Source: Boothiomyces macroporosus (Eukaryota > Chytridiomycota > Chytridiomycetes > Rhizophydiales > Terramycetaceae). Taken from it: 64,000 nt of DNA. The notes beneath the pieces are model-generated. The model ran no database searches. It was not told where the DNA came from and saw only the letters and a program-made list of their open reading frames with translations. The translations under genes and the position numbers were made by a program. The stretch covers positions 1-64,000 of the forward strand of contig JADGKB010000066.1 of assembly GCA_027604185.1 (NCBI GenBank), in the 5' to 3' direction. This document shows, in pieces, positions 1 through 64,000 of the stretch. The number at the start of each line of letters is the position of its first letter. Within the stretch, counting starts at the first letter, position 1.

Positions 1-1294
1 CTGCAAATACTTTTTCAAACAACTTGGATTCTTCAGAACCCTTGCTAATTGGCTGAAAACAACTTTGATTTGGCCCTCACTCAACTTTAATCCTAACCAC
101 GAGATTACGAATGATGAATTACAATTATTCAAAGATTTCAAGTTTAGATTCAAGTGTGTGACTGTAACGAGTAATTATTACAGGCAGATTCATCATATAG
201 TTAAAACAAAACAGTTCGCATTGCAGGTTGATCCCCAAGACAACTTAACTGATTATACCATGAACGGCAATTTAAAGAGCATCCAAGTAAATTCGGGAAA
301 AGCGGCATTTGATTTCTCAAAGTTTCGCGATTTGCACTGTTTATCACTAAGCAACAACCGTATTAATGACCAGCAACTGATTTCACTCTTTTCAAATATC
401 CCTCAATCTCTTAAAGTATTGGATTTGTACATGAACTGCATCACAGATACTGGAGCAGTATTCCTCTCGACAATTTTACCGTATACAAACTTGAATAGTT
501 TAATCTTGTGTCGGAATAGGATAAATGTTGCTGGATTACGGGCATTATCACGGTGTATTTCATGCACAAAATTGACCCATTTGGATATCACTGAAAATAC
601 ATTTAGTAATACCGATTGGAAAATACTATACTCTTCAATAGAAAATACGAAATTGGAGATTTTGAATATTAAAATATATGACTTTCAGTCTCTCCAAGCG
701 ATTACTTGTATAAAAAAGTCAAATCTAAAGAAAATCATTGTCGAAATTCCAGCAGATTGTCTAGAAAGATTTCTGATAGCGTGTATAGAAACGAAATTGG
801 AATCAATTATTTTTGATGGATATCGAATATCATTCCTGGATCAAAGTGCTGGTATTCTATCAAAGTACATTGACAGACTACCAATAACATCGCTAGAACT
901 AACATATTGTAAAATAGAATCCGAATTAAACAGTCTATTCAAAGCAATATCAAAGTCGAAAATAGAGAATTTGACAATGGAAAATTTTAGATCCAAAGAT
1001 TTAACCAATGTCGGGCTATACATTTCCCAATCAAAGTTGAAATCACTGAGATTAATTTCACCTGATTTGGATGATTCAGTGTTGTGTACATTACTAGCAG
1101 ATATAAAGCAATCACACTTGCATTCTTTGAATTTGGGTAGAAACAAGTTTAGTGATCAAGGGATTCTGTTCTTTTGCAGTGGAATGAAACACTCTAAATT
1201 ACGGTTGTTGAACTTTAGTCACAAATCAAAGCTGTTGGGTAGAATAAGAAGCCTGCTCAATGGTTCGGATTTGGTAGTTCGGTTGAACGAATAA
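1..1294 (+). CDS. F-box/LRR protein, 5'-truncated by window edge
   Basis: The frame is open from base 2 to the stop at 1292-1294, about 430 residues. The first residues (CKYFFKQLGF) align with the segment just after the F-box in the paralogue at 45970-47583 (NKYYYQLLG), so the F-box itself lies before base 1. The rest is ribonuclease-inhibitor-type leucine-rich repeats (for example LKVLDLYMNCITDTGAVFLS). Family knowledge: F-box/LRR proteins are substrate receptors of SCF ubiquitin ligases, with the LRR choosing the target; the target is unknown here. The next paralogue starts 51 bp downstream on the same strand, which suggests tandem duplication. No intron is needed. Confidence 0.8.
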   Translation, partial: CKYFFKQLGFFRTLANWLKTTLIWPSLNFNPNHEITNDELQLFKDFKFRFKCVTVTSNYYRQIHHIVKTKQFALQVDPQDNLTDYTMNGNLKSIQVNSGKAAFDFSKFRDLHCLSLSNNRINDQQLISLFSNIPQSLKVLDLYMNCITDTGAVFLSTILPYTNLNSLILCRNRINVAGLRALSRCISCTKLTHLDITENTFSNTDWKILYSSIENTKLEILNIKIYDFQSLQAITCIKKSNLKKIIVEIPADCLERFLIACIETKLESIIFDGYRISFLDQSAGILSKYIDRLPITSLELTYCKIESELNSLFKAISKSKIENLTMENFRSKDLTNVGLYISQSKLKSLRLISPDLDDSVLCTLLADIKQSHLHSLNLGRNKFSDQGILFFCSGMKHSKLRLLNFSHKSKLLGRIRSLLNGSDLVVRLNE

Positions 1295-1345
1295 AGACCG
1301 CCATTTTCTCGGGATTTATTTCAGTTTGGAGCACAGAAAAAGTAA

Positions 1346-2842
1346 ATGATCTCCACACTTCCAATTCCGCTTTTAAAATATGAAATATTTCCATACCTTG
1401 AAGGCCAAGATATCTGCAATCTATCGGAAACAAATCATCGCTTTCTATCGCTTTGTAAACCATTTCAATTGCTAAAGATATTAAAAATTCATCCAAACAA
1501 CATGTGGCCAGAATTGCATTTGGAAACAATCACAAAGGACTCGATTTCTATATTAAAAGATATTTATGCATTCAAATTCGAGTTTCCAAAGTTATTCATT
1601 AGTTCCCAATCACTTGTGGAAATCTGGGAATACATGCCAGAAGCAAAGGAAACAGTGTTGTATATAGATGGCCAGGATGACTATCAAGCAGTTGGTCAAG
1701 TAATTTGGGAGGATTTGTTTACTGAAATTTATATTCCGACATTCTGCCCAATGAATGGATACAAATTACTTCAACTCTTTTCGACATTGAAAGACCTGTC
1801 TCGATTGAAAATAGTTTCAATTGCTTGCGAAATGGATGTGAAAATGGCGTTTATGCTCAAACAGTGTTTATGTGGGGCTTTTTTAGAAGAGTTGAACCTT
1901 GAACTAGTATACTTTAATGATCGATACTTGCAACTCCTCTGTCAAGCACTTCCTGAAACTAGAATCAAGAAATTGAATTTGTATAGAAACGAAATTAGCA
2001 GTGAAGGATTGGATTGTCTTGGAAAAGTACTTTTAAATACAGATATTGAAGAGTTGAATATTGGTAGAAACTATATATCTCGCACTGGCTTAGAGTCTCT
2101 CGCAAATGGTATGGTGGGATCAAAACTGAAAACTTTACACTTGCAGGAATGCGAGGAATTGAGTCCAGATGATTTAGATTGCGTATTCGCTCTACTACCA
2201 CACATCCCTCTGGAAAACTTTCATTACTATGGAGAGTTTAGCAAAAGTACCGAGAAAATATTGATTGACAATTTGCCAAAATCTAATTTAAAATCAATAT
2301 CCTTTCTAATCAGCCATTATCTACCGGAATTTTTGAAAGCTTGCTCAAACATAAAGGATTTGCTGTTATTCAATGATGAAAACGGGATTTGTTTTGATAT
2401 TGCAGACAATATGAAATACTTGAATTTGGAAACTCTTCGATTTAGACACACCAAGATCCAAATGGATGGATTGGAAAAGTTAATGTCTGCGATCGTCGAT
2501 TCTAATATCCGACACCTGTATTTTTCACAAATTCGCTGGCCACTTGAAGCACTAGCTATATTGGCGAGATATCTGCCTGGAACCAAAATACAAGAACTAC
2601 ACCTGAATGGCTGTAATTCAACACAAGATGGAATAGTGGAATTTGCAAAATGTATAAAGGAAACACGCTTAAAGCGTTTGAATATATGGTCTCACTGTAA
2701 TTCCATTCATACCATTTCTGCTATACTTGAAAATATTGGATCTAGGATTCAATACTTGGATTTAACTGGGGCAAGAGACATAGATCGAAATACTGCAAGA
2801 AAACTTGTCTTGCAGCATCCTTCTCTTACAATAAAGTACTAA
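1346..2842 (+). CDS. F-box/LRR protein
   Basis: Single-exon gene of 498 residues. An N-terminal F-box (LPIPLLKYEIFPYLEGQDIC, residues ~5-24) is followed by a variable linker and then ~26-residue LRRs from about residue 150 to the end (for example IKKLNLYRNEISSEGLDCLG). The layout matches the paralogues at 45970, 50026, 52038, 56837 and 58829, though sequence identity looks low, as expected for a fast-evolving family. Probably a substrate-recognition subunit of an SCF-type E3 ligase; the target is unknown. ATG at 1346 is the first in frame and sits just before the F-box. Confidence 0.82.
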   Translation: MISTLPIPLLKYEIFPYLEGQDICNLSETNHRFLSLCKPFQLLKILKIHPNNMWPELHLETITKDSISILKDIYAFKFEFPKLFISSQSLVEIWEYMPEAKETVLYIDGQDDYQAVGQVIWEDLFTEIYIPTFCPMNGYKLLQLFSTLKDLSRLKIVSIACEMDVKMAFMLKQCLCGAFLEELNLELVYFNDRYLQLLCQALPETRIKKLNLYRNEISSEGLDCLGKVLLNTDIEELNIGRNYISRTGLESLANGMVGSKLKTLHLQECEELSPDDLDCVFALLPHIPLENFHYYGEFSKSTEKILIDNLPKSNLKSISFLISHYLPEFLKACSNIKDLLLFNDENGICFDIADNMKYLNLETLRFRHTKIQMDGLEKLMSAIVDSNIRHLYFSQIRWPLEALAILARYLPGTKIQELHLNGCNSTQDGIVEFAKCIKETRLKRLNIWSHCNSIHTISAILENIGSRIQYLDLTGARDIDRNTARKLVLQHPSLTIKY

Positions 2843-3023
2843 TTTGGCAAGTTACCTGTAATTTATCATTTTACTTGATTATGGACTGCAAGAGGATTAT
2901 CTACACTCGCTCTTGAGATAACAGAATATTCTGGTCAAGAAGCGAAAAAGTAGTTCAAAAATTCATTATTCACTTCAATTCACTAAAACCTAGAAAATAA
3001 CTGATAAAGCTAAAGTATTTAAT

Positions 3024-4550
3024 CTAGTCCATTCCATGAACTTGATCATTGACCATTTTGGGAAACAAGACATCAATGATTTCTGCATTGATTTCGCTCA
3101 AACTAAAAACATCTCCTCTGTCTTGCACGGTTTCAGAAAAGGATTTTGTGCCCAATACTATTTGAGTGAACAATTCATTCTGGATAGAAATTGGGTTTTG
3201 AATATCAGTGACTGTAGATATATCTTTAATCTTTCCGTTGACGATATCAATCAAGACATTCTTTTTCGAATGGAAGCCAGAAGTAATGTATAATTTTCTA
3301 GTTATTGCTTCAAAAGTACTGGATTGTAGTCTATAGTTTAGCACTGGTTTAATTGCGCGTAGAAAAGCTGTACAGTCTTCAATCCGAGTATACCAAAAGG
3401 CTTTCCATGTTTTATTCTGGTAGGACTTCTTTGGTAGCATTGATTGACCAACAGCAGATAAACAAGGATGGCTGTACCCAAGCTCAAATTTAAATGACCA
3501 TCCATTTGATACTAGAGTACTAGCCCTATCTTTTCGATCTCTTTCATATTTCTGCGGGTTTTGCTCCTTTAAAATGGGTAAAAAGTGTTCCAAATGAAAG
3601 GTCGGCAACCATTTGATTAATGCCAAAGTAACATCAGTCCAGGACGCATAATTGGTATTCCTTGGCTCATCGAGTTCGAATTGGAGCACGCACGAATCGT
3701 CAGTTGCAGACATTACAACAAATCCAATTTTTGTGGAATCTCTTTCAATAAGAAAGACTGGCCGTGCTCCACATGATCCTTGTATCCTTCCTCCAATGAT
3801 ATTCTTCCATCCGATTCTGTCCCTGTCAGTCCATAGAGACAATCTTTTGATGGCAGCCACCCTAGCTAATCTATCGATAAAATCGACATCTGCAGTGGTT
3901 GCCAACCTGAAATTGAATTGCTTGTCTATTGCAATTGAATCCACATTGTGCATATATCCCACATGTGTAATTTCAGTTGGCAAGCTGTTTTCGTATCCAA
4001 ATCGATGATAATATCCTGGGATTCCGCTGATGATTTGCATTACGGCACCCAATTCCGTTGCCCATTTATTATGTGCGTCCAAGTGAGCATTAACCAATCC
4101 TTGTCCTCGGTATTCTTCCAGAGTTCCGATTGCTTCCGGACGAGTAACGATTAGAGGTACCCTAGGGCAGCAGTCTCCTACTGGGAAATCAGTTCCACTA
4201 CCAGATATCTTTTCCCTCTTATTTTCTTCTCCATAGATCATAATTTGGGGTACCGAACAGCAAGAAGACACAATCCTGCCCTTGCTTGTGTCTACTACTA
4301 CCGTCATGCAATTATAATCAAACGCAGGATTAGGTGATTCGTTGAGGGTGGTAAAGTAATTTTCAGTCATCCTGCCAAATGTAACTGAATTTCCATGAAC
4401 TTGAGCATTTAGAGCAACCACTTGATCCTTGTCGTTTATGGCTGCCCTGCGTAACTCTAGTGTTTCTGATATTTTGATTGGACTTGGGCATAACAGTGGC
4501 CGATTCGGGTTTGTGCTAGCAATATGGAAATGGCTTTCCTTTAAATTCAT
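3024..4550 (-). CDS. GNAT-family N-acetyltransferase, two-domain type
   Basis: Single exon, 508 residues; the first true ATG is at 4548-4550. The GNAT acetyl-CoA motif is visible around residues 155-200: an IGTLEEYRGQGL stretch (the R/Q-x-x-G-x-G/A pyrophosphate loop, here RGQGL) followed by an alpha-helix and then GIPGYYHRFGYE, the usual 'yyerfGFe' strand end. The protein is much longer than a single GNAT domain (~150 aa), so a second C-terminal domain is present, as in Eis/YkkB-like acetyltransferases. The substrate cannot be read from sequence. It is convergent with the F-box/LRR gene ending at 2842. Confidence 0.72.
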   Translation of the reverse strand: MNLKESHFHIASTNPNRPLLCPSPIKISETLELRRAAINDKDQVVALNAQVHGNSVTFGRMTENYFTTLNESPNPAFDYNCMTVVVDTSKGRIVSSCCSVPQIMIYGEENKREKISGSGTDFPVGDCCPRVPLIVTRPEAIGTLEEYRGQGLVNAHLDAHNKWATELGAVMQIISGIPGYYHRFGYENSLPTEITHVGYMHNVDSIAIDKQFNFRLATTADVDFIDRLARVAAIKRLSLWTDRDRIGWKNIIGGRIQGSCGARPVFLIERDSTKIGFVVMSATDDSCVLQFELDEPRNTNYASWTDVTLALIKWLPTFHLEHFLPILKEQNPQKYERDRKDRASTLVSNGWSFKFELGYSHPCLSAVGQSMLPKKSYQNKTWKAFWYTRIEDCTAFLRAIKPVLNYRLQSSTFEAITRKLYITSGFHSKKNVLIDIVNGKIKDISTVTDIQNPISIQNELFTQIVLGTKSFSETVQDRGDVFSLSEINAEIIDVLFPKMVNDQVHGMD

Positions 4551-4680
4551 CAAATTACTAAAGTTCTAGTGGCTTTTACAAGACCAGTTACCACAACTAA
4601 ACAAGTTTTTTAAATTTACAGTCCGAATCAGGGACCTTAATGAATTTCAAATCACGATTTATTGTTTTTTGTGTGTGGAG

Positions 4681-6231
4681 CTAGTCAATATGAATCTCCA
4701 CCTCGTCCACAGGGATAACTTTTAGCTCTTTGGGAAATATAGATTGATTGTCTTGTCCACTTGATTTTTCTACTTTTAGAGACTCTCTGGACAGTTCATA
4801 TGATAAGTTCGATTTCATTTGAGCACCCTCAAAAGAGAAATCACTTTCGGACCAGAGATTAGCCCTTGCCAGTTTTGATTTTAGTAAATCTGCATCCATT
4901 CTCGCGGCAAGTGGGCTTTTTGCTCTTTGGAATGGCTTATTTTCCTTCTTTTCTAGAACTGTGGAATTAGTATTTATTCGAAGTCTTGGCCCGTCCGACA
5001 CTGACCGATTTCTACCCAGTTTGTATTCAGGAGGCTTCACTTCAGATGTGCATTCTTTCATTTCAATGATCTTTGATCCTAGGTCTTGGCTGGTCTTGGC
5101 GCTAACCGAGTTTAAAGACGTTTTTGTTGGGTCTTGCAAGGAACTCCTCCTTTGAGTGTAATCGTGAAACTGATATTTCCTTCCTGGGGGATAATTGAAA
5201 CTCTGGTTTTTTCTTACTGCTGGTTTACATAGCTTTGGTCTGTCAAAATCAGCATCTTTGAGAAATAAATCATCCAACTTGACAGGCACTTTTTTCGGTT
5301 GCGAAGACTGTGAAGAGTTTATTGAACTGGCAGAGCTTTTACTGTTTTCAATAGAGCTATTTTTGAATTTGGTGTTATCTAGGGAATGGTTGAGGAATTC
5401 AATTGGATAAAAGTTTGCGCTTAGTGATTTCACCTCTTTGGATTTGGCAGGTACAGGGAAAGCAGGTTTAGCTTTTGTTGGACATGGGGCAGCACCAAAT
5501 ATCAGTGACTGTCCTCTTTTTATTCGGTTTTCCAAGAGTTGCCTTGAAGTAAATCTAATCAATGGAAACTTACCTCATGCGTTTAATCTGCTCAAAGCAA
5601 AAAGGAAACAACAAAATCCAAATATTCTGAGCAAGGTAGCCATATATAACCCCACTTGAATCATTGGTGAATATAAAAGAGATCCAAAAGTAGCAGCATA
5701 CCAGAACTAGCATGGATAATGTTGGTATCAAGCAAAAAACGCGTTTACTGCACAAGTGATAGTCCTTTGGTTGTACTTTTGGATCAGTTATTGTAACTGT
5801 CATGAATATAGGTATAATAAATTGAAATATAGCTGTTAAAAGCAGCGAGACAGTTGTTACGAAAGGATACATCTAATTTAAAATCGGTTTACACTTGGTG
5901 TGAGAAAGAATATTGAGGTAATACAACCTACTTTAAACAGGAAATCCAATATTTGTATTGATAATCCATATTTGAATCCTGCTAGTTTAAGGAATGGTCG
6001 CATCAGGTATAACAGTACCATGTCTATCACCAAGGAGCATATTGGAATAGCTTGCAAACTCGAAATGCCATTTGCTATCAAAACGTTTGTAATGATATGA
6101 GGAAAAGACATGATTATGTAGCAAATCTGCGAATAAGATACTACAGACACAAAATTCCATACTAAATATCCGCAAAAAGTCGCAAGTGGAACAACAAAAG
6201 CAATTGAAATGATCTGTACAACTAAAAACAT
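4681..6231 (-). CDS. Seven-transmembrane protein with long cytosolic tail (GPCR-like)
   Basis: Exons on the minus strand: 6231-5893, 5872-5574, 5554-4681; 503 residues. Introns are 5873-5892 (GTAAACCGATTTTAAATTAG, 20 nt) and 5555-5573 (GTAAGTTTCCATTGATTAG, 19 nt). For the second, a 31-nt alternative ending 12 nt downstream is also in frame. The joined product has seven hydrophobic segments in the first ~210 residues, then a Ser/Lys-rich hydrophilic tail of ~290 residues. The topology fits a G-protein-coupled receptor, but I recognise no diagnostic family motif, so the function is inference. The start is the first ATG (6229-6231) that leaves the first membrane segment intact. A second 7TM gene lies at 47606-48633. 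Confidence 0.68.
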
Positions 6232-6956
6232 TTGCAAAGAATCTAATAGCAACCGTCATCTTTGCTGACGTAATGCAAGCTTAAGGCTGCAGTTTTGAGA
6301 ATGAGGTTGACAGTTTTTCCGGATATTATTAACTCATTCTATTTATGGACCAACTGTAGCGAGAAAATGGCATTATAACTATATATTTGTGGGTAATATA
6401 CAACAACGTACATTTAATGATTGAACGCGTAGCTCTTATCAGGCAAATTTCTATTTTATGGCTCCTCACTCAACTGAATGAATATTCTCCACAATATTGA
6501 GACCCTATCCACTGTTTTTGAACGGGAATATCGGTCGACTTGCTTCATTTCAAACAGAAAGAATCTAACCACTTTCAAAATTCAATAAAGAATATTTTGT
6601 CTGGTTACTGGGTTTGCTTTGTAAAAAGACTATGAGTTTAATTGGAAAATGAAACCAGCTTGTTAAAAGGTATTATCAACCAGCTTGTTTGATGCTCCTC
6701 CAATTCTTGATACGGAGGGATAACTTTGTTTCCTTTGTTTTCACCGATACATATTGGAGACCTTGGTTTCTAGTGAGGTGTAGATAATTGCTATTAAATA
6801 TTCTCCATTTTCGGCAGAGCTGCGCAACTAATTTTTCTACTCTGAAATCTTGATTTTACATTTCTCACGTGATATCGGAGATTTTTTTTGATTGGACCAC
6901 ATTCGTTCAAGAGAAAAAGAAATTTTTTGCAGGTGAACAGAATTTCTTTACATTAA
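6232..6956. other. Non-coding interval between divergent genes
   Basis: About 725 bp between the divergent starts of the 7TM gene and RPS9. I see no ORF with recognisable content and no tRNA-like box. It presumably holds both promoters; a poly-T run lies near 6885-6895, close to the RPS9 start. Confidence 0.5.
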
Positions 6957-7541
6957 ATGCCAAAGGTCAACTGTAGCAAAACCTACAAGGTTCCAAGAAG
7001 AGCATACGGAGCAGAACGTCTTGACACAGAACTCAAACTCGCCGGTGAATTCGGTTTAAAAAACAAGCATGAAATCTGGAGAGTTCAATATACTCTTTCC
7101 AACTTGCGTCGTGCTGCTCGTGAACTTTTAACTCTTGACGATAAAGACCCTCGTCGTTTGTTCGAAGGTAACGCTTTGATTCGTCGTTTAATCCGTACTG
7201 GAATTTTGGATGAAGAAAAGGCAAAATTGGATTATGTTTTGGGATTAAAAATTGAAGATTTATTGGAAAGAAGATTGCAAACTCAAGTTTTCAAATTGGG
7301 ATTAGCAAAGTCAGTTCACCATGCCCGTGTATTGATCCGTCAACGTCACATTCGGTAACTTGCAACTAATTATAGTGTTGGAAAGCAAATCGTTGATATT
7401 CCATCATTCATTGTTCGTTTAGATTCTCAAAAACATATTGATTTCGCTCTTACTTCTCCATACGGTGGTGGCAGACCAGGTCGTGTAAAGCGCAAGCGTG
7501 CTGCAGCAGCAGGTGGTGATGATGCTGAAGATGAAGAATAA
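6957..7541 (+). CDS. RPS9: 40S ribosomal protein S9 (uS4)
   Basis: Two exons, 6957-7354 and 7376-7541, encode 187 residues. The 21-nt intron 7355-7375 starts GTAACT and ends TTATAG; removing it joins RQRHIR to [20 protein letters not shown] exactly as in other eukaryotic S9 proteins. The S4 RNA-binding core ([20 protein letters not shown]) and the basic tail [12 protein letters not shown] are intact. The length matches the family. The protein binds 18S rRNA in the small-subunit body and affects decoding accuracy. Unspliced, the frame meets TAA at the 5' splice site. Confidence 0.97.
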
Positions 7542-7593
7542 ATGATTTATCTGTAATAAAAATATCATCTCTTTATTTTTTTTGTTTTTTTGA

Positions 7594-7902
7594 ATGGGGA
7601 GAGAAACAGAGCAGAGCTATATTACCGTAGGATTCATCCTTACGCTGTATTTACTAGAGCTGGTATGTTGGAAGCAAACCGTTTACAGTCATTTGCTTGT
7701 ATTATATTTCATTCCCCTACCTGGAATATTGTATGCGACCACTCACCAATGCATATTTAGACGCATGTACCAAATCCAGCTTGTATCTTTCCATATTGCT
7801 GTATTCCACTATTATTATAATCACTCGTTTGCAGCCTCTAATCTAGTGCTGATCCTGGGGATGGAGAGATTGGTATCCATAATCTTTACTCGTATATCCT
7901 AA
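7594..7902 (+). CDS. Possible small membrane protein (unconfirmed gene model)
   Basis: A 102-codon ATG frame with several hydrophobic stretches (for example FILTLYLLELVCW) lies between RPS9 and RPL21. The frame ends soon after MERLVSIIF. A different frame downstream (about 7905-8040) continues with hydrophobic, then basic residues (ISLSFTALRLSVYRDPY). A spliced gene is therefore possible, but I found no 19-23 nt intron of the local type that joins the two frames cleanly. No family recognised. It could also be chance coding in AT-rich spacer. Confidence 0.3.
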   Translation: MGRETEQSYITVGFILTLYLLELVCWKQTVYSHLLVLYFIPLPGILYATTHQCIFRRMYQIQLVSFHIAVFHYYYNHSFAASNLVLILGMERLVSIIFTRIS

Positions 7903-8181
7903 TATATACTGCTATTAGCTTATCGTTTACAGCATTGAGATTGTCTGTTTATAGAGACCCATACACGATTAGATCAAAGATCCACGAAATACAAAGCAAA
8001 CCAAAAGTAAAGATCACACCAAAAATGAATATCGGCACCTTTGGGCATCAATTCATCCATCATCTTCATTATACCAAATTGAACATTGTGGCTTGGGTCG
8101 GAGAATTTTCAATCAGCCAATGGAAAAAAGTTTTCAAATTCACTTTTTTTAGTCCAAGTGTGAAAATTTCTTACTTTTCAA

Positions 8182-8705
8182 ATGCCACACTCTTTTGGTA
8201 TCTAGCAATTAATAATAGGTCTTCGTGCTCGTACCCGCCATTTGTTTTCTAGGGATTTCCGCCAAAAGGGTTCCATCCCACTTTCAACTTACTTGAAGAA
8301 CTACAAAGTTGGAGATATCGTTGATATTAAAGCAAACGGTGCTGTCCACAAGGGTATGCCTCACAAATACTACCATGGGTAATTAAAAGTTAATGTAGCA
8401 AAACCGGAATCATTTACAACGTTACCAAGTCATCAGTTGGAATTATCGTTCACAAAATCGTTGGTTCACGCTATATCGAAAAGAGAGTCAATATTAGAGT
8501 TGAACACATCAAGCACTCCAACTGCCGTCTTGAATTCTTGGAACGTGTAAAAGCCAACAGAGCAAAGAAGGAAGAAGCAAAGTCAAAGGGAGAATCATTC
8601 AACTTGAAACGTATTCCTGTTCAACCAAGAACCGCTCACACTGTTTCCGCAGTTGACAATGCTCCAATTAATATCAGCCCTGTTCCATATGAAGCCTTGG
8701 TTTAA
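8182..8705 (+). CDS. RPL21: 60S ribosomal protein L21 (eL21)
   Basis: Three exons, 8182-8197, 8219-8378 and 8399-8705, encode 160 residues, the same length as yeast Rpl21. Intron 1 is 21 nt (8198-8218, GTATCT...ATAATAG) and intron 2 is 20 nt (GTAATTAAAAGTTAATGTAG, 8379-8398). The first exon encodes only MPHSF plus one base, like the very short first exon common in fungal RP genes. Diagnostic stretches: [51 protein letters not shown]. It is a structural protein of the large ribosomal subunit. Confidence 0.97.
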
Positions 8706-8827
8706 TTTGGATATATAAAGTTGGATTTTACTATTACAATTTTATTGGATTCTGGACTAGTAGATTATCTTATGCAAGTAGTAGTTCTCATTAGAGCGAG
8801 TGACTATTTAAACGGCGAGATGACTCT

Positions 8828-10264
8828 TTATTCTTCTTTTACTTTTTTAATGCCATTCAAAGAATAATCAAAGTACTGGTTAGGATGGCCAATAGGCTCG
8901 GCGAGTTGCTGAGCTTGTTCGTGTGCTTTACCTCTAGTGGCTTCAAACAGAGCAGTGCACGCAATCTGATAATGCCCTTCTCGCGCTTTAAGTTGGATAT
9001 CATTAATACTGACTTGATCAACATTCATGTTTTGCATCATTTCACCAAGTGCATCTGGTGAAAAGTATCTGAATGGACATCCATGGCTTTCGTTGCTGCT
9101 TGGCATTGACTGAATGATTTTTACACAACTGTAGGGAGTATAGTTTGTACGCTTGCCCTCCATACCGTAATTGTATCGGATATTGTAGGCGTATCCTTTT
9201 TTCTGGAATTCTTCATCTGTCATTCGGTTGAACGACTTGCGCCAGTAGATTAGGGCTTCATCGAGGGATAATCCTATTCCTTTCAAAAACAAACCGAATT
9301 GAATTCTGGCCATATGTTTCAAATGAGAATCTCTTTTCAACGCTGAATGCAGGCTTTTCATACATAGAGGGAAATGGATAGACAACTTGTCGACATCGTC
9401 AGCAGTAACACCATCGCCATCAGATATTCTGTATTCTTTGGAAATGCTTTGTTTGGCCAATGAATTCAAAATTGGGGTCAATCTATCGTCTTCATCCATT
9501 CTTGGTAGTGCTTTTGCAGTGTTTTCCAGCTCTTGCTTTAAATGATCTTTAAAAGCATTCAATATCAATAGCACACGTTCGCTTTCAGGAATGTACGCGA
9601 ATCCATCCATCAAAATCACTTGCCTCTTGCCAACCAATTCCGGCACTTTTTCAAATGGGACTTTGTAAAAATTGATAGGTTCAACATACACTGCTTTGAG
9701 AGTTGCTTGGAACTTTTTTGCGAATTCGTCCTTTGACTCCCCTCGTCCTTCCTTTTTGTATTTCATTTCCATCAAAGAGTCGGTAGATATAGGAGACAAG
9801 TCTAATTTTGCTTCTTTTACAAACCACTCCCTTTCTTCGACACTCGAGTTCGTAAATCGGAGCTTGAACAACATTAGTTCTTGACGAATGAACCAAGATT
9901 GCAAATCAGGTGTTTTACAGTATGCTAAACGTAGGAAAAAGTGTGAATATGCATCCTTTTTACGCTGCTGGTACAATAAACTAGCTCCCAAAGCATTGAT
10001 CACCGTATTTGCTTTTAGTTCCATCTTTTGGGTGAGTACAGGTTCAATCATCTTGTAAATATCTGCTTCTTGCTTGCATCTTAACCTTGCGGAATCAACA
10101 GCAATTAAAACTTGAAGGCGATCCAACGACCATGTTTCAAATTCTTCCAAATTGATTTGAGAGGTTGGTGGTATGCTGTAAAAATTGAGGGTGGTTGGAT
10201 ATTCTCTTAATCGAGAATCCATTTTGAAGAGTTGATCTGTTTGCGACTGCTTCTGCTTGTTCAT
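8828..10264 (-). CDS. PRI2: DNA primase large subunit
   Basis: Single exon, 478 residues. The C-terminal 4Fe-4S domain is intact, with four cysteines at ~301 (HFPLCMKSL), ~380 (YSCVKIIQS), ~396 (SHGCPFRYF) and ~436 (QIACTALFE). The intervening HLKHMARIQFGLFLKGIGLS is characteristic of eukaryotic/archaeal primase large subunits (PRIM2). With the PRI1 catalytic subunit it makes and counts the RNA primer within the Pol alpha-primase complex in the nucleus. Length is close to the family norm (~500 aa). ATG at 10262-10264 is the first in frame. Confidence 0.95.
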   Translation of the reverse strand: MNKQKQSQTDQLFKMDSRLREYPTTLNFYSIPPTSQINLEEFETWSLDRLQVLIAVDSARLRCKQEADIYKMIEPVLTQKMELKANTVINALGASLLYQQRKKDAYSHFFLRLAYCKTPDLQSWFIRQELMLFKLRFTNSSVEEREWFVKEAKLDLSPISTDSLMEMKYKKEGRGESKDEFAKKFQATLKAVYVEPINFYKVPFEKVPELVGKRQVILMDGFAYIPESERVLLILNAFKDHLKQELENTAKALPRMDEDDRLTPILNSLAKQSISKEYRISDGDGVTADDVDKLSIHFPLCMKSLHSALKRDSHLKHMARIQFGLFLKGIGLSLDEALIYWRKSFNRMTDEEFQKKGYAYNIRYNYGMEGKRTNYTPYSCVKIIQSMPSSNESHGCPFRYFSPDALGEMMQNMNVDQVSINDIQLKAREGHYQIACTALFEATRGKAHEQAQQLAEPIGHPNQYFDYSLNGIKKVKEE

Positions 10265-10611
10265 TCCAACTGTTGCAGATTAAAAGTGTTGGAGGATTTC
10301 GGACAGAGTTAAAAAATTATTATTTTCAAAAGACTGGATGTGTTGCTTGATCAAAACCAACATAAAAGGCGATCGTTTGAATACAAGCGATATTGAGAAG
10401 CTGTTGTTGGTACAAATGAAACATTAATGTCCACTGTGTGAGAATGTTAATTGTTTTTATGCGTGAAGTGGTTGAGCAATAGATTTGGCATTCTTTAATT
10501 GGTGTCAGATATCAGTTGCTGCCATTGTTCAACTTGAACTATACAACATATTTTTCCAATTTGCGCATTGACTATTTGATCACTGGTCAAGCACGCAATT
10601 TCTTTACTGAA
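10265..10611. other. Intergenic spacer, divergent promoters
   Basis: About 347 bp between the divergent PRI2 and MYND-protein genes. No coding or RNA signal seen. Confidence 0.45.
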
Positions 10612-12271
10612 ATGCCAACCATCCCCATATGTATACTAGGGATTGATAAAGTACATTAATCTTAAACACATAGACAAGAGGCGATTTAGGGTATAAGCTT
10701 ATATCTGAAATCATTGCTAGTAGAAAACAACTCTCCCAAAAAGATGTAGCCATTGCGATCACTGGGTGTTGCGATACCATCGGATCAATTTCTCCAACAG
10801 TACCCGTTATTAATATAGACACGTATCGGGTATGAACAGTTCAAAGAACAAGGTGGATTTCAAGTGGATGTATTAAAGGAAGTCGTTCGCATTAAGGAAA
10901 TTGGAGATAATTTGATCAGAGAGGATGGATATAATCAACACCCAGATGCGTTCTTGAAAGCATTTGTCGGTCAATGTGCTCAACCTGGGATGGTTATTGT
11001 TGATATGATGCCAAAATCTCATGAATCTCAAACACTTTCAGCATTACGGGCAGCTAGCTCCTTGGGTGCGAGCGTTTTATTATTGTTTCCACGGCCTGCA
11101 GAGTTCAAGTAATCCTTCTTAAACCATCAGGCAAGAGTGTATCAAACTGTTTGGCGAGGAAAGGGTAAGCATTAGCACAAAGCTTCCGACAGTCAAGAAA
11201 TTGATTTATATGATTATAGATTCATATAATGCCAATCCAGCAAAAGAGCGACCTATTCCTGAAAATCTAGTGGTTGGCTTGAGGAAAGGGCATGTGCATG
11301 GACCAAACTGCAGACATGATTTTGAGCACTCTGTCACTCCTAAACCTGCGAGTCAACAGCACCATCATGGGCCGAATTGCAACCATTCTCACCCAGAGCC
11401 TGTCCAACAACATATCCACGGTTCGAATTGCAACCATTCTCAGCCGGAACCAAAGCATGTACATGGGCCAAATTGCTCTCACGATAATCCGGTGAGTTTT
11501 ACGAAATCTAATCACTCAAACTTACATGATTCTGGACACGGAGGACATTCTCACGATCACTCTCATGGAGGACATTCTCACGATCACCCTCATGGAGATG
11601 AGCATGTGCATGGCGAAAACTGCAATCATAGAGACCCTCAGGAAGAACTTTTAGTTCAGCAAAATATGAAATTAATCGTGCAAGATTTTCCTACAGCTCA
11701 CAAGGAATTGAAGAATGGAAACATAGGTGTGGTGTTGGCAATTATTGAACTGATTATGATGGGCAAACCTCCTGAAACTTTGAAATTCCCACATAATGAT
11801 TTCGCTGATGGATTTGGAGTATTCTTTGTTAGGAAAAATATCATGGGCGACTTGATTAGCTTGGCAAATGAAGCCATTCACGGAGAATCAACTGATGTCT
11901 ACCCAATTATGGATGCAATCGTGGACCTGCTTTACATTGCGTATATAGATGACAGAGTTCTTGATCAATTTGAAGCAACAGGAGGAATAGAGCTGCTCAG
12001 AGGTTCAACACAATTTCCTGGTTCTGATATCATAAAGTCAAATGATCCGTACTTGTCTGAAATTGGTGAAGCGCTTATTACCCAATTGAAACAATTTTCT
12101 CGCTACAAAAGACTGTGTAATTATTGCAAAAAGAGGGAGGATAAGCAAGCTGCTTTCAAGTTGTGCGTTCGCTGCAAGTAATGATTGAGCTAACGTAGAT
12201 TTAACTGTTATTGCAGCAGAGAATGTCAAGTTGAAGATTGGAAAACACACAAAACCGTTTGCAAAGCTTAA
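10612..12271 (+). CDS. His/Cys-repeat protein with C-terminal MYND zinc finger
   Basis: Five exons: 10612-10650, 10674-10799, 10819-11108, 11131-12177, 12199-12271; 524 residues. Introns are 23, 19, 22 and 21 nt. The N-terminal ~200 residues form an alpha/beta-looking region of unknown family (for example VAIAITGCCDTIGS). Next come five HxHGxNCxH repeats (HVHGPNCRH, HHHGPNCNH, HIHGSNCNH, HVHGPNCSH, HVHGENCNH) mixed with HSHDHSH runs, probably metal-binding. The C-terminus is a MYND finger: CNYCKK, then CVRCKFNCYCSRECQVEDW and HKTVC. The last intron lies inside the finger; splicing 21 nt (12178-12198) restores the canonical YCSxxCQ. MYND domains usually bind proline-rich partners; the role here is unknown. 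Confidence 0.82.
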
Positions 12272-12967
12272 TAAATTGATAATACCAGCTGATTTCTCAT
12301 AGTTTCCATTTCGCACTCATAAACTAAATTGGCTACTAGCAGGTGTCATAGGTCAAAGCCAATACATGAATGTTTCAAAGCAAAAGAGATTTACAAAATA
12401 ATCTTTGTGAGCCAAGGATGAGTAGAAATTACCATAATGATCATGTTACGTTTGGTAAAATACGGGTTCAGGGGAGAAGCCAACTGTCAACCGCAAATAG
12501 CGTAATCAGAGTGAGCCAAGCAGCGATTCAATCATGTAATAAATCAAAACTTGCTTTAGAGTGAAAACCTGGGAAAATGTTGATTGTAGATTTGGAGATA
12601 TTTATTGAGGTTACTGTCGAGTGAAACTCTCGTCTTTGAGATGTCGTGCCTGTCGTCTGTTATGCGATCGGGCCAGGAAAATCGGGTCCCTCCTCGGACG
12701 CTCAGATGATGGTATACAGAAAGAGTGCTAGTAATTAAATGCAATTTTAATGCCAAATAAATAAAAGAAATAGTGGCTAGTTTAAAATGTGCTTTGGTTT
12801 ATTCCAGTTCTAATCTCCACAGTGTAATTCCACCCAGAAAGAGCGTGGGCTCCTCAGTGGCGACTCCTTCAGAGGCTCCAATAGTGAATGAATTTCCTTT
12901 TACGGCGAGTTAAAGCATTTAAAACCAACAAAGCTCCAAACAGTTCTTCCACTAACTTGCCAAATTA
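12272..12967. other. Gene-free interval
   Basis: About 700 bp with only short frames (the longest is 64 codons at 12370-12564, without family features). A small hairpin-capable segment lies near 12619-12635 (CGAG-loop-CTCG). No conserved snRNA or tRNA motif recognised. Confidence 0.4.
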
Positions 12968-14467
12968 ATGTCCAACAATTTAGTGCAAAACGGTAGTTTT
13001 GAAGACTTGGCAAACGCAGGATGTTTCAATGATCCTTGCCTGCCATTCACATTCAACAACTTTATCACTCCATGGAAGTTTGTAGGAGACGACCTGTTTA
13101 CAAAGTATGAGCTGGACGGTCCAAATACATGGCAAGCGTTTGACGGAGACTGGTCTCTAGCTTTGGCTAGCACCATTGGTCCATATACAATTGCACAGGA
13201 TATTGCGGTTACCCCTGGAAGTACCTACACTTTACAGTTTATGACTAGAGCAGACTCCAGAGGTGGTTCATTGGTGAAAAAGGGAGCGTATGGTATCGAT
13301 GGGTTGGACCAACAATCCTTTTCCATCTCAGGCTCCACTTGGACCCCAGTGGTTTATACGTTTACCGCTACAGACTCTGTAGCTACAGTGTATTTCAGCG
13401 GTGTAGGAAAAAGTACTTTCCAGCCTGTGATTGACGCAGTAAAGATTACTCCTGCAAAGGCTGCCGCTCCAGTTCTCCAAATACCTTCCGTCACTGCTGG
13501 AAACACATCTCCAACAAACCCAATTGCAAAAATTCAACAACCTGCTCCTGTACAAAATTCTGCTTCTTCCGCTCAACCAACTGCTGCTGGTACATCAAGT
13601 AACTCTGGAAATTCAAACTCTGGAAACACTGTAAATTCAAATACCGACTCTAACGGAGACACTGTGGGACCTGGTTCACAAAATAGCCATAATGCTGGTG
13701 TCCCAGTTACCAACCAAATCCCAACCAGCACTACTTCCAACCCGCTTGTTGCGGACTCTGCTTCTAAAGGAATCAGTCCTGCTGTAGTTGGACTATTATG
13801 CGCTGGACTGATTACCGCCCTAGTAGTAATTGGCATGTTTGTCTCTGCCAAAAAACGAAGAAGAGAACCTAGCTCGCAATCTACTTTGCGTGATAGAGAT
13901 ATGGACGAATTCCAACCTCCTATTCTTGCGTCCACACCACCAATTCAACCACGCCCTTCGATCTTCCGTAAAGTAAGCATGCCTTCAATCACTCCCCTCC
14001 TAGCTCAAACTCAAGAATTGAAAAGTAAGAGCGCAGAATTCTTTAAAAGAAAATTCAGTGCTACTACTCCAATTATTACTCCTGCAGATCCAGAGTCGGT
14101 TTTCTCGTTACCTAGAAGCGATACGGTTACCACAGAAATTGTTAGATTAGACACTGCTGTAACAAGGGCGGAAACTTTTTCTATTCCAAGCACTCCAACC
14201 ACATCAATATATGCAACAATGGTAGCTGATTTGCAGGCAAATCCCGTGCCATTCCCATATGAATCTCCTGTAACTAGCCAAAATGCACCTTTTGATGCAC
14301 AGTTTATTGTAATCAAAACCGATGAAGAAAAGCGTATGGAGCATACGGATCTATCTGCACAGCCTAGATTCGAGTGTGAACCAAAGGAAGAAAGACCACT
14401 GTCTTCTGTTACTGTCGCTGAGCTGCCGGTGCTCAATGAAGGTGACTTGCCTGTTTTAAATGAATAA
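12968..14467 (+). CDS. DUF642/galactose-binding-like single-pass membrane protein
   Basis: Single exon, 499 residues. Residues 1-160 form a jelly-roll domain of the DUF642/CBM type: it opens NLVQNGSFED, contains FDGDWSLAL, then QDIAVTPGSTYTLQF and closes QPVIDAVKITP. A Ser/Asn/Thr-rich stalk (~165-270) leads to one transmembrane helix (VVGLLCAGLITALVVIGMF) with a basic stop-transfer KKRRR and a ~200-residue cytosolic tail. Inferred role: cell-wall or carbohydrate-binding surface sensor. Odd: no signal peptide precedes NLVQNGSFE. Either a leader exon was missed upstream or the N-terminus is exported by the TM helix alone. Confidence 0.7.
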   Translation: MSNNLVQNGSFEDLANAGCFNDPCLPFTFNNFITPWKFVGDDLFTKYELDGPNTWQAFDGDWSLALASTIGPYTIAQDIAVTPGSTYTLQFMTRADSRGGSLVKKGAYGIDGLDQQSFSISGSTWTPVVYTFTATDSVATVYFSGVGKSTFQPVIDAVKITPAKAAAPVLQIPSVTAGNTSPTNPIAKIQQPAPVQNSASSAQPTAAGTSSNSGNSNSGNTVNSNTDSNGDTVGPGSQNSHNAGVPVTNQIPTSTTSNPLVADSASKGISPAVVGLLCAGLITALVVIGMFVSAKKRRREPSSQSTLRDRDMDEFQPPILASTPPIQPRPSIFRKVSMPSITPLLAQTQELKSKSAEFFKRKFSATTPIITPADPESVFSLPRSDTVTTEIVRLDTAVTRAETFSIPSTPTTSIYATMVADLQANPVPFPYESPVTSQNAPFDAQFIVIKTDEEKRMEHTDLSAQPRFECEPKEERPLSSVTVAELPVLNEGDLPVLNE

Positions 14468-14497
14468 ATATCTGTTTAAAAGTTTCACTGGTAGCGT

Positions 14498-15515
14498 TTA
14501 TTGTTTAGCTTGTCTGACTTTTAATAAAATGAGGATCCATTGGGCATTGTTGAAGAGCTCTTCCTTGAATGCAAAAAGGAAGGCAGCAGTCAAAACAGAC
14601 TGGAGCAACTTGGATTCAATGCCTTTGTAGAACCCTTTGACTCCTTCCTTTTTGAAAATCTTTTGGAACCCATCAAGAAGAGAGTTGTAGCGTGTGCTTT
14701 CATCTTGAGAGTCTTTCAAGTGCATACGAGATTTGACGACGATATATGGATAAGTGATTGAGGTAGCGCATAGTTTTGAAACTATAATTAAGGATTATTA
14801 CCAGCCCCCAACAAGAAGAAATGGAATGCGGTTAATTCCTTTACAGACTTTTCTACCCAAGCCTTTAATTTCTCAAATACAGTGTATTGAATCACAGGGT
14901 TGGCAACCAATACCAGTGCTGGTAAAATACCTCTCCAGAATCCGACTAATCCTTCTTCTTTGTAGATTTTTAGAGCGGCTTCCTTCATTCCAATTTTGGT
15001 CTTTCCAGCTTCGGCATCCTTGACCAACAAACGAGTCTAAATTTAAGCTACACAGATACATTAATAACCCAGATGGGGTTGGTCAAGACGGAAGTAATAC
15101 TACCCGCAATTGCACCAGTAATCATATTTTCTGCAATTGAAATAGCCTCTCCGGCAGCTAATTTGGCTTCAAATCCGGCTTTTACCAACTCATACCTACG
15201 TCAGCTAAATATTACCAGTAATAATAGATTGCTTGAGTAACGGCAATTCCAAACATAGCAGATTTCAAACCTCTAAATTTAGAATAACCTACGCATATAG
15301 TCCTTGGACACCTTCTTCCTTGAGAATGCGTTTCGCAGCTTGCAGCTGGCTGGTTTTTGTTTCCTTCGAGTCAACTTGAGAGCGTGTGGAAACAGTGATT
15401 AAAGGATAGGTGAGAGCCATACTGTGATCAGATTCATCTTACCTCAACATACCACCTCCGGCACCTATATTAAATATTATGTACCAGCTAAAGCATGAAC
15501 AACGCTGTCAGACAT
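14498..15515 (-). CDS. Peroxisomal adenine nucleotide carrier (PMP47/SLC25A17 type)
   Basis: Seven exons (minus strand): 15515-15485, 15464-15443, 15421-15293, 15272-15216, 15195-15060, 15036-14802, 14781-14498; 297 residues. Six introns of 20, 21, 20, 20, 23 and 20 nt. The spliced product has three mitochondrial-carrier repeats: TYPLITVSTRSQ, NPIWVINTRLLV and TYPYIVVKSRM. The second motif plus GFWRGILPALVLVANPVIQY and KGIESKLLQSVLTAA identify the PMP47/ANT1 branch, which exchanges ATP for AMP across the peroxisomal membrane to activate fatty acids for beta-oxidation. Length fits the family (~300 aa). No unspliced frame exceeds 80 codons, so ordinary ORF finding would miss it. Confidence 0.92.
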
Positions 15516-15729
15516 ATTTTTTGAACAAAAACTGAAAAAGTTTGGTTGAAATATCCCCACGTGATTTTTGGATTGAATGCCCACATGCAAACAAAATCAC
15601 AAGAGATCGCCGCAATGTTTCAAAAGAATTTCCACACTTTATAGTGATAATTATTAGGAGTTCAAGTAAATTATGAGTTCAAGCAGTTGGTAGTTGGTAG
15701 TTTGTTACGCGTCTTGTTTTTTCAAAATA

Positions 15730-17728
15730 ATGGAGCGAGATAACATTAGTCGAGCTGACAGCACAAATTCTTTTGCATCAATAGACCCGAAAATATCTGA
15801 CAGTAAACAAAGCGCAAAGCCAATTGCTCCCCAACCAGATGAGGCAGATACTATTCGTTCAAGGACAAGGAAAGATAGAATTCAAAAGAAAAAAGAACGC
15901 AATACAATGGAAAAAAGCTATTCAAAAGATGAGATTCAAGATATTCGTGAAGCTAATACTGTTCGCCCAAAAGAAAAGGGAAAATCTATCAGTCCCGATG
16001 GTTCAATATCCCCTCACAGAGAAAAATCTGCTGAAGCTTCACCAAGAGCAAGCAGCCCGTTACCAATTGGAGATACTTCTAGCCGCAACCCCCATCGAAA
16101 GGTTAAAAAGAGAGACTCAAATACCAAACTATTACCCAGGAGCTCAACAGCAGGAGAGCCTAGTGTCGATCCTGTAACAGCTCACATTGGCACACTCGCT
16201 GGATTAGATTCAAGTGTGTCCAAAATAATGCATGGAACCAAAGAGTTTCTTCGAAAAGACACTGGTGAAAGAAAAGCTGCCAGAAATATATTGGATTCAA
16301 CTAATCCATCTACCTTTTTGGATACAAAGATTGTGGAGGATGCGCGAATGCTTTCATCTCCTCAAGCCTCTGTAGAAAATATAAATGCAGATCAGGGTAG
16401 CTCAAACAAGCTTTCAAGGAAAGATTCAAAAAGGCTCTCACGGCGGGACTCAAAGGAAGATGCTTCAAATAGACACAATTCTGAACAAAGACCGCAAGAG
16501 CAGACACCTTCTAGAAACACTTCCCCTACAAATCTTCAACCAGAACAAATGCGGAGATTATCTAGAAGAGAATCTACTAAAAAGGTTCTTGGTGACCGAC
16601 CCAATCCACTAAACACATACTCTCTAAACAAACACCTACAATCATCAAACAGCGAAGTAGAATACTACATGGAGAATGGCGACATCAAAAGTACAAAGTT
16701 GATAAAGAAAAAGAACTCGTTTGTTCCAATTAGAGAAGTAGAATCAGAGCTCCCACCACTCGCGCCAAAAGAGCGGTCAGAATTATACAGCTCTGGTAAC
16801 GAGTTGACAGAGAGCCCGTCTAATCAGAGTGTAAAAAAGAAAAAGAAAAAGTATACGGTAAGTTCAACCTCTGGCGACACTATTATTCTTTCCATTGATG
16901 ATATAGTGAACAAAGGATCGACGAATACACTTAATTCTACACCAGATTTATCAGTAAAACCCACTTTAGTACCGACAACGCCAGGTTTAGTGTACTATGC
17001 CAACGGCGAAGGATTCACAAAGACACTGCAACAAGAAGAAAAAGTAGAGCAAACCGTGCAAGATACAAACGTAGATTTCCTTAAATGGTTCGAAAAGATA
17101 AGAGAATGGATATACATTTTCACTGAAATTATTTACTTTGGGTTCTGTATTTACAGTGTGATTTATTTACCGACAAAGTCATCAGAGTTTCAAGGCACAC
17201 AGTACGTTCCTTTCCAAAACACGGATAATTATAGCTTATGGGTACAAGAAAACATTCAGTTTCCAGTGTACACTTTTGTTTTATCTTATTCACAAATTTC
17301 AGCTTCGTTTTCTTATTTGATGCAGTTTTTAGGGATTTTGAATTGTATGGGGTGTTTGGATAGGCTACATAAATATTGCAAGGCTCGGTACTTGAGACGG
17401 AATACTATTCTTGGATTACTTGCTTTATCTTGTACTTTATATTAACTCAGGTTGTATTTCTAGTTTTTATTGTACCGTGCTTCTTATTGAAACAGATATA
17501 TACCTTGCTGAATCCAATACATCCACGGGTAGTTTGTACGGAACGACTTACTGGATGTTTAACCCTACTCTGCTCAATAATAGCAGGCTAATTGGTGATC
17601 TGCAGAGCTGGAGTGTTATAAATGCAGTTAGAGGAAGCTTGGGCATAATCGGTTATTTATTGATGCGTATGATGAAACGGCCAGCCTTGGAAATCAAGAA
17701 ATCCAATTCAACTGTTAATGAAGTATAA
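15730..17728 (+). CDS. Large disordered protein with four C-terminal membrane helices
   Basis: Exons 15730-17431 and 17451-17728; 659 residues. The 19-nt intron is GTACTTTATATTAACTCAG. About 440 N-terminal residues are Ser/Lys/Arg-rich and low in hydrophobics (for example SRKDSKRLSRRDSKED, and KKKKKKYTV), typical of a phosphorylated disordered cytosolic region. The C-terminal ~220 residues hold about four hydrophobic segments, starting WIYIFTEIIYFGFCIYS. No family recognised. Converges on the next gene with only 8 bp between stop codons. ATG 15730 is chosen because it is the first Met that leaves a hydrophilic N-terminus; an upstream non-ATG extension is not needed. Confidence 0.65.
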
Positions 17729-17736
17729 TCAATATA

Positions 17737-18630
17737 TTATGACAAGTCTAGTGATTTGAAAGCATTTATAATAGCTTCATTGATTTGTTGTTCAGAGAGA
17801 CCAATAAGTGTATCTTGATTGATTGATTTTAGCACTCTGCCAACAGCTTTGCCAGGTGGAATACCGAGTACTTTGATTACTCGATCGCCATCAACCAACT
17901 TGCTAATTTGAGGCTTTGCCAATAGTTTCTGCTCAATCACGTCTTGTTTTTTAAAGTAATCAACACAATGCTTTGCCAAATCTGTCGTTTCATCCGTTTC
18001 GAGTTCACTAGTGTATGCCTGGTAAAAAGAGAGAAACCTGCTAAACATGCCTCTCTTTTTTTCTTGCCTTCTCTGTGTGGTTTTCAACTCACCAACTTTC
18101 CATTTGGTACCAAACCATTCAAACACTTGCTCTTCGTTTTCAAATCCGTACTTTTCAATGTCTAATCCGAAACAATCACAGATTGATTTCGGGTCGCTTG
18201 ATAAATGGATTATTTCAAGAGTATTTGGAGAGGTGTACAGTTTGTAAACTAGACCGTTTTCGTTTAGTTTGAGATTATGCGGTTTTAAGAGGTAGCCGAA
18301 AATAATACCAAAGTCAGAGTACGATAAACAGAATTTGGATAGTTGGATATCTTTTGTATGTAGTAAATCTACCTGTACATTCTTGTATTCAAATGACAGG
18401 ATCGGGCCTTGCTTGTTTACTTGCGGCGGATTGAATACTTTCAAATCAATCGGTTTCTGGTCGGATACCAGGATGTCAATATCTCCATGGTCCAGTTTAG
18501 TTGGTAATTGGTCCAGTGTGTCTACTTGTGAGTAGTGCTGCTTTAGTATGGGAATTAGTTCATTAAGGATTTTGCGATATTCCTCTGTGGTTACTCTTCT
18601 TGTAGGGATATTGAATGCGTTTCCACCCAT
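17737..18630 (-). CDS. Predicted nucleotidyltransferase-fold protein
   Basis: Single exon, 297 residues. The N-terminus GGNAFNIPTRRV is followed by an HGDIDILVS strand (D-x-D) and later VQVDLLH, supplying a third acidic residue. This arrangement (GG/GS-like start, DxD, third Asp) is typical of polymerase-beta-like nucleotidyltransferases. The C-terminal half includes a helical region (VIKVLGIPPGKAVGRVLKSI) reminiscent of the tRNA-nucleotidyltransferase-type helical tail. The substrate is unknown. I infer the fold from motifs only. Confidence 0.55.
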   Translation of the reverse strand: MGGNAFNIPTRRVTTEEYRKILNELIPILKQHYSQVDTLDQLPTKLDHGDIDILVSDQKPIDLKVFNPPQVNKQGPILSFEYKNVQVDLLHTKDIQLSKFCLSYSDFGIIFGYLLKPHNLKLNENGLVYKLYTSPNTLEIIHLSSDPKSICDCFGLDIEKYGFENEEQVFEWFGTKWKVGELKTTQRRQEKKRGMFSRFLSFYQAYTSELETDETTDLAKHCVDYFKKQDVIEQKLLAKPQISKLVDGDRVIKVLGIPPGKAVGRVLKSINQDTLIGLSEQQINEAIINAFKSLDLS

Positions 18631-18723
18631 GGATACTTCAAGTTTCCATGATTTTTATGCTGGTGGTGACTCTGCCAACTCACTGTGGCGCAGTACAAAG
18701 TAATTCACAATAATAGAATGGTT

Positions 18724-19925
18724 TTATTCACCTTCTTCCATCTCATCACCATCCACTTCATCGACTTCATCCACATCATCCATTTCATCAACTTCGTCCA
18801 TGCCATCAAATTCAAACCCTTGTGCCTCTAGTGCCATGTGCTGTTCTTGCAGCAACTATATTAATATCGTATACCTGATGTGCACGTGTCTCTAAATCAC
18901 CACGAATGCTCAAAAATCTGCAATACTCTGTATTCCACATCCTGCTCTCACTATGACACTTCACTTTACGCACCCCTCCAACATATCCAAAATTAGGATT
19001 ATCCCAATTAATAATTTCTTTGGCAAATATGCTAGCTGTTACTGTATGCCAGATTGACTCTTCAGCGAAATGTGGAAATGCTACTGTTATGCCTTCGATT
19101 TCATCCTTGTACCTAACATTTGGTATTTCTATTCCGTTAGGATTGGGGTATTGCAGCCCTTGTACAAGGTAATTATTAATTACAAATCCTCTCCACCTTT
19201 TACTTAGATTTTGATTACCACGACCAAGAATCAAACTGTGATCTTCTCCATTGCACTTCAACTTCGTCTCCAATGCAAAATGCCGGTCTAGAATCACTTG
19301 ATAGTGGTATATCTTCTACATAGACTTGTCTAGGATGTCCCATCAGCTCTTGCGGACACTTTCTAATCCTCCATTTATCCACCATTTCATCTGGGTTTAT
19401 CACATGAACCATATTGTATTTATACTGCTGAATCAAATTTACATTCCAGCTAGTCTTGAATAGCTTTGTCTTTTTATCAAATGTAATTAGAGCAATTGAG
19501 AATGACATTTCAGTGAACAATTCCGTGTTTAGGATATTAACTATTGTTGAGTATCGTCCATCGTAAATTAGCTTGTAACTTTCTCGGTAGGAATCGGGCA
19601 GCCTGTGTATTTTAGTTTTACCTCGTTAGTTTGAACTTACCTAGATCAATTCAACAGTACGTTTGCATTTACACTCATTTTTACCAAAGCTATCTTTGAG
19701 GTACTGCACTACATTATCGGATAAGTGGGGAAGCTCGGCATTGATCTCTGGTTCGGCAATTGTAGGGCAGTAATCAAAAAAGAAAGCAAAGTCAATTAGT
19801 GACCGAGCTTTCCACATATATTCGTCTAGCGATAGCAAGTAATTTGCTCTGTTTGTCATTGATAAGTGAATGACTGATTTGGTATCCAGATAGTCGCATA
19901 TTTTTTTAAAAGACAGTTGATCCAT
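18724..19925 (-). CDS. F-box protein of the 'QWRR...WWxG' family, acidic tail
   Basis: Four exons (minus): 19925-19661, 19621-19219, 19196-18875, 18855-18724; 373 residues. An N-terminal F-box (MDQLSFKKICDYLDTKSVIH) is followed by a region matching a plant-type F-box family: GDEVEVQWRRSQ joined to WSWWRGFVINN, then PNFGYVGGVRKV. Introns: 39 nt (19622-19660), 22 nt (19197-19218, which restores WWRG) and 19 nt (GTATACGATATTAATATAG). The C-terminus is a run of Asp/Glu (EVDEMDDVDEVDEVDGDE). Probably an SCF adaptor. The 39-nt intron is exactly the length of two local introns back to back (see findings). Confidence 0.75.
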
Positions 19926-19984
19926 TTCTGATTTCAAAAAAGTTGCAAACCAAATTTAAACGTTGAGTCATCAGGAAATAATTC

Positions 19985-20068
19985 GGAATGTATTATAATT
20001 GTAGTATAATTTGGAATGTATTATAATTGTAGTATAATTCGGAATGTATTATAATTGTAGTATAATTC
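19985..20068. repeat. 28-bp tandem repeat, three copies
   Basis: Three head-to-tail copies of a 28-bp unit beginning GGAATGTATTATAATTGTAG start at 19985, 20013 and 20041. Only the final base varies (T in copy 1, C in copies 2 and 3). It sits just upstream (5') of the F-box gene starting at 19925. Confidence 0.9.
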
Positions 20069-20870
20069 GGGCTCTGGATTAATACTGCTCCTATAAAAAT
20101 CTAGTTTATAGAATTGCAAGAGTCAATTGTAATTTTGATGCTTAGAGAGAGTAGAAAGCTTTCTCACTTGATTATCTACGACGAGAAAGAGTATGTTAAA
20201 TCCAGCCAGCTGGTTCAGTAAAAGTGGCTTTCACCTTATGAAACACCACCAACTAATGGTTTTGTAACAGAGCGTTAATTACCAACAAGAGTGATACTCT
20301 AAATTAAGATAGGACCCAGTTACTTGTTGTTGGTGTTTATAAACCAAATAGCTGGCCATTAAGCCCGCAATGTCCAAATAGAGTCTCTGAATATCGAATA
20401 AATTATATTTTCATTCCAGTTGCTAAAGAATGTAAATTAATTAGCGATTATCTTTCGCTTTTCCTTTTTCTGAATTTTCCAAAACTAAACGATAAAAATT
20501 GGTAAGTCGGTGGATATCCCCGGAAAGTATATCACAATCAATTAACAAGTATCCGAATGAATACTAGATTATGATTTTCCATAGTAATGGGAATATTTTG
20601 CTAAACCCACTCCCTGACTGAAAAAAAGAGGTACCAGAAAAAACACAGCCATAAATTAAAAAGGTGGAAATTAACCAAATTAAATGATGAAAACAATATT
20701 TCAATTGGTTGAAACACCTGTTTGTTTACAGTGCTCGATTAATTATTTCTTTTTTAATATTCCCCTGATTCAAGTGTACGACACAATGAGGTAACCAGAG
20801 CCCAGATAAAAGCATTAGGTCCGAGCTCTCCAGCCTGGATAAAAAGGACAAGCAAATTAAAAAGACTTTC
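20069..20870. other. Gene-free AT-rich interval
   Basis: About 800 bp without a credible ORF. A GATAAAAAG element about 30 bp before the ATG of the LicD gene may act as its TATA-like box. Confidence 0.4.
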
Positions 20871-21833
20871 ATGTTTCTGCGCAAGTCGAGGCTAGCTTTT
20901 GTTGTTCCTGTAGTCCTAGTAAACATATTCCTGCTCTTCTGTCTATTCTATACTGAATCTGATCATGAAGTTAGCTCAATGTCTGTTCAACAACCGTTAA
21001 AAAGACAAATTTTTACCAATGACATTACTTGGAATGGCTGCCAAACTTGTGAAGGATGTCGATCAAACTGCTCTGTCGATTTTCAAATTGTAAATACCAA
21101 CCAAAAGAAAATCAAATGGGAAAAGGGATATAGTGATATCGTTGCTGAAGGAACTGGTTTGCTTCCAACAAAGGAAAGCTTAGGGATACCCCAAACGAAT
21201 AGATATGAATACAATTCGCTAAAGTTCTTTTACGAATCACCTAGAGCCGGGCACCTGGATATTCGCTTTGCAAAGATGCTCAACAAGACAGATCAGTTGC
21301 TGGTAATCAAAGAAATGTTTAAAGAATTCGCTGCTTTCTGTGATTCAATTGAATTGCCCTATTGGATTATGCACGGCTCGCTACTGGGCTGGAAATTTGG
21401 GGGTAAAACTATGCCGTTTGATGATGACATTGACGTCCAGGTCATTGCAAACAATCTGTTTGACTTGGAAAAGTACAAGAACCAAACTATTGGTGGACAC
21501 TATATCCTCGAAGTCAATCCTCATCATGTAGTTAGAACCAAACAAATGGAGAATGTAATTGATGCTCGTTTCATTGATACCCGTAATGGACACTTTATTG
21601 ATATCACTGGTGTGACGCAGTTAGGGAACTATGTAACTTGCAAATCGCCGCATTATTACAAGTACGATGAATTGTTTCCACTTGTGCGAACGGTATTTGA
21701 AGGTGTACCCACGTGGCGTCCCAACAACTACGAAAGGCTGCTCAGCTACGAGTACAAAAGCACTAGCATCTATTACAAGCACTATAGATTTAATGATGAA
21801 AATGGTGAATGGGAACTTTATCCAATAAACTAG
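20871..21833 (+). CDS. LicD/fukutin-type phosphotransferase, type II membrane
   Basis: Single exon, 320 residues. A signal anchor occupies residues ~9-28 (AFVVPVVLVNIFLLFCLFY). A stem with clustered cysteines (CQTCEGCRSNC) precedes the LicD domain from ~145. Catalytic nucleotidyltransferase-fold motifs are intact: WIMHGSLLGW (165-174) and MPFDDDIDVQV (181-191), with downstream DARFIDTRNGHFIDITGV. Family knowledge: LicD transfers phosphocholine and fukutin/FKRP transfer ribitol phosphate onto glycans in the Golgi. The donor here is unknown. First of four LicD genes within 8.4 kb. Confidence 0.88.
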   Translation: MFLRKSRLAFVVPVVLVNIFLLFCLFYTESDHEVSSMSVQQPLKRQIFTNDITWNGCQTCEGCRSNCSVDFQIVNTNQKKIKWEKGYSDIVAEGTGLLPTKESLGIPQTNRYEYNSLKFFYESPRAGHLDIRFAKMLNKTDQLLVIKEMFKEFAAFCDSIELPYWIMHGSLLGWKFGGKTMPFDDDIDVQVIANNLFDLEKYKNQTIGGHYILEVNPHHVVRTKQMENVIDARFIDTRNGHFIDITGVTQLGNYVTCKSPHYYKYDELFPLVRTVFEGVPTWRPNNYERLLSYEYKSTSIYYKHYRFNDENGEWELYPIN

Positions 21834-21991
21834 CATGATTTATTTTATACAAGATATTTGATGATGTTGTCGAATAGGACTGAAATGAGGGATAGAATGA
21901 TTAAACCATCTATTATGTATTTTATGGCATCTTCGATTTTCTCCATGGATGTTTGAGATTTTAGTAAAAAACATATGGCCCGCCAAGCCGA

Positions 21992-22982
21992 TTACCACAA
22001 GCCTCTCGTTCCTTTTTTATACCATCTCCCGCTACTCTGATCGAATCGCCATTCCTATGTTAGCAATAATTACGTTGAAATAAGGCCTGTTTTCGTATTC
22101 TTGACTGAGGAGCATTTTGTACCTGTTTGGCCGCCAAGTCGGGATTCCTTCATGGGTGGTTCTAAAAAGTGGGAATATATCCTGTTCTCTATAGAAATGC
22201 GGAGTCTTGCACATTACGTAATCAATGCCGTCAAATTTGCTAACACCAGTAATATCAATGAAATGGCCAGTTGTGGTATCTATAAATCGGGCATCAATGA
22301 TATTTCTTTCTTGTTTTCTTCTTACCACATGGTTGGGGTTAACTTCCAAGAGAAAATGGCCGGCTATGATTTGCCTGTGGTACTTTTCTAAATCATAGAG
22401 ATTGTTTGATAGTACTTGAATATCAATGTCGTCATCAAACGGCATTGTCTTTCCACCCCAATGCCATCCCAACAAGGTTCCATGCATGATCCAATATGGC
22501 ATTTCAATGGAATCAGCAAACAGAGCCCAATGTTTAAACACCTGATGAATGTTTTCAAACTTTGTTTCTTCGCTCTTATTGCCAATAGAGTACCTGTGGT
22601 CCAGATGGTGGTACTGATCGTCTTCATAAAAGTACTTTTTATCTTCATTTTTAATAATATCTCTGGGCGACCTGAAACTGCCTTCAGAAGGAGCAAGTTG
22701 GGTTCCTAAAGGTATTTGATACGGATAATTCTTTGGAATCTCCTTCTCATATCTGGCTTTTTTGTATTTGTTTGGTTTCTCTATTTGTAATTCAACTACG
22801 CAATCAGGACCACAGCCGGTGAACACAACCTTGTCTTTGAAAATCTCTACCATTGGCTGTTGCGAGAAGGATTCGAATACTGGTTCAGGTTGAGAGTCGG
22901 TGGAAATGGTGGCAACAAAGTACAGGATGACGAAAAATAATATGGATATACAGATTCTTGATCTTCGATGGATAAAAGGCAT
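21992..22982 (-). CDS. LicD/fukutin-type phosphotransferase, type II membrane
   Basis: Exons 22982-22074 and 22054-21992; 323 residues. The 19-nt intron GTAATTATTGCTAACATAG joins PYFN to EWRFDQSSGRW, restoring the C-terminus seen in the paralogues (YRFNDENGEW). Signal anchor at residues ~10-27; stem motif TGCGPDCVVEL; LicD motifs WIMHGTLLGWHWGGKTM and PFDDDIDIQV (181-190) intact; KTPHFYREQDIFPLFRTT before the conserved PTWRPN. Same inferred role as its neighbours: Golgi transfer of a phosphorylated substituent to surface glycans. Confidence 0.88.
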
Positions 22983-23499
22983 GCAGTTTTTTTAGAACAA
23001 GAAATCATTCTACCTTATATGAAAAAATGGTGGCTGTACAGCAAAGTCAGACATTCGGTTTTGATAAATTGCTCCGCGATATTAAATATTAAATCACGAT
23101 GATCCCAAAGATGTTTGGATTGCTCCATTACGTGATTTCGTGGTTTATTGCTGTGCGGTAATTTTTGTGGTTGCAAGTGCACATTAACAAAGTGATTGAA
23201 ATCAAATGAATATTTTCATGCCGATAATAGAAGCAAATAAGTGATCTTAGTTTGAAATATTCAGGACCAAAAAGCACGGATATGATGATTATCAAGATTC
23301 TATAATTTCGGCAACCTGCGATTCATTTGTGCTGTAACTTTTCAACTAGTTAATTGGCGTGGATGGCGGGTCCAATTTGGTGGTAAAAATAAGATCCTCA
23401 TGGTGGACTTGGGTGCGTACCAGACCTGGGTCCAATGAACCTTGTTGACCCACAGAAAACCATAAAAATCACCAGCAAACTCCCGTACACAAACTACAA
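22983..23499. other. Intergenic spacer, divergent promoters
   Basis: About 517 bp between the divergent LicD gene and the secreted repeat protein. No coding or structured RNA signal seen. Confidence 0.4.
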
Positions 23500-25943
23500 A
23501 TGTTTAGTATCCTTCTGTTTGCTGCATTGGCGGTGGCAGACCCTGATAAATGTGCAATCCAAACTCAGAGCATCCTCTCCAAATCGGTGCAGCGTATAAT
23601 AAATCTAACATAGAACAAATAAATGTGCCAGTAAACTTTTCCGTATCGTTTACGATTACTCCTCAAGGAACGCTTTCTCCCTGGTCAAACATTCTTCACT
23701 TCTCTACTGATAATCAAGATATGGCAACAGCAGGAAGCAGACTGCTGGGAATTTGGTTTTCACCAGGAACAACTCAGCTTTATATTAGAATGGGCTGCTC
23801 ATCTTCTCCAAATGGTGGGATCTCCTCGTCCCCACTGCCACCCAATCAACCATCAAACATTGAACTGCAATTCTTGGGCAATACGGCATACTTGTCCGTT
23901 AACAAAACTATAACTCAAATATATCCATTCCCTAGTGACAGACCATCCGGAGCGTCATATTTCTACATGTCTGACCCTTGGTATGTACCGTCAAACGCTC
24001 TTATTTCAAACTACAAAATGAAGGAAATTGATTCAATTAGACATTTAAGAAAGCCTCACGGCACTTTCCAGCTTGCTCAAGAATTTAGGGGACAGGTAGA
24101 TGTACCAGCGAACTATTCAATCACGTTTGAATTCACTCCTATCAATGCAATTCCTACTTGGGGATCAATTGCTCACTACACTTCCGATAACAATGACATG
24201 GCAACGGCAGGTAGCCGTATGCCAGGTATTTGGACTACCCCTGGAACTTCACAACTTTATTTTAGATTTGGAACAACAGCTGATAGCAACGGAGGTTTCA
24301 CAACTGCAGCTTTGCCATTTAACCAAACCTCCAAAGTCAGATTGCAAGTATTAGGAAACAATGCCTTTTACTCTGTTAATGGAACAGTTACCCAAGTATA
24401 CATCCTAAATGGAGTTCGCTCATCCGGCCTGGCATATTTTTATCTGTCTGATCCTTGGTATACCCCTGCAAATGCACTGGTTGGGCATTACCATCTCAAA
24501 GAAATTGACCACTTGCGTGATCTGAATATGCCCACAGGGTCTTTCCAACTTTCGGAAGGATACCGAGGACAAGTAGATGTGCCAACAAACTTTGCAGTCT
24601 CATTTGACATTACGCCTCTGGGAACTGTTGCTCCATGGAGTTCAATTGCTCACTACACTGTTGACGACAATGATATGGCGACTCCCGGGAGTAGAATGCT
24701 TGGAATATGGTTTGTTCCTGGAACTACTCAACTTTACATTCGAATGGGCAGCACTGGAGACTCCAATGGCGGTATCAGCACTGCAGCACTCCCTTTGAAC
24801 CAGAAATCATCTATCGAAATCCAAATAATGGATCAAACAGCTTATTATTCATGCAACGGATCAATTATTCAAGTGTATTCGTTCCCTGGTACGAGACCAA
24901 GTGGCCTTGCTTACTTTTACATGTCTGATCCTTGGTATATTCCTGCGAACGCTGTCGTCTCAAATTACAAGCTGAAAGAATTAAAGTCTTTAGATAATGT
25001 TGGAATACCAAAGGGACCATTCCAGCTTACTCAGGGTTACAGAGGTACCGTAAACGTTCCGGTAAATTTCGCCATCACATTTGAGTATACTCCTGTTGCA
25101 ACTATTCCATCTTGGGGTTCGATTGCTCACTATACAGCAGACAATACCGATCTTTCTACTTCAGGCAGTAGAATGCCAGGTATTTGGGTATATCCGGGAA
25201 CAACACAATTATACATTAGAATTGGAAGTTCTACCAATAATGATGGAGGTATTACTACATCGCCACTTCCACTCAACCAGGTTTCGTCTATCGGTATTCA
25301 AATTATTGGTTCTACCCTGTATTATTCAGTCAATGGAACAGTTACACAAATCTATCTTATTCAAGGAACACGACCATCCGGAGCGTCATATTTCTACATG
25401 TCTGATCCATGGTACAGTCCAGCAAATGGTATTATCAACAATTACAAAATGGTGCAAGCAGATACGCTTATCTGGGACACTTCTATTCCATCTGGTGCAT
25501 TCCAACTGTCCACATCTTATAGAGGTCAAGTAAATGTACCGGCAGATTATAATTTGCAATTTGCAATTACTCCTAAAGGAACTGTTAGCCCATGGTCCAG
25601 TATCGCACACTTTACTGCAGATAACGCGGATATGTCAACTGCCGGCTCTCGAATGCCTGGTATTTGGTTCCAACCAGGTACTACATCATTATACATCCGT
25701 GTTGGGTCAGACCAGTCTTCAAATGGAGGGTTGACTACTACTTCATTACCCATCAACTCTAAAACACTATTCAAAATGACTGCACAAGGAAATACTATTA
25801 ACGTATACTTGAATGGCACACTTGCATCTACATATGCTGCCCCAGGTACTAGAGCTAGTGGCAGTGCGTACTTGTTCATTTCAGATCCATGGTACGTTCC
25901 TGCAAATGCCATTTTAGAAAACTTTGCATTTTCTCCGCAATAA
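23500..25943 (+). CDS. Secreted protein of five tandem ~155-residue lectin-like repeats
   Basis: Exons 23500-23593 and 23614-25943; 807 residues. The 20-nt intron GTATAATAAATCTAACATAG is required to join the signal peptide MFSILLFAALAVA (cleavage before DPDKC) to the repeats. Each repeat runs roughly: NVPxNFxxxFxITP, PWSSIAHYTxDNxDM, GSRMPGIWxxPGTTQLYIR, SNGG, LPxNQ, YYSxNGTxxQxY, GxRxSGxAYFYxSDPWYxPANA. Pattern and length suggest a concanavalin/LamG-like beta-sandwich, close to the 'SRIPGIWF' module found in many extracellular proteins; that assignment is inference. Several NxT/S sites. It stops 47 bp from the convergent LicD fusion gene. Likely a cell-surface or matrix adhesin. Confidence 0.82.
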
Positions 25944-25990
25944 ACAAATATTGATTATTATTCTATTTTCTATATTAAACAAGATCTTTT

Positions 25991-28012
25991 TCAGGAATGC
26001 AAAGGAACACCGATCCAGGCTTGGAGAGAGCTATGGTACTTGTAAGAACGGAACTGCCCTGCTTTCCACCATGGCGCATCTACATCTAAAAGTGCTTTGT
26101 AATTATTTGGTCTCCAAGTAGGTATTCCCTCAAAACTAGTTCTAACAAGTGGGAATATATCACTGAACGTGTATGGCGAGCCACTCTTGTCTTTGACTTG
26201 CCCGTCAATATTCGATACACCTCTAATTTCAATGGAAACCCCAGAAGTGGTATTTACAAACTTTGCATCGATAGCGTTGTTACTTTGATTAGTTCTGATG
26301 ACAAAGTGAGGGTTTAGTTGCACTTCCAAATCACCCATTTTCAAACTAGGAATGTTCAAAAGCTGGTAAAACACGTTTGCGTGTGTATGGACAGTTAGTT
26401 TTTTGCTCCATGGCAATGCTCTGCTTCCAAAATGCATCCCAGCTAATGTTTCACGGGAGATCCAATAAGGGAATTGAAGAGCATCAGCCCAGATCGCAAA
26501 TGCTCTAAACAATTCTGTCAATTCTGCTCCGATAGGAATACCAACACTTTTTTCATTGAAAAAAGCCTTGTCTTGCTGAAGTTGATTTGCCAAGTCTGTG
26601 TCTACCGTCCAAATCACTGCCAAAGAAGATTCTTCAGCGTACAACAGAGTCCCAGGTTTGACATTGTATGGATAATCTGGTGTAATTTTCTCAAGTTCAG
26701 TAAGTCCCAAAGAAGTAGAAGTGGGCTGCTTGGGGGTAAAGGTTAGGGTGTAATTGAATTCGGGGTATTTCGCAAAGGTGAACGGCTCCTTGAAAACTTC
26801 TTTTCCCAACACAGTCTTGGTAGCCTTTTGGGGCTTTTCTTGGGAGAATTCTTTTTTTGGTTTAGAACTAGCTACTTTATCCCAATTTCCTGTTTGATCA
26901 TTGAATCTGTAGTTCTAAAATTACCAATAATTTACCTTGTACGTATTCTTGTTTTTGTACTCCTTGTTCAGTAGCTGTAGCACTTTGTTTGGTCTCCAAG
27001 TTGGCACGCCTTCATAAGTGGTTCGAACTAGCGGAAATAGCGCATCATAAGAGTAGATGTGCGGAGATTTGCACATGATCCGGCCTCTTACGTTGCTGAC
27101 ACCAGTAATATCTATGAAATGCCCGTTATCCATATCAATAAATCTGGCATCAATGACATTTCTGGCTTGTTTAACTCTAACGACATGGTTAGGATTCACT
27201 TCTAGTAAATACTAAAATCAATAACAAAGTACCTTTCCAAATATTAAAGTATCGTGATATTGTTCCAAATCAAAAAGGTTATTGGACAACACTTGAATAT
27301 CCATATCGTCATCAAACGGCATAGTCTTGCCACCCCAATACCATCCCAACAAAGTTCCATGCATGATCCAATATGGAATCTCTACCATATCACTAAACTC
27401 TGCCCAGGCTCTAAACAAGTCATGAATAGCATTCAGGCTTTGATTCTTTGGTAAAAATACCCCGAATCTAGCGTCCAAATGCTGATGCTTTGGAGCTTCT
27501 CTAAAAAACTTGCTGTCCTTGTTGCGCTTTAGATTCCTAGGGGATTGATCAAGAGATAATTTTGAGGGAGTCAAGGTAGACACCAATCCGATTTTGTAAG
27601 GATAATCAACAGGGTTTTCTTTCAACTCCCACTTTGATAAATCAACATTCTCTTTAGGTTGAATAGTAAACTTGGTTTCACAATCCGGTCCGCAACCAGC
27701 AAGCGTAAATGAAGATTGGTATTTTGGCAATGGCTTTGATTCATGCTGGATTTCTCTTCTGTGAAATTCATACTTGTTTTGCTTTTCCTGAACTTGTTCC
27801 TCTTTATTCTTTTGTAATGCCTTTGCAGTTTCCACAAGTTCACTAGTCTTGCTGAGAGTGTATTTCGGTTCCAAAGGCTCATTTGGTTGAATGAGTGGTT
27901 GCTGAACCGACAGTGCTTCCAGGGGAATGTCAACATTTCCGCCGTTACTGTACCATAGAAAGGCTAATATTACAATGATTGACAGTAGTAGTACCTGCCT
28001 GGACCGTCGCAT
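25991..28012 (-). CDS. Double-LicD fusion: active LicD domain plus degenerate LicD pseudoenzyme
   Basis: Exons (minus) 28012-27233, 27211-26936, 26914-25991; 659 residues; two 21-nt introns. Residues 1-360 are a complete paralogue: signal anchor 8-20, stem AGCGPDCETKF, WIMHGTLLGW and MPFDDDMDIQV (231-241), ending NYRFNDQTGNW. The frame runs straight on through a short Lys/Gln linker into a second LicD copy (~385-659). There the catalytic motifs are lost: WISRETLAGM replaces WIMHGTLLGW, and LPWSKKLTV replaces MPFDDDIDV, so no metal-binding Asp remains. Yet RTSFEGIPTWRPNNYKALL is conserved. The stem cysteines of copy 2 are also gone. I infer a regulatory or substrate-binding pseudo-domain. Confidence 0.85.
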
Positions 28013-28286
28013 TATTAAAAAAACCTCTAGTGTTTTACATTTAAATCTGGTCCCAGAGAACCCGAATTGGATCGAATCGGCAGGGAACTCAACACGGATA
28101 AAGCGTTGAAAGAAATATTAGAAAAATATTCTGGTTGTGCTGCATTTATTAACAATAGGTTTCAGATCAGTTGGGTTACCATCATTCTTTCTTTGTGTTT
28201 AATATTGGTTGGCCCAATTATCAGGTCCAAGCTACCCTCGCACTCCTGAAACAGTACCACACAGATGATATTGAATTTCAGAGCAA

Positions 28287-29261
28287 CTAGTGCATCTTTT
28301 TTCTATGAAACTTTGGAATCCATTCACCACTAGACTCTGAAAACCAATAATTAACATGTCTTGGAACATTCCAGCTCTTGTATTCTTGCTTTAGAATCTT
28401 TTCAAAATTGTTTGGCCGCCAAGCGGGAACTCCTTCAAAACTAGTTCTGACTAGCGGGAAAATGTCATCTATCTGGTAGCTGTGAGGGGTTTTACAAGCG
28501 ATTGTATCGTTTATAAGAGACACGCCAGTGATATCGATAAAGTATCCATTGCGTGTATCTATAAATCTTGCGTCTATCTTGTTTTGTTTTTGAGGAGTTC
28601 TGATACGGAAATGCGGGTTGATTTCAAACAAGTATTTGCCAAATGTTTCGTTTGGTGATCTGGATAATTCATAGAGTGTATTTGCATGAATCTGTATGTC
28701 TATATCATCGTCAAACGACATTGTTTTTCCACCCCAGTACCATCCCAACAGTGATCCATGCATTACCCAGTAGGGTATCTCTTTAGAATCAGCAAAGATA
28801 GCCCAGGCTTTGAATAGTCTAGTCAAAACCTTTTGTCGAGCTTTTCGCCCCAACTTTACAGCAAACCTCTCGTCCAAATGCTGATACTTTTTGTGCTCCT
28901 TGTAATATTTCAAATCGCTCTTTAATATATCCGGGATATCGTTACTGTAGTTGATGAATGAGTCCTTATTTACATAGAGTTTGGCACCAATCGGTACAAG
29001 AAAAGGATAACTGTTTGGAATCCTATCCATTTCCCACTTGTGCAGTTTAGCCCTAGTTCTAGACTCTCTAGGAGTGAATTCTACAGTGCAATTTGGTCCA
29101 CAAGAGCCAAACACTATCCTGTCTTTGAAAATTGGCTTTTGCTTTAGCTGGTACATTGTCATTGGAATATCATCTTCATTTTCTGGGGTAAATAGGGCTG
29201 AAAATAAGTAAATTATCATGGCGGACGTTACTATAATCAGTATCCTTGATTTTCTTAGCAT
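28287..29261 (-). CDS. LicD/fukutin-type phosphotransferase, type II membrane
   Basis: Single exon, 324 residues. Signal anchor at residues ~6-24 (RILIIVTSAMIIYLFSALF); stem FGSCGPNCTVEFT; LicD motifs WVMHGSLLGWYWGGKTM and SFDDDIDIQI intact; DARFIDTRNGYFIDITGVS and PAWRPNNFEKILK follow. Lacks both introns seen in the fusion gene although the surrounding residues (GKYLFEINPHFRIR) align across one of those positions. Likely another Golgi phosphotransferase acting on surface glycans. Upstream spacer to 28012 (~270 bp downstream of its stop) is empty. Confidence 0.87.
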   Translation of the reverse strand: MLRKSRILIIVTSAMIIYLFSALFTPENEDDIPMTMYQLKQKPIFKDRIVFGSCGPNCTVEFTPRESRTRAKLHKWEMDRIPNSYPFLVPIGAKLYVNKDSFINYSNDIPDILKSDLKYYKEHKKYQHLDERFAVKLGRKARQKVLTRLFKAWAIFADSKEIPYWVMHGSLLGWYWGGKTMSFDDDIDIQIHANTLYELSRSPNETFGKYLFEINPHFRIRTPQKQNKIDARFIDTRNGYFIDITGVSLINDTIACKTPHSYQIDDIFPLVRTSFEGVPAWRPNNFEKILKQEYKSWNVPRHVNYWFSESSGEWIPKFHRKKMH

Positions 29262-29548
29262 TTTTGAGGCAAAAAGGTTGCGGCTTAAAACATGGATTAG
29301 ACGGCCCTCTGAGTTTAATGACTACACTATCTATAGATCAGACTCCCGCTACTCAGATTTCTTTTGAATGGCTGAGACTCCCACTACTCAGGTTCCTCTT
29401 GCTAGCCAATAGCAACTCTGAGTTTACCGTAAACAAAATGGGCCTATCGGAGCCAGATCTCCCACAACTTAGCCTTTCAAAAACAATTAAACAGGAGCAA
29501 GAACAAGAATAAAAATCATGAAAACAAATGGTTCTATTGAGTAAGCAA

Positions 29549-30191
29549 CTACATTAAAACACACTTTTTGGTTTTTTTCTTGATTTCAGGAGGAATTAAA
29601 ACAGCGCGGATGGCTTCGTCAAACACATTCTTGAGACCTTTTTGAGTCAAAGCGGAACATTCGAGGTATTTGACTGCATTAATTTCCTTCATCATTTGCG
29701 TTCCTTGTGGATAAGTAATTGGTGCCATTCTCTTTTCTCGTAGTTTTTCAATAGTGTCCCTGTCTTCTCTCAAATCGAGTTTGGTTCCTACAAGGATGCT
29801 TGGTGTAGAAGGAGCATGATGGGATATTTCTGGGAACCACTACATTAGCAAGACTTACTTTTGTTCTAACGTTCTCGAATGATGGTGGTGATACTAGCGA
29901 AAAGCAAATCAAAAATACGTCGGTTTGAGGGTAAGAAAGTGGACGTAGACGATCATAATCTTCTTGACCTGCTGTATCCCATAATCCTAAATTGATTGGC
30001 TTTCCATCAACCATTACATTAGCGGAATAATTGTCAAATCTATTGTAAATTATTTGGATTACACTGTAGGAATGTATTCACCAGGGAACGCATTTGTGGT
30101 GTAACTAATTAATAAGCATGTTTTCCCGACGGCACTAGACGTTAATATGCGCTTACCCATCACCGACAACTACACATTTTATAGCTTGCAT
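29549..30191 (-). CDS. RAC1: Rac-type Rho GTPase
   Basis: Four exons (minus): 30191-30157, 30134-30063, 30039-29859, 29839-29549; 192 residues, the same length as human Rac1. Introns 22, 23 and 19 nt (the last GTAAGTCTTGCTAATGTAG). P-loop [11 protein letters not shown] is split by the first intron; effector loop [13 protein letters not shown] by the second; [26 protein letters not shown] and ECSALTQKG are all present. The C-terminus [10 protein letters not shown] is a polybasic CaaX box; terminal Met predicts farnesylation rather than the geranylgeranylation usual for Rac. It controls actin, polarity and NADPH oxidase signalling at the plasma membrane. Confidence 0.95.
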
Positions 30192-30493
30192 TTTCTGGTT
30201 TGATTCAAACTCTTTCTCGAGAAAAAGCGGCAAGGAGAGGTGGAGAAGCCTCATTAGTCACGTGATTAATTGAATCGTGGATGGAATAGAGGATAATAAT
30301 AGATTAGATACCGCTGTGGGTCTGCGACTGCCTTTCTTTGTTTCGCTTTTGTTCTGTATTTTAAATACCGGATATCCTGGCCAAATCTTTTACTTTTTGA
30401 TTTTTGAAATTTTGAGGGGATTATCAACAATCAACAGTAGACCGTTCTGGAAACGTCAAAGGGCCCTCATAGAAAATGCCATTGATGGGTTTA
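30192..30493. other. Intergenic spacer
   Basis: About 300 bp between the Rac start and the UTP21 stop. No feature recognised. Confidence 0.4.
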
Positions 30494-33104
30494 TTAGTGT
30501 AAAACAAATTCTACGAGACACTGAGCGTACATTATCCTATCTTCCAAACTTTCCCATCCTTCTTTGACGACAGTTTTCAGCCCTTCTGCATCCAGGTTAT
30601 GGACCAAGTCTCCATGGATCTTTAAATAGGCACATAGAATGGCATTTACAAATTCATAGTCTGTCTTCTTTTCCAACAGTTCTTGAATGTGTGATATGAA
30701 TCTAGAATGTACTTTCAAGTCAATTTCAACTGGCAGTTGACGCAACTCCAGATCTATCTGGCTAGGAGACAGGTTCATTAGATGGTGGAGCAAATCACTA
30801 CTGCTCTTGTTCAGGATTAGGTTTGATAATTCTGTTTGATTGGTTGACATTAATTCTTTTGGTAATATTTTAGACTCAATCTGTGGTGCTTCAAACGTGG
30901 GAATGCTACCGCTAATAGTGGGCAAGAAGAATGGTGCCTTTTCTGGCTGTTTAGGTGGTTCAATTGGCTTGTTTCGTTCCTGATATTAATGAAAAAGTAC
31001 CTTGATTGAATCCAAATTCAGCAAGTTTTGCCATCGAGATTTTGGAAGAGCACTAAATGTAATCATACCTTCCTCAACAGGAATATATTCTTCATCCGGC
31101 ACTATTTCTGGCTCTGAGCTTTCTTCATCTTCCAATGATACACCATTGGTGGTTGGAAGCAACAAGGAAGCAACATCATCGCCCGAAATACTCTTGAGCG
31201 GAATATGAGTGTATTGAGATTTGTTTGCCCACAAGAATATGCCAACATGGCCGACGTGAGTTGTTGCAATAAAATCGCCAATTGGGGAAAATGAGAGAGA
31301 GGTACAAATTTGTTCAGTCTTGAATACATCAATCAAGAATCCAGTTGGTAAATCCCAAGTTCTAATTGTAGTGTCCAAACTGGAACTAACCAGCCAGCGT
31401 CCATCTGGTGAAAAGTCCAGACAAGTAATTCTGTTACTGTGCCCGACAAACTCTCTCACGATTTTGAATGTATCTATGTCAACCACCCTGATAATTCGGT
31501 CATCAGTAACAACCGCCAGCAATCTGCTTTCGTTGTGTAGTTTAAAGAATGAAATTGAGCTTTCCAAATCAATACTGCTTAGCAAAGTGGACTTGTTGAA
31601 ATCCCAAAACTGAATTAGGAGGATAATACCTTTAGTTTATGATCCAAAGAAGCAGAAATCAAGATTTTGTTTACGTTGTCCGACCCTAAACAGGTAATCG
31701 CGCTGTCATGAGCCTGTATAGTCTGTCTAAAAAGACCACTCTGGATATTGTACTTGTCAATATTTCCTTGAGATGTGGCCAAGAAACAAAAGTTACCGCA
31801 AGCACTGATCAATACCGCTTTGATTGCAGAGTTATCTTTTGCAGACAATACATGCTTTCCAATTGCTTTTCTTTGGAAGCTCCAGGTTCTGGCTTTAGAA
31901 TCTCCAGAATGGCAAGTTACAATGTTATCCCACTCTTTTTGTTTCATTTCATCTATCGTTAAAATTCATATACTGGAATCAAACTGAATTATATTTGGTA
32001 GTCGGAGATTATTCAAACTTGTCTTGAATTGCTTTGATTTCTTTTCCAAAGATCCTTGAGACAATTCGGTATTTTGAGAATCCCTGATGATAGAAAACAG
32101 ACGTAAAGATTGATCTTGGCCGCTGGATAAAATGTAATGGCCAAGTTGATCATAGTATTTGATGCTGGAAGGAGGTTTAAAATGGCCTGATCTTGACTTA
32201 AGTAGTCTTGGGGTTCCGTCTAAACTGTCAAATATCCATTGCTTGATTGAGTTATCACTTCCAGCGGTAACTAATAATGGCATTCCATTAAAGAAAAAGC
32301 AAGTATGAATACTAGACAAATGGCAATTTGTCATCAAATGTACAAGTCTTTTTTCACCAAGATCCCATAGTGCCAAGTCGCCAGCCATGGAGCCTGTAGC
32401 CATAATAGTTTGGCCATCGGTACGGAATGAAATTGAAGTGACTTTTCCTTCCTGGTTGAAGCGCATGATTTCTTTATCCATTTTAATATTGTGCAGGATA
32501 ATAGTCCCATCTAGGAGACCAAACGCAATAACATCAATAGACGGAGATTGAGTCATGCAAGTTACCGGACTGTTGAATTTAAACTCGTACAATTTAGATA
32601 CTGTTCTGATGTTCCACAGTTGAACTTTGTTGTCGAATACCAACAAAATCTTGTTTAAATAAGTCGATGGATGTAACAAATGAGTAACTGGCTCCCCAAT
32701 TTCAATTTCATTTTGATATTCGCTCGTAATATAATTGTAAATATAAATACCAGATTCATGAGCTGCAATACAAAAGTCTCCAAATACCATCAACTCTAGT
32801 ATTTGCGATTCAGTATCTATGGTGCTAATGATTTTCTGTCTGTTGTAAATGATTATTTTTGTATCCGCTGAAACGATAGTATAATCCTTGATGGACTGAA
32901 TACTAGTGATGGTTGAATCTATTGAATCACCGACAATCAACAAAGACATTTTTTCACCCTAGGATTAATGTTGGTTACATCTAGAATTTGAAATGAAGAC
33001 CCAATCGAAGAAGTAATGAAATAGTGCTGACCGCGAGCTTGAATTGCCAACGGAATGGAGCCTGTGATGTAACCAAGAGCTCTAAATGGTGCAAACAATC
33101 CCAT
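30494..33104 (-). CDS. UTP21: U3 snoRNP WD40 protein UTP21 (WDR36)
   Basis: Five exons (minus): 33104-32979, 32958-31974, 31952-31630, 31609-31001, 30979-30494; 842 residues. Introns 20, 21, 20 and 21 nt. The N-terminus GLFAPFRALGYITG is typical of Utp21. Two stretches of WD repeats follow, including HSNRITCLDFSPDGRWLVSS and DTTIRTWDLPTGFLID, and the C-terminal Utp21 domain ends in a helical region (LEKKTDYEFVNAILCAYLKI). It is part of the small-subunit processome that processes 18S pre-rRNA in the nucleolus. Starts only 58 bp from the divergent OB-fold gene, so the two likely share a promoter. Confidence 0.93.
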
Positions 33105-33162
33105 ATGTTTTTTTGTTTTTTCAAAAAAAATTATCAAGCCACAAGATTAACCTACAGCAGCA

Positions 33163-33534
33163 ATGATCTCACCGCCTGGTACACCACAGTTGAAGAGGAA
33201 TCGGTACATACAAATCAAAGATACAACACCGGTAACAAAGCACAAGATGATTAAAACAAAGCTGATTAAATATTTCGGGTTTCTGGAAGGAAAACACCAG
33301 TATTTGATTGGAGACAAGACTGGGGTTGCTATTCTGCTGTTGGACGAAGAGTTGGAAGTCGGGTTTTGGTACGAATTCAAGAATTTGAAAACAATTATGA
33401 TGGGCGGGTTTATCAGACTCGTTTTATTGCCAATGGAATTTGAGATGATTGAACCAGAAGATCCAGTTACTGATCAAAAAATTAACTTTGTATTTAATGT
33501 ATCTAATGTGGAATATGAACAGATATTTGAATAA
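33163..33534 (+). CDS. Small OB-fold-like protein
   Basis: Single exon, 123 residues. The pattern KTKLIKYFGFLEGKHQYLIG, then DKTGVAILLLDE, and YEFKNLKTIMMGGFIRLVLL resembles a single OB-fold as in SOSS-B/NABP or RPA-like ssDNA-binding proteins (strand, 'DxTG', strand, 'V GxxYEFKNLK'). Family assignment is inference. Divergent from UTP21 with a 58-bp intergenic region. The start ATG is the first available Met. Confidence 0.55.
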   Translation: MISPPGTPQLKRNRYIQIKDTTPVTKHKMIKTKLIKYFGFLEGKHQYLIGDKTGVAILLLDEELEVGFWYEFKNLKTIMMGGFIRLVLLPMEFEMIEPEDPVTDQKINFVFNVSNVEYEQIFE

Positions 33535-33841
33535 ACCAATCTATTTTGTATTGTTGGGTCAATTTGTCCGCATCCTTCACGAATGAAAAGTTGGATTGGC
33601 TAGAAACCTGCTTGTCCGCCAATAGAACAGAGTCAAGGTGTTATTCGCGGTACAAAGTGCCGTCACAATTGAGCCATACTCCGTAAATCCTCAGAAATAC
33701 ACCAAAAATGAAATACCAAATGTAGGTTTAAAAGTGCAAGTGATTAAACTATACACTGTAGATTTTATTTCCTGAAATCATCTCCTTTAAAGATGACCAG
33801 AATACAGAAGCCAAACAATGTATAGTATATAAAATTACAAC
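33535..33841. other. Intergenic spacer between convergent genes
   Basis: About 300 bp between two stop codons; nothing recognised. Confidence 0.4.
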
Positions 33842-34309
33842 TTAAAACAAAGCAGCGCCGCCAGCTTCAACGATTTGTTGAGCGATACGGTCCAAATCCT
33901 TTTGTCCATCAGCAGAGATTTGTCTTCCACTACAATTAATGATAATTTACCCGTTTGGATCAGCTTCAAGTACAGAAATCTTTTCAAGAGCTTGGACTAC
34001 TTTGCGGGCAACACTTCCACTTCCGTCTCTGTGCTTGGATGGGCGGACACCTCTGTTGACGGATCCACCATAGTTCTTTTTCAAACCACCGATACCGGTA
34101 CCCTTTCTAAGGTAAATGTGACGAGCAATTGAAGCAGCTCTGACATAGAACCAATCTGGATCATATGGAGCAAGGTCCTTGTGTGGTCCAGTCTTGACAA
34201 GGTCAACCCACTTTGGAACTTCCAAACGACCAGTTCTCTTCAAGTAAGCAGAGTATGCTTTAACGAATGCTTGTGCTGAAACGTCCTTTACTGTAACTCC
34301 AGAACCCAT
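33842..34309 (-). CDS. RPS19: 40S ribosomal protein S19 (eS19)
   Basis: Exons 34309-33951 and 33929-33842; 148 residues. The 21-nt intron (33930-33950, GTAAAT...AATTGTAG) joins LEADPNG to GRQISADGQKDLDRIAQQIV, the normal S19 C-terminus. Other diagnostic stretches: TVKDVSAQAFVKAYSAYLKR, PYDPDWFYVRAASIARHIYL, GVRPSKHRDGSGSVARK. Structural protein of the 40S head, needed for 3'-end maturation of 18S rRNA. The unspliced frame meets TAA at the intron start. Confidence 0.97.
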
Positions 34310-34769
34310 TTTGTAAAAAGTAAGGATTTTTTAGATTTTTTTTTACAAAGTGGCGAATTGCATGTGGCTTGGAAAAGTTGAACTTGTCTCTTTTTGAAAG
34401 TGTAGTACTGAAGATATTCATGCCGTTGAATTCAACAAAGTTCAAATATTCATGGTTTTCAAATCAAATCTAAATATGCCTCGCATCTCTGAAAAATCCA
34501 TATCTTTTGATTGCAATATCTTGCGATTCCAGGTGTTCGCATATTATGTGTAGAACGGGTAAATGTCGGTACTCTGACAATTCAATCCTAAACTAGTGTA
34601 GTATATTCCGAATGAAAAGGCTTTTAAAACTGGAATGGCTAAATTCTAGTGCGCATTCTCCATTAGCCTGATTGTACATCCCAAAACGCTTTGGAAAAGT
34701 GTTTTTAGCCGAAAAGTCGCCGGTGCTGAAAGAATATAAATTTACAGACTATTGTTTCCATACTCCAAA
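34310..34769. other. Intergenic spacer, divergent promoters
   Basis: About 460 bp between RPS19 and the S41 peptidase. A TATAAA-like element (ATATAAATTTAC) lies ~35 bp before the peptidase ATG. Confidence 0.45.
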
Positions 34770-37061
34770 ATGACTATCGAATTACTATCCGCTCTTCGTA
34801 ACCGCTTGGTATACTTGCCATACTCTTCTCAAGAAAAGACTGACTTGGCGCTGTCAATTTTGAATGGAATGAAAGTTTACGTCAATCGCGAATCCAAAAT
34901 CAATCATCATTCAGCTGAATATCCTGATATTGATCCAATTCCAAGAGCTCAGTTATTATTCGAAGAAGCGCACTTGCTTTCGGACAATGAATTCCATTCC
35001 AAAGCACTGGATTTGTTTTTCTCGCTCCGAGATTTACAGTAAACATCAATTAACGATAGCACTACCTACAATAGGCCAGGTACTTTTTGCAACACAGTTA
35101 TTACTACTGCTTTAGTCTTTGAGCTTATTGATTCCGACGATTTAATTCGAAACCCACGAGTAGTTGTATCTGGATTCAGTAGCTACAAGAAAGTCTTTGC
35201 TCTCTCTCCTGTGGACGGAATTTCACTTGGAGATGAGCTATTAAGTGTAAATGGATTATCATTCAAACAGTTTTATGAAGCGAATAAGTGGAAGACTGGA
35301 GGAGCTAACGAATATGGAGGAATGAGAAGAGCGCTCACATACTTGGTGGAACGAAAACTTGGACGCACTCCAGTCCCAGACGCAGATGTAATGGAATACT
35401 CGTTGAAGCGACCTGATGGGGCAATCTACACTGTCCAGCTTCCATGGTTTGCTCGATACGATCCAAAGGATTTTGAAACCTGTAATCAAATATTCCAAGA
35501 GTTGGAGTTACCATTATTAGAGTTTACTAGTGAACAAGACGAAATGATAAATGAATCCAAAGTTGAATCTTCTGGATTTAAGCTATCCGACACTTCAGTT
35601 AAGCAAATTAAATGGGGGATATATAAACCAGATACTTTCAACATGGGTGTAATTGCAATCGAAGATTTTACATTTAGAGGGGATCTTGGCAGAAACTTGA
35701 TAATCAATTTATTACAAACAGAACTAAAGGATACCAATTGCTTATTAATCGACTTGAGGAATAATGGTGGTGGAAATGGGTATATTTCCGGTATCCTTGT
35801 AAAACTTTTGAAGGGTGGTTTTGTAAAAGTGCACCAGTGTAGAGTTATGGCAAATGAAATATCACAAACCTTCCTGTCCAGTCAATATCCTGATGCCAAG
35901 TGGAAAGATGCTACTCTATGTTCTCCAATTGATATGATGGGTCAACCTGATGAAGGACAAGAGTATTTCAAACCTGCTGGTTTGTTTACAAATGCCGCAT
36001 GCTATTCAGCCTGTGAATCTGTTTGCTCAACACTTCAGAATAATGATGCTGTAATAGTGTTTGGTGAAGATGGTCAAACTGGAGGTGGTGCAGCTAGGAA
36101 ACTAGACGATAGGTATTTGAGCCAATTCCAAGATTTCACTGCGATGCCTTATAGTAAAAATTACCCATCAGTTAGTGGAAGATTCTTCATAGGTATACAT
36201 CAAACTGTCAGGAGTGGCAAATACGCTGGTCAAACTTGGGAGGATGATGGTGTCAAATCAGATTATATCTTCCGTCCAAAAAAAGGTGATATTATTAAAA
36301 GAAACAATTATGCCAGGTATGAAGATATTGCAAAGATCCTGAATCAAGTATCTATCGACAAGAACCTGTTTGGAGTTTCATTTTCTACCGTTCCTTCAGG
36401 TTCGTTAACTACAGAATTGGAAAAAGATGTAATATATGAAGTAGAAGTGAGTGGAATATCGAATTTGGTGATCAAAAAGGGCACTAAAGTATTACACACT
36501 TACAATATCGAACCAGTGGAAGTCAAAAAGAAACTCAAGGTTACAATCAAAGAGCACAATATTAAACCAGGCTATTACGACTACAATTTCATTGGTTTGA
36601 ATTCTAAAGGAGATAAGGTGATTGATTCTGTTAGGAAAGTGCGATTCGTTCCTAAAACAAATGGTTTGGTATGTGTAGACAACTTTTTCGTTGAAAATCA
36701 AAGCGAGTCAGAAAGCAATCCATTAGCACAATGGAAGGTTGCTGGTTCTGGTTGGGCAGTTGGCCCCAAATTATTCAACAACTGCAACACATCACTTGTC
36801 TTGCTAGCCAACCCTTCAGATTCGGTAGTCTTAAAGTTGAAATACACACTTAACTGTGAAGCCTTGTTTAAAATATCTGTTATCGACCAAGAACAAACCA
36901 AGTGCCTGAAATTCACTGATGATCCAATTGATGCTGAGGAAGAATATTGGTTTACTCCGATAGGCAAATGGGAATTGCGAATTGATTTCTGTTGTTGGGA
37001 AAATAACAAAGATGCATTCATGGCGATCCAGTATTTAGATATTCGTACCGTTTCTGAATAA
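34770..37061 (+). CDS. S41-family peptidase-like protein
   Basis: Exons 34770-35038 and 35060-37061; 756 residues; 21-nt intron 35039-35059. A PDZ-like segment (SPVDGISLGDELLSVNG) precedes the peptidase core: CLLIDLRNNGGGNGYISG, then a probable nucleophile region TNAACYSACES near residue 400, and FGEDGQTGGGAA, where other S41 enzymes carry the catalytic dyad partner region. The C-terminal ~250 residues look like two beta-sandwich domains. No signal peptide is seen, so a cytosolic role is possible. Similar long S41 proteins are common in fungi. Family call is firm; activity is inference. Confidence 0.72.
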
Positions 37062-37378
37062 AACTTGCAAAGATAGCTTGAATCATATACTAATGAGCAC
37101 CGACCTTGAATACCGTCGCCACCATTAACCGCTTAGGGAATTTAATATACATGAATCAACATGTGGAACTATGAGTAAACAATGAATTGCGCCACCTTTC
37201 CTGCAGACGAGAAAATCTACTCTGATATACAACGGTATGGATGCATTCAATTTGCTAAACCATACTGTATCACAAGCCGCTTATCAAGGCTCTCCAATGG
37301 TCATCCACAGACAATTTTCGTTTTTTGCATAAACCTGAAGTATCATTACTCATTATTACATGGGAACAATGAAAAAAG
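37062..37378. other. Intergenic spacer
   Basis: About 320 bp with no recognisable coding or RNA content, ending at the TATA box of the stress-protein gene. Confidence 0.4.
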
Positions 37379-37386
37379 TATAAATA
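37379..37386 (+). promoter_or_regulatory. TATA box of universal stress protein gene
   Basis: TATAAATA lies 33 bp before the ATG at 37412, a spacing that fits a core promoter with a very short 5' leader. Confidence 0.55.
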
Positions 37387-37411
37387 GATACAAGTGAAAG
37401 CAAGATCCAAA

Positions 37412-37843
37412 ATGAAAGTCTTAGTTTTAATTCCAGAAACCGACTACAGAAAGACCATGGATTTTGTGAAATCCAATATTTCTACTGATAACGAACTTGT
37501 TTTGCTCCATGCGTATCCATACGTTAACGATACTGTTGCAACGCCATTGTCGCTCTCAATTTATCGTAAAGAGATTGATGCTATTCAAGAAGAAAGGAAA
37601 AAGAAGGCTACTGATCTCATTACTCCCCTCGTTGTTGAATTGCGAGATGTGGGATACAAAGCCCAAGGATTTGTTTCGTCCGGTGCTAGCAAGCTAGTTA
37701 TAGATGTTGAAGTAAAGAAGATCCAACCTGATTTGATTGTGATGGGAAAGAGAGGATTAGGTGTGGTTGCGCAAGCTGTCTTGGGCTCGGTTAGCAACCA
37801 CGTATTGCATACTCACAATGTACCGACAGTGGTTGTTGCTTAA
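37412..37843 (+). CDS. Universal stress protein (UspA family)
   Basis: Single exon, 143 residues. MKVLVLIPETDYRKTMDFV opens the Usp fold; the ATP-binding signature G-x2-G-x9-G-S is present in MGKRGLGVVAQAVLGSVSNH, followed by the HNVPTVVVA last strand. Members act as dimeric nucleotide-binding stress proteins; in eukaryotes the exact role varies. ATG 37412 is chosen because the conserved fold starts there; the frame upstream has no ATG. The family is common in bacteria, plants and early fungi. Confidence 0.88.
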   Translation: MKVLVLIPETDYRKTMDFVKSNISTDNELVLLHAYPYVNDTVATPLSLSIYRKEIDAIQEERKKKATDLITPLVVELRDVGYKAQGFVSSGASKLVIDVEVKKIQPDLIVMGKRGLGVVAQAVLGSVSNHVLHTHNVPTVVVA

Positions 37844-37941
37844 TTGTTAATAAAAATCATTTTGTATTCCTTGATCTGAATATCTTTTGCGTTGAGAGTA
37901 GCAGACTATTAAAAGACACGTTCAAAAGTGAATAACAAATA

Positions 37942-38741
37942 TTATAAAGTAACATCTTTGGACAAATCAACTCCATCCAAATGGGTATTAGTCATCTTGA
38001 ACCTAGAATTCTTTTTCTTTTTCTTTTTACCAGAAGCAGTAGCAATATTCCTCTTTTGTAAATCAACTTGCATTGCTTTCAACCCAGCTTTGTCCAGCTC
38101 TTTAAGTAAATCTATTTTCGACGGTACTTGAATATCATGCTGAGTTAGTATAGGTTACCCATTGCTGTTTGAATTCATCATCTATATCTATCGAAGAGTC
38201 CTTGTAGTATATAAACAGTGGAGAGTTGTCCTTTAGACTCCTGACACAGAATATTTGTTTTTCATTGTAGAGCTCTTCAATCAGCGGCACTACTCCTCCA
38301 TATGAATTTTGTAATTCTTTGACTTCCATTGCACAAATGTTCTTGTTTTTTTTAACCAGGGCCAGCAAATCTTGCTTTGTTTTAATATTGTAAGCAGGCT
38401 ACATTAACATCAAATACTTTGAATTCAAACTTTCCATTTTCGTATTTGATTCGATCATTTTCCAGTACTTTTTTAAACAGCTCTTCGGTCCCTTCAACAT
38501 CTATTGCTGTTTTTCTAATCAATTCCTTATTGTCAATTGGGTGTAACTCATTCTTTAGACACTGTATAACTTCAAAAAGCTGTCTTCCAATTGGTACGGT
38601 TTGGTTTGAATACAAGACGGGAGTGATTTGCTTTGTGGGAAGAACATAGTCGTTATGCGGCTGAGATAAATCTTGCTTTTTTATTATTGGCTGATTCAGC
38701 TGCTGTCTTCTAAAGTTTGCCTGTTGTTTTTCAAAAGACAT
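37942..38741 (-). CDS. TFA2: Transcription initiation factor IIE subunit beta
   Basis: Three exons (minus): 38741-38418, 38398-38159, 38139-37942; 253 residues. Both introns are 19 nt (GTATTTGATGTTAATGTAG and GTAACCTATACTAACTCAG). Splicing gives FEFKPAYNIKTKQDLLALV, the second winged-helix entry of TFIIE-beta, and WHDIQVPSKIDLLKELDKAG, the conserved C-terminal helix, followed by a basic run GKKKKKKNSRFKM. TFIIE-beta pairs with TFIIE-alpha to recruit and regulate TFIIH at RNA polymerase II promoters. Length is close to other fungi. Confidence 0.9.
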
Positions 38742-38973
38742 TTTTTAGATTGCAAGACTTGAAGTTTGCTCTTTAATTAAACTTTATAGAGTTTGATGAT
38801 CACTTTAACTGTAGAATCTGATGTAGCATTAAAGCTTCTTATGATACAGAATAGAGTTTCTTATCAACTACAGAAGAGTTTCTTATCAGTTAAACTCTAA
38901 ATACAATGAACTCTAATTACAATAAACTCTAATAAAGTCAACAAACTTGAAACTTTAGAATATAATGCTTTTA

Positions 38974-39349
38974 TTACATTGCATTCTTGTTTGCATAAAC
39001 CTATTATTAAAAAGAAATACTTTTTCAACAGCTTGTCTAGGAGTGAAAATCTCTTCAGCATCACGATCGCTAATTTCAATATTGAATTCATCTTCAAGAG
39101 CCATTGTAATTTCAACTTGATCGAGTGAATCTAATCCGAGATCGTTCACAAAGTGGGCATCCAAAGCAAGCTAATTTAGAACGAAAATACTTTTTGTTGT
39201 TGAACTTTGTCAAAGTCTTTCAAGAGGTTGAGGACTCTGTCTTCGATATCTTGGATTGTGAGTGGAGGTGGTCCGGCGGAAAAGTATCTGAATGAAAGTG
39301 GTTTAATTAGTGTTGGTTTGAATGAAATTCTTTTAACAAGTCTGAACAT
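38974..39349 (-). CDS. ACP1: Mitochondrial acyl carrier protein
   Basis: Three exons (minus): 39349-39191, 39170-39021, 39000-38974; 111 residues. Introns 20 nt each (GTATTTTCGTTCTAAATTAG and GTATTTCTTTTTAATAATAG). A basic mitochondrial presequence ([12 protein letters not shown]) is followed by the ACP four-helix core; the phosphopantetheine serine is in [11 protein letters not shown], then [16 protein letters not shown]. After the second intron the product ends [11 protein letters not shown]. It carries acyl chains for type II fatty-acid and lipoate synthesis and is a subunit of complex I and of the LYR/iron-sulfur machinery in the matrix. Confidence 0.93.
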
Positions 39350-39570
39350 TTTGAGATGGAAAAAAAAAGGTTGACTTTGTTTTGTGGCGTTTAATTTGTT
39401 TGTGGCTGGGCATTTTTCCCTCTATGAATGACTGTATGGATCTAAAGTGCTTGAAATAAATAATGGAAATATCACGTGAATTAGAATTAGAGTCTGTCAT
39501 GGATACGTAAAACCCTGGCTCATTCGTGGAATATAAAAAGATAAGTTAACCTTTTATTTTATAACTGGTT

Positions 39571-42033
39571 TTACAATACTAAAGCAACAAGGGAAACAAA
39601 GAACCCAAAGAATGAGATGGCAGATGCACCGCTGACAATAGGTCCACTTCCACCATAAGCTGGAGCAGTAGTGGCAACAGGAATATCAGTAGCGCATGGG
39701 GTTGCAGTTACTTGTGGAATGCTTTCTTCGCAAGGAGTGGTAGTAACAGCTGGTACTTTAGGAATATCTCCATTACCATAGCCAGCTGGAGTTGTAGGGG
39801 TGTTACCGTTTCCATTGGTAGCTGGAACTTTAGGAATATTGCCGTTTCCATAGCCAGTTGGTACTTTAGGAATATCGCCGCTTGGGGTATTGGTGTATAC
39901 TGGAGAAGGAGCAGATGGAGAGTTTCCATTGTAACCTGGGGCTGGGGAAGGAACCACTGGAGAGTCAGTGGTTGCAACAGTGGTTTCGCATGGAGTGGTG
40001 GTAGTTTGAACTTTAGGAGAGTCAGTGGTGGTTGCAACAGTGGTTTCGCATGGAGTAGTTTGAACCTTTGGAGAATCAGTGGTTGCAGCAGCAGTAGTTT
40101 CGCATGGAGTGGTGGTAGTTTGAACTTTAGGAGAGTCAGTGGTGGTTTCGCATGGAGTGGTGGTTGCAGCAGCAGTAGTATCGCATGGAGTAGTTTGAAC
40201 TTTTGGAGAATCAGTGGTGGTTGCAGCAGCAGTAGTGTCGCATGGAGTGGTGGTAGTTTGAACTTTAGGAGAGTCAGTGGTGGTTGCAGCAGCAGTAGTT
40301 TCGCATGGAGTGGTGGTAGTTTGAACTTTAGGAGAGTCAGTGGTGGTTACAGCAGCAGTAGTATCGCATGGAGTAGTGGTAGTTTGAACCTTTGGAGAGT
40401 CAGTGGTGGTTGCAGCAGCAGTAGTGTCGCATGGAGTGGTGGTAGTTTGAACCTTTGGAGAGTCAGTGGTGGTTGCAGCAGCAGTAGTGTCGCATGGAGT
40501 GGTGGTTGCAGCAGCAGTGGTGTCGCATGGAGTAGTGGTAGTTTGAACTGCAGGTGCTTGGGTAGTAGTAGTAATTACAACAGGAATATCAGAGGTAATA
40601 ACAGCGGTAGTAGTTGGTACAACAGTGGTGGTAGTTGCAACAGCTACAGTAGTTTGAGTGGTAGTTGCAACAGCGGTAGTCTTGATTCTGTTAATGGTAG
40701 TAGTTTCTGGTTTGGCTTTGCAGTTGGTCCACAAAGTCTTTTGGTAGGACCACAAGTTGTATTCTTCACGCAAGAGCAATTGTTTAGCATAGAGGTTGAT
40801 ATCAATTTCTTCGTAGAGTCTGATACCCAATTCATTGGTTTTGCAAAAGTTGAATGAACCAGTGTCAAATTCGAGGCCGATTTGGTTGTCCATTTCAACA
40901 CCGAGTTGGAAAGCATCTCCACCAAAGATGTGAGCACCAATATCAATTATAGGAATAAGGTGAGCAGCGACTTGAATTTGGTATTCCTTGTCATAAGTGT
41001 ATGGGTGAGCATTGTAGACACCAGGGGTAACAGCAGAGATGGTAGGCTTGCTAAGAAGACCATTGTCAGATTTAACAGTGAAATCGTAATTCATGGTGTA
41101 GTCAAATCCAAACTTAAGATGAGCAATTTCGTGTTCATAGTAAGAAATAGCAGCGTCAAGTTGAACTTCAGGTCCAACAGTGAATACTCCTGGAACACCA
41201 ATGTTCAAGAATGGAATGTCAAGCAAGTTCTTGCGGAATTCAATCTTTCCTGCAACGTTGATAAAGAGTTCTACATCCATGTTTACTTTAAAGTCACCAA
41301 ACAAGTCGATTTCATATGATTCAATGGCGAGAGCACTACCTTTGAAAACAGTGTGGATACCACTCTTTCCTGAAGCATAACATTCGGTACAGAAGAACTT
41401 GTTTGAGTTGGAGACAGCAAATTGAATTGGGGATTGAATTGCTTTGCCAGTGTTGGCGTCATAGTTGAATTCATAAGTGTGGACATCAGTGTTTTCCTTG
41501 GACCAGTTGAGCCAGTCCAAGAGACCTCTTTTGGAAACAGCAGGTGAACCTTTAGTTTGAACAACTTCCAAAGTAAAAGTGTCAACAACAGAAGCGACTG
41601 GGATAGGTTCAAAGTCAACAAGCATCTTGAGCCCTTCAACATCAATCTTCTTGACAGAGTATGAAGCCATACCATCATTTCCATGACATTTGTTTTCATG
41701 TGGAACCAACAAAGTCAAATCGCTGGTAGTTGACCATTCATCATGCGCTTCTTTCAGGTGAGCTGCATCATCGAAAACGATTTGAATTTCATTGTCAAGA
41801 CAAGTGATTTCTGATACATGTTCAAAGTTGGCAAGGTTGAGAGTTGGTTTAGTAGTTTTCATTGTCAATCCTGCAATTGCTGATTGCCCATTAGTTTCCG
41901 GAAGTTGGAAAGCAGCATTGATACTGGTCAAAGCTGTATAAGCGTCTCTAGGAACTGACACAGAGTTCATAACATTCAACTCAGAAACAGCGGCAACTGC
42001 CAATGCCAAGTATGAGATGGTTACAAACTTCAT
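39571..42033 (-). CDS. GPI-anchored Thr-rich cell-surface protein
   Basis: Single exon, 820 residues. N-terminal signal peptide (MKFVTISYLALAVAAVS), a ~440-residue globular ectodomain shared with the gene at 42929-44731 (for example PGVFTVGPEVQLDAAISYYE and AAHLIPIIDI), a Thr/Pro/Ser-rich stalk of about 350 residues, and a C-terminal GPI signal (GASAISFFGFFVSLVALVL). A dibasic KR at AVSKRGLLDW is conserved in the paralogue and may be a Kex2 site. The ectodomain resembles uncharacterised fungal surface domains (DUF7029/DUF7223 type; my recollection, to be checked). The stalk should be heavily O-mannosylated. Probably structural or adhesive in the wall. Confidence 0.8.
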   Translation of the reverse strand: MKFVTISYLALAVAAVSELNVMNSVSVPRDAYTALTSINAAFQLPETNGQSAIAGLTMKTTKPTLNLANFEHVSEITCLDNEIQIVFDDAAHLKEAHDEWSTTSDLTLLVPHENKCHGNDGMASYSVKKIDVEGLKMLVDFEPIPVASVVDTFTLEVVQTKGSPAVSKRGLLDWLNWSKENTDVHTYEFNYDANTGKAIQSPIQFAVSNSNKFFCTECYASGKSGIHTVFKGSALAIESYEIDLFGDFKVNMDVELFINVAGKIEFRKNLLDIPFLNIGVPGVFTVGPEVQLDAAISYYEHEIAHLKFGFDYTMNYDFTVKSDNGLLSKPTISAVTPGVYNAHPYTYDKEYQIQVAAHLIPIIDIGAHIFGGDAFQLGVEMDNQIGLEFDTGSFNFCKTNELGIRLYEEIDINLYAKQLLLREEYNLWSYQKTLWTNCKAKPETTTINRIKTTAVATTTQTTVAVATTTTVVPTTTAVITSDIPVVITTTTQAPAVQTTTTPCDTTAAATTTPCDTTAAATTTDSPKVQTTTTPCDTTAAATTTDSPKVQTTTTPCDTTAAVTTTDSPKVQTTTTPCETTAAATTTDSPKVQTTTTPCDTTAAATTTDSPKVQTTPCDTTAAATTTPCETTTDSPKVQTTTTPCETTAAATTDSPKVQTTPCETTVATTTDSPKVQTTTTPCETTVATTDSPVVPSPAPGYNGNSPSAPSPVYTNTPSGDIPKVPTGYGNGNIPKVPATNGNGNTPTTPAGYGNGDIPKVPAVTTTPCEESIPQVTATPCATDIPVATTAPAYGGSGPIVSGASAISFFGFFVSLVALVL
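39955..40560. repeat. Coding minisatellite (Thr/Cys stalk of surface protein)
   Basis: Inside the preceding gene, about ten imperfect repeats encode variants of TTTPCDTTAAATTTDSPKVQ (20 residues, ~60 bp). Units alternate PCDTT and PCETT and some lack a block, so copy number and phasing look variable. Confidence 0.85.
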
Positions 42034-42928
42034 CTTTCTAATTGGTGATTCATCCGTTCATTTTCCTATTTATAATCTTCTGGAACGTGAAAGCGGTGTT
42101 TCTGTCGATCAAAGCGCAGACGACCGAACCTAAATTTGGCATCCAAAGGCGTGGAACAAGAGACCCAAAAAATAAAATAAAGAATTGGAGGAAAAGAAAC
42201 TGTCATTTGCGGATAAAAATGAAAACTTGAATGGTGATTATTTTTTTGAATGTATAGAGAGGTTGAAGCCAAATTCTCGAGTGGGTATCATTCGTTGAGC
42301 GTTTGGAAGGACAGTGTTACCGCTCGGGGACCTGATTAATCACACAAAGAGAAAACTTAAGGGTATGAAGAAAATGGAGATTTGAACACAAAATGAAAGA
42401 TGAGCAATTAACCCGGACTGGATTCAGGCCGAGATGCATACATGTCCTACTTTTTGATATTATCGAATAATACTGTATTCATGACAAACCTCGAAGTTCC
42501 CTTGAAAATGATTTGAAATTGGTCAAACGACAGCTTGTAGCGATTCTAATCGGTATAGCAGATTTCATGTCTGATGTTTGAATTGGCAAAACAGTTGGAC
42601 TACATGAATGGGTAGTCAATGGGCTCAGTGGACTGTCAAAAGCAGTGCTCACCTGCTTTATGTTGCACAGGTTGGCAAGATTGGCGAAACAGTTGAATCT
42701 AAAGACTTTTTCTTTTGGTGTGTGATTGTAAGGATAATTTATGAGGAGAATAATTGTTGGGATCAAATAGTGTTAGAAACTATACCGTTGTTCAATTATA
42801 CAGATGATTAATATATAGATAGAAGGAAACCCTCGCTGTAAGTTAACCAGATAGCTGTGATTCAGAAATTCAATTCTGGTGAATACTCTAATCAAATATT
42901 TAAAAAGGAATTCAAGTTACAAATATAT
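42034..42928. other. Gene-free interval
   Basis: About 895 bp between the two surface-protein paralogues, containing the promoter of the 39571-42033 gene. Short frames only; no family content. Confidence 0.4.
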
Positions 42929-44731
42929 TTAGTAGTAATAACCGTGGTGAGCTGCAGTTGTTGTAACTGGAACAGTAGTAGTTGGGGCAACTGTAGTAGT
43001 GATCTTTGGGATATCAGTGGTTACAGGAGCAGTGGTGGTTGTAGGTGGAGCAGTGGTAATTACTGGCTTTTTGTAACCATCAGTAGTGGTTGGATTTGCA
43101 GTTGTAGTAGCTTGAGCAGCAGTAGTGGTTGGATTTGCAGTGGTAGTTGCTTGAGCAGCAGTGGTGGTTGGATTTGCAGTTGTAGTAGCTTGAGCAGCAG
43201 TGGTGGTTGCTTGTACTGTAGTAGGTGCAGCAGTAGTAGTAGATGGAACAGTGGTGGTAGCTGGAATGGTAGGAACGGTTTTAATTTTACCGCTGTCGGT
43301 GGTAGTGGAAGGAGGGATTGTTGGAACTTTTGGTTTGGCACAGTTGGTCCATAAATTGGTGTGGAAGGTAAAGACATTGAATGTTTGCTTGGATGACAGT
43401 TCCTTGGCATACAAGTTGATGTCTGTCTGTTCGAATAAAGCAACATTGAGGCCATTGGTAGGGCAGAAACGGAAGGCTCCAGTATCAAATTCGAAGCCAA
43501 GCTGGTTATCAAACTCAACTCCAAGTTGAACTGCATTCAATGTGAGCACTTTGAGGGAAAGGTCAATAATTGGAATCAAATGAGCAGCAATCTTAACTTG
43601 AATATCCTTGGACATCTTGAATGGATGTTCATGGAAGGTAGACTTTGCAACTGAAGTGATGGTTGGCTTTCCAAAGAGACCATTGTTGGAAGCAATAGTG
43701 AATTGCATTGGAAGATCATAGTCAAATCCAAAAGAAAATTCAATATCTTCAGTGACATCGTAAGAGACAGCAGCATCGAGTTGAACTTCTGGGCCAAAGG
43801 TGAAAAGACCAGGAACACCAACTGCAGTGAATTGATATCCAAACAGGTTTCTTCTGTATTCAAAGTGGCCGGATTTGATGGTCATGTCCATATCAAGGTT
43901 AGTCTTGACTTCTCCAAACAAGTCCAATTCATAAGATTCGATTTTAAGGAAAATCCCCTTTACAGTCGCATGAATACCAGCAGATCCCATACCGAAGCAG
44001 TTGACACAGTCTACTTCAGCAAATTGGTTGGATAGGAATTGGATTCTCTGTTGAACAGCAGTTTGGGTAGCTGGGTTGTAGTTGAGATCGTATTCCTTTG
44101 AGAAACCAGCATCTTTTGACCAAGTTAAGGCATCTTTGATAGAGTCGCCAATCTTCTTGAAAGGAGCAGCAATAGTATCCCAAAAGTTTCTCTTTGTAAG
44201 AGTTCCAGTGTTGTTTTTGGATTGGATAACTTCCAAAGTGTAGTTTTGCATAAGAGTATTGATATCCAATGGAAGGAAATCAATGTTCAAAGTCAATCCA
44301 TGGACGGAGAGTTTGGATACGTGGTAAGTGCTAACGCCATTGGTGCCATGGCATTGAGTTTCGTGGGAAAGGAAAAGGGCAAGATCTGCAGTGTTGGACC
44401 ATTCATTGAATGCTTCTTGAATGTGTGCATCATCGTCAAACTTTACTTGGATTTCATCTGGAAGACAAGATACTCCGACAATGTGTGGAAAGTTGGCAAG
44501 ATTGACAGTTGGTCTGGTGGTTTCGATATTCATACCGGCAACAGCAACATGGTCGGATGCAGCTGGCAGCTTGTAAGCAGCCTTGATAGTAGTATGTGCA
44601 GTATAGTCGGTTCTTGGAACTGGGATAGTGTCAAGTACGGCAACTGGCTTTTCTTGTGCCTTGTAAGAATTTTTACATTTGGATTTTGAATATACGGACA
44701 ATACCAAAGTTGAGACAACCAAAAAGTTCAT
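42929..44731 (-). CDS. Thr-rich secreted paralogue without GPI signal
   Basis: Single exon, 600 residues. Signal peptide (MNFLVVSTLVLSVYS), then the same ectodomain as 39571-42033: TRPTVNLANFPHI, PGLFTFGPEVQLDAAVSY, AAHLIPIIDLSLK, and LWTNC closing the domain. The dibasic site TLTKRNFWD is kept. The Thr-rich tail (residues ~475-600) includes three copies of a 13-residue unit (TTTAAQATTTANP) and ends HHGYYY with no GPI hydrophobic tail. The pair is a tandem duplication in which one copy is anchored and the other probably released or covalently linked to the wall. Confidence 0.8.
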   Translation of the reverse strand: MNFLVVSTLVLSVYSKSKCKNSYKAQEKPVAVLDTIPVPRTDYTAHTTIKAAYKLPAASDHVAVAGMNIETTRPTVNLANFPHIVGVSCLPDEIQVKFDDDAHIQEAFNEWSNTADLALFLSHETQCHGTNGVSTYHVSKLSVHGLTLNIDFLPLDINTLMQNYTLEVIQSKNNTGTLTKRNFWDTIAAPFKKIGDSIKDALTWSKDAGFSKEYDLNYNPATQTAVQQRIQFLSNQFAEVDCVNCFGMGSAGIHATVKGIFLKIESYELDLFGEVKTNLDMDMTIKSGHFEYRRNLFGYQFTAVGVPGLFTFGPEVQLDAAVSYDVTEDIEFSFGFDYDLPMQFTIASNNGLFGKPTITSVAKSTFHEHPFKMSKDIQVKIAAHLIPIIDLSLKVLTLNAVQLGVEFDNQLGFEFDTGAFRFCPTNGLNVALFEQTDINLYAKELSSKQTFNVFTFHTNLWTNCAKPKVPTIPPSTTTDSGKIKTVPTIPATTTVPSTTTAAPTTVQATTTAAQATTTANPTTTAAQATTTANPTTTAAQATTTANPTTTDGYKKPVITTAPPTTTTAPVTTDIPKITTTVAPTTTVPVTTTAAHHGYYY

Positions 44732-45969
44732 CTTTCTATTTTAAGTTTGTTGGTGCAAATATGCCCACAGTTTTATATGTTTGAATACATTTTCGACTGC
44801 GGTAGCCGTTTCTATATTTGGAACGTAAAGTCACTGTTCCGAAAACGAGATTTACGGATTTCATAGTAAAGTCTAGCAAAAAAAATGGACCGCGTAGCAA
44901 TCAAGTTCAAAATCAGAGACGAAATTTGTTTTTCTTTATTCGAACACTATTCTTGCTGATTCTATTCCTATTTTTCTCTCTTGGAGTGTGCCTCCATTTG
45001 AGCGCCATGTTTCATTTGGGGGGAGAAAACGTGACTTTAGGACACAACAGAAAAACCACAGATGGTGATTATTCAATTCTATTTAACCCATGCGAACGCG
45101 GTATTGGTACTTGCAAGCACTCAACTTTTAGCTCATTGATCTTTATTTATTTCAATGATGTTTGGATGTTACCGATATTTTGATTTTTGATAACAGTTGG
45201 AGATGAGCCTTTAGTTTCACCGCTATATTTTGCCTAAAAAGTTAACGGAAAGGAGGTAACAGACATTGTCATTAGAGCGCCAGGTCAAATGTCAGACGCT
45301 TGGCATTACTCTCTAATTTACTCATAAGTTCATCGCGCTCTCAACTCGGTAACAAGCTTCTTTAGATTGGATGGCCACCATCAAAGAATATTTAAAGCGT
45401 CTGTTGAAATGTGTGACCCTATTCTAAATAAACACAAGGTCAGTTTATTCGAAGCATGTGTTTTCCTCATAGTACAAGAAAAGAGTGCTAATCGGCCGGT
45501 GCAATCCAATACTTTCAAGCTATATGAGGGACTTAAAAGGACTATGCTGCAGCACTTGAAGATGATCCCTCAATCATAGTTCTATTGATTTCATGAGCGC
45601 ATCCTTGTGTGGCATCAAAACAAAGAGATAATTTACTGAAAAAAAGTACAATTGAAAGGATTTAATGCACAGTTCTACAGCAGTTTGCACTAAATTTCCC
45701 CACTACAGTTCGATTATTCTGCCTACTCTGCGAAAAATACAATAAAAAAGGACACCTAGATTGACAAGTACTGTTTCAATGAATCAACTCAGCTCGTTAC
45801 TCGTAGTATGGAATTAAAACTCATGTCTGTTTAATCACCATAGCCAGTGTGGCTGTGAAATGGTTGGTTCTGAAACAAATTTTTACCAAATTGAGAGCAG
45901 GACAGCCATTCACTTCTAAAATGAGAAGACCCTGTTTATCCCTACGAGGCCGAATTTTTTTTGTGAAAA
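44732..45969. other. Gene-free interval
   Basis: About 1.2 kb. Short frames exist (for example a 121-codon non-ATG frame at 44818-45183 with a hydrophobic run) but none has conserved features. Nothing else seen. Confidence 0.4.
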
Positions 45970-47583
45970 ATGATATGCTGGCTGCCCAAGGAGATGCAGG
46001 ATATGATTGTCAGTCGCCTGGATGGAGATGCCATAATTAATCTGTCATTTGCAAACAAGTACTACTACCAGCTACTGGGACCTATTCGAAGCGTATTAGA
46101 AATTATCCCAAACTCCTGGCCAATACTGGATTTAACCTTTGGAGATATGGAGTATTTTGATTTGTGTTTTGAGCAACTAAAGCAGCTGAAAGGATGCAGA
46201 TTCAAGTTCAGACACATCCAAATTTCGTCAGTGGAATTCAATTATCTTTCAAACTACCTTCCACCAACCCAAACCATGACTTTGGACTTTTCGAACGAAC
46301 CAATTCACTATATTCGTTATAAAGAACTGGAGTGTGCAGATTATTCAAAGATCACAACATTAGAAGTATCCACAGAGTGCAAAGGCGTGGATAAACTCTT
46401 TCCGTACTTGGGGAAAATGAAAAAATTGGATACGCTAGTAGTGAATTCTGGGAATAAGATGGATAATTTAGTAGATTGGAGCTGTATGTTTGAAAATATT
46501 CCCTCTTCAACCCTAAGACAGTTGGAGATTTACTCAAACAGCGCATGTCTAGAGTCATTTTGTACACTATGCAGTCAACTAGGAAATACAAATATTGAAT
46601 CAATAACCATTCACCAGAGCAAATTCAGTGATTCTCACCTGATTGCTTTGTCTGACATTCTTTCTAAATGCAAATTACAGGAATTGATACTGGAAGAAAC
46701 GAACCTCACGGATTTTGGTATAACCGCTCTTGCTAGCGTAATATCTTTTTCGAATCTTTCAAAATTAGTTGTACGAGGGTTGAATATTACTGTAGATGGG
46801 CTTCGAGCGATTTCAAACGGGATCAGAGGCTCAACTTTAAAGACTCTTGATATTTACAGTGATAAAATTAAAATTGGTGATTGGCATCACTTGTACGAAC
46901 ACTTGGAAAGTACTTTGATCGAATCTGTAGGCATTTATTTCCTGGATGCAAAGGCAAGCGATGCACTTGTTAAAGTACTCCCCAAATCAAATTTAACACA
47001 TCTAGTGATTCCCGCAGATACCCCTAATATTGAAAAATTATTGATTGCTTCTAGTAACTCAAAAATCCTGGGAATTCAAATATGTATCAAATTCAATCAT
47101 GAAGCAATCATGAAAACAGTAGAGCGACATTTGAAATATATCACTGCCGATACGCTTTATATTGACTACTATAATAGCAGATATCCATCATCTTCCAGAT
47201 TGTTTAGTGAAATCGAAAAGTCGCAAATTAGATATTTAACGCTATCGAATGTTACTTTTAATCACCAATTAATGTTGAATATTTCGAATCAGCTACCAAA
47301 CTCAAACCTTTTGTCATTGACACTGACTGCAACAAACTTGGATGACGAGCTACTACGACTGTTATCCAATGGCGTGATGAACTCTGAATTAAGATATATT
47401 GATCTGTCCAGCAACCGCGATATCACAAGTAGAGGGATTATATACTTTGTTGGTATAGTCAGATACTCTACAAAGCTCACTAAACTGGACTTTAGATCAA
47501 TACTAGACATTGACGAAATTCCAGGGTTGAGGAAGTTCTTAAAAAAGGCGCTGGGATCTACGTCCTTTAGAATTCTGCTTTGA
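45970..47583 (+). CDS. F-box/LRR protein
   Basis: Single exon, 537 residues. F-box at residues 4-35 (LPKEMQDMIVSRLDGDAIIN), then NKYYYQLLGPIRSVLE, a ~100-residue linker and LRRs (LDFRSILDIDEIPG near the end). The C-terminal LPNSNLLSLTLTATNLDDELL pattern is the commonest LRR form of the family. The F-box-adjacent segment is closest to the truncated gene at the left edge. Probable SCF adaptor. Its stop is 22 bp from the stop of the convergent 7TM gene. Confidence 0.82.
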   Translation: MICWLPKEMQDMIVSRLDGDAIINLSFANKYYYQLLGPIRSVLEIIPNSWPILDLTFGDMEYFDLCFEQLKQLKGCRFKFRHIQISSVEFNYLSNYLPPTQTMTLDFSNEPIHYIRYKELECADYSKITTLEVSTECKGVDKLFPYLGKMKKLDTLVVNSGNKMDNLVDWSCMFENIPSSTLRQLEIYSNSACLESFCTLCSQLGNTNIESITIHQSKFSDSHLIALSDILSKCKLQELILEETNLTDFGITALASVISFSNLSKLVVRGLNITVDGLRAISNGIRGSTLKTLDIYSDKIKIGDWHHLYEHLESTLIESVGIYFLDAKASDALVKVLPKSNLTHLVIPADTPNIEKLLIASSNSKILGIQICIKFNHEAIMKTVERHLKYITADTLYIDYYNSRYPSSSRLFSEIEKSQIRYLTLSNVTFNHQLMLNISNQLPNSNLLSLTLTATNLDDELLRLLSNGVMNSELRYIDLSSNRDITSRGIIYFVGIVRYSTKLTKLDFRSILDIDEIPGLRKFLKKALGSTSFRILL

Positions 47584-47605
47584 AAAAATAAATCGTAATC
47601 TTTAT

Positions 47606-48633
47606 CTAATAGTAATAAATCAAATATTCAAAATCATCAATGTCATTGTTGTCTGCCAGAGTAGCCGTTGTCGGTACATTACTTACTGGGGAATCTCCAA
47701 GGACAATAGGTGAATGGGCTTGGTTTCGAGAGGCTACTCTAGTTGGTATAACAATATCACTCTGAATTGTATGTTTGGGAGTACTTTCGCCTTTCCGCAA
47801 CATTGTCTGTTCTATGATAGCCTTAGTAGTCACATAGCTATGCTTTAAAAAAGAGTGCAACTGAATCGAATACACTGTCAGCGGCAGGAAATTGACCACC
47901 CGGGTAATATGATTGAGATGGCCATTCTGGTACCATACCATAGTTCCAAAAATAACAGTAACCATGTAAAGTCCAAATAGCTGGATGAAATCAAATATTT
48001 GGCTTTTGAATATCCGATATTTTAGAATATCCGATAATCGTTTTCCAAGTTTATCGTCGACTGCATTGAAAAAGATCAACCCGCTGCATGTAAAGAATAT
48101 GGCTTCTAAAAACTGTCCAATTGCGAGGTAGAACAGGATATACTTGTATAGCGGGTGTCTTTCAAAATCCAATACGTTCTGCATGCAAATATCAAGTCCA
48201 ACTACTAACCCATATATGGAAGCAACTCCTTTCAAAACAATCGTTAGCGTAAACAACACCCCAAGAATCAAATGGACTTTGGAAAATTGCTAAGTCAATT
48301 CAAACTTACCGCATAGAATATCCTTATACGAATCATATCCATCAGTGCTATGCCAAAACTAGTCCAGTAAAACAGGAAAAAGTTTAGCATCAATAGGTAT
48401 CCGAAAAAAGTACTGGAAATTCCGTAAGGATTAGCCAGAAAGTCCAACAGCATGAATTGAAATAGATAGAACAAGGCAAGACACACCCAAGTGGCAGTTG
48501 CAGCCCTCCAAATAGCAGTCTTGTATGCGGTTGAAGATTTTGACATCAAGAGATACAGAGATCGCATAATATCCCATAGTGCCATTCCTAAAAATATCCC
48601 AGCTGGCGTGCAGAATGCATTATATTGTCTCAT
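47606..48633 (-). CDS. Seven-transmembrane protein (GPCR-like)
   Basis: Exons 48633-48310 and 48289-47606; 335 residues; 20-nt intron GTAAGTTTGAATTGACTTAG. Seven hydrophobic segments: GIFLGMALWDIM, ATWVCLALFYLFQFM, FFGYLLMLNFFLFYW, LILGVLFTLTIVL, YILFYLAIGQFLEAI, FIQLFGLYMVTVIFG and FLPLTVYSIQLHSFL. A ~70-residue cytosolic tail is Ser/Thr-rich. Topology agrees with a receptor, but no G-protein-coupled-receptor signature is recognised. It shares topology, not obvious sequence, with the 7TM gene at 4681-6231. Confidence 0.65.
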
Positions 48634-49063
48634 TAAGGATTGGTAAAATTTTGTGCGATTTATAGTTCATTTGTGTAACCTGATTGTTTCATTCAAGGGA
48701 ACTCAACAATGCTGAATACAAATGAAGCGCTTATTCCGTGGCGAAATAATGATGGATACGTTTCCTTTTTGAGATTGGCATACCATATTCACCAAGAGCG
48801 GTTGAATAACATCAAGTTGCTCTATTGATTATGATTGCCAACCCGATTTGGAAAGCCCCAAGAAAACAATATTGCGTGTGGTTCAGTGACCCTTTTTTAA
48901 ACCCTTTCAGATTTATCGGAATATAAAAAGCTTTCGAGGGAAAGTTTATTCCTCTACGTAATTCACAAAGTCATCGTCATTGGGCGGTAGTGGGCAAGTA
49001 ATTGGCTAAATGAGTGACATAGGTATAGTGCCCGTTGTTTCTCCAAGAATCAATATAGGATTT
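48634..49063. other. Intergenic spacer
   Basis: About 430 bp; a TATAAAAAG sequence sits near 48923 on the plus strand but no plus-strand gene follows it. Confidence 0.4.
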
Positions 49064-49935
49064 TTATTGTCGTTTCAATTGCTTGATGTCCAGCAAAGGT
49101 GGTTGATATTTATCATTGTCTGTAACTGCCGAAAGTGCTTTTGGAGACTGCGGAACTGCATCATCAAACTCTGTAAAGTGCCTATTAGGATCTGTGCCGA
49201 CTATTATTGGAGGCATCACGTCACTGAATGCTATTGAAGGATTTCTATTGATTTGCTGATGCTCTGGTGGACTCCATGCCAATGGCTTGCTATTCAATGG
49301 ACTTTTTGTCATTTGCTTTATCCTCTGTCTGTATTTGAACAATACTATTCCCAAAATTAAAATTATGGCTGCGCTTGCAATAACCACTCCAATCAGGATT
49401 CCAGTTCTTGCTGAGGTAGCTGAACCAGTGTTGGACATTGAACTAATGTCGCTTGGATTGTTGGAAACCGTTGCAATTGGACTAAATTAACACAGAATTA
49501 CTTTATCACAGTGGTTGTTGCTTGATTGCTAGAATTAGAAGATTAACTTGCCTTTTACACAAATAGTCGGACCCTTGAATGAAGCAGTCAGGGCCATTCC
49601 TAGATAAACTCAACCCACAAGCAAATGCAACCCCGTTATTAACAGTGTTATTTGTGCTAATGGTATCGGAATATACCTTTTTGGAAAACAAGTTGCAAGT
49701 AAAGATACTGGAATCATAGCTGAAATGGGTGCAAAGTGAATTATTCAGACAGCTGTTTCCACATCCAGTGTTTCCTTCTTGGATACGCTGAATTATTTGG
49801 CCTGTTGGAAAGTCACAAAAATTTGTGTACAAGGCATCACCGTCCCTGAGTTAATGGTAGTTACTGGGTCATCTTGAATCCTTGGTAGTTTATTTGGCCA
49901 TAAATACCTGCTATGAATATGCTTGGCTTTAGCAT
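49064..49935 (-). CDS. Single-pass receptor-like protein with PAN/apple-type Cys domain
   Basis: Four exons (minus): 49935-49865, 49845-49552, 49528-49502, 49481-49064; 269 residues. Signal-like N-terminus MLKPSIFIAGIYG. A Cys-rich module (FCDFPTGQII, GNTGCGNSCLNNSLCTHFSY, FTCNLFSKKV) resembles a PAN/apple domain. A Ser/Thr stalk precedes one TM helix (ILIGVVIASAAIILILGIVLF) and a cytosolic tail. Introns 19, 23 and 20 nt. The middle one starts GCAAGT and ends TAG: a GC-AG intron, and the only choice I found that keeps frame through the 27-nt exon. PAN modules bind protein or carbohydrate; ligand unknown. Confidence 0.68.
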
Positions 49936-50025
49936 TTAGTAAAGAATCTCAATTAGGCGCAGTGGGCTGATGAACCATCTAAAAGGAAAGGTGATAGAAA
50001 TGGTTTATTGCTAAAATAATGTGGT

Positions 50026-51741
50026 CTAATACTCCATGCGATCTTCCTTGCTCTTTTGCACTGTGACTTTTAATTTTGAATTATCTCCAAGTATTTTTCG
50101 TAGTGCGCGATAATCTTCCTTTGGCAAAGGCCACTCATTAGGTGCAAACTTTAGTTCTTTGAGAGAATCTTTTACGCCGTCCACAAAACGTAAAAATCCT
50201 TTGGTAGTAATGTCCGAGTTGCAGCTGAAATTAAAGTCCAAAATCCTGATACTCGATTCGATTACCCCAGGTATTAAGTTAATCAGATGGCTATCGTTTA
50301 GATTTGAGCAGCAACAGCCAAGATAGTTTAAATTGGTATTTTTCAAATGTGCGGATATTCTTTGGATATCATTATCAGTAAACTCAAATTCACTGATGTG
50401 CAGCTCTGTCAAAGTACTGTCTTTGTCTAGCCCTTCAAAGATTGACCAGCAATTAGTAATTTTAATCTCTGGGTCGTCGCAGTTGTCCGTCAGGTATATG
50501 GTTTCAACAGTACTGAACTTTAAATGCTTTCCAAGAATTTCAATTTGATCATCAACATCGTCTCCAAATTCAAACTCGATAGTTTTGAGCTTCGATCCTT
50601 TAGTAGCAACTATAAATTTACCCAAATTCTTCATCGAAAGTGGAATCGAGATTTCTCTTAAATTTGACCGATTGATATTATTGATCAGGGCTTCCTCTGC
50701 TTTTTTTGATAGTTCATGAATAGCGAATGATTCCAGTTTGGTATTTGGTAAATTTTCAATAAGAATGTGAAAGTAGTGCTCTTTAAAGTTATTATACATG
50801 ATGTTGAACTTGCAAAGTTTCGATTGTGATAGCTGTTCTGATAGCAGTTTTAATCCTGGAACTCCAATGCGATTGTAGCTTAAATTCAGGATTTTCAAGT
50901 TACAGTTGGGAAGGGTCTCTGCAATCGCTTTTGCCCCTCTATCAGTAACAACGTTTTCCTCCAGTTCAAGGGAGTGTATTAAGCAATTGGGTAGCTCCGC
51001 AGCAATTGCTGCAACCATATCATCATTTACATTACATTTACGGAGTGATAATTTCGTTAACTGAGTCTTTGAGACAATCGACGCAAACAGAGGGGTGCAT
51101 TGATTAAATAAACTGTAATTGAGGATTTCTAGCCGATTAATTGCTAGCTGCGGCATCATTTTAAACACCTTTTGCCAATCATCAAAGGCAGCGGCGTTTG
51201 TCTGGTCACCGACATTGAATTCGCTTTCAGCACCATCAGATTCACTTTTAACCGTCAGTGATTGCAACCCTGACATGAGATCTAGTATATCAGTAACATT
51301 GCGCAGATAAAAATCAGTGATATGGAGATTAGTGATTTTTTGCAAGTTGGATTGATCGATTTCCTTCCAATTGATATCAGATACATTATCACTGATCAAT
51401 TTTAAATTAATTGTATAAGCACTTGGAAGGTGAGCATGCAGCCGGGCAAATGCTCTTGGTTCCAAACTGAAGCTGTTAAATTTGAACACACTCTTCTTGA
51501 ACAATTTTAGTCTTTCAAAGCAGTCAGTTTGAGGTCCACTATCGTAATTCAAACCATGTTCCAAATCGTCGGATAAATAGACATTTCTGGAGTCATATTC
51601 AACTTGATGGGAAAGAGCTCTACAGAAATGCAGTAGTTTATAATAGTATTTGCAAGTGAGTGATAGGTATGGAATATCGTACAAATCTAGGTAATTGATG
51701 ATCCTGAACTGCAGTTCCGAGGGAAGTTGAATCAAATCCAT
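50026..51741 (-). CDS. F-box/LRR protein
   Basis: Single exon, 571 residues. F-box LPSELQFRIINYLDLYDIPY at residues 6-25, then TCKYYYKLL. LRRs from ~185, with the best repeats HSLELEENVVTDRGAKAIAE and LKILNLSYNRIGVPGLKLLS. The C-terminus ALRKILGDNSKLKVTV matches the family's conserved tail (also in 56837 and 58829). Very close in layout to 56837-58525. Likely SCF substrate receptor; the target is not predictable. Confidence 0.83.
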   Translation of the reverse strand: MDLIQLPSELQFRIINYLDLYDIPYLSLTCKYYYKLLHFCRALSHQVEYDSRNVYLSDDLEHGLNYDSGPQTDCFERLKLFKKSVFKFNSFSLEPRAFARLHAHLPSAYTINLKLISDNVSDINWKEIDQSNLQKITNLHITDFYLRNVTDILDLMSGLQSLTVKSESDGAESEFNVGDQTNAAAFDDWQKVFKMMPQLAINRLEILNYSLFNQCTPLFASIVSKTQLTKLSLRKCNVNDDMVAAIAAELPNCLIHSLELEENVVTDRGAKAIAETLPNCNLKILNLSYNRIGVPGLKLLSEQLSQSKLCKFNIMYNNFKEHYFHILIENLPNTKLESFAIHELSKKAEEALINNINRSNLREISIPLSMKNLGKFIVATKGSKLKTIEFEFGDDVDDQIEILGKHLKFSTVETIYLTDNCDDPEIKITNCWSIFEGLDKDSTLTELHISEFEFTDNDIQRISAHLKNTNLNYLGCCCSNLNDSHLINLIPGVIESSIRILDFNFSCNSDITTKGFLRFVDGVKDSLKELKFAPNEWPLPKEDYRALRKILGDNSKLKVTVQKSKEDRMEY

Positions 51742-52037
51742 TGCCTGGAAATAAAGTTGGGAAAAGCAAGAAAAAATGGTGGCAACACATCCTTGGATTT
51801 CTAAATCAGGAAGGAGTTAGATTGATAATACTCTTTGATCTCCATATCCGCATCTCGTACAGTGAAACGAGTGTAGTCTCTAACTTTTTATGCCCAAGAA
51901 AATGTCTTATGTAATCGTCTATCTCCAGAGTTCTTTCCAACTAAAGGTTAATAGAAAAGATAAATTAAAACGAGAAATGAAATGTATAGCAAAGTGGAAG
52001 CGTTTACTCCCTCTTGCGGATAACAGATACCAGACGT

Positions 52038-53552
52038 TTATTCAAAGAAAAATTCCAACTTTTGGTTTTTAGGTATGCTAAACGGAAGTAGGCGAACAGC
52101 TCTATCTACTAACGTTTGGTCCATCAGACATCCTTTAAATTTGGCAGTACTCAAATTTGACTTTTTAACAGCAGCGGCAAACGTTAGGATATCATCAACA
52201 TCTATATCTGGATTAAATGAAAAATCCACATAGGCTAATTTGGATTTGGCTATCCCAGTTTGAAGTATTGTCAAAATTTGTGGAGATAGATTGGCATGGG
52301 TAATGGACAGGGAAGAGAAATTAGTCGTCCTAAGTGATTCTGAAAATAATGTCGCTGCCTCGATAGAAAGCTGGATATTGGAAAGTTCCAGGTATTGATC
52401 ATCAGCGATCCTTTTTGACGCCAGCATTGCAAGAAATTTCCCGTCATTCAGAATTACATTGGTAAATGATTTGATTTGTAAAGAATAAGCTGAATTGATT
52501 GTACGATTAGGAGTTGATCTTGCAAACATATTTACAACATTTTTCCTATCCCTTATACACTTTGTGAAACACTCAAATGCTAATTCCGGACTACCTTCAA
52601 ACCAAATTTCCCAAAAATTGAAAACTCGTCCACTAATTGTTTCATCTAACAACCAATTCCAATTATCTTGCTCTATATACACCCCTATTCTGTTTCTGAA
52701 TTCATTTGAGCGGTCAGAGTAAGGCAATTTGTCAACATATAGTTCTCCTAGACCACTTTTCAGCTTATCATAAAATCTAGTAAATAGAAATGCCTTCGTA
52801 GTATCCAGTGTTTCAATTAAATGAATTAGTGAAGCTGATTGGAATAAACCAACATCAATTATCTGTAAATTCGGAAACAAATTCTTTTCTGGAAAACGCG
52901 GTAAAAGAAAGTCTTCAAAAAAGTCTCCACCATGAAATCCGATGAGTTTGATTGACTTTAGTCTAGCGCTGAAATCCTTGTTAAAGAATACTTGTAGTGG
53001 TAGGTGCCGGGTGAGCTGTATTGCCAGATATTCGATTCTTGAATGTTCTAAAACCTGAGAAAGTAGGTCCCAAGAACCACTTGGCATAACCCCCTGTAGT
53101 TTAATGTGCGTCAATGAATCCAACTGAAATTTCCTCTCGAATAACCCAATCTGTTCTAAAAATTCTAATTGCAGCTCCAATCCTGTAACTTTAGATAAAT
53201 TGAACGACAGTCGATCCAATTCATTCTTATTGATGAGAAATAACTCGAACGTAGGTGGTAGATCCTTTTCCAATGCAATGAATCGATCAATTGGAATGAT
53301 AATCTTTTTAAACTGAAACTTGAATCCCGATGTTTGATATGCTTTGATTGCGGCACTTTCTCCTTGTCGAAGATCCAGTATCGGCCATATACACTCTGTG
53401 GGTGTCTGACCAACCATCTTGCCAAATGCAGAGAGTAAATCGTCCTTGGCTGTAAATGACAACTGTAGCATTTCCCTTGTATTTAAATGGTGAAAGACAA
53501 TTTGTAGGACATCGAATGGCAAATCTTGCACTAGCATATTTGAATGGGGCAT
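52038..53552 (-). CDS. F-box/LRR protein, divergent
   Basis: Single exon, 504 residues. F-box LPFDVLQIVFHHLNTREMLQ at residues ~12-31. The LRR region is more degenerate than in its neighbours; recognisable repeats lie in the last 130 residues (ISVEAATLF-like, FSSLSITHANLSPQILTILQ, YVDFSFNPDIDVDDILTFAA). It lacks the ILGD tail of the other members. Possibly a fast-evolving receptor. Confidence 0.77.
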   Translation of the reverse strand: MPHSNMLVQDLPFDVLQIVFHHLNTREMLQLSFTAKDDLLSAFGKMVGQTPTECIWPILDLRQGESAAIKAYQTSGFKFQFKKIIIPIDRFIALEKDLPPTFELFLINKNELDRLSFNLSKVTGLELQLEFLEQIGLFERKFQLDSLTHIKLQGVMPSGSWDLLSQVLEHSRIEYLAIQLTRHLPLQVFFNKDFSARLKSIKLIGFHGGDFFEDFLLPRFPEKNLFPNLQIIDVGLFQSASLIHLIETLDTTKAFLFTRFYDKLKSGLGELYVDKLPYSDRSNEFRNRIGVYIEQDNWNWLLDETISGRVFNFWEIWFEGSPELAFECFTKCIRDRKNVVNMFARSTPNRTINSAYSLQIKSFTNVILNDGKFLAMLASKRIADDQYLELSNIQLSIEAATLFSESLRTTNFSSLSITHANLSPQILTILQTGIAKSKLAYVDFSFNPDIDVDDILTFAAAVKKSNLSTAKFKGCLMDQTLVDRAVRLLPFSIPKNQKLEFFFE

Positions 53553-53634
53553 GATTTTTCGAAAAGCACGAAATTTGAATTGTACTCGTGGCGTTAAATA
53601 GGATGAACTACAAATAACCCAAAAGTCTGGGTGA

Positions 53635-54492
53635 TTAATTTATTGATAAATTTACAATTCCCGGAATAGAATAGAAATTGTCGCTTCCATAGTCCTGAAC
53701 CCTAGGATCTTCAAGAAGGACTTTGACTACTTTAAAGTGCTTGTTGAGTGAAGCATACCGTACTGCAAATTGGTTATCCGCGCTTGGGTCCACTCGAGGA
53801 TCTTTTAATAGCAATTTGACAATATCCAAATGTCCGTTTTTAGCTGCCATTCTAATTGGGCAGTTGTTTGAGACTGCAGGATCTACCCGGCTATCATTCA
53901 ACAAAAGTTCTAGCATATCGAGATATCCATTGTACGCTGCTGCTGTTATTGCACGATTACGCGCATAAGTTGGGTCAACTAGTGGAGATTGCAATAAATA
54001 CTTTGCAGAGAGATAATAACCGAGGAAACAACTTCTAAGGAATACAAAATCCCTATTTTCTAGCTGTGCCAAATCTAAACTTTGCAATACCATTAGACTG
54101 GCCTCGTCTCCTAATTTGGTTTGTAAGATATATGATTTAGTTTTGCAAGACACAAGATTCCAATCGATTCTTTCCAGTTCCTTATATTGCCGCAAATGAG
54201 CTAATTGAAGAGCGGTGTAATCCCAGTCATTGACTACTCGGTTCAATTTCATATACATTGAATAGTCTACCGCGGAATACTTTTCCAGTGATTTCTGATA
54301 AAGCCAGTCTTTGGCATCAATCGCCCGTATGGGATCGTATGGCCAATCCCCATAAATAGACTGGAAATAATATATGGAGTTGATTGTTGGAACAAATGCA
54401 AGTGTTGATTGAAATGCAAAATAGAGCAAATAATATTCATGTAAAGTCAAGTAGTTTGATATTAGTAAAAGCTCGTTTTCTATCCTGTTCAT
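53635..54492 (-). CDS. F-box-like/ankyrin-repeat protein
   Basis: Single exon, 285 residues from the first ATG (54490-54492). An N-terminal F-box-like helix region (RIENELLLISNYLTLHEYYL) is followed by a middle helical segment and four ankyrin repeats carrying the VDP signature: SPLVDPTYARN, DSRVDPAVSNNCPIRMAAKN, DPRVDPSADNQFAVRYAS and DPRVQ. Each repeat has GHLDIVKLLL-type helices. Ankyrin proteins of this VDP type are abundant in chytrids. Probably another adaptor that swaps LRRs for ankyrins. Confidence 0.72.
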   Translation of the reverse strand: MNRIENELLLISNYLTLHEYYLLYFAFQSTLAFVPTINSIYYFQSIYGDWPYDPIRAIDAKDWLYQKSLEKYSAVDYSMYMKLNRVVNDWDYTALQLAHLRQYKELERIDWNLVSCKTKSYILQTKLGDEASLMVLQSLDLAQLENRDFVFLRSCFLGYYLSAKYLLQSPLVDPTYARNRAITAAAYNGYLDMLELLLNDSRVDPAVSNNCPIRMAAKNGHLDIVKLLLKDPRVDPSADNQFAVRYASLNKHFKVVKVLLEDPRVQDYGSDNFYSIPGIVNLSIN

Positions 54493-54636
54493 TTGAAGGG
54501 AAAAATGAAAAAGTGTGGCCACTGATTAACCCAACACTGAATCAAAATACCTAGAGTATAGTGCGTATAAAGCGACAAGAACACTCCAGAATTCAGACTA
54601 ACGCGTGAAAACAAACAAACCGTGTTTACTTTTCTC

Positions 54637-56090
54637 ATGAACAAACTGCAAGGAATTGGATCAACATCTCTTTATGGATTCACTCCAGCAATTAATTTGA
54701 TTGATAAAACCCCGCAAGGACCTGTCAACATCCTACTAGCAAATACTAGTGATATTCGACACGTTTATCCAACCATTGCAGCAAACCCGCAATCTGAAAT
54801 CAATTTCTATATAATAGAGCCGCAATCGACAGTCAACTGCCGCAACTTGTTGCTTTTTAATCTCTTTGTGACTGAAGATGAAATATCTGTACAAGGTACA
54901 TAGTATTAACCCAGAACAAGTGGAAATGTTTCTCGATCTATACAATAATACCTCAATCAGCGAGCGCACTTTTGACTACATTATCAGCGCTTCCAAATCA
55001 CTCATCAAAACCATCACAGATAGCAAAGGGATCCTTCACGACATGATATCTCTATCATATCTGAAATATCGCGAAAGAGACGATTTGGAATTTGTTTTAA
55101 AGTTTTACCTTTCAAAACCATTTGAAGTTTCTACTCTATGGGATACCAGATTACGAACTTTGTTGCGTTCAAGGTACGATTCAAGGGACAATGTGTTTGA
55201 CTGGGACTACAATATGAAGCTTTTAGATTCAGATCCAAGGAAAAAGTATATACACAAGAAACAGTATTGTAAGTGGAGAAATACAGGGTCTTGGTATTTG
55301 CTCCGATCTAATCAAACCAAAGTAAATAAAACTATGGCTACAGTGGATATAATGAAAATCGATGGAGTAGGTGTAGCCAAGTATGGTGTATTCAGCGATA
55401 TAGTACTAGGACCATTTCAATGTTTTGGCATTGAAACTGAAAACCAAAAACTGCTCAAGCTGGAAAATGATAGACCTACTCAAGTAATATCCACTAATCT
55501 AGACTGTTCAAGAAATTATGGAATGGAACATCAGAGATTGGATTTGTAAAACGAGGGGAATTTCTGTTGTTGGTAAATTGTTTTTAAATGTTGAACCTGA
55601 AGAAAAGATTGTGGAGGAAAAGAGTGGGGAAATGAATGATGAAAAGATTGTGGAAATAACGGGTGAGATGGAAGCGAATAAAATAGCTGAAAATGAAATT
55701 GGCCCAGAAAATGGCACTGTTGATCAACCAGAATCAATTCCACTTGAAGATAATTCGATTGCCCTTCAAAACCAAGAACAGGGAACCACACAGTACAACA
55801 AACCACCAGTAAAGCTGCATCTTCTTCCTTGCGATCCAGCGGCTACATTCAACAAACCGAAAACACTAAAATTTGACGTAATTTATCTTGGTTCCAGTAT
55901 CGCCCATAGGCTGCAAGATGTAAACAAAATCAAAAAAGGAGATTCCAAGGTCTATGTAGAGTTGATCGATGGTGTGTTTGAAATCGGTAAAGAAGAAAGA
56001 AAAATGTACAAGGACAAGATAATTGATATTGGCAAGGCACAAGGGTTGAACATTGTGAAAGAAACAAAAGATTATCTTTTATTCCAATAA
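54637..56090 (+). CDS. DNAAF3: Dynein axonemal assembly factor 3 (PF22)
   Basis: Three exons: 54637-54895, 54915-55482, 55502-56090; 471 residues; two 19-nt introns (GTACATAGTATTAACCCAG and GTAATATCCACTAATCTAG). Diagnostic stretches match human DNAAF3: LYGFTPAINL, NILLANTSDIRHVYPTIA, KYRERDDLEFVLKFYLS, LWDTRLRTLLRSRYDSRDNV, FDWDYNMKLLD, WRNTGSWYLL. The protein pre-assembles axonemal dyneins in the cytoplasm before transport into the flagellum. Its presence shows that the organism builds motile flagella. An acidic, Glu-rich insert lies before the last conserved block. Confidence 0.93.
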
Positions 56091-56836
56091 AGTATTGATG
56101 AGTGACTAGGATATAGTATTGCTCTGTTCACCAACGATTTAATACTTGTAAACTACAAAGAACACTCTATTCAATTAGTGACCAGATGAAACTAAATACT
56201 CAACCCTGCAGATAAATGACTATGGTAGATTTAGAGACCACTAGCCTGATTATAGAGGAGCTTCTAAAAGAATTTGAATTTCCAAATAATCGGAAATTTT
56301 TCAAAGCTTAGCCAACCGATTTCAATTAACGCAAGTACTCTATAAAGCAATATAATAGTCTGATATTTTAGCAACGCTTTTGAGTTGCAAAATAAGTGAT
56401 TATTATCCAAATTAGAATAGCTTTGGTGAATCTAAAAAGTATAGAATCGAAAGCAAGACGGGCTTTGATGTTCAAAGTATACCGCGATAATCTTGATTCT
56501 GTTTTTGTATACTCTAAGCGTGGTGTTAAAGCAAGCATCTTGTGTACACTATCGGCTGTATTTCTCATTGTGGTTCAAATCATTTCCACCAGTTGATTGT
56601 AGAGGCAGAGCCGTGACACTGTACATATTTTCGTATCTAAGCCAAGTTTGCTTGGATATCTACCAGATAATCAAGATTTCTATCCTATCGCTGCTGCTGG
56701 AAGTTCAATTGCCAAAATCACGAAATATTTTCTGTTAAGGTATTATGCGTCTAACCTTAGGATGGCTTAACTTTTATGATTTGCTTTGGCACTCGGTTCA
56801 AAAGTATTTGTACCAGTGGATTTTGAAGATTTTTTC
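56091..56836. other. Gene-free interval
   Basis: About 745 bp. Only short frames (one ATG frame of ~33 codons at 56218-56311). No recognisable remnant of the flanking families. Confidence 0.4.
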
Positions 56837-58525
56837 ATGAATCTTGCAAACTTGCCAACAGAAATTCAGGAACAGATTATCAATTATTTGAATATCAATG
56901 ACCTAGCTTTTTTATCACTCGTCAACAAGTACTACAACACTCTGTTGGGCCGCTACCGATTTCTTCAGTTAAAGGATCTGTCGCAATTCCTCTTTCTCCG
57001 CAATTTACAATTATTACTGGCAGAGGATAAATACTCTATGAATGCAGGGGGAATTAGTCCTGCTGAAGATCTCCTACTACAACACATGGATTATCTTCGA
57101 CAGTTGACGACAGGCATTTTCAAATTTCACCTAATAGCAATGGGAGGAATATTGTTTGAAAAGTTACACAACCATCTGCCGAATTCGAAGTGGATATCTT
57201 TAGTTTTGAACACCCATTCTTCAGGTGTTATCCCTTGGGATAATATAGACGGAAAAGGTTTGAAGAAAATAATGAAACTGCATCTTTATACAAATAGCCA
57301 ATTATTTCACGGCGCATTAACGAATCTACACAGATTCACTGGATTACAGGAATTAATACTGGATCGGTCTATGTGGGGTCCAGCATATTTAATCGACTGG
57401 GCAACAATTTTTCATTCAGTTATTGAAAATAGCATTGACCAATTATCGATACTGGGAAGAAACTTATTCGGCAACGCAGCAGTAATATTTGCGAGCTTCG
57501 TGGGAAAATCAAATTTGACAACACTGAATATTTCAAACTGTGCAGTTAATGATCCTATAGTGATGGAATTGTCAAAAAACCTGTCGGAAACGAAGTTGGA
57601 GAAATTAAAACTAAATGGAAACAATATAACTGATAGTGGTGCAATCGCATTGGCAAAAGGTCTAGCTCATTCAAAGTTGAATCACTTGGATTTGAGCTAC
57701 AACCGAATTGGAAGAGAAGGGCTATGCAAACTTTCGGAAGCCATTCCACTGTCCAAACTAAATTATTTTGAAATAGAGGCAAATGACCATCAACCGGATG
57801 ATCTTGCAGAGCTATACAAAGTTCTTGACAATTCATGTTTAGTTGAGCTAAAAGTACCTGAAGGCGGACCGTTATCGGAAAACGCATTAATTAATTCAAT
57901 TAATAGGTCCAAAGTAGAAGAACTGGAAGTCAACATCTCGCCAGATAATTTAGGTGCTCTCTTTGTTGCACTACAAGGCTCAGCTGTCAAGAAATTAACA
58001 TTAGCCTTTGAAGATGCTATTGTGGAGAGAATCGATATAGTGTCACAGTTCCTCGGTACGTGTACAGTAAAGGAGCTGTATTTTAATACCAATTTTACTT
58101 ACAGTTCGGATGAGGTATCTTGCTCGAAATTATTTGTCAACCAAAGCAAGACTGGATCTTTGACGTTGTTGGACATTTCCGATATTGCACTTGATGGAAA
58201 AGAATTTAACATGATTGCAAATCAATTACCAAATACCAACCTGGAAGCGTTGGAAATACTTTACCCAGATATCTCAGATGCTGACCTTTATAATTTGGGG
58301 GTTAATATTGCTCAGTCAGCACTAGTGTCTTTTACTCTCTGTGCTACAGCATATACAAACTACAGGCTTACCTCTGAAGGTGTAATTGAATTCATAAAAA
58401 CCGTCAATGGTACTCGATTGCGACATCTTGAATTCAGTAGCTCTAACCTTTCCAAACAAGACCACCGAAAGATTAGGGACATACTAGGAAACTCGCCTTC
58501 TTTAGTAATATATTTTGGAAGTTAA
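56837..58525 (+). CDS. F-box/LRR protein
   Basis: Single exon, 562 residues from the first ATG. F-box LPTEIQEQIINYLNINDLAF at residues 6-25, then NKYYNTLLGRYRF. LRRs include LKLNGNNITDSGAIALAKGL and HLDLSYNRIGREGLCKLSEA. The tail DHRKIRDILGNSPSLVIYF is the family's C-terminal signature. Its closest relative in the window is the minus-strand gene 50026-51741. Likely SCF substrate receptor. Confidence 0.84.
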   Translation: MNLANLPTEIQEQIINYLNINDLAFLSLVNKYYNTLLGRYRFLQLKDLSQFLFLRNLQLLLAEDKYSMNAGGISPAEDLLLQHMDYLRQLTTGIFKFHLIAMGGILFEKLHNHLPNSKWISLVLNTHSSGVIPWDNIDGKGLKKIMKLHLYTNSQLFHGALTNLHRFTGLQELILDRSMWGPAYLIDWATIFHSVIENSIDQLSILGRNLFGNAAVIFASFVGKSNLTTLNISNCAVNDPIVMELSKNLSETKLEKLKLNGNNITDSGAIALAKGLAHSKLNHLDLSYNRIGREGLCKLSEAIPLSKLNYFEIEANDHQPDDLAELYKVLDNSCLVELKVPEGGPLSENALINSINRSKVEELEVNISPDNLGALFVALQGSAVKKLTLAFEDAIVERIDIVSQFLGTCTVKELYFNTNFTYSSDEVSCSKLFVNQSKTGSLTLLDISDIALDGKEFNMIANQLPNTNLEALEILYPDISDADLYNLGVNIAQSALVSFTLCATAYTNYRLTSEGVIEFIKTVNGTRLRHLEFSSSNLSKQDHRKIRDILGNSPSLVIYFGS

Positions 58526-58828
58526 TTATTATACCTAGTGCTTGAAAAAAAAGTGTGTAAGAATACTACCAAGCAGTTCCTAATTCTCAATATTGAAATA
58601 GGCTATACATTAGAACCAACCAATTTGTGGATATTTATTCGTGAGGTATCAATCTAATTGATGAGTCTTTCATGGTCGCGCTCAAAATCTCTTTGTACAT
58701 ACAACTGTGCGAGCTATACGCCTAGATGCCTATTTTGAACCTCAGATCGTAATGTATATCCCTAATCCAATTTGCTCGTAAAATCCCACATTGAGTAATG
58801 TGGCTTGTCAAAAAAATTCTTTCTCAAA
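58526..58828. other. Intergenic spacer
   Basis: About 300 bp. The 18 bp before the next ATG (ATTCTTTCTCAAA) nearly repeat before the split gene at 60739. Confidence 0.4.
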
Positions 58829-60499
58829 ATGATATTACTACTACCCTATGATATACAACTAAAGGTGTTTAATTACTTGGACGTAATCGACCTGCCATTC
58901 ATATCACTCGCCAACAAATATTATTACGATTTATTATCTGCTTACAGAGTATTTGGACGATCCAACGTTTTTCTAATGGGAAACCGTCTTGATTTACAAC
59001 TGGCAGAAGATTGGGATAACTATCGACCTGCTCCAACGGAATCGCATCTAGTAAGAGACAAAATTAAAGTTCAATTGGCATCCCAACTTGAGCCTTTGGT
59101 GAAAGGGATCTATAAATTTCAAGATGTTGCAATAGGCGGTGAACTGTTTGCAAAGTTGCACAAATATTTACCGCAATCAGTACGGATGGAGTTGAATATC
59201 ACTTGTAAATCTAAAGCCAGGATTAATTGGGATGCAGTGAGCGACAGCGCAATGGAAAAAATTACTTATCTAAAGCTGATTGGACAAAGCAGGAATGGAA
59301 CGAATATACTAAAACACTTGAATAGGATGACCAACTTGAAAGATGTACTAGTCGATGGAGTATTAGAATCACATGATCTTAAAACTCTGTGGGATGTGAT
59401 TTTCAACGTGTTGCGAAATACTCAAGCGACAGCCCTAGAGATTTTAAATAATCCACATATAAATCAATGTGCGCAGTTATTGGCTTCAATGATCCCTTCA
59501 TCAAATTTACAAGACTTGACTGTGTGTTGCTGTGATATTGAAGATGAATTTGTACAGACAATAGCCAAAACATTGCCAGATTCGAAATTAAAGATATTGA
59601 ATTTTCAGGATAACGAAACGATCACGGATATTGGCTATACAGCTCTCGCTGAGATGCTGCCCAAATCAAAAGTAAAGACATTAAATCTCGCTAGCAATAC
59701 GCTGATCGTAGAAGATGTTGAAATACTGAGCGAGGCACTGCAGCATTCACAAGTGACAGAATTATATATGAGCTCAGACTATGATGATGTTCTATCACCA
59801 TTGTACGAGAATCTACATAATCTGAAAATTCAATGGTTGGATATATCCATCCCCGGGACTGCATCAGAAGAATCATTGATCAATTCTATAGCGCAATCTC
59901 ATTTGGAATCCATAGATATAGATATTGATGTGGATAATTTGGATGAGTTCTTGAAAGAAGCAACCAAATCTAAATTGCAGGAAATCAGATTTATTGCTTC
60001 AGTAGATGTACAAGAACGAGTAGATATAATTGCTACACATATTAAAGATACCCCGCTAAAGAAACTTGGAATTTACCAAGGATGCGGTGTGGAAAAGACT
60101 CTGGTTGATTGCTTTTCACTATTGAGCAATTTAACCAAGGAAACTCCACTAACAGAATTGGATTTATCAGGGTTAATTGTAAAAAGAGAAGATATCACCC
60201 TGATATTCCTTCAGCTACCGTTTACAAATCTGACACTGTTTAAAATCTATTGCCCCGAAATGACAGATAAGGAATTGGATAATTTAATACCAGCAATCAA
60301 CCTGTCGTCCTTGAAGTATTTATTAATAGGTGGAAGACCAAAAGTGTCTGGACCCGCAGTAGTTAGATTTATTTCTAGATTGAATAATCGCATGTTTAGG
60401 AAACTGATAATGGAAGGTGTGATACTGACCAAGGAGGAAAAACGGAGCATAAGAAAAGTGCTGGGAGACTATCCCAAGTTTACTGTGACTTTTACCTAG
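58829..60499 (+). CDS. F-box/LRR protein
   Basis: Single exon, 556 residues from the first ATG. F-box LPYDIQLKVFNYLDVIDLPF at residues ~5-24, then NKYYYDLLSAYRVFG. LRRs include LKILNFQDNETITDIGYTAL and VKTLNLASNTLIVEDVEILS. The tail KRSIRKVLGDYPKFTVTF matches the family signature. It lies between two paralogues in the same orientation (56837 and the split gene at 60739), an arrangement typical of tandem duplication. Confidence 0.84.
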   Translation: MILLLPYDIQLKVFNYLDVIDLPFISLANKYYYDLLSAYRVFGRSNVFLMGNRLDLQLAEDWDNYRPAPTESHLVRDKIKVQLASQLEPLVKGIYKFQDVAIGGELFAKLHKYLPQSVRMELNITCKSKARINWDAVSDSAMEKITYLKLIGQSRNGTNILKHLNRMTNLKDVLVDGVLESHDLKTLWDVIFNVLRNTQATALEILNNPHINQCAQLLASMIPSSNLQDLTVCCCDIEDEFVQTIAKTLPDSKLKILNFQDNETITDIGYTALAEMLPKSKVKTLNLASNTLIVEDVEILSEALQHSQVTELYMSSDYDDVLSPLYENLHNLKIQWLDISIPGTASEESLINSIAQSHLESIDIDIDVDNLDEFLKEATKSKLQEIRFIASVDVQERVDIIATHIKDTPLKKLGIYQGCGVEKTLVDCFSLLSNLTKETPLTELDLSGLIVKREDITLIFLQLPFTNLTLFKIYCPEMTDKELDNLIPAINLSSLKYLLIGGRPKVSGPAVVRFISRLNNRMFRKLIMEGVILTKEEKRSIRKVLGDYPKFTVTFT

Positions 60500-60738
60500 A
60501 TATCAATATAATTGCTGTAAAATTACAAGTTATATTTGACTTTTTGAAGTTGAAGCTAATGAGGAAATTGTTTTCTACCTTGCTTGAGTGTGGAATGTGT
60601 TCAACGCGTATCTATTACTTGAATGGTAGTCAGGTAATTAGTCTTGATATTAACCAGCGATCCCAAAGTCAAATCAATTTACACTACAGTTAAGGTGGTA
60701 AATATTTGGATAAGAAATTGAAATAATTCTTTCCCAAA

Positions 60739-61320
60739 ATGAAAAATTTGGTGGATCTTCCGTTTGACGTTAAAGTGCTGATCATCAACTATTTGGAAAT
60801 AGCAGATTTAGCCTATTTGTCACTAGTGAATAGATTCTTTTCCTCACTTCTGTCGAACTACCGGTTCTTTGGGAAATTCAAAAATATTGGAAAGAAGCCT
60901 GGATTGTATTTGCTGATACCCGAAGATTCAATGGATTACGGGTATTCGGGCTACAGTAAAGAAACTGAAGAGGTAATGCGACTACTAGCGGATGACTCCT
61001 TGATGAATGCGTTGAAAGGAATTTATACATTTAGGAATATCATGTTTGGAATGGATTCATTTGAAAAACTGCACCCTTATATATCATTGCCAACTCGCAG
61101 CGAGTTAGTAGTGAGTATCAGCAGCTCCGGGTCAATCAACTGGAGTGCAGTAAATGTAGCTGCACTAAAAACAATAGTAACTCTGATTATTAGCAAGACT
61201 GACGTATTTGGCCTCATCTTTCCTCAACACTTTGACAACATCACTCACATTTTGTCTTTCAAATATTTAAAAAATAGTGACTCAACTGTTCTTTCAACAT
61301 GCTATTATCATCAAGCATAA
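60739..61320 (+). pseudogene. F-box/LRR gene, truncated N-terminal part
   Basis: 193-codon frame. The F-box (LPFDVKVLIINYLEIADLAY) and following NRFFSSLLSNYRFFGKF are intact and close to 58829-60499. The frame leaves family sequence near residue 175 (after DVFGLIFPQHFDN) and stops before any LRR. A matching C-terminal remnant lies 2.1 kb downstream at 63446-63718, so this is probably the 5' part of a gene interrupted by an insertion. It could still make a short F-box-only protein. Confidence 0.68.
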
Positions 61321-61355
61321 TTATACTATTTACTTACAATGCGATTTATTTAATA

Positions 61356-62306
61356 TTATTCATTTAACTTCACAATTGAAGAATTAGGCGTTGGAGTGGG
61401 TGTGCATGCTTCGAAACAACATTTTACAATATAGTAAAGGAATTGATAGATGGGCAAGATTTGGTCTTCTTTATAAGAACGAATATTGAGCAAAAAATCG
61501 TTTGAGCGCCATAGCTTTCCATCTTCATCAATGTAAATGAATTTCCAAGTAGTTGCATTTGAAAGCACTCCCCAAACACTACATTTTTCTTTGTTTGCGT
61601 CTTTTCTTGACTTGTAAAGTGTTGCTGTCTCTGCCACACACTGCCACAAGTCTTTTTCGCCAAACTCGGTTTTAGCTTCGAAAGCAACCAAATGCAATTC
61701 CCGTGGAGGAGTATTGTCAAAAATATCCAGTTTTTTCCCAGAACTATTTTTTGCAAACCCTACGGTGTAGTCTGTTTTCCCATTGAGTTTGCGTTTCTTT
61801 TGTCCTTGGGTCTCAACAGACATTTCTATTTCTGGGAAAATTCGAAGCAATCTGTTGAATTCTGGCAAGAGCACAATATCCAAAAGAAACAAATTGAGAA
61901 ATATTCTTCGTCCTGCTTCATTATACATATGGAATCCTTCTGATATGTCCTCAAATTTTTCTTTGAATCCTGAAGTAGGGACGACACTTTTATCCAGTTT
62001 TGTATGATATGAAGTCCACTCTCGGTATTCTGTATCGATTCCAGTAACACTTGCTATCCAATCAGCATCAGCTTCTTTAAATGATTTTGAAATCTGTTCT
62101 GGTGCATTTTCTTTGTCGACTTGCCCTTGCCAGAACTTCTGTTGACCTTTAAGTTCAGTGAGTAGTTCATTGATGCCTTCCAGTTCTATTTCTTCCTCTG
62201 CAGTAATTTCTTCATTGTGTTCTTTTTTCTTGAGTTTATTTTTGTTCTTTACCAACTCTTTGATTTCCTGTTGTATTGCTTCCAAGTTTTTAACATATGC
62301 ACTCAT
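61356..62306 (-). CDS. PD-(D/E)XK nuclease-like protein with coiled coil (Crinkler-like)
   Basis: Single exon, 316 residues. Residues 1-75 are a charged coiled coil (KNLEAIQQEIKELVKNKNKL). The C-terminal half shows restriction-endonuclease-fold spacing: NGKTDYTVGFAKNS supplies a candidate Asp, and HLVAFEAKTEFGEKDLWQ supplies E-x-K followed by a helix and the Q/WQ motif; WGVLSNATTWKFIYIDEDGK follows. This arrangement is typical of REase-superfamily effectors (Crinkler family) found in chytrids, glomeromycetes and oomycetes, and of selfish-element nucleases. Lies inside the split F-box/LRR gene, on the opposite strand. Confidence 0.6.
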   Translation of the reverse strand: MSAYVKNLEAIQQEIKELVKNKNKLKKKEHNEEITAEEEIELEGINELLTELKGQQKFWQGQVDKENAPEQISKSFKEADADWIASVTGIDTEYREWTSYHTKLDKSVVPTSGFKEKFEDISEGFHMYNEAGRRIFLNLFLLDIVLLPEFNRLLRIFPEIEMSVETQGQKKRKLNGKTDYTVGFAKNSSGKKLDIFDNTPPRELHLVAFEAKTEFGEKDLWQCVAETATLYKSRKDANKEKCSVWGVLSNATTWKFIYIDEDGKLWRSNDFLLNIRSYKEDQILPIYQFLYYIVKCCFEACTPTPTPNSSIVKLNE

Positions 62307-62433
62307 TATCGATTGAAAGTGAAATTTTTATGGTGGCGCACAATTAGTAACCCTAAACTGAAACAAATTAGAAAATGTGTCAATGTCAAAAAACCTGCAG
62401 ACTTCGACTACATTGAGCTCACTCACAATAAAC

Positions 62434-62775
62434 TTATTTTTTAAAATACCTTCTGTATGATTTTAATTGGCTTTCTACATAATCTGCTGGACCTTCAGGT
62501 GGGATTTTTCTACTTTTTTCTCTAACCATCTTTAATTTCTCTAAATACTCATCTCCAAGTGTTTTGTAAATATGCTTAAATAATCTATCCCAATCTTCAT
62601 CATCTAATAAATATATATTGGGGTAACTATCTACCCTTATATTCTGATTCCAATAAAGAAAAAAATCTGGTGCAATAGCTAAAACCGTTGTAGAAATAAT
62701 CCAAAATAACCCTACATTCCAAAGTATTAGAAAAAATTTACATAAAACAAGCCTGAGCCACCGGAGTTTACATTC
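62434..62775 (-). pseudogene. Gene fragment with membrane helix, family unknown
   Basis: An open stretch of ~113 codons with no ATG near its start reads ...KFFLILWNVGLFWIIST and TVLAIAPDFFLYWNQN (hydrophobic), then LLDDEDWDRLFKHIYKTLG and a charged tail ending SQLKSYRRYFKK. It looks like the 3' end of a membrane-protein gene with the 5' part missing. Part of the insertion between the two F-box/LRR remnants. Family not identified. Confidence 0.35.
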
Positions 62776-63378
62776 TTAAACTTTATCTTTTAGGTAATGA
62801 TAATCCAATTGTATTTTATCCAGTTCCAACAGAAAAAGTAAGATTTAAAAGTAGTAGAAATGTTGGTATTAATCAGAGCAATCCACAATATTTATTAGAT
62901 GTCAATGGTTTGTTTAATTCAAATACTGCAAATATAACTACTTCAACAATTACAAATTTATTAAATACAAATTCAACAACGATAAATTTAAATAATGTAA
63001 ATTTAGTAAATACTAATACAACTTCAACTAATGTTAATATAACAATTTTAACAGTATCTAATATCTCATTGTCGACGATAAATTTGACAACATGTACAAT
63101 AACCAATTTAATAAACACAAATACAACTACAACGAATTTAATTGGGTGTAATGGAAGTTTTATAAATAGCACTATAGCAAATATCACCAACGAATATTAA
63201 TGTAACTAATCAACTTGTCACAAATTTAACAACAAATTTAGTAAATACAAATCTAATCAATACAAACTCGACGATAACAAATTTAAATTTAACAAATGCT
63301 TCAATTAGCAATGTGTTTATTTCTGGATTAAATAGTAAATTCAATTCAAATACAATTGGAAACATATTGTTAAAATAG
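62757..63378 (+). pseudogene. Tail-fibre-like Asn/Thr repeat gene, frameshifted (virus-like)
   Basis: Open without an ATG from 62757: NDNPIVFYPVPTEKVRF, then RNVGINQSNPQYLLDVNG. The latter is the 'VGIGTxNPxxxLDVNG' motif that introduces fibre or endosialidase-chaperone regions in phages and giant viruses. Over 100 residues of TNLxNTNxTTxNL-type repeats follow (for example TSTITNLLNTNSTTINLNN). A single-base frameshift near 63188 puts the rest (TNLTTNLVNTNLINTNSTIT) in another frame to the TAG at 63376-63378. Base composition is markedly A/T-richer than in flanking genes. Best read as a decayed virus- or mobile-element-derived gene. Confidence 0.6.
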
Positions 63379-63445
63379 CTTATTTTGATTGGATGTTACA
63401 GAGGATAAAAGAAAGGTAATACGAGAAATGTGTTAAGAGTAATGG

Positions 63446-63718
63446 ATGAGAACAGCGTGCGTCAAGCGGCATTACAAAATATACATATTTGCCAGCATTA
63501 TGGAAAATTTGGCCACTTTTATAAATCAAAACTATATCAAGAAACTTGATTTGCCAATCTACCACAATTTTTCTGAGCCCGCATTTATCAGTTTTATTGA
63601 TAGAGTAAAGAATAACCTGAAAATACTGAAGCATTCTTGGAGAATTTCGAAAGATGGTAAACGGGAAATCAGAAGAATCCTTGGAGACTTGCCGTCTTTA
63701 AAGATCTTGACTTTGTGA
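63446..63718 (+). pseudogene. C-terminal remnant of F-box/LRR gene
   Basis: The end of the frame (WRISKDGKREIRRILGDLPS) matches the conserved C-terminal signature of the family: KRSIRKVLGDYPKF in 58829-60499 and HRKIRDILGNSPSL in 56837-58525. Recognisable family sequence starts near 63500 (ATFINQNYIKKLDLPIYHNF). There is no F-box. With 60739-61320 it brackets the 61.3-63.4 kb insertion; the central LRRs are missing, so DNA was lost as well as gained. Confidence 0.6.
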
Positions 63719-64000
63719 TTGACAGTTAATACAAGATTCATTCATCTATAATGGGTTACATGAGCTCTTGGATTGAAATTTATTTATGAATTTCTGCTGG
63801 GTCTATAGATCAATATTTCCATAAACCGAAACGAACCGGAACACTTGTCACAATGATATTGACAATCAATTCTGTAGCACATTTTTCTGCAAGTTTTAAA
63901 AGTCGAGCTCTATTTAAAATCTGTGTTGACGTAACTTTATTGGGTGACGATTGTGTACCCTATAATCTTTACTAACTTACCAAAAGCTACATCCGATGAC
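63719..64000. other. Right-edge sequence, possible partial minus-strand gene
   Basis: A 21-nt intron-like segment on the minus strand (63960-63980, GTAAGT...GATTATAG) fits the local intron pattern. A 50-codon frame (63810-63959) follows it, but the 20 bases of would-be upstream exon contain TAG in that phase. A gene running off the right edge is possible but not established. Confidence 0.2.

Follow-up and report, generated by a model that had tools for sequence, protein, structure and literature searches.

Do the genes of the chytrid Boothiomyces macroporosus carry spliceosomal introns of about 20 nt, and which features of its splicing machinery go along with them? The question arises from a 64,000-nt stretch of its genome (contig JADGKB010000066.1, positions 1 to 64,000; hereafter the window), for which a first-pass annotation had listed 42 introns in 20 genes, all of 19–23 nt apart from a single one of 39 nt. 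We found 48 introns of 19–23 nt, likewise in 20 genes and with a nearly identical length histogram (19 nt, 14; 20 nt, 16; 21 nt, 11; 22 nt, 4; 23 nt, 3), among the 54 predicted introns kept between positions 5555 and 55502 (selected introns in Table 1). The two ends of this stretch each lie within a predicted intron (5555–5573 and 55484–55502). No counterpart of the 39-nt intron was identified in the window; the remaining six kept introns measure 24, 65, 109, 125, 131 and 147 nt, and in our judgement the five long ones (65–147 nt) are gene-merging errors. Judging from the sequence, we estimate with a probability of about 94% that the short segments are U2-type spliceosomal introns of B. macroporosus, which would have shrunk to a floor of about 20 nt across the sampled genome; this estimate leaves out the ISY1 hypothesis presented below.

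Table 1 Predicted short introns in the window and the evidence on each
Gene	Intron	Position	Strand	Length (nt)	Evidence
RPS9 (6957–7541)		7355–7375	+	21	best PDB uS4 chain ungapped across VLIRQRHI^RVGKQ
RPL21	near 5' end	8198–8218	+	21	predicted; downstream exon read by eye
RPL21		8379–8398	+	20	solved eL21 chain ungapped across HKYYH^GKTG
RPS19 (33842–34309)		33930–33950	-	21	eS19 ungapped across EADPN^GGRQ
Rac GTPase (29549–30254)		30135–30156	-	22	Rac1 ungapped over junction
Rac GTPase		30040–30062	-	23	Rac1 alignment ungapped
Rac GTPase		29840–29858	-	19	ungapped; deposited Terramyces model without VRTK immediately before acceptor
UTP21 (30494–33104)	1	32959–32978	-	20	deposited B. macroporosus and Terramyces proteins uninterrupted there
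UTP21	2	31953–31973	-	21	Terramyces protein keeps 15 residues before acceptor
UTP21	3	31610–31629	-	20	deposited proteins uninterrupted
UTP21	4	30980–31000	-	21	deposited proteins uninterrupted
Mitochondrial carrier, PMP47-like (14498–15515)	1 of 6	15465–15484	-	20	three Mito_carr stretches in spliced product
PMP47-like carrier	2	15422–15442	-	21	predicted
PMP47-like carrier	3	15273–15292	-	20	predicted
PMP47-like carrier	4	15196–15215	-	20	predicted
PMP47-like carrier	5	15037–15059	-	23	predicted
PMP47-like carrier	6	14782–14801	-	20	predicted
TFIIE-beta (37942–38741)		38399–38417	-	19	product matches TFIIE_beta, TFA2_Winged_2, TFA2_E-tether
TFIIE-beta		38140–38158	-	19	same product domains
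Acyl carrier protein		39171–39190	-	20	product matches PP-binding
Acyl carrier protein		39001–39020	-	20	predicted
DNAAF3 homologue (54637–56090)		54896–54914	+	19	product matches DUF4470, DUF4471
DNAAF3 homologue		55484–55502	+	19	product matches DUF4470, DUF4471
Gene 3024–6111	low end of finding	5555–5573	-	19	ab initio only
Gene 3024–6111		5873–5892	-	20	ab initio only
Gene 10612–12302		10651–10673	+	23	ab initio only
Gene 10612–12302		10800–10818	+	19	ab initio only
Gene 10612–12302		11109–11130	+	22	ab initio only
Gene 34770–37061		35039–35059	+	21	ab initio only
LicD-like (25991–28012)		27212–27232	-	21	ab initio; similar gene 21992–22982 matches LicD
LicD-like (25991–28012)		26915–26935	-	21	ab initio only

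The analysis covered the window and 29 other stretches (20 separate 10-kb stretches on contigs C1–C20 and nine shorter loci), a non-random 1.9% of the 15.2-Mb assembly. In a flat-prior run, a splice-aware gene finder was allowed any intron length from 12 to 150 nt with GT..AG as its sole demand, and its count covers 294,067 non-overlapping bases. In a refined run, the predictor was applied after training; 128 gene models with a score of at least 30 and no overlap with a better model provided a set of 432 introns, and all refined models together provided the 477 introns of 18–24 nt used for the branch figures. Two loci (L004 and L008) partly overlap two others (L001 and L006). They are included in the control-pair, gene-model-free, phase, branch-motif (EM search and flat-prior motif counts), branch-correlation and long-intron scoring runs, and the main counts (128/260, 382/432 and the 477 set) were repeated without them. 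In the window, 7 of 37 gene models (w00, w06, w11, w18, w21, w25 and w27) were left out as antisense, overlapping or doubtful. The filter removed 18 calls of 19–23 nt, namely three in w06, two in w11, six each in w25 and w27, and the call at 8231–8252. The gene at 54637–56090 is presumably DNAAF3, a name taken over from the first-pass annotation.

Gene finding itself might generate such segments, if weak coding models combined with the common letters GT and AG yielded spurious short introns, and the predictor does produce false introns: they were found in the antisense models w06, w25 and w27, at 8231–8252 in RPL21 and as a 22-nt call in ISY1. The RPL21 call is false because the 13 residues encoded after the intron at 8198–8218 read, by eye, as what we take to be typical eL21. 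At the population level, however, control letter pairs gave no comparable peak. Under the flat prior, 128 of 260 introns were 19–23 nt long, with none at 18 or 24 nt. The figure comparable to the controls, with overlapping loci included, is 130 of 265 for GT..AG, against 9, 10, 11, 13, 15 and 21 introns of 19–23 nt out of 198–232 for six control dinucleotide pairs. A gene-model-free test, which counted deletions of 19–23 nt that fuse two long open frames, found 76 bordered by GTA...TAG and 30 bordered by GTA...CAG, compared to 1, 2, 4, 6 and 7 for five control triplet pairs; at 41–60 nt, GTA...TAG gave 27, which is no excess over controls (6–42). Individual genes also speak against an artefact. 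Homologues of RPS9, RPL21, RPS19, Rac and UTP21 are ungapped over the junctions, and the deposited B. macroporosus UTP21 protein, which equals the spliced product minus 15 residues, can only be read with three of its four introns in the positions given here. We consider an artefact of this kind very improbable.

In the refined set, 382 of 432 predicted introns were 19–23 nt long, so that the genome-wide pattern proposed in the first-pass annotation holds in the sampled 1.9% of the assembly. Most introns lie within a few nucleotides of a floor below 30 nt, a pattern that is found across the sampled stretches and not in one region. Intron density is about two per kb of coding sequence, and all three phases are present. 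Some of the 50 refined calls outside 19–23 nt are probably real. We rejected the idea that longer introns form a second, sizeable class, since by splice-site score they make up less than about one tenth of all: 9 of 112 introns outside 19–23 nt scored above the 25th percentile of 120 tiny introns, compared to 1.7% of random sites (cleaned flat-prior set, overlapping loci included). Several of these nine hold, by eye, a nested tiny intron.

The usual layout is GTA, a branch motif yTnAy, a tail of 5–6 nt and a final TAG or CAG, with AG/GTAATTT as the extended 5' consensus. The branch motif was found by expectation maximization (EM) from five seeds, of which the top-scoring result was kept. GTA starts 423 of the 477 introns of 18–24 nt and 45 of the 48 in the window; the earlier statement that all GT introns begin with GTA thus describes most of them but is too strict. 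In the same 477 introns, an adenine occupies the branch position in 459, the branch A lies at position 14–16 in 420 and the tail is 5–6 nt long in 414; these figures depend in part on a splice-site model for which the introns themselves served as training data. No such model entered the flat-prior set, and there T[AG]A[CT] stands near the 3' end of 81/101 introns of 19–21 nt and 20/29 of 22–24 nt, compared to 2/11, 8/23, 13/48 and 15/44 in the longer length classes. The length of the 5' segment did not correlate with that of the tail (r = 0.03; 337 strongest of 490 introns, overlapping loci included). With these predicted spacings, a polypyrimidine tract does not fit between branch point and 3' site. 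Of the compression suggested previously, the packing of branch point and 3' site into about 20 nt is borne out, but not a polypyrimidine region after the branch point.

The same genome holds U1 with ACUUACCU, U2 with GUAGUA (at L029 and L030) and U6 with ACAGAGA, which are the expected pairing segments; the U1 match reaches 68.8 bits, slightly below the Rfam cut-off of 69.5. tRNA and Rfam scans of the 64-kb window gave no matches. Because of the GT-AG ends, the branch motif, the three phases and these pairing segments, we assign the segments to the spliceosomal type, in agreement with the first-pass view of spliceosomal introns in a fungus. The segments might instead be cut from the DNA, like the internal eliminated sequences of ciliates, or skipped by the ribosome, with no RNA splicing involved. 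Short eliminated sequences of ciliates are also rather uniform in length; the GT-AG ends, the constant spacing of yTnAy and the conventional snRNAs (U1, U2, U6) speak against elimination or bypass, and programmed DNA elimination of this kind is not known from fungi. We hold this explanation to be hardly credible. For U2-type introns, U1 would pair with the 5' site and the GUAGUA of U2 with the branch motif, and recognition would proceed via intron definition. Since the tail is too short to hold a polypyrimidine tract, any contact of U2AF65 may have moved to a U-rich stretch upstream of the branch point. Branching would create a lariat loop of 14–16 nt, and the YAG 5–6 nt past the branch point would serve as the 3' site.

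Matching losses in the splicing machinery had also been proposed. Yeast needs Slu7 and Prp18 less if the branch point is close to the 3' site, and loss of these two was therefore a fair guess. Loss of SF1, U2AF65, Slu7 or Prp18 was nonetheless rejected as an explanation, as all four are present; together with Cwc25, which keeps its glycine plug (MGGGDLNLKKSWHP), they look ordinary. None of U1, U2, SF1 and U2AF65 is lost, and the single change found concerns ISY1. As far as can be read from the genes, the examined machinery is conventional, ISY1 aside.

B. macroporosus is a chytrid that we take to be saprotrophic and free-living. Ultrashort introns are already known elsewhere, and the tiny-intron genomes that we found described belong to relict nuclei, parasites or ciliates. 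The likeness to nucleomorphs and ciliates had been recognized correctly in the first-pass annotation, and mikrocytids and dicyemids belong there too. According to excerpts of the cited papers, on which this comparison draws throughout, chlorarachniophyte nucleomorphs (Bigelowiella, Gymnochlora, Lotharella) carry about 1000 introns per genome of 18–24 nt, most commonly 19 nt and mostly GT-AG, yet each is a relict algal nucleus of 0.37–0.61 Mb inside another cell (PMC4035089), whereas the 15.2-Mb Boothiomyces assembly is fungal and contains snRNAs and splicing factors. The obligate parasite Mikrocytos mackini has 224 introns of 16–17 nt in 179 genes and 17–19 spliceosomal proteins (PMC10245619); mikrocytids share with Boothiomyces a narrow range at the short extreme, but Boothiomyces has about two introns per kb of coding sequence. 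Dicyemids are opisthokonts with short uniform introns (mean 26.2 nt, n = 16) and animal parasites (PMC2222250). Among fungi, one account credits Malassezia with "very short introns", with no lengths in the excerpt (PMC7426719), and a survey of 644 fungal genomes calls Cryptococcus introns with a mean of 63 bp relatively short; the survey does not use the words "shortest" or "short intron" (PMC8476143). Two further excerpts give no intron lengths (PMC13391722, PMC5364385). A literature search, with most subscription journals outside its scope, returned no report of ultrashort introns in chytrids and no paper describing this genome.

The excerpted description of the ciliate Stentor coeruleus offers a close parallel: like Boothiomyces, it has uniform tiny introns with a GTA start, conserved U1, U2 and U6 motifs, and an ISY1 N-terminus that is not conserved (PMC9505925). 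Its branch A is followed by a 5-nt tail (5–6 nt in Boothiomyces), but its introns of 15–16 nt with a loop of 10–11 nt are smaller than those of Boothiomyces (19–23 nt, loop 14–16 nt), and it lacks the strong branch consensus that yTnAy represents here (PMC9505925). In the same excerpt, Stentor Cwc25 is without the plug motif, and Slu7 and Prp18 were not detected (PMC9505925), whereas Boothiomyces has all three proteins, plug included.

The sole change among the factors examined is at the N-terminus of ISY1, where MAPKTLAQKQE... replaces the conserved MARNxEKAxSMLxRFR. Unsplit codons for MARN or MSRN were absent from the first 1.3 kb of the ISY1 locus on that strand. The 22-nt call in this gene is wrong; splicing a 46-nt intron reproduces the residues of the deposited protein of a sister species, an instance showing that longer introns do occur. 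We classed the N-termini of 120 listed relatives out of 327 matched proteins: 71 carry the motif, 28 begin inside it, and the other 21 are, by eye, mostly variants of the motif, fragments or sequences that start late. Six of these 21, again by eye, have an N-terminus that looks complete yet differs: four are from Rhizophydiales (Boothiomyces, Globomyces, Kappamyces and Gorgonomyces) and two are metagenome proteins.

One possible explanation is that the ISY1 N-terminus determines how small a lariat loop the spliceosome is able to close, and that heterotrich ciliates and Rhizophydiales eroded it independently and could then compress their introns to the floor. The link is a correlation, with intron lengths counted for Boothiomyces among these chytrids, and the normal Cwc25 plug and the presence of Slu7 and Prp18, unlike in Stentor, argue against it; we regard it as rather doubtful. 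Within the reading as U2-type spliceosomal introns, we give about even odds to a variant in which a fully conventional machine tolerates loops of 14–16 nt and the ISY1 change is unrelated drift. ISY1 is non-essential in yeast, which counts in favour of this variant, as do the ordinary appearance of most examined factors and the intact Cwc25 plug, which is altered in the excerpted account of Stentor (PMC9505925). The rarity of the different N-terminus, with four of six cases in Rhizophydiales, is more difficult to reconcile with drift. If the ISY1 hypothesis is true, the chytrid separates the effect of ISY1 from that of U2AF65, SF1, Slu7, Prp18 and the Cwc25 plug, which are all kept. A member of the same kingdom as yeast that has roughly two 20-nt introns in each kb of coding sequence, and machinery that is conventional as far as examined, allows a direct query of which part limits intron length, and Boothiomyces thus holds promise for studying the lower limit of intron length.

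Deposited B. macroporosus gene models gain or lose residues at tiny introns, and those of relatives apparently do likewise. The 15 residues missing from the deposited UTP21 precede the acceptor of intron 2, and their loss is consistent with use of an alternative 66-nt GT..AG segment that the sequence offers. When these genomes are annotated, the minimum intron length has to be set lower.

We searched for introns with a Viterbi gene finder that scores codons against background and charges the same cost for every GT..AG intron between 12 and 150 nt. The sample comprised the window, twenty 10-kb stretches of contigs C1 to C20, and short loci at Ras-like, U1, and U2 hits, all taken from an assembly of 15,203,306 bases in 216 contigs. 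The species, Boothiomyces macroporosus, belongs to the Terramycetaceae in the order Rhizophydiales of the Chytridiomycota. In 294,067 non-overlapping bases, 128 of 260 introns were 19-23 nt long, and lengths of 18 and 24 nt did not occur (0/260). Six control letter pairs put through the same test gave 9, 10, 11, 13, 15, and 21 introns of this length out of 198-232, two partly overlapping loci being counted in. In a gene-model-free test, deletions fusing two long open frames were counted by their end letters. At 19-23 nt, GTA..TAG yielded 76 and GTA..CAG 30 frame-joining deletions; five control pairs yielded 1, 2, 4, 6, and 7.

After training of splice-site and length models on the sampled data, 128 non-overlapping gene models with a score of at least 30 were obtained. 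The intron lengths in this set depend on the finder's own length model, whereas the flat-prior lengths do not; 382 of the 432 introns were 19-23 nt long (19 nt, 62; 20 nt, 152; 21 nt, 90; 22 nt, 56; 23 nt, 22). Twenty-three of the 128 models are intronless, and intron density is about 2 per kb of coding sequence. If the sample, which was not designed for this purpose, is representative, the genome would contain tiny introns on the order of 20,000.

The first-pass annotation had proposed 42 introns in 20 genes of the window, 41 of them at 19-23 nt, and had interpreted them as spliceosomal. The short lengths are borne out: between 5555 and 55502, 20 genes retain 48 introns of 19-23 nt once seven gene models and a single intron are excluded, and the excluded material contained 18 further calls of this length. 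RPS9, RPL21, RPS19, and Rac align without gaps to solved homologues over the intron junctions. In UTP21, the junctions are ungapped in the deposited Terramyces protein (4/4) and, for three, in the deposited B. macroporosus protein. Pfam matches back the spliced carrier, TFIIE-beta, DUF4470/4471, and acyl carrier proteins, while the remaining window introns are ab initio predictions.

The introns share a compact anatomy. An EM search from five seeds converged on two solutions, of which the better, yTnAy, was kept as the branch motif. Among 477 introns of 18-24 nt, 423 start with GTA, 420 have the branch A at position 14, 15, or 16, 414 have a tail of 5 or 6 nt from branch A to the 3' site, and 292 end in TAG and 112 in CAG. 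The loop, from the 5' site to the branch A, and the tail are uncorrelated in length (r = 0.03, 337 strongest of 490 introns). T makes up 39% from position 7 to the branch motif, and the stretch from branch point to 3' site is too short for a polypyrimidine tract. Of the introns 18, 21, or 24 nt long, 99 of 118 contain an in-frame stop, although the finder itself favours stop-bearing introns. Introns of the ciliate Stentor are reported to have a nearly equal tail of 5 nt, but a shorter loop of 10-11 nt (PMC9505925).

Deposited proteins reveal traces of the tiny introns. The spliced UTP21 equals the deposited B. macroporosus protein except for 15 residues absent from the latter, a loss consistent with use of a 66-nt GT..AG alternative. 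In the acyl-CoA dehydrogenase deposited for this species, the 21-nt intron GTAGATTATGTTTAATATTAG is translated in frame as GRLCLIL, a string found in 0 of 12 other deposited dehydrogenases aligned, and an entire 48-nt exon flanked by two tiny introns is omitted. In Terramyces, the deposited Rac lacks four residues directly before a tiny-intron acceptor, and seven additional residues in the dehydrogenase fall at a tiny-intron position within a variable region. In Globomyces UTP21, a long gap ends at most one residue from a tiny-intron acceptor, and another gap, of ten residues, coincides with no Boothiomyces intron. A Kappamyces dehydrogenase carries five additional residues at most one residue from a tiny-intron position; the aligned dehydrogenases of Globomyces, Gorgonomyces, and other Boothiomyces bear no such mark. 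These protein comparisons hint that tiny introns may be common to relatives, with Terramyces best supported.

The splicing machinery was examined in the same assembly. U1 contains ACUUACCU (its match scores 68.8 bits, just short of the Rfam cut-off, 69.5), U2 contains GUAGUA, and U6, on the reverse strand, ACAGAGA. SF1 retains the helix-hairpin, KH domain, and zinc knuckles. U2AF65 matches human U2AF65 in two regions, the C-terminal domain and the RNA-binding pair of known structure; a third region, the N-terminal part, which we take to be the partner-binding one, matches a fragment of S. pombe U2AF59 whose structure is also solved. Slu7 and Prp18 were both found, and Cwc25 retains MGGGDLNLKKSWHP. 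The predictor removed the 21-nt intron in Slu7 (Table), and the shorter product presumably fits Slu7 homologues.

ISY1 is the exception among the splicing factors looked at. Both the B. macroporosus protein and the one deposited for Boothiomyces sp. JEL0838 begin with MAPKTLAQKQE. Among the 120 ISY1 relatives listed, 69 carry MxRNxEKA at the start and 2 slightly later, 28 begin within the motif, and 21 do neither. Sorted by eye, most of these 21 start late, are fragmentary, or carry a variant of the motif, for example MARNQERA. Six differ although they look full-length: those of Boothiomyces, Globomyces, Kappamyces, and Gorgonomyces, all Rhizophydiales, and two metagenome proteins. Globomyces retains HRFRE, a motif remnant. 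The protein of Batrachochytrium salamandrivorans, of the same order, begins within the motif, so that the second half, at a minimum, is preserved. In Boothiomyces, the initial 1.3 kb of the ISY1 locus contains no MARN or MSRN codons in unsplit form on the gene strand. The Cwc25 plug, Slu7, and Prp18 are retained in Boothiomyces but were reportedly not found in Stentor (PMC9505925); the ISY1 change is therefore the sole one common to both among the factors compared. If the paired signals in the ISY1 gene (Table) are two introns, they would need splicing in succession; the deposited sister-species protein implies a single longer intron there.

Features and side observations by position
Locus	Positions	Strand	Observation
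Window	20684-29219		LicD-family protein amid a cluster of similar genes; neighbours alike by eye
Window	21992-22982		LicD match (Pfam)
Window	45994-61320		Run of genes alike by eye
Window	49064-51741		One gene of this run, part scanned; leucine-rich repeats and F-box
L035 (ISY1 gene)	1259-1299		Two canonical 20-nt introns, one nucleotide apart
L045 (Slu7 gene)	1838-1858		21-nt intron without in-frame stop; ORF-based annotation would read through
L003	913-958	minus	23 + 23 nt introns abutting, no exon between, AG|GT at middle
L010	8930-8969	plus	20 + 20 nt introns abutting, no exon between, AG|GT at middle
L032, L033 (Cwc25; contigs C49, C100)			3,111 identical bases
C20	74242; 119309		Recurring hits of equal score
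C3	197847; 219464		Recurring hits of equal score

The Cwc25 loci and the equal-score hits would be explained by duplication or by haplotypes left uncollapsed in the assembly.

Uniform ultrashort introns are described for nucleomorphs (PMC4035089), heterotrich ciliates (PMC9505925), and mikrocytids (PMC10245619), and slightly longer uniform ones for Paramecium and dicyemids (PMC2222250); for Malassezia, one passage remarks on 'very short introns' and gives no numbers (PMC7426719). No description of ultrashort introns in Boothiomyces or any chytrid was found in the literature searched, most subscription journals being outside it. Boothiomyces joins these genomes and is unusual among them in its kingdom, its intron density, and a machinery that is conventional as far as examined.

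By analogy, the abutting introns at L003 and L010 may resemble pairs as in recursive splicing. A signal-only scan returned 2 tandems in the sequence versus 0 in the reversed sequence, and 154 versus 45 single intron signals.
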